Positions 1-35,109 of a stretch of DNA of 35,109 bases are shown here, piece after piece. The notes under the pieces were generated by a model that had not been told where the DNA came from, did not search any database, and was given only the letters and a program-made list of their open reading frames with translations. The DNA comes from a virus. Positions within the stretch are counted from its first letter, which is position 1, and every line of letters starts with the position of its first letter. A program made the position numbers and the translations under genes. The DNA is taken from positions 1 through 35,109 of the IMG/VR virus record IMGVR_UViG_3300034061_005220, one strand, 5' to 3'.

Positions 1-888
1 CAGGCTCCCCCGCCGCCCCCGCCGGAGCAGCAGGCCCCGCCGCCTCCCCAGCAGAACCAGCAGGTCGACCCGAACGCGGACGTCGCCGACGACCAGAACG
101 CGGCGTACGAGCACCGCTACCGGTCGATGAAGGGGCGCCATGACGCGCTCAAGGCGCGCACCGACCGCAACACGCAGGGGCTACTTGCCCGGATCAACGA
201 GCTCGAAGTCGAGCTGGAAGCCGCGCGCCGCGCCGGGCCGCCCTCGCAGCAAAACCAGCCCGCGCCGTCGAGCACATCGCCGGCCTTCACCGAGGAAGAC
301 GAGGCAACGTGGGGCACCGACATGCTGTCCCTGATCGACCGCGTCGCCGAGCGCAAGGTCGCAGGCATGCGGGGGGAGCTGGCGCAGGTCACGGGGCAGG
401 TCACGCGCAAGCAAATGTTCGACTACCTCGACGGAAACCTGCCGAAGTGGCGCGACACCAACGAGGACCCGGAGTTCCTCGCGTGGCTGAACTTGCGCGA
501 CGAAGGAACTGGTGTTATACGTGACGTGCTGTTGAAAGATGCTTTCGCAAAGGGCGAGCCCCAGCGGGTAGCGTATTTCTTCAGGAGCTTCATCTCCGAT
601 GGTGCTCACCCGGCCCCTTCAGCGGGTCAGTCGAACGGCCAGACGCCCCCGACCCAGTCGGCACCGTCGAACCGTTTGAATCTGGCATCGCTGGCCGCTC
701 CGGGAAGAGCCGGATCGTCGCCGCCTCCACCGGCATCCGACGCGAAGCGCACGTACTCAACATCCGAGATCGGTCGGTTTTTCTCTGACAAGGCTCGAGG
801 AGCGTGGCGCGGCCGTGAAGCTGATGCCGACATCTTCGAACGAGACATCTTCCTTGCTCAGGCTGAAGGCCGCGTGATCCCGGGGTAG
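1..888 (+). CDS. Scaffold-like head assembly protein (5' end missing)
   Basis: The frame is open from the first base, so this is the C-terminal 295 residues of a longer gene; the first ATG at 127 is internal. What is visible: a Pro/Gln-rich stretch, then a YEHRYRSMKGRHDAL segment (about 108-152) leading into a charged coiled coil (ARINELEVELEAARR), then Pro/Ser-rich low-complexity sequence and a basic C-terminus. A Pro-rich, coiled-coil protein directly upstream of the major capsid gene is the usual layout and position of phage scaffolding proteins, and the Y-R-x-x-K-G-R/K-H/Y motif recalls many podoviral scaffold-like proteins. Role inferred: it would form the transient core of the procapsid. 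No catalytic motif is seen. It could instead be a minor head protein. Confidence 0.7.
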   Translation, partial: QAPPPPPPEQQAPPPPQQNQQVDPNADVADDQNAAYEHRYRSMKGRHDALKARTDRNTQGLLARINELEVELEAARRAGPPSQQNQPAPSSTSPAFTEEDEATWGTDMLSLIDRVAERKVAGMRGELAQVTGQVTRKQMFDYLDGNLPKWRDTNEDPEFLAWLNLRDEGTGVIRDVLLKDAFAKGEPQRVAYFFRSFISDGAHPAPSAGQSNGQTPPTQSAPSNRLNLASLAAPGRAGSSPPPPASDAKRTYSTSEIGRFFSDKARGAWRGREADADIFERDIFLAQAEGRVIPG

Positions 889-916
889 CTGAACCCTGTT
901 TCTCGTGGAGATCATC

Positions 917-2017
917 GTGGACATCAAGAACCTCATTGGCGCCGCCGTAACCGCTGGCGTCCTGACTGCCGGTATCGACTTCCCGCTCGGGCACGACCTC
1001 GGCGCGTCCAATCCCAACATCGCCTTCGCGTTCGGCCTTGCCGGCGCCATGACCACGCCGGCGATTTACCCCTCGGGGTCGTCTCAGCCGTCGCCGGCCT
1101 ATTCGGGTACGTTCATCCCGGAGATCTGGTCGGGCAAGCTGATCGAGAAGTTCTACGCCGCCACCGTGCTGGCTGCGATCTCGAACACGGACTACGAAGG
1201 CGAGATCAAGAACTTCGGCGACACCGTCAACATCCGCACCATCCCGACCATCACCATCAGCGACTACCTCGCCGGTGGCGATCTGGCGGTGCAGCGCCCG
1301 GGTTCGGCGATTGTCACCCTGCTGATCGACAAGGGCAAGTACTTCAACACGATCCTCGACGACGTGATGAAGGTCCAGTCGGACATCAACCAGATGGCCC
1401 TCTGGTCGGATGACGCGTCGCAGCAGATGAAGATCACCGTCGACACCGACGTGCTCGCCGGCATCCTCGGGCAGGCCACCGCGACCTACAACCGCGGCGC
1501 CACTGCGGGCAAGATCTCGGGCAACATCAACCTCGGCGTCACGACTTCGCCGCTCTCCGTCGTGGCCAACAGCGCGCCGGCGGGCAAGGTCGACGTCGTC
1601 GAAGTGATCACCCGCCTCGGGCAGGTGCTCGACGAGCAGAACATCCCGGAGATGGGCCGCTGGATCCTGATCCCGACGTGGGTCGGCACGCTGATCAAGC
1701 GCTCCGAGCTGCGGCAGGTGTTCATGTCGGGCGACAGCGTCACCATGCTGCGCAACGGCCGTCTGGGCATGATCGACCGCTTCACGGTCTACGTGTCCAA
1801 CCTTCTGCCGAACGGCGTGGCTGGCGGTCTGGCTGCCGGCGAGTTCGCCGTCTACGCCGGCCATCCGCACGCGCTCACCTTCGCGTCGCAGATGACCAAG
1901 GTCGAGACGCTCCGCTCCGAGCGCACCTTCGGCACCCTGCTCCGTGGCCTGCAGGTCTACGGCTACAAGGTGCTCGACGGTCAGGCGCTGGCGCAGGCGA
2001 TCGTCACGGCGGGCTAA
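917..2017 (+). CDS. Major capsid protein, HK97 fold
   Basis: Forms the icosahedral shell. The sequence has the usual features of phage coat proteins: an early FIPEIWSGKLIEKF helix followed by GDTVNIRTIP (N-arm/E-loop-like region), an ILDDVMKVQSDI helix, a central LDEQNIPEMGRWILIP segment ('P-domain' strand with the typical P-x-x-GR-hh-hhP pattern), and a late RNGRLGMIDRFTVYVSN motif common in coat proteins. I chose GTG at 917 because GGAG lies six bases upstream; an in-frame GTG at 905 has no Shine-Dalgarno. Length of 366 residues suits the family. It follows the scaffold-like gene and is followed by a GC-rich hairpin, so transcript levels may drop after it. Subfamily (P22-like or N4-gp56-like) cannot be settled by eye. 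Confidence 0.88.
   Translation: MDIKNLIGAAVTAGVLTAGIDFPLGHDLGASNPNIAFAFGLAGAMTTPAIYPSGSSQPSPAYSGTFIPEIWSGKLIEKFYAATVLAAISNTDYEGEIKNFGDTVNIRTIPTITISDYLAGGDLAVQRPGSAIVTLLIDKGKYFNTILDDVMKVQSDINQMALWSDDASQQMKITVDTDVLAGILGQATATYNRGATAGKISGNINLGVTTSPLSVVANSAPAGKVDVVEVITRLGQVLDEQNIPEMGRWILIPTWVGTLIKRSELRQVFMSGDSVTMLRNGRLGMIDRFTVYVSNLLPNGVAGGLAAGEFAVYAGHPHALTFASQMTKVETLRSERTFGTLLRGLQVYGYKVLDGQALAQAIVTAG
1066..1081. repeat. P16 palindrome copy (weak)
   Basis: TTACC, spacer CCTCGG, GGTCG. Left arm perfect, right arm two mismatches, core ACCY-N4-RGGT kept. Inside the major capsid gene. Confidence 0.4.
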
Positions 2018-2029
2018 GTGGGGGGACTA

Positions 2030-2057
2030 GGGGCCGGGGGGTAAAACCTCTGGCCCC
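2030..2057 (+). terminator. GC-rich hairpin after the capsid gene (possible attenuator)
   Basis: GGGGCC at 2030-2035 is complementary to GGCCCC at 2052-2057. Inside lies a further G-run facing CCTC. Only GTCTT follows, so there is no proper U-tract. It lies between the capsid stop and the next ribosome site. By analogy with the weak terminator after the T7 capsid gene it may attenuate downstream transcription; this is inference. Confidence 0.4.
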
Positions 2058-2077
2058 GTCTTCCTAGGGAGGCTCTC

Positions 2078-2422
2078 GTGGCGTTCAGGACAGTCGGCGA
2101 CATCATCACCGAAGCGCGCGTCCTCTTGCAGGACGTCGCCGGCGAGCGATACACCGACACCCAGATGGTGCAGGCCCTCAATGAAGGCCTACTCGAGACG
2201 CGCCGGTTGCGCCCTGACATGTACCGCGACCGGCTCTCGAACGTGCCGCAGTACACGACTTCCCAGTTCTCGACCTACATCGACTACGAGCAGATGTACG
2301 TGCCGGCGCTGATCAACTTCGTGACCGGCCGGATCCAGATGCAGGATGACGAGGCCAACAGCGACGGCCGCGCCGTGGTGTTCTTCAACACGTTCCTCTC
2401 CAAGCTTACAGGGTTGGGGTAA
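2078..2422 (+). CDS. Head-tail adaptor-like protein (DUF6682-like)
   Basis: A 114-residue protein starting at GTG with GGGAGG seven bases upstream. The N-terminal half (VGDIITEARVLLQDVAGERYTD followed by MVQALNEGLLETRRLRPDM) matches the pattern of small phage adaptor proteins in which a helix-turn with D-x-x-G-x-R-Y/W precedes an 'LNEG' helix and an RPD turn; I recall this as DUF6682. Such proteins are thought to join portal and tail. The stop overlaps the next start (TAATG), so the two genes are probably translationally coupled. Position right after the capsid supports a connector role. The assignment rests on pattern memory, not on a search. Confidence 0.6.
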   Translation: MAFRTVGDIITEARVLLQDVAGERYTDTQMVQALNEGLLETRRLRPDMYRDRLSNVPQYTTSQFSTYIDYEQMYVPALINFVTGRIQMQDDEANSDGRAVVFFNTFLSKLTGLG

Positions 2423-3045
2423 TGAGCGCTGAATTCGACCGCCTGATCGCTGACGCCTCGGTGCATGCGCCGGGCGCGTTGCCGTCTGGCATCGAGGCCG
2501 AGCTGTTCATGCTCCTTCGGGACTTTCTGCAGCAGACCAATGCTTGGCAGATGGGGTTCGACCTTTGCATCGTCCCCGGTACCCGCTGCTACACGATCAC
2601 GCCGGGCAACGGTGTCGCCATCAAGTCGCTGCTCTGCCTATTCGATAGTGAAGACATCGACAAGCGGTGGGTGACCGCCGCGTCAATGCCTACGCCCGGC
2701 ACGATTATGCTCGCCCGCGACCCTAGCCTCGACGCCTGCTGGGTGGCGCAGTGCAGCGTCTACGCCGTCGATGGGTCCAACCCAAGCGACTGCAAGCGGC
2801 TCATCCCGTCTTGGGTCCTGAGCATGTACTACGACACCCTCTTTCAGGGGCTCGTCGGCCGCCTCCAGACGCAGCCGTTGAAGCCCTACTCCAACACGCA
2901 GCTGGGTGCCGCCCATCTGCGCGCGTACTACTCGGGTCGCGGGCTGGCGCGGGCTACTGTGGCCCGCCAGAACGTCCACAACGCCCCGACGTGGGGTTAC
3001 CCTCAAGCCGGCATCGCTAACGTCGGAAGGCAGCGCGGCGTATGA
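2422..3045 (+). CDS. Putative neck/tail joining protein
   Basis: A 207-residue soluble protein with no signal peptide or membrane segment. The N-terminus reads PSGIEAELFMLLRDFLQQTNAWQ, an amphipathic helix I associate with structural proteins encoded near the head-tail connector of podoviruses, followed by beta-rich sequence and a C-terminal region with RAYYSGRGLARATVARQNVHN. Its start overlaps the upstream stop and its stop overlaps the next ATG (ATGA), which places it in one translational unit with the adaptor and fibre genes. Function is inferred from position only: probably a virion component at the neck or tail base. No enzymatic motif is visible. Confidence 0.55.
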   Translation: MSAEFDRLIADASVHAPGALPSGIEAELFMLLRDFLQQTNAWQMGFDLCIVPGTRCYTITPGNGVAIKSLLCLFDSEDIDKRWVTAASMPTPGTIMLARDPSLDACWVAQCSVYAVDGSNPSDCKRLIPSWVLSMYYDTLFQGLVGRLQTQPLKPYSNTQLGAAHLRAYYSGRGLARATVARQNVHNAPTWGYPQAGIANVGRQRGV

Positions 3046-3929
3046 CCCTGCAAATTGTCCACCCCTTTGTGAACCTGAAAGCCGACGGCGTCGACACGAC
3101 CGTCGTGCGCCCGTCGGACTGGAACGACGACCACACGATCACGTTGGCTGCGGGCAAAGTCCTTGGCCGCGACACGTCTGGCGCCGGCGCAGCGCAAGAG
3201 CTCCCCCTGTCGTTTACCTCTGCAGGTGACGCTACGTTCACTGCGACGGGTGCGGTCAAGCTGACGGCGGGTACGACGGCCCAGCGCCCCGGAACGCCTC
3301 TGGCAGGCATGGAGCGGTGGAACACGACCCTTGCCGTCAAGGAGATCTACGACGGGGCCAATTGGGTTCCGTACGCGCTCGAGGCCGCTATTACCGCGGC
3401 GATCGCCGCCGCAGTAGCCGCCGCAGTGCCGACCGGCTCGATCCGCCCCTGCCTTAAACTGACAGCAGACACGGGTTGGGTGCGGCTCAACGGGCTGACG
3501 ATTGGATCGGCTTCCTCGGCGGCTACCGAGCGGGCCAACGCCGACTGCGAGACGTTGTTCAAGTATCTCTGGGACAACCTCGATGACACGCGAGCCCCTG
3601 TGTCTGGTGGCCGTGGCGTTTCGGCGACGGCAGACTGGGCATCCAACAAGCGCATCACGCTCCCCTCGTCCCGCGACCGGGTCTTGGTGGGTATGGCCAC
3701 GATGGGCAGCACTGACGCGGCTCTGATCTCGTTGTTCGACACGACGATCATGGGCAACACCGGCGGCGACGAAGCACATACGCACACCGCCACAGCAGAT
3801 ACTGCCCCGGGTGTTTGGGGCATCGTCGGTAATGGCCCAGCGGCTAGTAGCCATACACACGTAATCACGGTTGCCAACGGTAAGGCGATCCCACCCGCGC
3901 TGGTAGTCTGCGTGCAGATCAAGCTCTAG
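3042..3929 (+). CDS. Tail fibre with collar-like C-terminus
   Basis: A 295-residue fibre protein. The N-terminus (FVNLKADGVDTTVVRPSDWNDDHTI) has the short beta segment with P-S-D-W-N-D-D-H found at the start of many phage fibres. An Ala-rich helix (AAITAAIAAAVAAAVPTGSI, coiled-coil-like) leads to a collar-type domain: GWVRLNGLTIGS, ERANADCETLFKYLWDNL, then ITLPSSRDRVLVGM and two HxH clusters (EAHTHTA and SSHTH), ending PPALVVCVQIKL. Collar domains of short tail fibres use such HxH pairs to bind metal in a trimeric shaft and often end with a hydrophobic I-K/A-L. Likely role: a receptor-binding or shaft subunit on the virion. The upstream stop and this ATG overlap. Confidence 0.78.
   Translation: MTLQIVHPFVNLKADGVDTTVVRPSDWNDDHTITLAAGKVLGRDTSGAGAAQELPLSFTSAGDATFTATGAVKLTAGTTAQRPGTPLAGMERWNTTLAVKEIYDGANWVPYALEAAITAAIAAAVAAAVPTGSIRPCLKLTADTGWVRLNGLTIGSASSAATERANADCETLFKYLWDNLDDTRAPVSGGRGVSATADWASNKRITLPSSRDRVLVGMATMGSTDAALISLFDTTIMGNTGGDEAHTHTATADTAPGVWGIVGNGPAASSHTHVITVANGKAIPPALVVCVQIKL
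3214..3229. repeat. P16 palindrome copy
   Basis: TTACC, spacer TCTGCA, GGTGA. One arm mismatch. Inside the collar-fibre gene. Confidence 0.6.
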
Positions 3930-3976
3930 GCCTAGTACCCGCGTTCTGATAAAGTAACTCTCAACAGGAGGCATCC

Positions 3977-4588
3977 ATGCAGGATTTCGACGCAGTAAGG
4001 GCTCAGTTTTTCGAGCCGACCGGAGAAGACGCTCCCGACTACGGCATGTACCGTCCCAGCGCCACCGAGATCGCGATCGCTGTTGGCGGCGTGAAGGTCG
4101 CCAGCTTTGGGTCGGGTACTACCGGCGCCTCGCCGCGGTGTGTTCATACTGGCGGTCACTCACCGGCGACCAACGCTGCTGGCACTGACGCGACGCCGGT
4201 AGTCACCGAAACGTACATCGCCGAGATCCTCGTGCCGACCGCGATGCTCATGACCGGGTTCGCCCTGTTCAACGGCAGCGTCGCCAGCGGCAACATCAAG
4301 ATCGGCCTCTACAGCAAGGCCGGTGCGGTTCTCGCGCAGTCCGCTTCGACGGCGATGTCGGGTACGGACGCCTTCCAGCGCGTGCCGCTCACGGCAACGT
4401 ACCAGCTGGCCCCGGGCACCTACTACATCGGCCTGCAGGTCGACAACACGACGGCCCGCTTCAACACCCACACGTTCGGCAACTTCGGCGCATCGAAGAA
4501 GACTGGCGAGACGTACGGCACGCTCACCACGATCACGCCGCCGACGACGTTCACCACGGCTCTCGGCCCGATGGGCGGCCTCTACTAA
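3977..4588 (+). CDS. Small beta-rich virion protein, possible adhesin
   Basis: A 203-residue protein with AGGAGG seven bases before the ATG. The first ~45 residues (MQDFDAVRAQFFEPTGEDAP and GMYRPSATEIAIAVGG) look like an attachment segment. The rest is Thr/Gly/Ala-rich with alternating hydrophobics (TAMLMTGFALFNGSVASGNIKIGLYSKAG and APGTYYIGLQVDN), the pattern of a jelly-roll or carbohydrate-binding beta sandwich. No membrane segment, signal peptide or catalytic motif. It sits between the collar fibre and the giant spike, so a decoration or receptor-binding role is plausible, but no family was recognised. Confidence 0.6.
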   Translation: MQDFDAVRAQFFEPTGEDAPDYGMYRPSATEIAIAVGGVKVASFGSGTTGASPRCVHTGGHSPATNAAGTDATPVVTETYIAEILVPTAMLMTGFALFNGSVASGNIKIGLYSKAGAVLAQSASTAMSGTDAFQRVPLTATYQLAPGTYYIGLQVDNTTARFNTHTFGNFGASKKTGETYGTLTTITPPTTFTTALGPMGGLY

Positions 4589-4601
4589 CAACGGCGGGGC
4601 T

Positions 4602-4617
4602 TTACCCGGGAAGGTAA
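4602..4617. repeat. P16 palindrome copy, perfect, over a ribosome site
   Basis: TTACC, spacer CGGGAA, GGTAA, with one more T/A pair outside. It ends three bases before the ATG at 4621, and its right arm is the Shine-Dalgarno element. Confidence 0.85.
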
Positions 4618-4620
4618 ATC

Positions 4621-5004
4621 ATGTCGAATAACCGGATCATGTTCGACGACGGCACGACGGAGACCGCTGTCGTCGCCCACGACAACCCTTTGCCGACTGC
4701 TATTGTCGATAGCGCAACCGGCCTCGAGGTCTCCTTTGGCTTTACCCCGCTGGGTATCACCACCAAGACCACGACGTTGGTTAAGGCTGGTGCAGGTATG
4801 GTCGGCGACATTACGATCAATGCCACCGGCACGGTTGACACGATCACCGTGTACGACGCGCTGACGGCAGTCGGCACGCCGCTGGCGACTATCACCGCGC
4901 CAACCGTGGGCATGAAGTTCTGCGAGCTTTACAAGTTCTCCGTAGGCCTCACGATCGTCACGGGCGGCACGACAGCAGGCAACTACACGGTCTCGTTCCA
5001 GTGA
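4621..5004 (+). CDS. Small beta-rich protein, unknown function
   Basis: A 127-residue protein rich in Thr, Val and Gly with repeated beta-strand alternation (GDITINATGTVDTITVYDAL and FSVGLTIVTGGTTAGNYTVSF). The composition and the Gly-Gly-Thr-Thr turn near the C-terminus are those of small phage decoration or fibre-associated proteins. No family recognised. Its ribosome-binding site lies inside a perfect copy of the P16 palindrome (4602-4617), whose right arm ends three bases before the ATG, so initiation may be controlled by RNA folding or by a bound protein. A second copy of the palindrome lies inside the gene at 4742. Confidence 0.55.
   Translation: MSNNRIMFDDGTTETAVVAHDNPLPTAIVDSATGLEVSFGFTPLGITTKTTTLVKAGAGMVGDITINATGTVDTITVYDALTAVGTPLATITAPTVGMKFCELYKFSVGLTIVTGGTTAGNYTVSFQ
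4742..4757. repeat. P16 palindrome copy
   Basis: TTACC, spacer CCGCTG, GGTAT. One mismatch. Inside the 127-residue gene. Confidence 0.65.
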
Positions 5005-5130
5005 GCCTGACGCGCAAACTACTAAGCGGCGCGGCGCGACTTATAACGCGCCCGCTGACCACAACACAGGAAGCTCAAGTGTGGGCGTGGGGTATGGGGC
5101 TTTGACAGCTCGTTAGAAGGAAGCGCCACA
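5005..5130. other. Intergenic gap with a strong GC hairpin
   Basis: This 126-base gap holds no ORF. GGCGCG (5033-5038) pairs with CGCGCC (5047-5052) around the loop ACTTATAA. No T-tract follows. TTGACA occurs at 5102-5107, but no matching -10 precedes the start at 5131. The hairpin could be an attenuator, an RNA processing site or a mark of a phage promoter; none can be proven here. Confidence 0.4.
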
Positions 5131-5811
5131 ATGGCTTTAACTCCGCTTTTCACTGACGGCTGCGACACCTGTTCTACGTCGTACGCTGAAACGGGCACCA
5201 TCGAGACGAGCAATCTCTACGTCGAGATCCTGCTCCCGATTGACGCTTCGACGCTCGCTGTGCAGATCACGGGCACGTGGACGGCGACGCTCTTGTTTGA
5301 GGGCACGGTCAATGGCGATGACTGGTTCTCTGTGGACATGCAGCCGCTCCCTTCGGGCCTGCAGGTAAATTCAGCGACTTCGAACGGTGTGTGGCAAGGC
5401 AACGTCGCCGGCTACTCTAAGTTCCGTGTGCGTACGACGGCGATTACACTCGAGGCAGATGTTTCGATCAGGGTCACGTCTGGCCCCGCGACGTTGCCTG
5501 TGTCGACCGATGATACGTCGGCGCTTACGTGGGCTCGCAGCGCCGTCACGCTTACTGGCGCTACCGACCAAGTGTTGCTCGCAGCTGACGCCAGTCGTCG
5601 AGCGATTATGCTTTACAACCGCGACACCAACGATCTCGCGCGCTACGACATCGCAGGACAGTCGATCAACGCCGCCGCTGATGAAGGCATTCCGCTCAAC
5701 GCTGGGATCTCTCTCCACAGCTACAGTGGGCAAGACGCCCCCACGGGCACGATTACGATTACGGGTACCGCTGGCAACATCATTACTGTGTACGCCGGCA
5801 CGACCGCGTAA
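5131..5811 (+). CDS. Beta-rich structural protein, unknown function
   Basis: A 226-residue protein with GAAGGAAG upstream of the ATG. The N-terminal part (FTDGCDTCSTSYAETGTIETSNLYVEILLPID) contains a CDTC pair, unusual among these otherwise Cys-poor structural genes. Beta-sandwich-like stretches follow (VQITGTWTATLLFEGTVNGDDW; FRVRTTAITLEADVSIRVTSGPATLP), and a second repeat-like module at the C-terminus (QVLLAADASRRAIMLYNRD, GTITITGTAGNIITVYAGT). The pattern F-E-G-T-V-N-G-D-D-W is one I associate with phage decoration proteins. Position just before the spike suggests a virion surface or tail-tip component. Family not identified. Confidence 0.55.
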   Translation: MALTPLFTDGCDTCSTSYAETGTIETSNLYVEILLPIDASTLAVQITGTWTATLLFEGTVNGDDWFSVDMQPLPSGLQVNSATSNGVWQGNVAGYSKFRVRTTAITLEADVSIRVTSGPATLPVSTDDTSALTWARSAVTLTGATDQVLLAADASRRAIMLYNRDTNDLARYDIAGQSINAAADEGIPLNAGISLHSYSGQDAPTGTITITGTAGNIITVYAGTTA

Positions 5812-5824
5812 CCTCTAGAGGTAA
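5809..5824. repeat. P16 palindrome copy over the spike ribosome site
   Basis: TAACC, spacer TCTAGA, GGTAA. Core ACCTCTAGAGGT is a perfect 12-bp palindrome. It holds the stop TAA of the upstream gene and ends three bases before the spike ATG. Confidence 0.75.
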
Positions 5825-5827
5825 CAC

Positions 5828-8800
5828 ATGAGTATCAACCTCGGCTCTCTTCCGTTACCTTTTGCGGTTACCAACAAAGCAGCTCTGAGCGCACTTGGGA
5901 CGATCGCAAGGTCTGTACTAGTAAAAGACCGCACCACTGTCGGAGATAACGGCGGCGGCCTCTTTACGTTCCGCACCGGAGATCAGTCGGCGTACATCAC
6001 CGCTGACCCGCAGGGGGGAGTATGGGTCGCGCCGGATAGCGATCCGACGGGTGCGTCTGGTGCGTGGCAGCGGCTGTATGCCGGAGCCTTGAACCTGCGT
6101 TGGTTTGGTGGTGTGGGCAACAACTCAACCGACAACCAGCCTGCGTGGGCTTCTATCGACACGTACGTCGCAACACTGAACAGTGGCAGGCAAGAGGCGG
6201 CGGAGGTGTTTGTCCCCGCCGGTATCTACAAGCAGTCTGCGACGACGTTGGCGTCGAGCTACATCATCCGTGGCGAGGGCGATGAGGCGACCGAGTTCCG
6301 CCCCATGACTTCGGCGCAGGCGCACATTTTCCAATTCACAGGCCCCGTCGCCCAGATGCGGGACTTCGGTATCCTTGGGTGGGCGACCCGCACTCCCGCA
6401 GATTTTGCCTTGGTGGGCATCATCTCCGATGGCGGAGAATATGAGTTCACAAACTATCGTGTCTATAATTGTGTGGAGCCCTTCTGGCACAAGCGTGGTC
6501 GCCGCTACAACAACCACACAGGATCGATTGGTGTGTTGGGTGAAGGCGGCATCGGCATTCACCTTGCTGGCGTGGACGGCGCGGCCAACGCGCTGACGGC
6601 GCAAAGCTGCGTGAACAATCCCATCACGGCCCAGTCGTGGTCTGGCGGCGTCCTGACATTCACGACCACAAACGCGCACGGATTCGCTCCCTACGACTCT
6701 TTCATCATCTACGGGGCAACCCCCAGCGGTTACAATGGCACCTTCCGCGCCGTGTCGGGCACGACCGGCTCAACCCTGCGTGCTGAGTTGGTGGCGGACC
6801 CCGGCGCTTCGTCTGTCCTCGGCACGATGACAGTCGCGACTTTTGTTGCGACCGATACGACTCGTGTGCGCCGCACTGCCAAGTTCAACATCTACGGATC
6901 AAGCCCCAACGGCTACAACGGCCAGTGGATTGCCAACACCGGAAGCACTGGCGCTACGTTGGTGGCGTGCCTGTCGAGCAACCCCGGCGCTTCGACGGTT
7001 CTGGGCACCTCGTCGGCGGCGCGTGGTTGGGGTGCAGTCACGTCGGAAACCCGCATCGGGCCGAAAGTAGCAGTCTACTCCGGCTCGTCTTCCGCGTCGC
7101 TGCAGAACCTCCTCGGCCAAAGCTGGTCAAGCGGTACGGTTACATACACGACGGAGTTTGAACCCAACATGGAGGTTGGCGATCAGTTCACGGTTCGCGG
7201 CTCCATCCCCACAGGGTACAACGGCACCTTTACGGCGACGGCAGTTGGTGAACGCGAAGTTTCTGCCGCGCTGGTCACGAATCCTAACCTGACGCCAAAC
7301 ACGTTGACATCTCAGACGTGGTTGAATGAAGTTGCAACGTACACCACCACCACCGCCCACGGCCTCGCTCCGGGCGATGTCTTCACCATTTCGGGAAGTG
7401 TCCCCACCGGCTACAGCGGCACCTTCACGGCAATTTCCGGCACCGCCGGATCGACCATAACAGCGGTCGTCTCCGTTGACCCCGGCGCGTCCTCGACGCT
7501 GGGTAATCTCATCGTCTACGGCGAAATCTACGGGCGCTACAACGGAACGGCAATCCTGCTCGACACCGACAACGGTGCCACCATCATCGAGAACTCGGAG
7601 ACGGGTTCATGCAACTACGCCATCCGCATCGCAGACACGCTGGGGCTTGGCGACCAAGATGGAGACAACTATCGAGGCACGGGATTCCTGAAGTTGCGGG
7701 GCATCACGACCGGCAACTGTGGCATAGCGGGCGTATCTATCGAAGCCAACGGACGCTCGTTCAAGGCGTTCAGTTCGTCCTTCAGTGCCCCCGGTGCGGA
7801 CAACGCGGATGGTGTCTACATCGACTCCAATCTTGCCTCTCCGCAGATTACCGGGTGTGAGTTTCACTCCTGTCGCGCCACCGGCATCCGCCTGCGGAAT
7901 GCCTACAGCCTCGCCGTCAAGGGGTCGATCTTCTCCGACATCGGCACACGTGGAGGAGGCACACCGGGTGTCGGCTTGCGGTGTGAGACGGGAGCGGCTG
8001 ATGTTTATTTCTCTGAGAACACGGTCAATCCCGACCTTCAACTGAACACTTCCGCCACGATGGACTACGCAGTCTTGCTGGCTGCTGATGATGGAGACGA
8101 CGCCTTCACGGGCACCGTGTATGTGGCGGCGAACACCATGCTCGACATGAACATCGCTGACTACGGCGATCTGTCTACTTCGGGCACTTTCTCTCTGGTC
8201 AACGACGACTTCGTTGTCGCCCCCTCGTCGTCCACGGCGGCGCAATTCCAAGCCCTTGTCAGCGCAAACGCCGTCGTGTGGATTACTGAGCCGTTCACGA
8301 ACACGTGGACGGAGACCTGTGATCTTTCCGGATTGAATGGCAAGAAGATCATCTCCCTGCCGTGCTACGAGCCAATTATTGTTTCTTCCGCAACCCCAGC
8401 AATTCGTGTTGGTGGCGACGACCATCGTTTCAATGGCGACTGGTGGATCAAGTGCTCCACTGAAACTTCCGTGGATACTCTTTGTGTTGAAGTAACTGCC
8501 AACTCGTATCGACACTACTGGGATACCTTCAAGCCGGAAGACTTCGGCATCGGTATGCAAGGCACGAAGGGTGTGATCCGCGAGATCATTACCCGCAACT
8601 TTGAGCCCCTGAACCTTCTATCGTTCGGCAAGCGGTTCTACTCATCCGACAGCAACTCTGAGATAGGCCTGCTGCGCGACGACCGCATCTACACGTCGAT
8701 CACGGACAGCGACGCCGACAACTGCATCATGTACTCCGTCGGGCCGAATGTCGGCTCCGGCGGCCTGATCGGGTACGAACACGGTGGCGGCCTCCTGTAC

Positions 8801-11593
8801 GGCGCAAAGCACGCACTGCATGTCTGGGGAAATGTTCCGATCCTGACGCAGTCGTGGTTGTCCAATGTCGTCACATACACGACGGAGGAGCCTCACGGCG
8901 TTCAGGTGGGCAACGAGTTTGTCATCACCAGCAGCGCGGGGACGGTGGCGGCAGGTATGGTCCTGACGGCACAAAGCTGGTTTGCGGGCGTTTTGAGTTA
9001 CACGACGACCTCTGCCCACGGACTGTCGCCGGGAGACATGTTCACGGTCGAGAACAGCAGCCCCAGCGGCTACAATGGAACCTACACGGCGATCACGGCA
9101 GCAGGTAGTTCGCTCACCGCCGCGAAGACGACTGGAGTCGGAGCCTCTGTCACTCTCGGTAATGTCGGCGGCTACAATGGAACTTTTGTCGCCATCGCAG
9201 GCACAACGGATCGGACGCTCAAGGCCACGATGAAACTTAATCCCGGCGCGTCCACGACGCTGGGCACATTCGGACCCGCCGCGACGGGTGTCTACAACTA
9301 CGCCCAGACGCCGCGCTCGATCCGTTGGGAGAACTTCACCCGTCGCGGCGGTACAAACACCAGCTTCAGGTTCAGTGCGGGCGCTGATGTTGCGATGATA
9401 AACTGCAAGAGCGACGACGCGGGTACTGCCTGCACGCAGACGGCCCAGTCGTGGTCTGGCGGCGTCTCCACGTTCGCACTTGCGACAGACGCGGGTGTGC
9501 GTATCGGCGACTACTTTTTTGTCGAAGGTGCAAACCCCTCGGGCTACCGGGGGACGCAGCTTGCTGTCAGTGGGACGACCGCGACGGCTGTGAAAGCCTC
9601 GACTGCTACCGATCCCGGCCTGACGCCCAACACGCTGACCGCGCAGACGCGTGCGGACAACGTGATGACGGCAGCAAGCTGGCTGTCCGGCACCGTGACA
9701 TTCACCTGCACGTCGCCGCATGGATTTGCGTCTGGTGACACCTTCATCATCTACGGTGCGACCAACGCCGCCTACAATGGCACGTACACCGCCACGACGG
9801 GAACGACGGGCTCGACGCTCACGGCCAACCTGACGAACAATCCGGGGGCGGCGTCCGGCTCCTTTGGCACCATCACCGTCGTGACGGCGACTACGACCTA
9901 CGCACACGACTTTCTTCGGACCAAGACCTTCACCACCGCTGGAAACACCCCGTCTGGTTACGACGGCACGTTCAAGTCGAACACGGGAACGACGGCCAGC
10001 ACTATCGTCTACTGTCTCAACAGTAATCCGGGGGCATGCACAGTCCCCGGCGTGATGACATCGTTGGGAACTTTCTACAGCGAAGGGCACGGCGTCCACC
10101 TTGAGCGTAACTTTCAAGGTGTGTTTTCGTGGATCGGTGGGCAGTTCCATGAGAACACCAACGGCTTCCGTAACGAGGCTATTAACGCTACGTCGGTGAC
10201 GGTCAAGGATACCCTGATCTACAACTCATCGAACAACGATCAGGCGGGCGTGTGGTCTGGCTACTATCAGGACCCTGCCTGCTCGAACGTGACTCTGGAG
10301 AACGTCACGTCGGGTACGCAGGATTCTTGGCGACCGGCGCGTCGGACAATCACGTTCACTGGTGTCCCCACTACCGGCGACACAATCACGTTCAACGGGA
10401 CGGTTGTGACGTGGCGAACGACCGCCGCCCTGCCAAACGAAATCACCATTCCGGGCACGGCGGCTTTGACCGCGCAGGCGTTGGCTGATTTCATCAACGG
10501 AAATAGCCAGAATGTGCTCTCGGTTATCGGCGCTCTTGTCAGTGACGCTGTCGTCACTGTCTTCCACTACCCCGGCACGGTGGGCAACAGCTATACGTTG
10601 GCGGAGGCCACAAGCAACTGCACGATCAGCGGCTCGCCGCTGGCGGGCGGAACCGGCACCGGCTTCCAGAAATACGGTTTCGAGGGCATCACTCACGGCC
10701 TCAGAAACTGCGTCATCATCAACTGTAACGGAAGGAACAACCTCTCTGGCGCGTTTTCACAGAACCAGTTCCAGTTCCCCGTCACATTCAAGATGACGGC
10801 AAGCGGCACGTTTGGCGGCTTCGCCAACGCGACGCGGTATGAAATCTTCTGTTGGAGCGGCGGCGGCGGGGGTGGCTCTGGCCGACGTGGTGCGGCGGCA
10901 TCGGCACGCTCTGGTGGTTTGGCAGGCGGCGGCACGGTCCCAACGCGCCTGTCGCTACCAGCGGCGGCTATCACGTTCCCCGTCACCGTCACGATTGGCG
11001 CGGGTGGCACGGGCGGCGCTGCGGTCGGTGTAGACGACACTAGCGGCAATGACGGTACTGCCGGTGGCAACACGACGTTCGGGACGTATTTGCAAGCACT
11101 CGGCGGCAATAAGGGCGTTGGCGGCGGCACGGCGGCGCTGAACCCTTACACCGCGTTGGGGGCGGCGACACAGGCGTCTGGGCGTTCATTCCCCGCTGCC
11201 ACCAGCGTCACGGCCTCGATCCTCGTCACCAACGCCAACGACAACAGCGGCCACGAACTTGGCGGCGGTGCAGGCGGCTCCGGTGGCTCCATCTCGACCG
11301 GCAACGCAGACCTCCTTGGCATCCAAGCCAACTACGCAGGGTTTGCCGATCCCGCTTTGTCGGCTCCCGTCGGCCCCGCCGCCGCAGACGTGGCAGGTAC
11401 AGCAGGATCGAACTCTGCGTTGGACTACATTGCAGGCTTCGGCGGCGGCGGCGGCGGCCCTCGCGCTGCGGGCGGTGCTGGTGGGCGCGGCTCTGGTGGT
11501 GGTGGTGGTGGCGCATCACTCAACGGTACGGCGTCTGGTGCCGGGGGGGCGGGCGGTGGAGGTCAGGTCACCATCATCGGCTATTCGGATTAG
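5828..11593 (+). CDS. Giant tail spike: pectate-lyase-like, FCCH-like repeats, Gly-rich tip
   Basis: A 1921-residue receptor-binding spike. Residues ~1-60 form an attachment region. Residues ~60-260 read as the start of a pectate-lyase-type beta helix (LRWFGGVGNNSTDNQPAW, then VFVPAGIYK, the classic D-x-x-A-x-x and 'P-x-G-x-Y' pattern), and beta-helix rungs resume at ~590-1000 (ITGCEFHSCRATGIRLRNA). Two clusters of ~65-75-residue repeats (~265-560 and ~1004-1411) follow the pattern AQSW-x(4)-LTFTT-x(2)-HG-x-APGD-x-F-x-I-x-G-x-x-P-x-GYNGT, like the FCCH domain reported in phage tail proteins. A GDTITFNGTVVTW module follows, then a glycine-rich tip with poly-Gly loops (~1670-1921). Probable role: binding and possibly cutting host surface polysaccharide. 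Catalytic residues cannot be assigned by eye. Its ribosome site lies in a P16 copy. Confidence 0.85.
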   Translation: MSINLGSLPLPFAVTNKAALSALGTIARSVLVKDRTTVGDNGGGLFTFRTGDQSAYITADPQGGVWVAPDSDPTGASGAWQRLYAGALNLRWFGGVGNNSTDNQPAWASIDTYVATLNSGRQEAAEVFVPAGIYKQSATTLASSYIIRGEGDEATEFRPMTSAQAHIFQFTGPVAQMRDFGILGWATRTPADFALVGIISDGGEYEFTNYRVYNCVEPFWHKRGRRYNNHTGSIGVLGEGGIGIHLAGVDGAANALTAQSCVNNPITAQSWSGGVLTFTTTNAHGFAPYDSFIIYGATPSGYNGTFRAVSGTTGSTLRAELVADPGASSVLGTMTVATFVATDTTRVRRTAKFNIYGSSPNGYNGQWIANTGSTGATLVACLSSNPGASTVLGTSSAARGWGAVTSETRIGPKVAVYSGSSSASLQNLLGQSWSSGTVTYTTEFEPNMEVGDQFTVRGSIPTGYNGTFTATAVGEREVSAALVTNPNLTPNTLTSQTWLNEVATYTTTTAHGLAPGDVFTISGSVPTGYSGTFTAISGTAGSTITAVVSVDPGASSTLGNLIVYGEIYGRYNGTAILLDTDNGATIIENSETGSCNYAIRIADTLGLGDQDGDNYRGTGFLKLRGITTGNCGIAGVSIEANGRSFKAFSSSFSAPGADNADGVYIDSNLASPQITGCEFHSCRATGIRLRNAYSLAVKGSIFSDIGTRGGGTPGVGLRCETGAADVYFSENTVNPDLQLNTSATMDYAVLLAADDGDDAFTGTVYVAANTMLDMNIADYGDLSTSGTFSLVNDDFVVAPSSSTAAQFQALVSANAVVWITEPFTNTWTETCDLSGLNGKKIISLPCYEPIIVSSATPAIRVGGDDHRFNGDWWIKCSTETSVDTLCVEVTANSYRHYWDTFKPEDFGIGMQGTKGVIREIITRNFEPLNLLSFGKRFYSSDSNSEIGLLRDDRIYTSITDSDADNCIMYSVGPNVGSGGLIGYEHGGGLLYGAKHALHVWGNVPILTQSWLSNVVTYTTEEPHGVQVGNEFVITSSAGTVAAGMVLTAQSWFAGVLSYTTTSAHGLSPGDMFTVENSSPSGYNGTYTAITAAGSSLTAAKTTGVGASVTLGNVGGYNGTFVAIAGTTDRTLKATMKLNPGASTTLGTFGPAATGVYNYAQTPRSIRWENFTRRGGTNTSFRFSAGADVAMINCKSDDAGTACTQTAQSWSGGVSTFALATDAGVRIGDYFFVEGANPSGYRGTQLAVSGTTATAVKASTATDPGLTPNTLTAQTRADNVMTAASWLSGTVTFTCTSPHGFASGDTFIIYGATNAAYNGTYTATTGTTGSTLTANLTNNPGAASGSFGTITVVTATTTYAHDFLRTKTFTTAGNTPSGYDGTFKSNTGTTASTIVYCLNSNPGACTVPGVMTSLGTFYSEGHGVHLERNFQGVFSWIGGQFHENTNGFRNEAINATSVTVKDTLIYNSSNNDQAGVWSGYYQDPACSNVTLENVTSGTQDSWRPARRTITFTGVPTTGDTITFNGTVVTWRTTAALPNEITIPGTAALTAQALADFINGNSQNVLSVIGALVSDAVVTVFHYPGTVGNSYTLAEATSNCTISGSPLAGGTGTGFQKYGFEGITHGLRNCVIINCNGRNNLSGAFSQNQFQFPVTFKMTASGTFGGFANATRYEIFCWSGGGGGGSGRRGAAASARSGGLAGGGTVPTRLSLPAAAITFPVTVTIGAGGTGGAAVGVDDTSGNDGTAGGNTTFGTYLQALGGNKGVGGGTAALNPYTALGAATQASGRSFPAATSVTASILVTNANDNSGHELGGGAGGSGGSISTGNADLLGIQANYAGFADPALSAPVGPAAADVAGTAGSNSALDYIAGFGGGGGGPRAAGGAGGRGSGGGGGGASLNGTASGAGGAGGGGQVTIIGYSD
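5855..5870. repeat. P16 palindrome copy, atypical spacer
   Basis: TTACC, spacer TTTTGC, GGTTA. One arm mismatch and no purine at the spacer end. Within the first codons of the spike gene. Confidence 0.45.
6614..7510 (+). repeat. FCCH-like repeat cluster 1 inside the spike gene
   Basis: Four consecutive in-frame modules of about 65-75 codons, beginning near 6614, 6831, 7108 and 7309. Shared landmarks are a QSW/QTW start, an 'AHG' turn, a GD-x-F strand, P-x-GYNGT (GYSGT in the fourth) and a DPGAS/NPGAS end with a following LG. The second lacks the QSW start and AHG turn. The copies are diverged, so the cluster grew by old duplication. Confidence 0.75.
8840..10060 (+). repeat. FCCH-like repeat cluster 2 inside the spike gene
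   Basis: Six further modules, two of them partial, starting near 8840, 8959, 9166, 9437, 9641 and 9878. They keep the QSW/ASW start, the GYNGT or GYDGT turn and the NPGA end. The module at 9166 has lost its first half. A 105-codon beta stretch without repeat landmarks separates 9270 from 9437 only briefly, so the cluster is nearly continuous. Confidence 0.72.
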
Positions 11594-11602
11594 GAGGCAC
11601 AC

Positions 11603-11860
11603 ATGCGCTACGCAGTGGTCAAAGATAATCTCGTTGTGAACATCATCGAGTGGGACGGCCAGTCTGAGTGGTCGCCCCCCGAAGGGGCGTCGGCCCACCA
11701 GTTCGATGGTGCCGCGTCCCCCGGCTGGACGTGGAACGACGGCGTTCCCGTTGACCCATCGCCGCCTGTCGTGGCTGTCGAACCGTCGGCTGAAGAGAAG
11801 CTGGCCGCATCTGGGCTATCCGTCGCAGAGCTTCGCCAGCTTCTGGGGATTGACCCATGA
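11603..11860 (+). CDS. Small protein downstream of the spike, possible spike chaperone
   Basis: An 85-residue protein with AGGAGG upstream of the ATG. It opens MRYAVVKDNLVVNIIEWDG, a short beta hairpin motif ('Y-A-V-V-x-x-x-x-V-x-N-I/V-I-x-W-D-G') found in many small proteins encoded beside phage tail fibres, and in some fibre assembly proteins. A Trp-rich middle (PGWTWNDGVPVDP) and a C-terminal helix (SVAELRQLLGIDP) follow. It is immediately downstream of the spike and its stop overlaps the next start (ATGA). Likely a fibre-associated or assembly protein; direct evidence is lacking. Confidence 0.6.
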   Translation: MRYAVVKDNLVVNIIEWDGQSEWSPPEGASAHQFDGAASPGWTWNDGVPVDPSPPVVAVEPSAEEKLAASGLSVAELRQLLGIDP

Positions 11861-12198
11861 TAACCGCTACAAAACAGTTCATGTTTGACCCGACCATCAA
11901 CCTCGGTCACATCCTGACCGCTCTTACTTTTCTGGTGGTTGGTACGGCGGGCTATGTCGCGCTCGACGGCAGGGTGGGCAACCTAGAGCGGTCGCATCGT
12001 GACGAGCAAGCGGTGCGCGCTTCCGCCGACAACGGCGTTGAGAACCGCTTATTGATCCGCATTACAGAACAACGCGCAGCGGCAGAGACAAGTCAGCTTC
12101 GTTTCTATGAAGACATCCGAGAAATTAAAGCCATCGTGCGCGAAGGCTTCCGCGACCTCGACACGAAGTTGGAAAAGAAAGCTGAGAAGGTGCGCTGA
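11857..12198 (+). CDS. Membrane-anchored coiled-coil protein of the lysis cassette
   Basis: A 113-residue protein with one hydrophobic segment at residues ~16-36 (LGHILTALTFLVVGTAGYVAL) and a long charged helix behind it (RVGNLERSHRDEQ through DIREIKAIVREGFRDLDTKLEKKAEK). This is the topology of inner-membrane spanin subunits and of some holin partners. It starts in an ATGA overlap with the previous gene and its stop overlaps the endolysin start (TGATG). No lipobox partner (outer-membrane spanin) was found nearby, so the spanin reading is only a hypothesis. Confidence 0.6.
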   Translation: MITATKQFMFDPTINLGHILTALTFLVVGTAGYVALDGRVGNLERSHRDEQAVRASADNGVENRLLIRITEQRAAAETSQLRFYEDIREIKAIVREGFRDLDTKLEKKAEKVR

Positions 12199-12776
12199 TG
12201 GCAACCAACAGAAAAGCATTCTTCGACGGCATCCGACCGGACCTGTTCGGCGGCACGCTCACGCAGGATCAAGTCAAAGGCATCGACGCCATCCTCGATG
12301 AGTGGGAGGTGCGCAAGCTGACGGACCTGCGCTGGCTGGCGTACATGCTGGCCACGACCTACCACGAGACCAACATGACGATGCAGCCGGTGAGAGAGGC
12401 GTACTGGCTGTCTGAGGGCTGGCGGCAACGGAACCTGCGCTATTACCCTTGGTACGGACGCGGCTACGTGCAGCTAACATGGGAAGAGAATTACAATAAG
12501 ATGGGCCGACTGCTCGGTGTCGATCTGCTGGGTAACCTTGACCTCGCCATGGACCCGCGCATCGCTGCCGCCATCATGTTCGAAGGCATGATGAAGGCAG
12601 ACAGCAGCGTGGGAGACTTCACCGGCAAGTGTCTCGAAATGTATTTCAACGACACGGTGGATGACCCGATTGGCGCACGCCGTATCATCAACGGGACTGA
12701 CAAAGCCGACCTGATCGCGGGCTACCATCATGGGTTCTTGAGCGATCTTCGATACGCACGCGGGGGGCCCGCCTGA
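12198..12776 (+). CDS. Endolysin, GH19 chitinase/lysozyme-like
   Basis: A 192-residue muralytic enzyme that would cut the glycan strands of peptidoglycan at the end of infection. The sequence shows the GH19-like landmarks of phage lysins: YHETNMTMQPVREAYWLSEGWR around residues 55-76, with Glu57 as the probable general acid, then YYPWYGRGYVQLTWEENY at ~82-99, the signature substrate-groove segment. The C-terminal part (DDPIGARRIINGTDKADLIAGYHHGFL) is the usual helical end with the R-R-I-I/V-N-G motif. There is no signal peptide, so export depends on the holin encoded directly downstream with a TGATG overlap. Confidence 0.85.
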   Translation: MATNRKAFFDGIRPDLFGGTLTQDQVKGIDAILDEWEVRKLTDLRWLAYMLATTYHETNMTMQPVREAYWLSEGWRQRNLRYYPWYGRGYVQLTWEENYNKMGRLLGVDLLGNLDLAMDPRIAAAIMFEGMMKADSSVGDFTGKCLEMYFNDTVDDPIGARRIINGTDKADLIAGYHHGFLSDLRYARGGPA

Positions 12777-13306
12777 TGCCGTTTCTTCCTCTGTTGCTCG
12801 GCCTCGCGCCGACCGTCGCCAGCTGGATCATGGGCGATAAGACTGGTGCCGCGGTGACGAAGATCACAGGCATCGCCCAAGATCTTCTGGGAACCTCCGA
12901 CGCCGCTGGCATCGAGCGGGCTATCGCTGCCGACCCCAACCTCGCCCTGCAGTTCAAGATGGCAGTCATTCAGGCTGAGGCTGACGCCCGCCGGCAGGAG
13001 TTCGACACCCTGCAGGCGCAGCTCGCAGATGTACAAAGCGCCCGTAGCCAGACGGTAAAGCTTGCTGAGGCTGGCTCAGCGATCGCGTGGGGCGCGCCGA
13101 TTATCAGCACGCTGATCACGTTCGGCTTCTTCGCGATGCTTTACCTCGTGATCCGCCAAGAAATCCCCGAAAGCTCCCAGACGCTCGCCAACATCATGCT
13201 GGGTAGCCTTGGCACTTCTTTCACCGCGGTGGTAGGATACTGGGTCGGCAGCTCTGCCGGTTCCGCGCAGAAAACAAACGCGCTCGAGAAAATTGCCCGC
13301 GGTTAG
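12776..13306 (+). CDS. Holin, three-TM family (PF11351-like)
   Basis: A 176-residue membrane protein that would open the inner membrane for the endolysin. Hydrophobic segments lie at residues ~2-19, ~102-126 (AIAWGAPIISTLITFGFFAM and on) and ~137-158 (LANIMLGSLGTSFTAVVGYW). Between the first and second is a soluble helix rich in Gln/Ala/Glu. The C-terminal tail GSSAGSAQKTNALEKIARG is typical of the Holin_3TMs family found in alphaproteobacterial gene transfer agents and related phages. The gene overlaps the endolysin stop and closes the lysis cassette. Confidence 0.8.
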   Translation: MPFLPLLLGLAPTVASWIMGDKTGAAVTKITGIAQDLLGTSDAAGIERAIAADPNLALQFKMAVIQAEADARRQEFDTLQAQLADVQSARSQTVKLAEAGSAIAWGAPIISTLITFGFFAMLYLVIRQEIPESSQTLANIMLGSLGTSFTAVVGYWVGSSAGSAQKTNALEKIARG

Positions 13307-13315
13307 GAGAATTTG

Positions 13316-14002
13316 ATGGCGAAGCGAGCCCTGAAGTCCAAGCCGGTCGAAGACCCGGTACCCGCGGAGGTAACGACCGACGAGGCGAAGTTCGACGAAC
13401 TCGTCGGAGCTATCTTCGCGCCGTCGGCTGAAGGCACCGGCGCACCGGCGTTCAAAGCAGCCACGGCTGACGTGCTGGCCGAATTCCCCGAGCCCGAGCC
13501 TCTGGTGATGCCGGCCCCTACCGCCCCGCCGCCTGAGCCCTACCAGCCGGGCACCCGCTCCGGGGTGTTCCCGCAGGCTCCCGTTCAGGTGTACGAGACC
13601 ACACAGGGGATTAAGTCCTCCCCGCCGGTTGTCATCGACACCAAGCCGGAAGAGCCGCCCCCGCCGAACTGGGACAACCTTTCGGAGCGCACCCGGGCTG
13701 AACTCGAGACTGGCCGTCAGCAAGTCGGCGGCACGCAGCCGCTGCGCGAAGCGATCATCCCCAAGCCGGCCCCGGACCCGCGCTCCAACGTGCCCGAGCC
13801 GGTCGTTGAGCCAGAGCCGGCGCTCGACATGAGCAAGCTCTCGGAGCAGACCCGTGCCGAGCTGAGAGCCGGCGCCGAGGCTCTGGCCAAGCGCAACGCG
13901 GACTATCGTGCTGTGCTCAAGAAGCTCGCCGACCAGAGCAACGATCGTCTCACCGCCGCCGCGCCGCCCCAGCCGGGTGACATGGATTACAACACGAGGT
14001 AA
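13316..14002 (+). CDS. Pro-rich protein, unknown function
   Basis: A 228-residue protein dominated by Pro, Glu and Ala. I chose ATG at 13316, six bases after GGAG, rather than the TTG just before it. The sequence MAKRALKSKPVEDPVPAEV opens with a basic stretch, a middle part is proline-rich (PAPTAPPPEPYQPGTRSG), and a short repeated element appears twice: WDNLSERTRAELETG and MSKLSEQTRAELRAG. The duplicated 'LSE-x-TRAEL' helix is the only clear structure. It lies just before the hub gene, so a virion or assembly role is plausible. The gene begins with a P16 copy at 13358 and ends in another at 13987. Confidence 0.5.
   Translation: MAKRALKSKPVEDPVPAEVTTDEAKFDELVGAIFAPSAEGTGAPAFKAATADVLAEFPEPEPLVMPAPTAPPPEPYQPGTRSGVFPQAPVQVYETTQGIKSSPPVVIDTKPEEPPPPNWDNLSERTRAELETGRQQVGGTQPLREAIIPKPAPDPRSNVPEPVVEPEPALDMSKLSEQTRAELRAGAEALAKRNADYRAVLKKLADQSNDRLTAAAPPQPGDMDYNTR
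13358..13373. repeat. P16 palindrome copy
   Basis: GTACC, spacer CGCGGA, GGTAA. One mismatch. Early in the Pro-rich gene; first copy after the 7.5-kb gap. Confidence 0.65.
13987..14002. repeat. P16 palindrome copy over the hub-gene ribosome site
   Basis: TTACA, spacer ACACGA, GGTAA. One mismatch. Ends three bases before the ATG at 14006 and includes the upstream stop codon. Confidence 0.55.
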
Positions 14003-14005
14003 GGG

Positions 14006-15733
14006 ATGCCCCGGATCAAGATCCAAGCGTTTGGTGGTATGGTCCCGGCGCGAGACGATCGTCTCCTGCCGGATAACAACGCGTCTGATGCCGCTAACGT
14101 CTGGACCCGGTCCGGGGCTCTCGAAGGCATACGTGTGCCGCGGGACATACACACACTGGTGAACCCTGCGGCGCGCTATGTGTTCCGCGTCCCCAAGGGT
14201 GCGCCGGACGTTCTGCATATCGAAGACAGCTACTGGCTCGAGTTCGAAGACATCACGACGACTGTCGTGAAGTCGCCTGTGCGCGGCAGCGAGGAGCCGG
14301 CGTATTATTGGGCGAATATGAGCGAGCCCCCCGGCTACACGACGTTCGAGCGTATCGAAGCGGGGGACCCCAATCTCGTTCTGGGTATCCCGGCGCCCAC
14401 GGTAGCGCCCGCTGTGGTGCCGGCCGGCGGCGTGTCGACCACGACTGTGACCCGCTCCTATGTCTACACGTGGGTGAGCGCCTACGGCGAAGAGGGGCCG
14501 CCGAGCCCGCCGCTCGTCGTCACAGGTAAGGTCGACGACACGTGGGCAGTCACCTTGACTGCACCCTCTGTCGGCGACACGACTGGTCGTGTGTTGGAAG
14601 ACGTCCGCATCTACCGGACGATCACGTCAGCGCAGGGCGTCGCGGTGTACTACTTGGTCACTGACCAAGTCATCGCCGACACGACGTACAGCGACACTCT
14701 GTCGGACGACACCATCATCGGCCAAGGCTCCCTGCAGAGCACGTCGTGGACAGCGCCCCCCAGCGATCTGGAGGGTATGGTCGCGATGGCCAACGGCATG
14801 CTCGTCGGCTGGCGGCTGAACGAAGTATGGTTCAGCGAGCCGTACCGGCCGCATGCTTGGCCTGTCGAGTACGTGCAGCTCGTCGACTACAACGTCGTTG
14901 GCGCCGGCGCGTTCGATCAGTCCATCGTTGTGGGGACCGAGGCGTACCCGTTCTTCGCAACGGGCTCGAGCCCTACCACGGTGTCTCTCCGGCGCATCGC
15001 GGCTGCCGAGCCATGCGTGTCTCGGGGGTCGATCGTGGCGACGCCGCGGGGTGTGTACTACGCCTCCCCGAACGGGTTGATCTTCGCGGTACCCGGCGCC
15101 GCCCGGAACGTCACGCTCGCTATGATCCCCAAGGATCATTGGGCCGAGCTGACCAACCTGACGCAGCTGCGCGCGGCGTTGATCGACGAAGCATACTATG
15201 CCTTCTCAGGGGTTATCGAGGGCGTGTTCCAAGTCGACGCTTTCCAGACCGACGCCTTCCAGCAGGAAGACTACACAGGCACGCGCGACGGTATATTCCT
15301 CGATACGCAGGATGAGCGAGTTGCTCTGAGCAAACTTGAGTACCCGGAGCCCACGTACAACGTCCTGCAGGACCCATGGACCGGCGAGGTGCTTCTCATC
15401 CGCGAGGGGAAAGTGAAGCTCCTCGACGTCACGTACGACGTCATGGGCGACTATCGTTGGACGTCCAAGATCTTCACGATGCCGAAGCCCCAGAACCTCA
15501 GCGCCGTCAAGTTCATCTGGGAGGCGCCGCTCGGAGGCGCGACCCCGACAGGTACGATGAAGACTTACGCCGACGGCGTGCTGGTCCAGACCAAGAGCAC
15601 ACCGCCCGACAAGGAGGTGTTCCGGCTGCCTTCAGGGTTTAAGGCGACAACCTACCAATTCGTGTTCGAAGGCAACTTCGACATCAAGTCGATCGAGATC
15701 GGCTCCACGGTGAAGGACCTGCAGAGTGTCTAA
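14006..15733 (+). CDS. Tail hub/nozzle-like structural protein (predicted beta-propeller)
   Basis: A 575-residue protein whose opening, IQAFGGMVPARDDRLLPDNNASDAANVW, is characteristic of a large family of podoviral structural proteins that start by describing 'data' on the grid of a beta-propeller. Strong landmarks are YVYTWVSAYGEEGPPSPP (fibronectin-like insertion), LEGMVAMANGMLVGWRLNEVWFSEPYRPHAWP (a repeated propeller blade with the F-S-E-P turn), and SRGSIVATPRGVYYASPNGL. In P22 (gp10) and T7 (gp12), proteins with propeller folds form the tail hub or nozzle below the portal. The subfamily is not certain, but a tail-tube/nozzle role is well supported by fold and position. Confidence 0.68.
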   Translation: MPRIKIQAFGGMVPARDDRLLPDNNASDAANVWTRSGALEGIRVPRDIHTLVNPAARYVFRVPKGAPDVLHIEDSYWLEFEDITTTVVKSPVRGSEEPAYYWANMSEPPGYTTFERIEAGDPNLVLGIPAPTVAPAVVPAGGVSTTTVTRSYVYTWVSAYGEEGPPSPPLVVTGKVDDTWAVTLTAPSVGDTTGRVLEDVRIYRTITSAQGVAVYYLVTDQVIADTTYSDTLSDDTIIGQGSLQSTSWTAPPSDLEGMVAMANGMLVGWRLNEVWFSEPYRPHAWPVEYVQLVDYNVVGAGAFDQSIVVGTEAYPFFATGSSPTTVSLRRIAAAEPCVSRGSIVATPRGVYYASPNGLIFAVPGAARNVTLAMIPKDHWAELTNLTQLRAALIDEAYYAFSGVIEGVFQVDAFQTDAFQQEDYTGTRDGIFLDTQDERVALSKLEYPEPTYNVLQDPWTGEVLLIREGKVKLLDVTYDVMGDYRWTSKIFTMPKPQNLSAVKFIWEAPLGGATPTGTMKTYADGVLVQTKSTPPDKEVFRLPSGFKATTYQFVFEGNFDIKSIEIGSTVKDLQSV

Positions 15734-15998
15734 CTTCACGGCCATCCCCGAGCTGTACCAGTCAGGTGAGAACCTGCAGGCCGTTGTGTCTGCCATGAAG
15801 CAGAACCTCGAAGTCCTGATGGGCTCGCGCGGCCCGGTGGGTGGCGGCGCAGCGACGGTGTTCGTGCTCAACCCCGACGCCGGCGATCCCATTCCGGTGG
15901 GCACCAACGTCGGCGATCTCTGGGTGCAGTACCCCATCAAGCCGACGGACGCTTGGAAGATCTCAGTCTGGCACAAAGGTGAGTGGAACAAGTTTTGA
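15726..15998 (+). CDS. Small virion-associated protein, unknown
   Basis: A 90-residue protein that starts at GTG 15726, overlapping the end of the hub gene, with AAGGA nine bases upstream. The first half is helical (FTAIPELYQSGENLQAVVSAMKQNLEVLMGSRG) and the second is a beta segment with three Trp residues (GDLWVQYP, DAWKISVWHKGEW). Such a helix-then-Trp-rich layout is frequent in small trimeric tail proteins. No family was recognised. Its stop overlaps possible starts of the next gene, so these genes are probably translated together. Confidence 0.55.
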   Translation: MSNFTAIPELYQSGENLQAVVSAMKQNLEVLMGSRGPVGGGAATVFVLNPDAGDPIPVGTNVGDLWVQYPIKPTDAWKISVWHKGEWNKF

Positions 15999-16423
15999 TC
16001 CACATTGACAATTTGGAGCACGGCCGTGCACTGGAGCATCTGGGCCACCCTTTCATCCCCGGACACGACCACTGCATTACCCGCTCAGGTAACGACGGGC
16101 GCCTACTGGGGGGCGTGCTGTTCCAGAACTACCGCAAGCGATCTATTGAGATGCACGTGCAGGGCTTCGAGCCCGGCTGGCGCAGCAAGTGGCTTCTCTG
16201 GATGGCGTTCGACTATCCGTTCAATCAGCTCGGCGTTGAGAAGATCATCGGCTTCGTGCCGTCGACCCGACCCGAAGTGCTCGCGTTTGACCTCAAAATC
16301 GGCTTCGTCGTAGAGACGGCGATAACAGACGTTGTCGAAGGAGGTGGCCTCGTAGTAGTATCTATGACGAGGCCCCAATGTCGTTGGCTTAAACTGCCCC
16401 GCGGAACGCCGCCGCTGGGTTAA
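15983..16423 (+). CDS. GNAT-like acetyltransferase
   Basis: A protein of up to 146 residues. Starts possible are GTG at 15983 and TTG at 15995 (which overlaps the upstream TGA as TTGA); neither has an ideal Shine-Dalgarno. The core matches small phage GNAT-fold proteins: GGVLFQNYRKRSIEMHV (beta strands 2-4), then LLWMAFDYPFNQLGVEKIIGFVPSTRPEVLAFDLKIGFVVE, where the N-terminal part of the helix after the cofactor loop, the 'L-G-x-x-K-I' strand and the 'A-x-x-F-x-x-x-x-G-F' helix are the usual GNAT end motifs. The protein would move an acetyl group from acetyl-CoA; substrate is unknown. It stands among virion genes. Confidence 0.72.
   Translation: MEQVLIHIDNLEHGRALEHLGHPFIPGHDHCITRSGNDGRLLGGVLFQNYRKRSIEMHVQGFEPGWRSKWLLWMAFDYPFNQLGVEKIIGFVPSTRPEVLAFDLKIGFVVETAITDVVEGGGLVVVSMTRPQCRWLKLPRGTPPLG
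16077..16092. repeat. P16 palindrome copy, perfect
   Basis: TTACC, spacer CGCTCA, GGTAA. Both arms perfect. Inside the GNAT-like gene. Confidence 0.85.
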
Positions 16424-16439
16424 GGCCGAAAGGTGCAAT

Positions 16440-17816
16440 ATGAGTGGTGGTTCCTCGGCTCCTGCCCCGCCCGACTATAGCGGCGTCGCCAATGCCTCCC
16501 GTGAAAGCGCGAAAGAATACGCTGCGATCATGCGCGAGCAGCTGGCGTGGGCGAAAGAGCAGTACGCCGACAACAAGGCGTTTGCCGACCAAGTCAAGGA
16601 TGTCTTTGCATCCGACATGCAGTTTAACTCGGAGACGGCGCGCAAGGATCGCGCCCGCTACGAGCAGTATTACCAGCCGCTGGAAAACGACCTTGTCGAC
16701 GACGCCAAGTCGTACGCGACGGACGAGCGCAAGGAGCTCGAGCGCGGCCGCAGCATGGGCACTGTCTCCCAGCAGTTCGACACTGCCGGCGAGGCGGCCA
16801 AGCGCCAGCTCGAAAGCTTCGGCATCGACCCGTCCGCTACGCGCTACGCGGCGCTCGACCTTGGCGTGAAGACCCAGAAGGCGGCGGCCATGGCTGCGGC
16901 GGCCAACCAGAGCGACGTGATGGTCGAAGACCGCGGCCGTGCCCTGCGTTCGGAGGCGATCAACGTCGGCAAGGGCTACCCCGGCCAGATCGCCGGCCAG
17001 TTCGGATCCTCCACTACAGGCGGCTCGGCGGGCGTGGGTGCCCAGAACAGCACTTACTCAGCGTCGGCGCCAGCTCTCGGCAACCCGGCGGCTTTCGGCG
17101 GCCTGCAGAACCAAGCGATCGGGCAATGGGGCAACACACTCAACAACCAGTACCAAAATCAGATCGCGCAGTACAACGCCAACAGCAGTCAGTCGTCGGG
17201 CATCGGCTCGACGCTGGGGTCGCTCGCTGGCATCGCTGGCGGCCTCTACATGATGTCCGACGAGCACGCGAAGGACAACATCGAGCCCATCGGCGAGACG
17301 TATGATGGCCAGGAGATCATCAAGTACAACCTCAAGGGCGACCCCAAAACCCAGATCGGCCTGTCGGCGCAGGAGACGGCCAAGCGCCGGCCTGAGGCGG
17401 TGGCCCGCGGGCGTGACGGCCTACTGCGGGTGAACTACGATCGCGCCCTGCCGACGGACGATACCCGCAGGGGTAACCGCTACGCTGAGGGTGGTGCCGT
17501 CTCCAGCTACCTCGACGAGTATCCGGAAGACCTGAGCGACGAAGCAGGCGAGTACGAGAACATGGACGGCGGCGTCGTCCCGCCGGAAATGTCTCCCTCG
17601 CGCGGCCGCGCCATCGACGATGTGCCGGCACAGACGTTCAGCCAGAACGGGCAGGCTGGTCCGAAGGCCGCCATCGACGTCGGGGAGTTCATCTTCCCGG
17701 AAGACGTGACGCGCTGGTACGGTGAAGAGAAACTCCAGAAGCTGATCGAGAAGGCCCGTCAGGCGAAGCAGGGAGCTACTGCCAAGCCCGAGATGCGCGC
17801 CGCCCTACCCGTATAG
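16440..17816 (+). CDS. Internal virion protein with S74-like Ser-Lys segment
   Basis: A 458-residue protein. The N-terminal ~190 residues are helical and charged (KEYAAIMREQLAWAKEQYAD; ERKELERGRSMGTVSQQFDT), and the middle is Gly/Ser/Asn/Gln-rich. From residue 272 it reads MSDEHAKDNIEPIG, then YDGQEIIKYNLKGDP, GLSAQETAKRRPEAV and RDGLLRVNYDRA. This matches the intramolecular chaperone of endosialidase type (peptidase S74): S-D-x-x-x-K with Ser273 and Lys278 five apart, followed by the 'G-L/F-x-A-Q-E' and 'V-x-Y' motifs. Family members cleave themselves before the Ser after folding a trimer. The C-terminal ~110 residues hold YAEGGAVSSY and end in a charged helix. Helical N-terminus and gene order suggest an internal or tail-tip protein. 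Confidence 0.65.
   Translation: MSGGSSAPAPPDYSGVANASRESAKEYAAIMREQLAWAKEQYADNKAFADQVKDVFASDMQFNSETARKDRARYEQYYQPLENDLVDDAKSYATDERKELERGRSMGTVSQQFDTAGEAAKRQLESFGIDPSATRYAALDLGVKTQKAAAMAAAANQSDVMVEDRGRALRSEAINVGKGYPGQIAGQFGSSTTGGSAGVGAQNSTYSASAPALGNPAAFGGLQNQAIGQWGNTLNNQYQNQIAQYNANSSQSSGIGSTLGSLAGIAGGLYMMSDEHAKDNIEPIGETYDGQEIIKYNLKGDPKTQIGLSAQETAKRRPEAVARGRDGLLRVNYDRALPTDDTRRGNRYAEGGAVSSYLDEYPEDLSDEAGEYENMDGGVVPPEMSPSRGRAIDDVPAQTFSQNGQAGPKAAIDVGEFIFPEDVTRWYGEEKLQKLIEKARQAKQGATAKPEMRAALPV
17461..17476. repeat. P16 palindrome copy
   Basis: ATACC, spacer CGCAGG, GGTAA. One mismatch. Inside the S74-like virion gene. Confidence 0.65.
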
Positions 17817-17824
17817 AGGTCACC

Positions 17825-20698
17825 ATGTCTCTTGGCCGCGAGCTTAAAGAATTCTCCAGCGCCTTCGGCTCGACCTTGAGCACCATGAACACGGTTGGTG
17901 CTATGGGCGAACGGCGCGAGCGACGCAAGGCGCGTGACGCTGCCGACCCCAACAAGTCGCCGGAGATGCAGAACGCGCAGGACCAATACTACAAGGACTA
18001 CGGCGTGAAGCCGCCGGCGAGCCCGGCGACGTCGTTCCCGGCCGACTATGAAGACCAGCCCACGCAGCTCTACCGCGAAGGCGGCGTCGTCATGGACACC
18101 CCGGGCTATATCCGGGCGCGCCAGACGGCCATCAACTACGCCGACGAGACGCCCGACCTGCCGTATCGCGAGTTCAACGAAGACGGCCAGCAGGTGGTCG
18201 AAGGCCAGACCCCGCTGGGGCCGCGCAGCGACGAGAGCTGGAACGAGCCACCGGTGCCCCAGCCGCCGATGAACGCCGGCGAGGATGTTCCGGGCGGCGC
18301 GACCGGGCGCGGCGATCCTGTGTTCAGCGCCCCGTACGCGCGGGTCGGCGCGTCCAACGACGTCATGCCGAACCGGCAGGCGCCGCGCAAGGACGCCATC
18401 CCCCCGGGCAAGTCACAGGCCATCCCGACGCGCCCCCCTGCGGCCAGCGCGGGCGGCGGGACCGGCACAGGAACCGGCACAGGAACCGGCACGGGAGGCC
18501 GCGCTGCTGCCCCGCCGGCCAAGCGCAAGGCGCTCAACGACCAGACCCGCGTCGAGGCCTACGACCCGGAGCTCGACGGCCCGACGGAGGCACTGCCGGC
18601 CACTCCCGCCGCTGTTACCCCCGAAGGTGACGCCCCGAAGGCCGGCGCGGCTGGCCCGGTCGATTACCAGATGACGGGCGCCGCCGGCGAGGGCACCAGC
18701 CCCAACGCCAACGCGGACTACACGACGGCGCTCGACGGCGGCCTCAAGTTCGCCACGAAGATCTTCAACTTGGACAACTCGGGTGCAGCGCTCCCCGGCA
18801 CCGACCGCGCTACCGCGGGCGGCCGCGAAGCGTTCTTCAGGAAGGGCACCGGCGCGGCGACCCCCGACATGGTTCGAGCGATCGACCAGCGCGTCAACAT
18901 GATCCCCGGCGTGCCCAACGATGAAGCCATCTGGGGCATCCGTCGGCTCGAGGCCGTGTATCGCTTCTACTCGCGCCGGGGTGAGACGGACAAGGCCAAC
19001 AAGGCGGTGTTCGAGCTCATGCAGTACAGCGCCGGCATGGCCGCGAAGTACGGCGACGCGGCGCTCAACCAGCTCAAGGCCAACGACCAGCGCGGCGCGG
19101 TGCAGACCTCCGTGAACGGCTTCAACCAGATCCCCAATGGCCAGCGCGCTTCTGTCAACGGCAAGGAAGTAGACATCACGGACGCGCGCACCGGCCAAGT
19201 CGTGCAGCGTATCCCCATCACGCCGCAGACGATCTTCAACGTCGCCCTCGGCCTGTCAGACCGCAGCCTGTACTGGGACCAGCTCATGAGCCGCGCGGCG
19301 GCCACCATGAAGGGCCGTTCGCCGCGCACCGAGGCGCAGGAGGATCTGGATCGCGCTCGGGCTGAGCTCGCTCGTAAGCGTGCGGCTAACGTCGGCGCTG
19401 GTCGGGGTGGCGGCGGCGCAGCTGGTCCGTCCCCCGCAGCGCAGCAGATCATTGACGCTGTCGGCAAGATCGACGCTGGCCGTGGTCAGGCGCCGGCGGC
19501 GAGCCCGCCCCCTGCAGCTGGCCGCCAGTCTGGGGCGACGAGCGCCAACGACGGGGCTGACGAAGCCGATGACGACGGCGCGCCCGGTGCCAGCCAAGGC
19601 ACCAGCGATGGTGCGCCACTTCCGCTAGGGGGCGCTCGCCCCGCCAATGCTGACGGAGAAGGCGATGCGTCGCCGCCCCCGCTACCCGACGCCGGCTCGA
19701 AGCCGGAGAGCATGCTGCGTCTGAAGCCGCGCGTCGGGCGTAGCGCGGACGTTGCCCCGTCGACGGCTGCTCCTGCTCCAGCAGCTGCTCCTGCGACCGC
19801 CAAGCCTGCCCCGGCCGATCCCGATGAAGTCCCCGACGTCGAAGTCGTGCGCGATGGTGCGCGCTATCGCTTGACCCCCAAGGGCAACGAGCCGCGCCCG
19901 TTCGACCGGGAGAAGCCCGGCCCCAACCCGTACGCTGAGATCGAAGCCATGGTGGCCAAGCTGCCACCCAAGGACCGCGCTGCGGTAGCGCCGCTCGTGC
20001 GCTCGCGCATCGCCGCCTACAACGCTGAAGTCAAGAAGTGGGAGGCGGACAACAAGGCGCATACGACTGCCGAGCAGCGCCGGGTGAAGGACGAACACAC
20101 TGCGTCGCTGACCGAGCTGAAGGCCAAGGCCAAGGAGGCGTACGACTACAAGCCGCGCCCGCCGGAGCGTGCCGCATTGGTTGAGAGCATCACCAAAGCG
20201 ATCGAAAACGTCACAGAGACTGCTGCGACCAATAAGAAGACGCTCGACGGTACAGTGTTCAGCACGGTCGATGCTGGCAAACTGAAGCATCTGGCGCTCG
20301 AGGTCATGACCAGCAACCCATTGCCGGACGCCAATCGCGCTATTGGCATCATCGAGCAGATGACCCGTTGGGACGACGCAGACGCATCGAAGCGGTTCTA
20401 CAAACCCGTGGGTCGAGACATTCTGGGGAACGTCGTCGTGCAGGTCGAGGATTACGGCCCCGTCCACCTGCGGCCAGAAGCGTACAAAGATCTCACCAAG
20501 CTGGCTCGTGATCAGGTCACCGCGGCTGTGAAGCGCCGAGAGGCCGCCGCCAATCCTGAGCCGAGCAAGCTCTCGAAGGCAACGAAGCGGTTCGGGGACA
20601 CCATGCAGCGCCGTGGGGGAGAGACACCGCTCGATGCCGCGCAGCGCGCCCGGCGCAGTGTCTCCGGTTCGCCGACCAGCGCTATTCCTACCGAGTAA
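17825..20698 (+). CDS. Large low-complexity protein, probable internal virion (ejection) protein
   Basis: A 957-residue protein with AGAGGT upstream of the ATG. It opens with a helix (SLGRELKEFSSAFGSTLSTM) and a YREGGVVMDTPGYIRARQTA segment shared in type with neighbours. Long Pro/Gly/Ala linkers occupy ~120-300 and ~500-660, including a Gly-Thr run encoded by a 12-base tandem repeat. Folded helical parts lie at ~310-490 (VRAIDQRVNMIPGVPNDEAI; RRLEAVYRFYSRRG) and ~690-950 (charged coiled coil and KLSKATKRFGDTM). Large, helical, low-complexity proteins between tail genes and a giant protease-bearing protein are typical of ejected core proteins. No catalytic motif seen; the function is inferred. 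Confidence 0.6.
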   Translation: MSLGRELKEFSSAFGSTLSTMNTVGAMGERRERRKARDAADPNKSPEMQNAQDQYYKDYGVKPPASPATSFPADYEDQPTQLYREGGVVMDTPGYIRARQTAINYADETPDLPYREFNEDGQQVVEGQTPLGPRSDESWNEPPVPQPPMNAGEDVPGGATGRGDPVFSAPYARVGASNDVMPNRQAPRKDAIPPGKSQAIPTRPPAASAGGGTGTGTGTGTGTGGRAAAPPAKRKALNDQTRVEAYDPELDGPTEALPATPAAVTPEGDAPKAGAAGPVDYQMTGAAGEGTSPNANADYTTALDGGLKFATKIFNLDNSGAALPGTDRATAGGREAFFRKGTGAATPDMVRAIDQRVNMIPGVPNDEAIWGIRRLEAVYRFYSRRGETDKANKAVFELMQYSAGMAAKYGDAALNQLKANDQRGAVQTSVNGFNQIPNGQRASVNGKEVDITDARTGQVVQRIPITPQTIFNVALGLSDRSLYWDQLMSRAAATMKGRSPRTEAQEDLDRARAELARKRAANVGAGRGGGGAAGPSPAAQQIIDAVGKIDAGRGQAPAASPPPAAGRQSGATSANDGADEADDDGAPGASQGTSDGAPLPLGGARPANADGEGDASPPPLPDAGSKPESMLRLKPRVGRSADVAPSTAAPAPAAAPATAKPAPADPDEVPDVEVVRDGARYRLTPKGNEPRPFDREKPGPNPYAEIEAMVAKLPPKDRAAVAPLVRSRIAAYNAEVKKWEADNKAHTTAEQRRVKDEHTASLTELKAKAKEAYDYKPRPPERAALVESITKAIENVTETAATNKKTLDGTVFSTVDAGKLKHLALEVMTSNPLPDANRAIGIIEQMTRWDDADASKRFYKPVGRDILGNVVVQVEDYGPVHLRPEAYKDLTKLARDQVTAAVKRREAAANPEPSKLSKATKRFGDTMQRRGGETPLDAAQRARRSVSGSPTSAIPTE
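18461..18496 (+). repeat. 12-base tandem repeat coding a Gly-Thr run
   Basis: Three tandem units of ACCGGCACAGGA, the last with one change (ACCGGCACGGGA). The unit encodes Thr-Gly-Thr-Gly. It lies in a flexible linker of the 957-residue protein and is a likely site of length variation between relatives. Confidence 0.85.
18615..18630. repeat. P16 palindrome copy
   Basis: TTACC, spacer CCCGAA, GGTGA. One mismatch. Inside the 957-residue gene. Confidence 0.6.
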
Positions 20699-20711
20699 CC
20701 TTCGCAGGTAA
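20696..20711. repeat. P16 palindrome copy over the giant-gene ribosome site
   Basis: TAACC, spacer TTCGCA, GGTAA. One mismatch. Starts in the stop TAA of the upstream gene and ends three bases before the ATG at 20715. Confidence 0.75.
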
Positions 20712-20714
20712 TCC

Positions 20715-23700
20715 ATGGCCGTCGCGCCTCGTATCCTAGGCAACGCTCCTCCGGCTCCGCCGGTTGAAGATGGTGGGTCGCTGCTGCTCGACCTTGGAAA
20801 GACGTTTGGGGCGGGTGTCGTTGACCTAGGCGCCCAAGCCGCGGGCGGCCTCGCCGATCTACGCAACCCGACGAACATGGACGGGACGCCGCGCGACACG
20901 CAGCCAACCGAAGCCATGCGCGCGGCACAGGCACTGGGGAACGCGGCTGTTGAGGCGATCGACGACAGCCTTGCTGCCAAGAACCGCCGCGCCGGCGAGA
21001 GCGCCCTGATCCCAGCCGAGGAAGGCCAGCAGGCGTTTATGGAGGCGCCTTTTCGTGCCACCACGATGAAGGTGGCGCGCATGGCCCCGGCGCTAGTGAG
21101 CGCCTTCTTCCTCCCGCAAGGTTGGGCCGGTGTTGGTGCAGGCGCCGCGTTCTTCGGCACGCAGGGTGTGGCTCAGCAACTCAACGAGACCCGTAAACGT
21201 ATCGACGCGATGCCCGACGACCTCATGCAGGAGAAGTCCCCCATCTATCGGGATCTCCGCGCTGAGTACGACGAGCCTGAGGCCCGTGAGAAGTTCATCG
21301 CTGGGCAGAACGATTTTGTGTCGCTCCTGATGGCTGGCGGCGGCAACGCGATTGGCGGCGGCGCGCTGGCGCATGCGCTTAAAGGGCAGGCCGCCAAGAG
21401 CATACTCAAGGGCGCCGGCGTGGGTGTCCTTGATGGCGTGTCCGGTGGGGCTGCGTCGGGCGTCGGTATGGAGGGGGCCCGTCAGCGGGCGGATGTGCGC
21501 GGCGGCTTCAGTGAGAATTACGACCCGGATAAGCTCGCCCTTGCAGCCCTCAACGCTGGCTTCGAGGGTGCGGGGCTGGGTGGCGCGTTCGGCGCCGCTG
21601 GCTCGATGGGCGCTCGCCGCGACCGCGCTCGCGATCGCCTCAATGGCACCGAAGTCCCGCCGGGCGCACCGGACCCGGCGCAGACCGCTGCCCTCGTCAC
21701 CGACAACGAGCCAGACAGCACACGCACGCCGTCACCTCCCGAGGTAACGCCGCCGGCCGCCGGCGTCGCGACGGGCACGTTGGCCCAGCAGATCGAGGCT
21801 GAGCGTGCACGACAGGCTGCCGAAGCTACTCCGCCAGCAGCGGGCGCGCCGCCTGTCGTGCCCCCAACCGACATCACCAAGCCGCCGGGCTCCGAGCCGG
21901 GCATCCCCCCGATGCCGCGCGGTGTCGTGCCGCCTCCCCCTGCAGCTGGCCCAAGGGTGCCCAACCCGCGCACCGAGCAGCTCGTGCCGCCGCCCCCGAC
22001 GGACACGATGCTTGCCCCCGGCCGTCGCAAGGCACCGGCTGAGCGCACCGCTGTGCCGCTCGAGGAGGAAGTGGTTGCGCCGCCCCGCGTGACCGCCGAG
22101 CCGGAGATCCCCCTCCCCCCGGCCGAAGGCGCTCCGCTGCGCGCTGCAGAGGTGCAGGCCGCTGTCAGGGAGATGCCGCAGAAGGCCGCTGAGCCGCCCC
22201 CGTCGCCGCGCCCCACAGAAGCGCCGGCGCCAGCTCCCGAAAAGCCGGCACCGAAGGAGGCCCCCGAAGTCCCGAGAGGGATGCCCAAGGGCTCGACTTA
22301 CCTTGGGGACAACGCCAACGGCGAAGCTGTATGGCAGTACCCAGAGGGTGGTCCCCGTGCCTCTCGTGGCGCGGACAAAGTCCTGCGGGTTATGGCTGTA
22401 GGGGACGAGGTAATACCCCCGCGGTTCGAAGTCGTCGGCGAGAAGAAGGTCGAACTCACTTACCCCGAGCCGCTTGCCCCTGCGGGTAAAGCTGAAGAGG
22501 CTGACGCGCCCGTCGCGCAAGACAGGCTCGTGGCCGATAAAGCTGCTCCTGCTAAACTTGTCTCTGCGGAAGCGGGTAAGCCCCGTGTGTTCCGTGTTGA
22601 GAACACTTGGGCGAAGCAGCAGGAACAGGAGCGCAAAGCACGACAGGAAGAACTCGCGACCGAGCGCAAAAATGCAGCTGAGGCGAAGAGGAAGGTCGTC
22701 GCCCGCAAGGAGAACAAGACTACCCCCAACGAGAATAAGGCCCGAGAGTACATCACCGGCCGGCACCCGAAGTTGGTCGAGGATATTACCCGTGTGGGTA
22801 CGGTCGAAAGCAACGCGCTCAAGGGCGACGAAGCTGCCCAACGTGAGGTGGTGCAGTCGGCGGTGAAGCTTGTGGCCGACGCTAAAGAAGCAGGCGTTGA
22901 GATCCCGCAGCGGACGACGCGCGGCGCTAACACCAATCCGACGCCCTACACATCGCACCTGATCGAGACGGTCCGCTTTCTGAAGGCTGTCAAGGACGCA
23001 GCAAACCTAAAGACTGAGAGCAAGCGGAAGGCTGCTATCGCTGACGCTTTCACGAACTACATCACTGCCGAGCGCGCCCTCCGTTCAGGTGATTTGCAGG
23101 CTGCTGCTGCACGGCGCATTGCTGCGAACGAAGCCGCGAACGCGGGTAGCACACGCGCGAAAAACGAGAACGCGACCCGAGCTGAGGGAGAGCAGGCCGA
23201 CGCTGAGACAGCTAGAAAGAAACTCGGCGACGAGAAAGACCCCGACGACACCGACACCGATGCTGACAGCACGCCTCTCTTAGATGTCGCGCCGGCCCGC
23301 AAACTGACGGAAGCTGAAGAGCTGGCCGCGCTCATTAGAGAGCAGAGCGACGACGCTGCCCGTGAGAAGGCAACGGCTAAAAAGAAAAGCGCCGACGAAG
23401 CCGACGACACCAAGACCGACGCGCTCGATGCTGTGGTCGCGCGCGACGACGCTGACGTCGATCTTGCTGACCAGCGCGACGAGAGCTACTCCCAGCGCAT
23501 GGTTGGCTCGAAGCGGGCGCCGACCCAACGCCGGAAGACGACTGTCCGCGACGAGCTCGAGCCGTACCTGCAGAGGTACGAGAACAGCGACAAGCCGCTG
23601 CCCCGGCTGGCCGTGGCCATCATCCGCAAGGTCATCGACCGCGTCGGAGACACGCCCATCGAGGTCATGAGCCTCGACGAGTACAACGCCATGCGTGTCG

Positions 23701-26700
23701 CGGCTGGGCTCGATGTGCTCAAAAAGGACGTCGAGGGGATCTTCGGCTACAACTACGGGGGCCTGCAGGCGAACGGCACGCGCGGCACGATCCGCCTGTT
23801 CCCCGAGATGTACGGCACCGTCGCCGGTGGACCCCTGCGAGTAACGCTGCATGAGGCTGTGCACGCGGCGACAGCTCATGCTCTGCGCAACGACCCGAAG
23901 CTGTTCAACCAAGTAAATCTCATGATGGCGTGGGTCAAACTTAAGACCCGCAATACCAACCTGTCTGAGCGCGTCGGCAGTGAATACGGCATGCGGGACA
24001 AGGACCCGCTCGAGTTCGTCGCCGAAGCAATGGCCAACCCTAGCTTCCAGAAGCTGCTCTCGGAGATCGAGGTGCCGGCCTCGGTCGCACGTGCATGGGG
24101 CATCGAGCCGAAGGCCACGTCGGTCTGGAAGGCGTTGGTGGAGAAGGTCGTCGACTTCCTGAAGCTGCCCTTCCCGAAGGCGCAGTCGATGACGATGCTC
24201 GACGCCATCCTGCGCAAGAGCGACGACATGTTTGCCTACGAGCCCAAGGCAGCGAAGGGCCGCGACGCCGACGGGATGCTCGCGTACTCCGAGCGCACCG
24301 ACCGCATGAAGGCGGAGGTCGTCGACTTCACGCGTGAGGCGCCGCGCACGCTGCGCACCAAGCTGCGGGGTCTGGGGCTCAAGTTGGGCACGGTCATCCA
24401 GATCGGCGAGAGCGCCAACAGGCTGTTCGGCCCCGACAATCTGGGCACGCGCCTCAGCAACCTGCTGGGTAAAGCAGCCACTGAAAAGGAGCGCATCCTC
24501 AACAGCGGCGATCGCCAGCTCGTGGGGGATATGGCTGCCCTGCAACGCAAGACGTCGCCGGAGGCGTGGAACGACTTCTCGCGTTTCCTGCTCGACGAGA
24601 CGATGGCCGGCGTGTTTGCCGACGCCCCCGTGCCCAAGGGTGAGAGCGTCGCCCTGTGGCAGGGGCGCGCCCAGCACGCTGACCTGCAGCGCCGCCTCAA
24701 CGAGCTGCCGCCCGACCTGCGCGCCATGCGCAAGCGGATGCACGACTATTTCAGGGAGCGGCAGAACGACATCTCGAAGGACCTGATCAAGAACATCGTC
24801 CGCGTGATCAACGACGGCGTGCCGGACGACGCGTTGGCGATGAAGATCTTCGAGAACAAGCTCGACCCAGCTGAGAAGGCGATCCTCGAGAAGGACGCCG
24901 TGTTCAAGGCGATCCGCGACGCTCGGGCCATGTCGAAGATCAAAGGCCCCTACGTGCCGCTGATGCGCGAAGGCGACCACGTCGTGTCCGGCCGCTTCAC
25001 CATTACCTCGCCGGGTAACGCGACCCGTGTCGACGCGGCAGGCAAGCCCGACGACAACAGCAACATCTTCGAGTTCAAGACCAAGGCTGAGGCCAAGTCG
25101 TTCGCTGAGAACCAGACGCTCAAGGTGCTCAAGACCCAGCGCGTCTTCACCGACCCGGCCACCGGCGAGCGCTTCGTCGAGATCACGACTGCCGATGGCA
25201 CGGAGAAGTACAAGCTGACGGCGTCCGACGCTGCGTGGGGTGTCGCCGACGAGAAGTTCCGCGTCACGGTGCAGGACAAGTACCTCGCGTTCTTCGAGCG
25301 CGAAGTGCACGCCCGCCAACACCATGCCGAAATGTCGGCACGCAACGACGTGGTCATGGACGGCGTCGCTCCCCGACGCTGGGAACCGCACGGCGCCAAC
25401 TCGTCGTTCATGAGTGAGGCGTTCAACCAAGCGCTCAACTCTCTGCAGCAGCGCAAGGGGTTTCAGGAGCTGGACGCCGGTGCCAAGCGGCAGCTGGTCG
25501 ACCATCTCCGCAATGCGTCACTGGCTGCGATGGGATCCACCCGGGCGCAGAGCCGCCGCCTGCCGCGTACGTTCGTCGCCGGTGCCAGCACGGACATCAC
25601 CAGCACCACCGGCAAGTACGCCTCCTCGAGTGCCGGCTATCTCTCTAGGGCTCGCTTCCAGCCCCAGATCGACGCCACCCTTAAGGCGATGACGGACTAC
25701 AACAACGACTACGGCTACGAGGCGACCGAGCGCACTTACCCCCGCGGGCAAATCCTCAAGGAGCTCAAGGAGCGCGTCTACCGGCAGGGCGACCCGGAGC
25801 CGACGGGCATGTGGCATCAGGCGGGCAGCCGCCTCTTGCAGCTGTCGTTCCTCGACAAGCTGGCCAGCCCGGCGTTCCACATGATCAACGCGGCCGAGCC
25901 GTGGACCATCTCGATGCCCCTGCTGGCAGGGCGCTTCAAGGTGGGCCGCACGATGGCTGCGCTCAATCAGGCGTACCGGGACATCGGGGCGATGAGCGCC
26001 GCAGGTGCCGGCCTGAGCGACACGGTCAAGGCGTTCAAGACCGATCAGGGCCTCACCAATTACCTGACGAGGTTCCAAGACCGCCTGCGCAAGCTGCCCG
26101 ACGGCAAGCACATCGCGGATATGCTGGAGCACCTCTACGACGTCGGCCTGCTGTCCCGCGACGCCGGCATGGAGCTGGGGCGCATGTCGACGCCCAACTC
26201 GCCGCTGGTGGGCCGGGCGCTGGATCGAGCTGACCTGATGGCCCGGCAGGTGGGCACGGCGATCGAGAGCATCAACCGCACGGTCACTGCGGTCGCGGCC
26301 TACCGCCTTGAGTATGCCAAAACCAAGGACCACGCTCGGGCAAAGGCCTACGCTCAGGAGATCACGCACGACGCGATGGGCGACTACTCGAGCTGGAACG
26401 CCGCGCCGATCTTCAACCATGGCCTCGGTCGACTGGCACTGCAGTTCAAGAAGTACGCGCAGAAGACCTACTTCCTGCTCGGGAAGACAGCCGCCGCTGC
26501 GTTCAGGGGCGACGCTGAGGAAAGGCGAGCGGCGATGAAGGCGTTCGCTGGCATCATGGCCACGCACGCGACGCTGGCCGGCACGCTGGGACTGCCGATC
26601 GAAGCGATCAAGGTGGGCTTCATCACGGCCAACCTGCTGGGGATGACCAACTCTGGTTACGACGACTTCGAGCGCTGGACACGTGAGCTGGCGGCGTCGT

Positions 26701-27401
26701 CGCTGGGTGTGGCCGGTGGGCAGATCGTCACCCGGGGCTTGCCGCGGTACCTCGGGGTGGACCTCTCGAGCCGCTTCGGTCTGGAGAGCATGATCTTCCC
26801 GATGGGCGAGCCGAAGTCGCGCAAGCCCGAAGATCTGCTGGCTTACGCCGCCAAGGCGTTTGCCGGCGCGCCGATCAGCATGCTGACCGAGTACCCGGCC
26901 GGTGTGAAGGCGCTGTGGGAAGGGGACGTGGCGCTGGCCATGGAGAAGCTCGTACCCCTGAAGGTATGGGCCGACAGCATGCAGGCCTACCAGAAATACG
27001 AGAAGGGCAAGCAGACGCCGTCCGGGCGTGAGACGCTGTCGCCCTACTCGCCGGGCGAGGCAGCCATCAAGGTGCTGGGCTTTACCCCGGGTCGCGAAGC
27101 CGAGACCGGCGAGATGCGCGGCTCGCTCATGAACCAGCAGCGACAGGAACGCGAGGAACGCACGAAGCTGATCACCAAGTGGGTGCAGGCTACACCGGCA
27201 GAGAAGAGCGCTATGTGGGTTAAGATCCGCGAGTGGAACGCGGGCCAGCCCAAGGGTGCGCGCCTCGAGATGAAGGAGCTGACTGACAACCAGCAGCGCC
27301 GGATCCGCGAGACGAAGGATAGCAACAACGAGTTCGGGTTCCGTACGTCGACCCGCGACGCGCACATCCGCGAGGGCGTGCAATACTACAACGTGCGCTA
27401 G
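20715..27401 (+). CDS. Giant polyvalent internal protein with HEAVH metallopeptidase motif
   Basis: A 2228-residue protein, the largest in the window. Residues ~1-320 contain Gly/Ala-rich hydrophobic stretches (APALVSAFFLPQGWAGVGAG; LLMAGGGNAIGGGALAHALK) that could insert in membranes. A Pro-rich linker (~320-540) and a Lys/Glu/Ala-rich region (~640-930) follow. At residues 1046-1050 is HEAVH, the HExxH zinc site, with DPLEFVAEAMANP (Glu1100/Glu1104) as candidate third ligand, the usual spacing in phage 'large polyvalent protein' peptidases. The remaining ~1100 residues are helical. Family knowledge: such proteins are packaged, ejected with the DNA and may cut host targets or build the periplasmic channel. 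Its ribosome site is inside a P16 copy (20696-20711). Seven further copies lie inside the gene. Confidence 0.75.
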   Translation: MAVAPRILGNAPPAPPVEDGGSLLLDLGKTFGAGVVDLGAQAAGGLADLRNPTNMDGTPRDTQPTEAMRAAQALGNAAVEAIDDSLAAKNRRAGESALIPAEEGQQAFMEAPFRATTMKVARMAPALVSAFFLPQGWAGVGAGAAFFGTQGVAQQLNETRKRIDAMPDDLMQEKSPIYRDLRAEYDEPEAREKFIAGQNDFVSLLMAGGGNAIGGGALAHALKGQAAKSILKGAGVGVLDGVSGGAASGVGMEGARQRADVRGGFSENYDPDKLALAALNAGFEGAGLGGAFGAAGSMGARRDRARDRLNGTEVPPGAPDPAQTAALVTDNEPDSTRTPSPPEVTPPAAGVATGTLAQQIEAERARQAAEATPPAAGAPPVVPPTDITKPPGSEPGIPPMPRGVVPPPPAAGPRVPNPRTEQLVPPPPTDTMLAPGRRKAPAERTAVPLEEEVVAPPRVTAEPEIPLPPAEGAPLRAAEVQAAVREMPQKAAEPPPSPRPTEAPAPAPEKPAPKEAPEVPRGMPKGSTYLGDNANGEAVWQYPEGGPRASRGADKVLRVMAVGDEVIPPRFEVVGEKKVELTYPEPLAPAGKAEEADAPVAQDRLVADKAAPAKLVSAEAGKPRVFRVENTWAKQQEQERKARQEELATERKNAAEAKRKVVARKENKTTPNENKAREYITGRHPKLVEDITRVGTVESNALKGDEAAQREVVQSAVKLVADAKEAGVEIPQRTTRGANTNPTPYTSHLIETVRFLKAVKDAANLKTESKRKAAIADAFTNYITAERALRSGDLQAAAARRIAANEAANAGSTRAKNENATRAEGEQADAETARKKLGDEKDPDDTDTDADSTPLLDVAPARKLTEAEELAALIREQSDDAAREKATAKKKSADEADDTKTDALDAVVARDDADVDLADQRDESYSQRMVGSKRAPTQRRKTTVRDELEPYLQRYENSDKPLPRLAVAIIRKVIDRVGDTPIEVMSLDEYNAMRVAAGLDVLKKDVEGIFGYNYGGLQANGTRGTIRLFPEMYGTVAGGPLRVTLHEAVHAATAHALRNDPKLFNQVNLMMAWVKLKTRNTNLSERVGSEYGMRDKDPLEFVAEAMANPSFQKLLSEIEVPASVARAWGIEPKATSVWKALVEKVVDFLKLPFPKAQSMTMLDAILRKSDDMFAYEPKAAKGRDADGMLAYSERTDRMKAEVVDFTREAPRTLRTKLRGLGLKLGTVIQIGESANRLFGPDNLGTRLSNLLGKAATEKERILNSGDRQLVGDMAALQRKTSPEAWNDFSRFLLDETMAGVFADAPVPKGESVALWQGRAQHADLQRRLNELPPDLRAMRKRMHDYFRERQNDISKDLIKNIVRVINDGVPDDALAMKIFENKLDPAEKAILEKDAVFKAIRDARAMSKIKGPYVPLMREGDHVVSGRFTITSPGNATRVDAAGKPDDNSNIFEFKTKAEAKSFAENQTLKVLKTQRVFTDPATGERFVEITTADGTEKYKLTASDAAWGVADEKFRVTVQDKYLAFFEREVHARQHHAEMSARNDVVMDGVAPRRWEPHGANSSFMSEAFNQALNSLQQRKGFQELDAGAKRQLVDHLRNASLAAMGSTRAQSRRLPRTFVAGASTDITSTTGKYASSSAGYLSRARFQPQIDATLKAMTDYNNDYGYEATERTYPRGQILKELKERVYRQGDPEPTGMWHQAGSRLLQLSFLDKLASPAFHMINAAEPWTISMPLLAGRFKVGRTMAALNQAYRDIGAMSAAGAGLSDTVKAFKTDQGLTNYLTRFQDRLRKLPDGKHIADMLEHLYDVGLLSRDAGMELGRMSTPNSPLVGRALDRADLMARQVGTAIESINRTVTAVAAYRLEYAKTKDHARAKAYAQEITHDAMGDYSSWNAAPIFNHGLGRLALQFKKYAQKTYFLLGKTAAAAFRGDAEERRAAMKAFAGIMATHATLAGTLGLPIEAIKVGFITANLLGMTNSGYDDFERWTRELAASSLGVAGGQIVTRGLPRYLGVDLSSRFGLESMIFPMGEPKSRKPEDLLAYAAKAFAGAPISMLTEYPAGVKALWEGDVALAMEKLVPLKVWADSMQAYQKYEKGKQTPSGRETLSPYSPGEAAIKVLGFTPGREAETGEMRGSLMNQQRQEREERTKLITKWVQATPAEKSAMWVKIREWNAGQPKGARLEMKELTDNQQRRIRETKDSNNEFGFRTSTRDAHIREGVQYYNVR
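21732..21747. repeat. P16 palindrome copy
   Basis: TCACC, spacer TCCCGA, GGTAA. One mismatch. Inside the giant gene. Confidence 0.65.
22474..22489. repeat. P16 palindrome copy
   Basis: TTGCC, spacer CCTGCG, GGTAA. One mismatch. Inside the giant gene. Confidence 0.6.
22786..22801. repeat. P16 palindrome copy
   Basis: TTACC, spacer CGTGTG, GGTAC. One mismatch. Inside the giant gene. Confidence 0.65.
23564..23579. repeat. P16 palindrome copy (symmetric variant)
   Basis: GTACC, spacer TGCAGA, GGTAC. The two mismatches compensate, so the arms still pair: GTACCT with AGGTAC. Inside the giant gene. Confidence 0.6.
25003..25018. repeat. P16 palindrome copy, perfect
   Basis: TTACC, spacer TCGCCG, GGTAA. 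Both arms perfect. Inside the giant gene. Confidence 0.85.
25736..25751. repeat. P16 palindrome copy
   Basis: TTACC, spacer CCCGCG, GGCAA. One mismatch. Inside the giant gene. Confidence 0.55.
26060..26075. repeat. P16 palindrome copy (weak)
   Basis: TTACC, spacer TGACGA, GGTTC. Two mismatches in the right arm, core ACCT-N4-AGGT perfect. Inside the giant gene. Confidence 0.45.
26952..26967. repeat. P16 palindrome copy (weak)
   Basis: GTACC, spacer CCTGAA, GGTAT. One mismatch in each arm. Inside the giant gene. Confidence 0.45.
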
Positions 27402-27417
27402 TTACCTGAGGGGGTTA
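27402..27417. repeat. P16 palindrome copy over a ribosome site
   Basis: TTACC, spacer TGAGGG, GGTTA. One mismatch. Ends two bases before the GTG at 27420. Confidence 0.65.
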
Positions 27418-27419
27418 TC

Positions 27420-27752
27420 GTGGCCGAGATCACTGATGATAAACCGTTTGATCCTAAGGGTGGCGGGTACGACCACAAGACCGCCAAACTCTACGGCCTC
27501 AAGCCTTCTATCGACCCCGACGACGGACTGCCACACTGGCCGAGCCGGGTGCCCCAGACGGGCATGCTGCTCAAGGGTAAGAACCACCCGACGTTCGACA
27601 AGGGTGTCGACGAGGACCGAAAGCTGGGCTACGGGCTCAACATGAAGGATGGTCGGTACTACACCGATAAATACGCCAAGGGCGGCGCGGTGCCGGACTT
27701 CGCGAAGGGCGGCGCAATGATGCCCCGCACCAAGTACAAGTGGGGGAAGTGA
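27420..27752 (+). CDS. Small phage protein, unknown function
   Basis: A 110-residue protein starting at GTG 27420 behind GAGGGGG. The pattern YDHKTAKLYGLKPSIDPDDGLPHWPSRVPQTGMLLKGKNHPTFDKGVDEDRKLGY is one I recall from small uncharacterised proteins near the ends of podoviral structural blocks (A-x-x-x-G-L-x-P, 'H-W-P-S-R-x-P-x-T-G-x-x-L-K-G', 'H-P-T-F'). The C-terminus carries two GG elements, KYAKGGAVPDFAKGGAMM, then a basic tail. Its ribosome site coincides with a P16 copy (27402-27417). The stop overlaps the next start (TGATG). Function unknown; a small virion protein is a fair guess. Confidence 0.6.
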   Translation: MAEITDDKPFDPKGGGYDHKTAKLYGLKPSIDPDDGLPHWPSRVPQTGMLLKGKNHPTFDKGVDEDRKLGYGLNMKDGRYYTDKYAKGGAVPDFAKGGAMMPRTKYKWGK

Positions 27753-28027
27753 TGGCTCGCACACCAGCATGGCAGCGTAACGAGGGGAAGAACCCGGCCG
27801 GGGGGTTGAACGCCGCAGGGCGGGCATCGCTGCGCGCCGCCGGCCAGAACATCAAGCCTCCTGTTTCGGCAGAGAAGGCCAAGAGCAGCCCGGCATCGGC
27901 TGCGCGGCGCGACAGTTTTCGCGCTCGTATGTGTGGTATGAAGGAGAAGCTGACATCCTCCAAGACCGCGCGTGATCCCAACAGCCGCATCAACCTCGCG
28001 CTGAAAAAGTGGGATGTGAAGTGCTAG
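27752..28027 (+). CDS. DUF6321-like small basic protein
   Basis: A 91-residue protein whose ATG overlaps the upstream TGA. The sequence TPAWQRNEGKNPAGGLNAAGRASLRAAGQNIKPPV, then ARRDSFRARMCGM and a C-terminal NLALKKWDVKC, matches the highly conserved DUF6321 pattern (PAWQR-x-EGKNP-x-GGLN-x-x-GR-x-S; R-x-SFCARM-x-G). The family is widespread in phages and basic, and its role is not established; DNA-binding or packaging has been suggested by its charge only. Position among other small basic genes at the end of the late block fits a minor virion or DNA-associated protein. Confidence 0.78.
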   Translation: MARTPAWQRNEGKNPAGGLNAAGRASLRAAGQNIKPPVSAEKAKSSPASAARRDSFRARMCGMKEKLTSSKTARDPNSRINLALKKWDVKC

Positions 28028-28056
28028 TCAGCATTAGGTAACACACGGAGACAGTC

Positions 28057-28197
28057 ATGGCGAAGAGCACGATGGTGAAGGCCCCCAAGATGGCGGGCGA
28101 CAAGGGCGATTTCTCGGGCATAATCGGTGGCACGTCCAACCGACCGGGCGCGAAGAACTACGGCAAGGCGAAGACCAAGGCGAAGGGTAAGAAGTAG
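28057..28197 (+). CDS. 46-residue Lys/Gly-rich basic peptide
   Basis: An ORF of 46 codons starting at ATG 28057 with GGAG six bases upstream and ending at TAG 28197. The product starts MAKSTMVKAPKMAGDKGDFS, has a Gly-Gly turn in the middle and ends in a lysine run (KAKTKAKGKK). It is short but has a proper ribosome site, fits the gap between neighbours and shares its basic, Lys/Gly-rich character with adjacent small genes. A DNA-binding or packaging accessory role is possible, with no direct evidence. Confidence 0.6.
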   Translation: MAKSTMVKAPKMAGDKGDFSGIIGGTSNRPGAKNYGKAKTKAKGKK

Positions 28198-28199
28198 CC

Positions 28200-28469
28200 G
28201 TGCCGAAGATCCTCGACCGGCTCGTTGGGCAGCTTACCTCCAAGGGTATGCCACGCGATAAAGCTTTTGCTGTTGCGACAAAGCAGCAGCAGAAGGCTGG
28301 CAACCTGAAGCCCGGCACACAGGAACTCACCAAGCAAGGTGAGCGCCGACAAGACCTAGGTGCTGCCGGCCGAGCCAAAGACCGGGCGTCGAAGTACAGC
28401 GGCAAGCACGCCGCCGGCGATTACGCCTACAACCCGCGGACTAACACCGCTACCCTGAAGAGGAAGTAA
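28200..28469 (+). CDS. Small basic phage protein, unknown function
   Basis: An 89-residue protein starting at GTG 28200, three bases after the previous stop. It reads ILDRLVGQLTSKGMPRDKAFAVATKQQQKAGNLKPGTQELTKQGERRQDLG, then AAGRAKDRASKYSGKHAAGDYAYNPRTNTATLKRK. The pattern 'C/L-V-x-K/Q-L-x-x-K-G-x-x-x-x-x-A-x-A-V/I-x-x-x-x-x-Q-K-x-G-x-L-K-P-G-T-Q-x-L-T' and the end D-Y-x-Y-N-P-x-T-N-x-A-T-L-K are known from many phage genomes without function. Its stop overlaps the next ATG. It contains a P16 copy at 28234. Confidence 0.65.
   Translation: MPKILDRLVGQLTSKGMPRDKAFAVATKQQQKAGNLKPGTQELTKQGERRQDLGAAGRAKDRASKYSGKHAAGDYAYNPRTNTATLKRK
28234..28249. repeat. P16 palindrome copy
   Basis: TTACC, spacer TCCAAG, GGTAT. 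One mismatch. Inside the 89-residue gene. Confidence 0.65.
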
Positions 28470-28708
28470 TGCCACGGAAAGGACCGCATAAGTACGGCCC
28501 CTACGAGCGTGCGCACAAGGACGACACGCTACAGCGGATGAACGCCCGCAATCACTACGAGCGCGAGAACGGCCCGATCCCGCCGGGTAAAGACCTCGAC
28601 CACAAGAAGCCCGTTATCAAGGGCGGGTCGAACCACCGCAGCAACCTGCGGGTCCGCGACGCCTCTGCCAATCGTGCCGACAAGAGCATGATGAAGGGCC
28701 GGCGCTGA
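28469..28708 (+). CDS. HNH-like endonuclease, small
   Basis: A 79-residue basic protein. The core GKDLDHKKPVIKGGSNHRSNLRVRDASANRADKS fits the HNH fold: D-x-D-H followed by a zinc/metal-binding turn, G-G-x-N-x-x-x-N-L-R in the middle, and A-N-R-x-D-K at the end of the last helix. The HNH family cuts DNA at one or both strands. In phages such small HNH proteins may take part in packaging next to terminase or may be homing-type. The gene is the last one of the rightward block, just before a terminator. No zinc Cys pairs are present. Activity is inferred. Confidence 0.75.
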   Translation: MPRKGPHKYGPYERAHKDDTLQRMNARNHYERENGPIPPGKDLDHKKPVIKGGSNHRSNLRVRDASANRADKSMMKGRR

Positions 28709-28717
28709 GACAAAAAG

Positions 28718-28747
28718 AAAGCCGAGAGGATGAACCTTCTCGGCTTT
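28718..28747. terminator. Bidirectional terminator between convergent gene blocks
   Basis: AAAGCCGAGA (28718-28727) and TCTCGGCTTT (28738-28747) form a ten-pair stem around a ten-base spacer. On the minus strand the stem is followed by CTTTTTGTC, a good U-tract; on the plus strand only TTTGG follows. The hairpin stands between the stops of the rightward (28708) and leftward (28819) blocks. Confidence 0.8.
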
Positions 28748-28799
28748 GGTGGCATCACGGTCCTAGCGGGGAGCCTCAGCGCCGTGCAGCACCACCTAG

Positions 28800-28815
28800 T
28801 TACCTTCAGAGGTAG
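28800..28815. repeat. P16 palindrome copy, intergenic
   Basis: TTACC, spacer TTCAGA, GGTAG. One mismatch. Non-coding, between the terminator and the stop of the leftward 70-residue gene, so no protein constraint explains it. Confidence 0.75.
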
Positions 28816-28818
28816 CGC

Positions 28819-29031
28819 CTAGACCAGCCCGCGATCGACGGCGAGCCACTCCGGCATCGTGACTGTTATGTCTTCGCCTTCACCGGCATCCTTCGGGAGG
28901 ACGTCGCACTCACTCTTCGGGAGGTACACCTCCCTGCCGTCGGCGTCTTCGATCTTGTAGCTTTCTTCGTTGTCGAACAGCAGCACACAGTTGACTTCGA
29001 CCGGGTCGTCGTTGCGTGTTTGGTTGCTCAT
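28819..29031 (-). CDS. Small acidic protein of the replication block
   Basis: A 70-residue protein that starts three bases after the primase-helicase stop. GAGG lies nine bases before the ATG. It reads VNCVLLFDNEESYKIEDADGREVYLPKSECDVLP and ends ITVTMPEWLAVDRGLV. The end pattern (T-V-P/M-x-W-L-A-x-x-x-G-L) and the 'E-V-W/Y-L-P-K/R-S' strand recur in small phage proteins encoded next to primases or polymerases; their role is unknown. Likely last gene of the leftward transcript, followed by the terminator. Confidence 0.6.
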   Translation of the reverse strand: MSNQTRNDDPVEVNCVLLFDNEESYKIEDADGREVYLPKSECDVLPKDAGEGEDITVTMPEWLAVDRGLV

Positions 29032-29034
29032 GGC

Positions 29035-32000
29035 TTAGACCTCAATGATGTCCTGAAACACCGGGTCGTTGTAGTTGAACTCGAGCAACGGCTCTTTCGC
29101 CGTGACGAAGGATGTCCCGGCGCACATCCTCCCACGGATCTCCTTGACCCCAAACTCGCGTTCGAGCTGGTTGCAGATGATCGACGGCGCGATGCCCTGC
29201 TTGCCCAACCAGTGATCGAACGCAGCCTTGCTGATCCGACACCACTGGTCCTGCTCGCCGATCTGGATCTGTACGGCGCGTATGGCCTGCTCCGACGTCT
29301 TCGTCGTGACGGTGCCGGGCGCCTGCACTGCAGTAGGCTGCCATACCGGCGGCTTCAGGCTGCTGCGATGGATGATGTTGGTGAGCACGGTGTACTGCCG
29401 GCGATGCTCGTTGAGGAACCGCGCCAGCACCGTCAGGACGTTGACGCTCTTGGTGACGTCGACCGCGGTGACCGTCCGGCGCATGCGCATGTCGGTGAAC
29501 ACCTGCACCAAGAACTTCGCAAGCCCACCCTCGTCGATCGTCGTGAGCTTCAGCTCGTTGGCGTAGCGGGCGCCGGACATCACCACGGTGATCAGCGCCA
29601 ACCAGAACCGCTCGTCGGCTTGGATCTGGAAGCGCTTCTCCAGTGCCCGCGCCAGCGCCGCCACTTCCTTCGACACCCGCTCATGGTGCTCGCCGAGGAA
29701 CTGCGCGAAGACCAGCCCGGCGTGGCCGTAGTTGTCGTTGAGCGCCGCCGTGATCAGCTGCGCCTGCGTCGGGTCGATCTGGCCAGTTACCGCTGGGGGT
29801 ACTTCGAACTCGAACACCCGGAACAGACCAGCAGTCGTCGTCTTGGTGTGGTCGAGGATGAAGTTGAGGATGCTGTTGTTGGACGTGCTGCACAGCAGCG
29901 TCTGCCATGTGCCGGGGTCGCGGTACGACGTGTCGCTGGCGAGCCGGGACTTCTCCTTGCCTTGGCTGAGCTGGAAGGCGAGGTTCATGAAGCGCTCGGT
30001 ATCCTCGTCGGTCTTCAGCTCGTCCCAGAACAAGGGCAGGTTCTTCGTGTCGCCCAGCTTCTTGAGCACGGCGTTCTGGGTGTCGCTCAGCGACTGCACT
30101 GCCTTCTGCGGGTGGCCCCATACAGCCTGCGCCACCTTCAGCACGGTGGACTTGCCGATGCCCGACTGCACCGACCATGTGCTCATGAGCAAGCCGGTCT
30201 GGCCTGTGAACCTAACCAAAGGCGCCCCGAACGACGCCGCCAAGATGGCATCGAGCGCGGGCCGGCGCTGCTTGCAGATCATCTGGGAGGCCTCGAGCCA
30301 CGGGTCGAGCGCACCCGCCGGGGAATACTGCGACGCCAGCACGGTGTCCGGGTTGGACGCTGGCCGGGGGATACCCTTCGACCAGAGGTGGCTGCCGTAG
30401 ACGAACCCCTCGACCTTGCCGTCTTTTATGGACCAACCGAACGGCTGGCTCTGTACGATGTTCTTGAGATCCGCGCGCATCTTATCGATGAAGGCCACGA
30501 AGAAATTCCCCAGCGCTGGTATATGGTTCAGCTTCACAAGCATGCCTTGCTTGGCGAGGCCCTTGGCAAGGCCAGACTTGTCGGCGATCAGCTCGTACGA
30601 CACGCGGATCTGTCGCTCGTGACCTGCGTGGGTAACTGTCGTGAAGTTGAGAGCCGGCGGCTCGAGCTGCAGCCACGGCTTCTCGATGGTGAACTGGCAG
30701 ATGGGTATGTAGGTCTGGACACCGTTCTCGTCTGTCTCGGTGACGCACACCAGCCCGGCGCTGTCATAGACGTAGCCCTGAGGCAGCGGGAACAGCGAGC
30801 TGGGCGCCACACCTGCAGGGGTAACGACCGCGGTCACGGCGACCGGCTTGATCGTGAAGTTGAGCGGGCTCTGGTTCTTGGAGAAGTTGGGGCAGCTCTG
30901 GCACTCGGGTGCCCCATACCCGGCGATCGTCGCGCATCGCGGCCAGCCAAGGTTGCGCGTCGTCTTGGTGTTGAGCTGCCGCTCGTAGAGCTCGTCGGTT
31001 TCCAACTCGGTGTAGGTCGGGTGCCCCAGCGAGAGCTCGTGTGTTACGTCGAGACTGTCCTGACAGAACAGCGCGATGTTGGTGGTCTGCAGCCAGAGAG
31101 GGTTGTTGTTGCCGGCGCCACCCGACGCCAGCGTGCGCGCGATGAAGGGGCAGCCAGCGGCAACGTCTTCGATGGTTGGCGCGCTCAGCTCGAGCCCAGC
31201 TTCGAGGTTACCTGCGGAGGTAGGCTCAGCGGCCATCTTGGCGGCGAGCACCGCCGATGGAGCACCCAGCGCTGTCAGCTTGGGCTTCGCGGTGGGAAGC
31301 GCCAGCACGCCGACGTAATCCTTGAGCGCGTCTTCGAGTACGTCGACAAAGTAATCGCTACCTGCTGCACCCAGCATGGTGACAGGCTTGGCCTCGCCGC
31401 CCTTCCAGTTGAAGGTACCCGGGGGTCGCAGCAAGCGCACAAGGTCGATGATGCACTGCGTGTCACCGCGGAAGCCCTTGGCCTTGACGCCAGCGCAGAA
31501 CGCATATGACAGCTTCTGCCAGCGCTCAGCAGTGATCGGTTCAGCGAAGCACCAGTGGGCGTGGAACCCACCACTGCCGGACCTGATGAAGAACGTGGGA
31601 CGGGGGAGGCCGAGCTCAGTGCGGATGCGGGTAAACTCGCGCGCCGCTTCCTCGGTGTCGCTGTATCCGGTCGTAAGGTCGTTGGGCTTGACGTCTACGT
31701 CGATGAACAGGCTCTTGAAGCGCGCCGCGTGATCGCGTAGCCGAACCGCCTCTAGATATGTATTACCCTTGCGGCTGGTCTTGGCCTCGGCCTTGTCGGC
31801 GGCGCTCATGCAGACGTAGACGTCGCTCTGCATGGTGTTCATCGCCCAGTCGATGGTGCGAGCAGCTTCCTCGACACTACGGCAAGCTTTACCGGGGAAG
31901 GTAACCAGCTGCTTGCCGCCGCGGAGCACGGGCTCGTTCGTGGCTTTGTCGACGATCTTGACGCCGTAGTGGACGTTTACATAGGTAGGCTGCTCGCCCT

Positions 32001-32061
32001 CTTGGGGCCACGGCAGGGCACGAGCTAGGAACTCGCGCACGTTCGACGTTTGGTAAAACAA
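29035..32061 (-). CDS. Primase-helicase: AEP (PrimPol)-like plus DUF927-like
   Basis: A 1008-residue replication protein. The start is TTG at 32061; no ATG or GTG lies upstream in frame before the stop. The N-terminal ~240 residues show archaeo-eukaryotic primase motifs: FIDVDVKPND (Asp121, Asp123), SGSGGFHAHW (His167/169) and IIDLVRLLRPPGTFNWK (Asp206, Arg212). A Cys cluster (RCATIAGYGAPECQSCP) follows in the middle. The C-terminal half carries SVQSGIGKSTVLK (Walker A, Gly636-Thr639) and LPLFWDEL (Walker B, Asp680/Glu681), the layout of the DUF927 ATPase. The protein would make primers and unwind DNA at the phage fork. No polymerase is in the window. Six P16 copies lie inside the gene. Confidence 0.82.
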   Translation of the reverse strand: MFYQTSNVREFLARALPWPQEGEQPTYVNVHYGVKIVDKATNEPVLRGGKQLVTFPGKACRSVEEAARTIDWAMNTMQSDVYVCMSAADKAEAKTSRKGNTYLEAVRLRDHAARFKSLFIDVDVKPNDLTTGYSDTEEAAREFTRIRTELGLPRPTFFIRSGSGGFHAHWCFAEPITAERWQKLSYAFCAGVKAKGFRGDTQCIIDLVRLLRPPGTFNWKGGEAKPVTMLGAAGSDYFVDVLEDALKDYVGVLALPTAKPKLTALGAPSAVLAAKMAAEPTSAGNLEAGLELSAPTIEDVAAGCPFIARTLASGGAGNNNPLWLQTTNIALFCQDSLDVTHELSLGHPTYTELETDELYERQLNTKTTRNLGWPRCATIAGYGAPECQSCPNFSKNQSPLNFTIKPVAVTAVVTPAGVAPSSLFPLPQGYVYDSAGLVCVTETDENGVQTYIPICQFTIEKPWLQLEPPALNFTTVTHAGHERQIRVSYELIADKSGLAKGLAKQGMLVKLNHIPALGNFFVAFIDKMRADLKNIVQSQPFGWSIKDGKVEGFVYGSHLWSKGIPRPASNPDTVLASQYSPAGALDPWLEASQMICKQRRPALDAILAASFGAPLVRFTGQTGLLMSTWSVQSGIGKSTVLKVAQAVWGHPQKAVQSLSDTQNAVLKKLGDTKNLPLFWDELKTDEDTERFMNLAFQLSQGKEKSRLASDTSYRDPGTWQTLLCSTSNNSILNFILDHTKTTTAGLFRVFEFEVPPAVTGQIDPTQAQLITAALNDNYGHAGLVFAQFLGEHHERVSKEVAALARALEKRFQIQADERFWLALITVVMSGARYANELKLTTIDEGGLAKFLVQVFTDMRMRRTVTAVDVTKSVNVLTVLARFLNEHRRQYTVLTNIIHRSSLKPPVWQPTAVQAPGTVTTKTSEQAIRAVQIQIGEQDQWCRISKAAFDHWLGKQGIAPSIICNQLEREFGVKEIRGRMCAGTSFVTAKEPLLEFNYNDPVFQDIIEV
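29787..29802. repeat. P16 palindrome copy
   Basis: TTACC, spacer GCTGGG, GGTAC. One mismatch. Inside the primase-helicase gene. Confidence 0.6.
30620..30635. repeat. P16 palindrome copy
   Basis: TGACC, spacer TGCGTG, GGTAA. One mismatch. Inside the primase-helicase gene. Confidence 0.6.
30809..30824. repeat. P16 palindrome copy (weak)
   Basis: ACACC, spacer TGCAGG, GGTAA. Two mismatches in the left arm, core kept. Inside the primase-helicase gene. Confidence 0.45.
31208..31223. repeat. P16 palindrome copy
   Basis: TTACC, spacer TGCGGA, GGTAG. One mismatch. Inside the primase-helicase gene. Confidence 0.65.
31889..31904. repeat. P16 palindrome copy, perfect
   Basis: TTACC, spacer GGGGAA, GGTAA. 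Both arms perfect. Near the 5' end of the primase-helicase gene. Confidence 0.85.
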
Positions 32062-32107
32062 AGGCGACCCCCGCTCAGCGACTACCAGCTTATGCCGGAC
32101 GGCAGCT

Positions 32108-32137
32108 GCGGGCCAGTGTGTTCATACACCAGCCCGC
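32108..32137. other. Hairpin upstream of the primase-helicase start
   Basis: In the 96-base gap between two leftward genes, GCGGGC (32108-32113) pairs with GCCCGC (32132-32137). A 2x2 internal loop and GTGT/ACAC extend the stem. No T-tract follows on the minus strand. It could be an attenuator, an mRNA stabiliser or an origin structure; I cannot tell. Confidence 0.4.
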
Positions 32138-32157
32138 GCCACTCTTATCGTAGACGA

Positions 32158-33543
32158 CTATCCGAGCAGGGAAGCCAGCTTATCATCGAGGTTCTGGTCA
32201 ATTGCGCCGCCGGTCGGCGCCATCGGATCTGCCGTCGGGGGAGGAGGGGGCGCCTCCTGCGTCGCTACGACGGGGGTCGCCATCGTGGGCGGCGCAGGAG
32301 GCGCGGTCGGAGCAGGCGACGGCGGAGGCGTGACCGCCGCTGTGCCCCGACGCCGCCGCGTAGTTCCCGGGGTCACGGGCGCGGTGGTCTGGGTGATGGG
32401 AGCCGCAGTCATGGGCGGCGGGGGAGCAGCCATACCCTTCATGGCAGCCAGCTTCGCCTCCATCTCAGCGATGGCAGCCTGCGGGCCAGCGTGAGCCGGC
32501 GGCTCGGTTACCTGCTGGGGTACCGGTGGAGCGACGACGACCGGCGGAGGCGGCGGGGGCGGCGGGGGAGCGACCACGACCGGGGCCGACACCACCGGCG
32601 CAGGCACCGGCTCCCAGCCAGCCATGCCCGCCTTCCAGCGGTGCTTGCCGTCGGGCGTGTACTGGTAGGGGTCCGGCTGGGTAACCACCGGCGGGGCAAC
32701 CACCGGCGCAGGAGCCGCCAGCACGGTGCTCGCCGGTGCAGCGAGCGCCGCCGGGACCTCGGCCTTGACCTGATCGACCGCCTCCGAGAGCACACGGTGG
32801 GTCACAGGGCTATCCTGCAGCTCGAGGATGGTGCGGGCCTCGGCGTCGTTGACGGCACGCAGCGGCGTGAACACCAGCTTGGGATAGGCCACGGTGTGGT
32901 CGAACGACAGCGACGTCACGACACTGAAGTACGAGTGCCCGTGCTGTTGAAGAAGCGAGCTGTAGGCTCCCATGTCCTGCAGGGAGGCAGCCGGCACGCG
33001 CAGCAGCATCGGTCCGCCGAACATCTCGTTGCGCAGGTCACCGGCCGGCACGACAGCGAGGCGCTTGCTGTCCTGACAGGCCTTGCCCGGCTTGCCAGCC
33101 GCCGTCATGCGCGAGCCCCAGATGTTCTGCGGGCAGGCAGCGCAGGTCTGGCACTGCTTCGCAGGCGAGGCCGGGTCCGGCGTCTGACCGTTGACCGACC
33201 AGCAGTCGGGAGCCTCCTTGTCGCCTTCCGAGTAGCCCTCGGCGTAAAAGATCTTGGCGATCACCGGGCTGGCCTTGACGATGACGACCTCGACAGAGGG
33301 ACGCGGCCCCGGCGGGGGCATGCCGGGAGCCGACGGCTCCATCATGTGGACATGCTCTTCGCCGCGGTACTTGGTGCGCCACACCTTACCCCGCAGGGTA
33401 AGGATGCTGAAGCTCGAGCCAATGCCCGCGCCCAGATCGTCGGCGTTGACCTTGGACTGATTGAACACCGCGGGCGCTGCGCCCAGCATGGGGAGCCCGG
33501 TGCTCAGGGGGGACTGCGTCGTGGGAAGCGTGTTCAAAACCAT
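32158..33543 (-). CDS. Cys-motif protein with Pro/Ala-rich tail, possible ssDNA-binding protein
   Basis: A ~461-residue protein. ATG at 33543 is one base after AGGAG; a TTG at 33537 has the same AGGAG at a better distance (seven bases). The N-terminal ~270 residues look folded. At about residues 110-160 lies CWSVNGQTPDP, then CQTCAACPQNIWGSR and KPGKACQDSKRLAVV, a conserved four- or five-Cys cluster known from phage proteins next to replication genes and consistent with one zinc site. The C-terminal ~200 residues are Pro/Ala-rich, low complexity, with WKAGMAGWEPVP and a short acidic end (DDKLASLLG). An acidic tip after a flexible tail is the usual way ssDNA-binding proteins recruit partners; this is inference. 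Confidence 0.6.
   Translation of the reverse strand: MVLNTLPTTQSPLSTGLPMLGAAPAVFNQSKVNADDLGAGIGSSFSILTLRGKVWRTKYRGEEHVHMMEPSAPGMPPPGPRPSVEVVIVKASPVIAKIFYAEGYSEGDKEAPDCWSVNGQTPDPASPAKQCQTCAACPQNIWGSRMTAAGKPGKACQDSKRLAVVPAGDLRNEMFGGPMLLRVPAASLQDMGAYSSLLQQHGHSYFSVVTSLSFDHTVAYPKLVFTPLRAVNDAEARTILELQDSPVTHRVLSEAVDQVKAEVPAALAAPASTVLAAPAPVVAPPVVTQPDPYQYTPDGKHRWKAGMAGWEPVPAPVVSAPVVVAPPPPPPPPPVVVAPPVPQQVTEPPAHAGPQAAIAEMEAKLAAMKGMAAPPPPMTAAPITQTTAPVTPGTTRRRRGTAAVTPPPSPAPTAPPAPPTMATPVVATQEAPPPPPTADPMAPTGGAIDQNLDDKLASLLG
32508..32523. repeat. P16 palindrome copy
   Basis: TTACC, spacer TGCTGG, GGTAC. One mismatch. Inside the Pro-rich tail of the Cys-motif gene. Confidence 0.65.
33386..33401. repeat. P16 palindrome copy, perfect
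   Basis: TTACC, spacer CCGCAG, GGTAA. Both arms perfect. Inside the Cys-motif gene. Confidence 0.85.
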
Positions 33544-33547
33544 TCTC

Positions 33548-33970
33548 CTAGTTGCTTGCGCGCCGCACACCGACCGTGCGGAACCTGTTGATGACGACAC
33601 CCGGCGGGGGTGCCTGCTGCTCTTCGATGTACTTCTCTACCGCAGGTGCGTTGGCCTTCATGTCGCACAGATCCCACTCGCCGTTGTCGACAACGAACGA
33701 GCGGAAAGCCTCCGTGTCCTCGACACGGCACGAGGTCTTGTCAGACACGCTGACAGTGCCAGCGGCGGTCTTCGCCGACTTCGTGTTGTTGCTGTTCAGA
33801 TGTTCGAGCAGCTCGGCCTCGATCTGGGCCTTGGCTTCCTTGAAGGGAGCCAGCTCGGCGTCGTGCTTATCCGTGAGAAGCTTGATCTTGTCGCGAAGCT
33901 GCACGAACTGCGCGACGCGTTTCTCGACGTCGATGATCTTTGCCACCGGCGGCGCTGTGGTTGTTTCCAT
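33548..33970 (-). CDS. Coiled-coil protein of the replication block
   Basis: A 140-residue protein, the first of the leftward genes after the promoter at 34030-34057. The ATG is preceded by GAGGG. A long helix (VAQFVQLRDKIKLLTDKHDAELAPFKEAKAQIEAELLEHLNSNN) is followed by a beta part (AAGTVSVSDKTSCRVEDTEAFRSFV) and the ending YIEEQQAPPPGVVINRFRTVGVRR. This layout is frequent in phages and recalls proteins of the Gp157/Gam-like type that bind DNA or helicases, although I cannot place it in a family. The end pattern 'P-P-G-V-x-x-x-R-F/x-x-V-G-V-R-R' is a conserved hallmark. Confidence 0.65.
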   Translation of the reverse strand: METTTAPPVAKIIDVEKRVAQFVQLRDKIKLLTDKHDAELAPFKEAKAQIEAELLEHLNSNNTKSAKTAAGTVSVSDKTSCRVEDTEAFRSFVVDNGEWDLCDMKANAPAVEKYIEEQQAPPPGVVINRFRTVGVRRASN

Positions 33971-34008
33971 TGTGACCCTCTGTGTTGTAGCATGACCCCG
34001 GAGAACCC

Positions 34009-34072
34009 ATTAGTCAATGGGTAAAACATAATTTAGTCACTTATATCCTATTGTCAAGGGGTATGTTTTACC
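34009..34072 (-). promoter_or_regulatory. Leftward sigma70-type promoter nested in an 11-bp inverted repeat
   Basis: On the minus strand TTGACA (34057-34052) is followed by a 16-base spacer and TAAATT (34035-34030), a -35 and -10 pair. The perfect arms GGTAAAACATA (34020-34030) and TATGTTTTACC (34062-34072) flank it, and a TTAGTCA direct repeat lies at about 34010 and 34033. The region is AT-rich in a GC-rich genome. A repressor bound at the arms could bridge the promoter. Confidence 0.65.
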
Positions 34073-34075
34073 TTA

Positions 34076-35107
34076 TTAGGCACGAAACATATCGAGCAAT
34101 TGTCCCTGCACGTCCTGCTTGTTTATTAGCAACGAGTAAATCTTCTTCTCGGTCGGCGTAGCCTGCAGGTGCAGGAACTGCTGCTTGCGCTTCTGGCCCA
34201 CGCGCCGGATGCGGGCGTTCGCCTGATCGTAGATCTCCAGCGAAGTGATCGGCCCGAACCAGATGATGGTGTCCGCTGTCGTCAACGTCAGACCATGTGC
34301 TAGGCACTGCGGGTGAGCGTTAAGAACGCGGTACTGCGATGTGTTCTGAAACGCATGGAAGATCTCGCCGCGCTTACCTGCGGGGGTATCGCCCGACACG
34401 GTGACGACGTCGTGGCCGGCACCGCGGATCTCAGCCTCGAGCCCAGCGAGCGCGTGCTTGAACGCCGAGAACACGAGCACTTTACCCGTAGTGCTGTCGA
34501 TCGCGTCGAGCAGAGCTGCGATACGATCGTCGTTGTCTAGCTGCACGACGCGGCCGTCGTTGGCATACACCCATCCCAGCGACACTTGCAGTAGCTTGTT
34601 CAAAGCGGCACCGGCGTTGACTGCAGTGATGGTCTGCCCGGCGATGAGGGAGAAGCAGTGCTGCTTCAGCTGGTCATATACCAGCTTCTGCTTGGGTCCC
34701 AGATCAACGTCGATGCGGCGAGAGATGTACTCCGGCAGCTCGGTCACGTCTTCAAGGGCGAACCGCACCGACGGCTGCAGCACTTCGAACGCCTGCTCGG
34801 TAGCATCGGGGCGCGGCACCCACTTGAAGGCGTTGATTTTCACCATGAGTTTCTCACGGAAGCGCCCGAAGAACGGCGGTACCCGCGAGGGTGTCACGAT
34901 GCGCGCTTGCCCCCAGACATCGGTCGGGGCGTTGGGCGTCGGCGCGCCCGTCATACCCCACACCCATGTCTTCGTTTGGGCGAACTTCTGCATGGTCTTG
35001 GACCGGCCCGAGGCGTTGCGGTACACGGCCAGCTCGTCCAGACACAGCACGTCGATGTCGGTGCGCTTCTCGAGCTCTCGGATGACGGTCGCGACGCCGT
35101 CGTGGTT
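34076..35107 (-). CDS. SNF2-type helicase, C-terminal part (5' end outside)
   Basis: The leftward frame is open to the right edge, so the N-terminal part with the ATP-binding Walker A is missing. What remains, 343 residues, starts NHDGVATVIREL and shows the DExx box LCLDELAVYRN, motif III GMTGAPTPN, a LVFSAFKHALAGLEAEI strand-helix (motif IV), VTVSGDTPAGKRGEIFHAFQ, GLTLTTADTIIWFGP (motif V) and QANARIRRVGQKRK (motif VI with the Arg finger). This is the usual arrangement of phage SNF2-family helicases, which remodel or unwind DNA in replication or recombination. It is the first gene of the leftward block in view. Two P16-like copies (34374, 34879) lie inside. Confidence 0.85.
   Translation of the reverse strand, partial: NHDGVATVIRELEKRTDIDVLCLDELAVYRNASGRSKTMQKFAQTKTWVWGMTGAPTPNAPTDVWGQARIVTPSRVPPFFGRFREKLMVKINAFKWVPRPDATEQAFEVLQPSVRFALEDVTELPEYISRRIDVDLGPKQKLVYDQLKQHCFSLIAGQTITAVNAGAALNKLLQVSLGWVYANDGRVVQLDNDDRIAALLDAIDSTTGKVLVFSAFKHALAGLEAEIRGAGHDVVTVSGDTPAGKRGEIFHAFQNTSQYRVLNAHPQCLAHGLTLTTADTIIWFGPITSLEIYDQANARIRRVGQKRKQQFLHLQATPTEKKIYSLLINKQDVQGQLLDMFRA
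34374..34389. repeat. P16 palindrome copy
   Basis: TTACC, spacer TGCGGG, GGTAT. One mismatch. Inside the helicase gene. Confidence 0.65.
34879..34894. repeat. P16 palindrome copy (weak)
   Basis: GTACC, spacer CGCGAG, GGTGT. Three mismatches in the arms, core ACCC-N4-GGGT kept. Inside the helicase gene. Confidence 0.35.
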
Positions 35108-35109
35108 GA

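Follow-up and report, generated by a model that had tools for sequence, protein, structure and literature searches.

What is the 16-bp dyad TTACC-N6-GGTAA (P16) that recurs along a viral sequence of 35,109 nucleotides (the window, the whole stretch analysed here)? It had been predicted that the window carries 26 such sites with at most one mismatch, that five of them are perfect, and that the spacer always has six bases. All of these sites were found (Table 1). The first spacer base is a pyrimidine in 23 and the last a purine in 25 of the 26, and two compensating changes preserve the symmetry at 23564, again as predicted. The count is far above chance; similar counts were not obtained from shuffled sequences. 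Dinucleotide shuffles (n = 100) gave a mean of 0.15 sites and a maximum of 2. Synonymous-codon shuffles (n = 300), made within the gene set used here and preserving proteins, codon usage, and all non-coding bases, gave a maximum of 9 and a mean of 5.84, in which the non-coding sites left unmoved are counted. The two tests rule out chance and codon bias as the source of the excess, and the codon shuffles also uphold the view that P16 is not the by-product of a peptide motif. When spacers of 0 to 15 bases were scanned, N6 gave 5 perfect and 21 one-mismatch sites, while the other lengths gave no perfect and 0–2 one-mismatch sites. Thus, the enrichment in the window is confined to spacer 6. All three codon phases are used, as had been claimed, although phase 1 predominates (6/13/3 for the 22 sites lying fully inside genes). 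The claimed interval of about 1 kb holds as an average only; the spacing is uneven (mean gap 1246 bp, CV 1.12; widest gap 7.5 kb, from 5855 to 13358), and no regularity is seen in the window taken alone.

Table 1. P16 sites and context genes in the window.
Feature	Coordinates	Strand	Remarks
P16 site	3214..3229		TTACCTCTGCAGGTGA, 1 mismatch, within gene 3042-3929
P16 site	4602..4617		perfect; gene junction; centre 11.5 bp upstream of start 4621
P16 site	4742..4757		1 mismatch
P16 site	5809..5824		TAACCTCTAGAGGTAA; left arm holds stop codon of 5131-5811, right arm SD of 5828-11593
P16 site	5855..5870		1 mismatch
P16 site	13358..13373		1 mismatch
P16 site	13987..14002		1 mismatch; centre 11.5 bp upstream of start 14006
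P16 site	16077..16092		perfect
P16 site	17461..17476		1 mismatch
P16 site	18615..18630		1 mismatch
P16 site	20696..20711		TAACCTTCGCAGGTAA; left arm holds stop codon of 17825-20698, right arm SD of 20715-27401
P16 site	21732..21747		1 mismatch
P16 site	22474..22489		1 mismatch
P16 site	22786..22801		1 mismatch
Probable P16 site	23564..23579		GTACCTGCAGAGGTAC, 2 symmetry-keeping changes
P16 site	25003..25018		perfect
P16 site	25736..25751		1 mismatch
P16 site	27402..27417		1 mismatch; where genes 20715-27401 (+) and 27402-27827 (-) converge
P16 site	28234..28249		1 mismatch
P16 site	28800..28815		1 mismatch; outside gene set used
P16 site	29787..29802		1 mismatch
P16 site	30620..30635		1 mismatch
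P16 site	31208..31223		1 mismatch
P16 site	31889..31904		perfect
P16 site	32508..32523		1 mismatch
P16 site	33386..33401		perfect
P16 site	34374..34389		1 mismatch
Major head protein gene	905..2017	+	context; query for relatives
DUF927 primase/helicase gene	29035..32061	-	context; query for relatives

Does the dyad act as DNA or as RNA? Inverted repeats can all fold, and some sites lie 5–15 bp downstream of stop codons, so that P16 might form an RNA hairpin serving as a terminator, a processing site, or a hairpin promoter for a virion RNA polymerase. However, no Watson-Crick covariation was found across the spacer, and the inner pairs are near or below expectation. Because the spacer bases do not covary, P16 is a DNA dyad, and the RNA stem reading was dropped on the same ground. 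Some sites overlap Shine-Dalgarno sequences, which also argues against a hairpin. Motif B of N4-type RNA polymerases was missing from all 33 ORFs longer than 1200 aa, some of them incomplete at piece ends, and the virion RNA polymerase was rejected. N4-type hairpin promoters need a paired stem and such a polymerase, and neither was found for P16. An RNA hairpin is thus extremely improbable.

Is the dyad common in related phages? It was found that P16 is the mark of a clade of ~60-kb podovirus-like phages. The members include the cultured Rhizobium phage RHph_TM3_14A and two Bradyrhizobium elements; the cultured ones are four RHph_TM phages of Rhizobium. Of 24 records, 22 clearly carry the dyad in the same or a re-spelled form. 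Many of the records are fragments. The signal is weak in G043, for which the set held one of two phage contigs and ~29 kb of chromosome, and no dyad was found in G035 in this 24-record survey. At least 31 sites with at most one mismatch occur in 14 of the 24 records and at least 31 perfect sites in 6, and a single record has as many as 50 perfect sites against 0.26 expected. Of 51 primase-related loci measuring 10 kb or more, 32 show a significant dyad. The half-site is spelled TTACC, TTACT, TTACA, or TAACT across the members and the spacer is 5 or 6, the dyad consensus being lineage-specific; RHph has the TTACC, G023 the TTACT, and G033 the TTACA spelling. No open-access paper on this motif was found. 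A bipartite form whose spacer alternates between 5 and 6 might suggest the site of a DNA methyltransferase or a Type I-like enzyme with a 5–6 bp gap. However, such recognition sites are usually avoided rather than accumulated, and the core early families, several of which have no known function, include no recognised methyltransferase. This reading is therefore highly unlikely.

The scan of host genomes that had been proposed was performed on two Bradyrhizobium genomes. All nine perfect sites of the 7.9-Mb genome lie in phage contigs, as do five of the six in the 8.7-Mb genome, leaving one outside. Thus, neither of the two chromosomes searched is enriched, which speaks against a host-encoded regulator or nucleoid protein targeting P16. 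Such a protein is very unlikely, even if the binder is still only a candidate and differently spelled members may differ in host.

Are the sites maintained? When homologous places are compared, all ten arm bases are retained in 186 of 538 cases, and at shifted positions in 13–25 of 538; when identical subject stretches are counted once, the arms are intact in 135 of 397 against 12–20 of 397. Part of the sites are held in place by selection, while others turn over. As for decay at the synonymous rate, which the original prediction had named as counter-evidence, the outcome is mixed: some sites are retained, many are lost, and the arms have about the same mean identity as the flanks when relatives are not limited to the same spelling type. 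The proposal of a phage-encoded dimeric binder fits well with the lack of enrichment in the two host chromosomes, the retention, the independence from peptide motifs, and the re-spelling. The binder is very probably such a protein, although only a candidate can be named.

Where do the sites lie in the genomes? Gaps shorter than 300 bp number 110 against 212 expected in 20 records; close neighbours are avoided. Only 9 of 21 records show significantly even spacing. In the pooled records, the density is 1.13 per kb in early genes and 0.48 per kb in late genes, although early genes are also shorter, with more junctions. The early density exceeds the late one in all of 22 records. Four of the 26 window sites are start-associated, and ~15% of sites occupy the Shine-Dalgarno position; over 983 sites there is an excess of ~144 ATG at offsets 1–5. 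A gene for a 242-aa protein has a dyad within -120 to +60 of its start in 15 of 21 records (2.6 expected) and is the top of 22 families for start-proximal dyads. Recurrent upstream sites were also found for a 112-aa gene (13/22) and an ATPase gene (12/21).

The best overall explanation may be that P16 is an array bound by a phage-encoded dimer acting in a stoperator-like manner, a reading I hold with moderate confidence. A sequence-specific phage protein, either dimeric or having two domains, would read a pair of inverted half-sites separated by about one turn of the helix (10 or 11 bp), in an array dispersed over the genome and denser in early genes. The bound protein would form roadblocks to elongation, both inside transcription units and between genes, so as to weaken or stop transcription of the phage, and would probably control its own gene via a site just upstream. 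The chances that the bound protein has a roadblock or silencing role seem evenly balanced. Alternatively, an architectural phage protein might bridge, condense, or segregate the DNA in replication or packaging and affect transcription at most secondarily. The sites cover early and late genes, avoid near neighbours, and reuse stop codons and Shine-Dalgarno sequences for their placement, as if coverage alone counted. On the other hand, the pooled early density is more than twice the late one, with the above reservation on gene length, and sites recur before the 242-aa, 112-aa, and ATPase genes. An organiser of this kind is possible but rather unlikely.

Do known systems resemble the stoperator-like array? 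The stoperators of Cluster A mycobacteriophages number 20 to 30 sites genome-wide, most of them off promoters (PMC6550527; PMC9283540), with a consensus that varies by lineage and an orientation that follows transcription (PMC6550527); they are 13 bp long and asymmetric (PMC4351075). P16 is like them in number, genome-wide spread, and lineage-specific consensus. It differs in being a symmetric dyad, in that most records have no recognised integrase, and in that its binder is only a candidate. It counts against the stoperator-like reading that the dyads are directionless, while known stoperators are directional, and that significantly even spacing is limited to 9 of 21 records.

A strict immunity system would have a lysogeny repressor bound to stoperators, with the spellings as immunity groups. 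It is consistent with the member that has a serine integrase and looks like a prophage integrated in Bradyrhizobium sp. 139, with the tyrosine integrase of 6 of 28 records, and with spelling that differs by lineage as in Cluster A. However, neither integrase family was found in 22 of the 28 records, including the motif-free G035, some records being partial; serine recombinase, ParA, and ParB were each found in none of the 28. Yet the mean site density is similar, at 0.85 per kb in three integrase-bearing records and 0.75 per kb in 17 others, with RHph put among the integrase-less by a search separate from that of the other records. Thus, sites persist in records without a recognised integrase or ParAB. 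The sites are symmetric, and no conserved HTH repressor was recognised (Pfam and PHROGs for 71 RHph proteins; family clustering), so that strict immunity is improbable. The scarcity of integrase and ParAB and the lack of a recognised HTH repressor count against the stoperator-like reading as well. The lack of a visible tie to integrase would also suit the architectural protein. Phage-plasmid partition was rejected, since ParA and ParB are missing from all 28 records and no relatives of the 242-aa protein were found in plasmids.

The closest precedent of P16 is the dyads of Cluster O (Corndog group) mycobacteriophages. As described in PMC4351075, these are 17-bp dyads, TGTTCGG-N3-CCGAACA, with 34 in Corndog; they lie in intergenic and intragenic positions, are not found in the host, and occur in phages without integrase or parAB. 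Binding by a dimer was predicted there, and no function was assigned (PMC4351075); no later explanation was found in the open-access literature. P16-type dyads are likewise symmetric, number more than 30 in many records, lie inside and between genes, and are not enriched in hosts. Unlike the Cluster O dyads, whose arms, spacer, and phages are different and unrelated, the P16 clade varies in spelling and spacer, avoids close neighbours, and has a prophage-like member and a candidate binder. In Cluster K mycobacteriophages, the start-associated sequences (SAS) are described as asymmetric and nearly all at gene starts, some sites contain a Shine-Dalgarno sequence a few nucleotides before the start codon, and the ESAS are inverted repeats with a phage-specific consensus, not resembling RNA hairpins (PMC3203893). 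Some P16 sites similarly hold a Shine-Dalgarno sequence shortly before a start, but P16 is symmetric and start-associated in only ~15% of sites. HIP1 of cyanobacteria is a palindrome over-represented genome-wide in host chromosomes. P16 is also an over-represented palindrome spread over a whole genome, but it has another sequence and is unenriched in the two host chromosomes searched.

The clade offers dozens of related records with one array, several spellings, and two spacers. Since related records, cultured phages, and a probable lysogen exist, both the function of the array and the rewriting of tens of sites upon a change in binder specificity are testable. The spellings may mark superinfection groups, and the dyad may serve as a metagenome sequence tag for the clade. 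It is conceivable, though on balance doubtful, that in this large, widespread clade, with or without integrase, the dyad array and a new family of early DNA-binding phage proteins (the 242-aa family, without an assigned fold) organise and silence the whole genome in infection and in the prophage state. If so, the recognition code would re-evolve at half-site positions 2 and 5 and by a one-base switch of the spacer, and the array would be rewritten site by site as the code changes.

Which protein may bind the dyads? The leading candidate, tentatively, is the early 242-aa protein (QIG67493.1; 18372-19100 in RHph_TM3_14A), which is not encoded in the window. Neither its whole model nor the first domain gave a PDB fold match at E ≤ 0.001; weak matches involved only the C-terminal domain of TetR regulators. 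With VIA-align 2, the first domain aligned best to 2oer_A (Z 6.3, rmsd 3.6, 103 aligned, chain residues 74-202), with a Z too low to indicate relationship; the TetR fold has an N-terminal HTH. A PDB match of the profile to Rhobin9 (E 0.00055) was set aside as a weak helical stretch; nothing relevant under that name was found in the open-access literature. No convincing column of specificity-determining residues was found. The 242-aa family has one separating column of 191, in which each of the four TTACT-type members has a residue of its own, and the best columns, with one residue in all four of these members, are in the SNF2, 593-aa, and 365-aa families. The distance correlation does not set the 242-aa protein apart: its value of 0.39 equals that of the VWA protein, and the major capsid protein reaches 0.38. 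In G048, a 14.9-kb fragment, the 242-aa gene occurs without any class dyad.

Several other proteins were rejected as the binder. A twin-HTH protein (24216-24767 in RHph_TM3_14A) has no confirmed relatives in viral contigs and was rejected as the general binder; at E ≤ 10 it matched in 4 of 35 records, weakly in two of these, and by profile search in 4 of 24. A TerS-like protein is also found in the motif-free G035, and a 92-aa HNH protein is missing from the dyad-bearing G033. The MoxR ATPase, 73-aa, and VWA proteins are distributed over the records like the 242-aa protein, and all are absent from G035, but no DNA-binding domain was recognised in them. Relatives of the ATPase and the VWA protein were also found in N4-like phages.

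It was found that all 26 sites of the palindrome P16 (TTACC-N6-GGTAA, at most one mismatch in the arms) lie in the window where the original prediction placed them, five of them perfect, against 0.15 expected from dinucleotide shuffles. These site sets tolerate one mismatch, and a few members may be chance. In 300 synonymous-codon shuffles, made within genes with proteins, codon usage and non-coding bases unchanged, the mean was 5.84 sites and the maximum 9. When spacers of 0 to 15 were tested in the window, enrichment appeared at spacer 6 only, in line with the claim of a constant spacer, and the spacer does begin with a pyrimidine in 23 of 26 sites and end with a purine in 25 of 26. The proposed period of about 1 kb holds as an average, but a 7.5-kb gap, covering most of a gene for a 1921-aa protein and the next genes, has no site.

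P16 is a DNA dyad under selection. The possibility of an RNA stem was assessed from Watson-Crick pairs between spacer bases, relative to independent columns. Observed and expected outer pairs were 12/11.1 in the window, 23/26.0 in Rhizobium phage RHph_TM3_14A, and 28/29.6 and 19/18.3 in the phage records G001 and G002. For the two inner pairs, the values were 5/8.7 and 11/9.1 in the window, 11/18.6 and 6/11.7 in RHph_TM3_14A, 11/13.0 and 5/12.2 in G001, and 9/11.0 and 10/10.7 in G002. Since the outer pairs are as expected and the inner ones near or below expectation, no RNA stem has been selected. The inner bases of RHph_TM3_14A and G001 pair below expectation, as though complete hairpins were disfavoured.

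Perfect sites of one record were then compared with the same place in diverged relatives of the TTACC type. Out of 538 comparisons, some of them from overlapping loci of the same record, 186 kept all ten arm bases, against 25, 24, 18 and 13 at positions shifted by -60, -45, +45 and +60. With identical subject stretches counted once, the figures were 135 of 397 against 20, 20, 15 and 12. For 41 of 69 query sites, at least one relative keeps all ten arm bases (5-13 of 69 at shifted positions). When relatives of any site type are admitted, the arms are on average about as conserved as their flanks, while complete ten-base retention remains in excess. The remaining sites are often clearly different in relatives; therefore, the array also turns over.

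Is P16 common among related phages? The 35,109-bp window encodes a major head protein, an endolysin, virion proteins, a DUF927 primase/helicase and an SNF2-type helicase. Its nearest cultured relative among those seen is RHph_TM3_14A (60,889 bp), with 72% identity in the major head protein and 39% in the primase. This phage has 26 perfect sites at spacer 6, eight at spacer 5 and none at spacers 4, 7 and 8. The relatives' records are mostly metagenomic, many of them fragmentary, with ORF-based gene sets, and viral contigs sharing a head, portal or primase gene often carry the motif. At least one site (at most one mismatch) is present in 8 of 9 portal relatives, with 65 sites in the 62 kb of G008; the two most distant have one and none. 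A set of 51 loci related through the primase, none shorter than 10 kb and some of them near-duplicates, was also scored: dyads of the class T?AC?-N5/6-?GT?A reach significance in 32, and in 31 this class is more significant than any other 5-mer dyad. A blind scan covering 24 records gave 50 perfect copies of the leading dyad in G019 (0.26 expected) and, at spacer 5, 33 in G030 (0.05 expected). Many relatives by the capsid gene alone have no motif, and G035 has no perfect dyad of any P16-type spelling. In the first 49,999 bases of each of five distant relatives (Rollin, phiM6, HMO-2011, RHph_N3_13 and Skulduggery), P16 is not enriched: every one of them lacks perfect spacer-6 sites and has 1-5 with one mismatch, and a single perfect site with spacer 5 occurs in HMO-2011. 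In summary, the P16-type dyad is a clade character.

The site specificity evolves within this clade. Most records spell the perfect dyad TTACC; TTACT is found in G023, G031, G016 and G014, TTACA in G033, and TAACT in G022 and at some sites of G031, the classes of G022, G033 and the TTACT records being defined by the scan itself. Many records have both spacers 5 and 6, with a preference differing by lineage. With their centres 10 or 11 bp apart, the two half-sites would lie on one helix face, which fits the dimeric protein originally proposed. Some loci have other dyads: GATTC-N13-GAATC in the capsid-gene relatives L088 and L093 (10 vs 0.23 and 9 vs 0.24 expected), and CACTA-N4-TAGTG in L069 (10 vs 0.05) and TACTC-N2-GAGTA in L043 (3 vs 0.01), both of which may be spellings of a P16-like kind. 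In L055, L057 and L060, abundant CCGG or GGCC pairs at spacings 5 and 14 (a 9-base period) swamp blind dyad scans; my guess is that these are perhaps collagen-like fibre genes.

With every base given to the nearest core gene, site density is 1.13/kb in early and 0.48/kb in late regions, and early exceeds late in 22 of 22 records. Part of this excess may be opportunity, because early genes are shorter. Close neighbours are avoided (110 gaps below 300 bp vs 212 expected in 20 records). Spacing is more regular than random (P < 0.05) in 9 of 21 single records (RHph_TM3_14A, G002, G008, G023, G026, G019, G012, G015 and G018) and not significantly so in the other 12, the window included; G001 has an excess of short gaps (19 vs 12.5 expected). 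In RHph_TM3_14A, the spaces between annotated genes contain 19 of 50 sites, with unannotated sequence making up 9.8% of the genome, and the centres of 11 of 61 fall 10-15 bp upstream of a start codon (0.5 expected). Over 983 sites, ATG occurs 47-82 times per offset at 1-5 bases past the site; the level at offsets 10-39 is about 34, and the surplus comes to about 144. I read this start-linked placement as opportunistic, since a Shine-Dalgarno sequence gives one half-site free.

Features located in the window and in RHph_TM3_14A
Sequence	Position	Feature	Remark
Window	4602	P16 site	centred exactly 11.5 bp before a start
Window	5809	P16 site	centred exactly 11.5 bp before a start; upstream gene's stop codon inside left arm
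Window	13987	P16 site	centred exactly 11.5 bp before a start
Window	20696	P16 site	centred exactly 11.5 bp before a start; upstream gene's stop codon inside left arm
Window	20715-27401	gene for a 2228-aa protein	
Window	28718-28747	GC-rich hairpin with T-residue end, seen by eye	between convergent late and early blocks, just before site 28800; absent from terminator-scan list
RHph_TM3_14A (L007)	26620-30091	MoxR ATPase and VWA/DUF2201 genes	relatives in N4-like phages: N4 (ATPase), LIT1 (VWA)

Members of the clade were found within two bacterial assemblies. In Bradyrhizobium genosp. SA-3 (L254-L257), a separate 60,568-bp contig is a whole phage of the clade; no second copy of its first 20 bases is present in its final 3.6 kb, and it may be a plasmid state, free phage or contamination. 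On one contig of Bradyrhizobium sp. 139 (L258-L261, L277, L278), the phage late genes come after chromosomal ones, such as those for NadA and glycyl-tRNA synthetase. The early genes occupy the end of another contig, of 170 kb, of which the first 27.5 kb were read; a serine integrase (phrog_95, E 7.5e-71) comes after the point where phage similarity stops. This arrangement may be a misassembly; it reads as a probable serine-integrase prophage split over two contigs. Phage contigs hold 9 of 9 perfect P16 sites of the 7.9-Mb sp. 139 genome and 5 of 6 of the SA-3 genome, where a reversed control pattern gives 7 and 4 sites genome-wide. In a set of 28 phage records, which takes in G035 and some partial ones, six have a tyrosine integrase and none a serine recombinase, ParA or ParB, and site density has no visible link to the integrase (3 integrase-bearing vs 17 other records). 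Therefore, the array is not only a lysogeny device, unless lysogeny of other members uses unrecognised means.

Four proteins are missing from G035 but encoded by almost every motif-bearing record that spans their genes: one of 242 aa, a MoxR-like ATPase, one of 73 aa and a VWA/DUF2201 protein. The 242-aa early protein was found in 9 of 24 searched records. It was not found in eight further records (G032, G037, G038, G044-G047 and G049) in which no class dyad was seen over the 10-23 kb covered, a coincidence confounded because presence follows clade. Nor was it found in five partial dyad-bearing records (G027, G034, G036, G039 and G040) or in G050, which has another dyad; the G048 fragment has the protein and no class dyads. 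A site most often precedes the 242-aa gene (15 of 21 records vs 2.6 expected), the next genes reaching 13 of 22 and 12 of 21. Its AlphaFold2 model is all-helical and confident (mean pLDDT 86; 94 when the first domain is modelled by itself). At E <= 0.001 nothing in the PDB matches, and there is a weak likeness to TetR regulators in their C-terminal domain (Z 6.3). Covariation tests do not point to it over other families, and it is a candidate P16 binder and no more.

Most simply, a protein bound to tens of dyads, densest in early genes and with one before its own gene, would act as roadblocks damping phage-gene transcription. Such roadblocks would silence phage genes in a prophage and could end the early phase during infection. 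The main rival is a pure genome-organising role for the array. Cluster O dyads, described without an assigned function, are elements of a similar kind (PMC4351075), and Cluster A stoperators work as the roadblocks proposed for P16 (PMC6550527). Cluster A stoperators are asymmetric by definition (PMC4351075), in contrast to the symmetric P16, which is thus not classed as one. The start-associated sequences SAS/ESAS of Cluster K share the Shine-Dalgarno overlap with P16 (PMC3203893).

In the window, the C-terminal part of the 2228-aa protein resembles DarB antirestriction proteins (phrog_10089, E 5e-27), and the protein also matches phrog_37402, a family of unknown function, over a long stretch.

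Follow-up and report, generated by a model that had tools for sequence, protein, structure and literature searches.

A tailspike-like protein of 1921 amino acids carries nine copies of a small beta-barrel module, arranged in two clusters at residues 266-561 and 1005-1410, and one of the nine is nested inside another. It is encoded in the virus record IMGVR_UViG_3300034061_005220, which comprises 35,109 bases, may be a fragment and was analyzed over its whole length (the window). The open reading frame (positions 5828..11593, plus strand, as are all features below) starts with ATG, is uninterrupted and has an AGAGG-type ribosome site just upstream. By analogy with characterized phage proteins, we give a probability of about one half to the reading in which the product serves a podovirus-like phage as its tailspike, reads or degrades a polysaccharide and uses its barrels as accessory glycan-contact modules.

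Number and position of the modules

Two profile models of the module were used, the first seeded with the six full copies of the spike and the second built from 78 modules of other phages, with none from the window. This external model matched ten stretches of the spike at 19 to 70 bits, four in block 1 (residues 267-328, 335-390, 432-488 and 494-555) and six in block 2 (1009-1034, 1047-1106, 1114-1143, 1205-1266, 1281-1342 and 1350-1404). In leave-one-out tests each full copy scored 60 to 100 bits against a model of the other five, and the top domain among 500 shuffles reached 6.9 bits with the spike-built model. The fifth stretch corresponds to model positions 4-29 and the seventh to positions 34-62, with a complete copy (model positions 1-60) between them. 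They are two halves of one module around a complete one, so that the ten stretches count as nine modules, one of them nested. The original prediction of about ten repeats in two blocks was thereby borne out. The half-whole-half pattern was absent elsewhere in the fetched sequence set.

Block 1 begins with the complete module R1 (residues 266-333, 6623..6826, 70 bits with the external model), followed by R2 (residues 335-395, 6830..7012, 25 bits), in which the first strand is missing or degenerate. Both blocks are interrupted by a stretch without module match, in block 1 at residues 396-428 (7013..7111), which, read by eye only, is possibly a beta-helix rung. R3 (residues 429-492, 7112..7303, 63 bits) and the complete R4 (residues 493-561, 7304..7510, 58 bits) then close the block. 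In block 2, the first half of the split module, R5 (residues 1005-1038, 8840..8941), is followed by the complete nested copy R6 (residues 1046-1112, 8963..9163, 52 bits) and by the second half, R6b (residues 1113-1147, 9164..9268). The second interruption, residues 1149-1203 (9272..9436), possibly consists of rungs, again as judged by eye only, and leads to R7 (residues 1204-1269, 9437..9634, 41 bits), the complete R8 (residues 1280-1349, 9665..9874, 68 bits) and R9 (residues 1350-1410, 9875..10057, 38 bits), whose first strand is, as in R2, missing or degenerate.

Fold and kinship of the module

AlphaFold2 modeled the R3-R4 pair, with 92 alignment rows, as small beta-barrels of about five strands per module at a mean pLDDT of 93, with R4 mostly above 90. 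That the repeats might be regular rungs of the helix is ruled out by these models. Structural alignment with VIA placed R4 on the FCCH barrels of the E1 enzymes UBA6 and UBA1 with Z 8-10 and an rmsd of 1.9-2.2 Å over 70-74 residues (UBA6, 7pvn: Z 10.1, 1.9 Å over 73; UBA1: Z 8-9.5). It also aligned R4 with the barrel of phi92 endosialidase (4hiz_B, residues 258-338; Z 8.7, 27% identity) and with that of EndoNF, the K1F endosialidase (residues 426-506; Z 7.7-7.9, 23-24% identity; 3gvj and 3ju4 Z 7.9). Foldseek alone gave weak E-values of 0.1-0.7 for the FCCH and endosialidase barrels, which is to be expected given how small the fold is.

On the sequence level, the top PDB profile match of the module was again phi92 endosialidase (4hiz, 3e-4). 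PF16190 (E1_FCCH) was matched at E≤1 by 11 of 23 module sequences from the window and its relatives, and PF12195 (End_beta_barrel) by nine of the 23 alignment members (best 7.5e-6). Among the phage relatives of the module, several score above the curated PF16190 cut-off, and a Pfam profile search of the 1921-residue spike itself returned neither family. The description of the repeats as FCCH-like was accordingly right with respect to fold, but the curated PF16190 profile fails to match the window protein. The module is predicted to share the barrel fold of the FCCH and of the EndoNF and phi92 endosialidases; we do not claim membership in the curated families. With these endosialidases, phage tailspikes in which the barrel is part of the catalytic region, the module family has detectable sequence kinship in addition to the fold, whereas the likeness to UBA1 and UBA6 implies no ubiquitin chemistry for the spike. 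The protein marks an FCCH/endosialidase-barrel family that both curated Pfam profiles miss here.

Conservation in the module falls on residues of the turns and of the core (W, F, GY-G), with no evident binding patch. Two motifs that had been described as kept were found to be kept in part. In the P-x-GYNGT landmark only two positions, the Y and the G that follows, never vary; P occurs in 7/8, N in 6/9 and T in 8/9, and the H-G turn of the AHG motif is intact in five of nine copies only. The repeats of the CV39L lectin (6gxs) carry a PSGYNGTF string like that of the module (E 0.05), probably by coincidence. For kinship with the insertion barrel of LKA1gp49 the evidence was inconsistent: 4ru4 reached E 7.8 in the search with the first module profile but was missing from that with the second.

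Architecture of the spike outside the modules

The N-terminal part, residues 14-165 (5867..6322), was identified by AlphaFold2, profile and VIA comparisons as a tailspike cap followed by the first part of a pectate-lyase-like beta-helix (LNLRWFGG, VFVPAGIY). Its profile matches solved beta-helix tailspikes (5w5p at 2.9e-14, 2vbe at 6e-11, 5w6p at 1e-10) as well as glycan-active beta-helix enzymes, and the cap model aligned with 8iqe over 141 residues (VIA, Z 7.3). The AlphaFold model of residues 1-1004, whose alignment held cap rows only, was confident over residues ~11-165 only, with pLDDT ~73-93 over residues 11-150 and mostly below 50 past residue 172. Residues 166-264 (6323..6619) would hold the first beta-helix rungs, as expected from their place after the cap; model confidence is low here. 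After block 1 a right-handed beta-helix resumes at residues 575-733 (7550..8026), where PF13229 (Beta_helix) matched with 9.4e-8 and 32.3 bits (cut-off 25.9) when the segment was searched alone and with 3.5e-5 in the full-length scan. Since cap and helix entry lie before block 1 and the Beta_helix match after it, block 1 appears, from these profile matches, to interrupt a beta-helix.

Residues 791-1004 (8198..8839), which precede block 2, gave no profile matches and have no detectable relative; a low-pLDDT helix at 804-811 followed by strands suggests that a second beta-helix may start here. Profile scans gave no convincing match for the stretch just after block 2, and the flanks of the two blocks are dissimilar to each other. 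The proposal of one beta-helix split twice is thus supported at block 1, with helix on both sides, but not at block 2, whose flanks match nothing. Among the fetched ORFs there was no module-free homologue that could be aligned both before and after a module, and the exact loops that take up the barrels are those we infer. Further downstream, residues 1504-1613 (10337..10666) match a different phage domain, phrog_28344 (5e-8), which also occurs in proteins of ~430-440 amino acids in alphaproteobacterial genomes. The C-terminal glycine-rich domain at residues 1665-1916 (10820..11575; PF21722, 7.1e-12 to 4.7e-10, above cut-off) is likely the distal tip.

The barrel itself and single barrel insertions in beta-helix tailspikes are already known. 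In LKA1gp49, KP34gp57 and TspA the beta-helix run is broken by a barrel at residues 284-370, 103-203 and 337-411, respectively. In the depolymerases KP34gp57 (PMC10653864) and LKA1gp49 (PMC5701251) this insertion lines the substrate groove, and TspA of RcGTA likewise combines a helix run with a single barrel (PMC13420450). The LKA1gp49-type arrangement, a barrel within a helix run, is seen at block 1 from sequence-level evidence. Each of these proteins has one insertion, whereas the window spike has two clusters with nine modules, one of them nested; likewise, the endosialidases carry one barrel on a beta-propeller enzyme and the window spike nine on a beta-helix. Among the fetched sequences no other protein was found with either nine barrels or the nesting, which makes both unusual.

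Spread and copy number of the module

Among the fetched phage sequences the module occurs in tail sheath, baseplate wedge, gpJ-like, propeller and capsid-neighbor proteins, and the FCCH/endosialidase-barrel family appears, from these matches, to be widespread in phage virion proteins and to act as a general, promiscuous plug-in. In a 290-residue protein matching a 211-position family, the module makes up most of the extra length. In some records, similar proteins of 287-291 residues from certevirus-like phages bear the name 'endosialidase', for which this barrel may be the sole ground. The module was seen, for example, in a capsid-neighbor protein of L013 (90-959) and in a tail sheath protein of L017 (5800-7209). 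The Ig-like domains of tailed phages are also optional insertions in many virion proteins but differ in fold from the module; such accessory domains are thought to bind carbohydrates weakly, according to a statement quoted in PMC9230969.

With a threshold of E<1e-3, the other fetched proteins had four stretches at most; at E<0.05 one protein of 1711 residues had seven. A comparison of copy number in related phages, as proposed earlier, showed that it varies from the nine modules seen here. Of 33 cap-bearing relatives, the 32 found via the cap had none, and the remaining one, L016, found via the module, had one. The L016 protein (4324-6501) is a spike of 726 residues in which two cap-like matches were seen and, after a helix-like region, one module at residues 561-626. 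An additional cap match in L039 lies outside the 33 relatives counted.

Proposed role of the barrels

In the proposed mechanism the spike would probably form a trimer around a right-handed beta-helix and would read, perhaps also cleave, a polysaccharide of the cell surface. The nine FCCH-fold barrels would be plugged into it in two clusters, one into a loop of another, and would project from the helix, where they could deepen or wall the groove and might supply extra weak binding sites, and with them avidity. The K1F barrel contains one of the three polysialic-acid sites of its enzyme, and its loops discriminate hosts (PMC12632334). Through this endosialidase barrel, the earlier idea of receptor-reading modules is plausible; the alternative then offered, that the repeats adjust fiber length, is less natural for insertions inside a helix run. 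Counted against glycan contact is the finding that 32 of the 33 cap-bearing relatives manage without modules. Sugar binding is moreover not a necessary property of the module, because the virion proteins in which it occurs are mostly not thought to be receptor binders.

For the same reason, that it also decorates non-receptor virion proteins, a structural role is the main rival. The barrels would then act as braces of the trimer, shield the helix or make the spike longer and wider, all without sugar contact, which we hold possible but rather doubtful. It would agree with the conservation of turn and core positions in place of an evident binding patch, and the additional domains of sheath proteins have been proposed to stabilize the virion or to aid adhesion (PMC9230969). 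The nearest solved and studied module, the endosialidase barrel, is however a ligand site, and the insertions are clustered, with one nested, and do not form a regular head-to-tail stalk.

A more far-reaching version of the glycan-contact reading, which we regard as unlikely, is that a self-inserting, recombining barrel was made into an array by entering loops of the helix, in as many as four places, as well as other barrels; the array would offer a branched, multivalent surface for polysaccharide binding, and its copy number would set the host range. Single beta-barrel insertions in tailspikes help to shape the substrate groove. A spike with nine barrels, one of them nested, would show how far depolymerase-like proteins can be elaborated by repeated plugging of one domain, and would offer a test case for control of the polysaccharide range by module number or identity.

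Divergence of the copies

Pairwise identity among the copies was 21-60% for protein and 33-62% for DNA, which makes recent tandem slippage or a collapse of the assembly unlikely; judged by this divergence, the copies appear to be old. In a small tree R2 and R9, each of which comes after a full copy, were paired with a support of 0.90. The similar copy order had raised the suspicion that a whole unit of beta-helix plus block was duplicated, and this was rejected, the similarity of the flanks not exceeding that of shuffles.

It is improbable that recombination has spread the modules as mobile plug-ins of neutral or near-neutral effect, with a drifted copy number and little function. The wide, promiscuous spread, the degenerate copies R2 and R9, the nested copy and the presence of one or no copy in cap-bearing relatives would suit such an origin. 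All copies, however, have open frames and invariant Y, G and F positions at the mutual protein identity given above, so they were kept folded over a long divergence. An artefact, in which repeats were misjoined or beta-helix rungs misread as modules, is already largely refuted: although the record is metagenome-derived and contains repeats, the DNA identity between copies is just 33-62%, the frame is intact and the modules fold as barrels at pLDDT 93.

Genomic setting

Searches with the whole spike, or with residues 1-264 or 562-1001 as queries, by megablast, tblastn and viral contig scans, returned no close homologues. In 149 Sphingomonadales genomes, and in a sample of 190 from the class to which a Phyllobacterium belongs, the spike found matches for its cap, its phrog_28344 domain and one stretch of its C-terminal part, and for nothing else. 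The nearest kin of the virion and DarB-like genes of the record is Rhizobium phage RHph_TM29, in the examined parts of which no barrel module was found. Going by this kinship, the host might, as a guess, be an alphaproteobacterium. The internal virion protein is 39% identical to its RHph_TM29 counterpart over its length, and a 2228-residue protein (20715-27401) 32.5% over 56%; the latter has a DarB-like antirestriction C-terminal region common to Rhizobium and Ochrobactrum phages. A GH19-type endolysin gene (12198-12776) lies shortly downstream of the spike gene, and a virion protein at 16440-17816, perhaps a second fiber, showed a match to Peptidase_S74 (endosialidase chaperone) below threshold.
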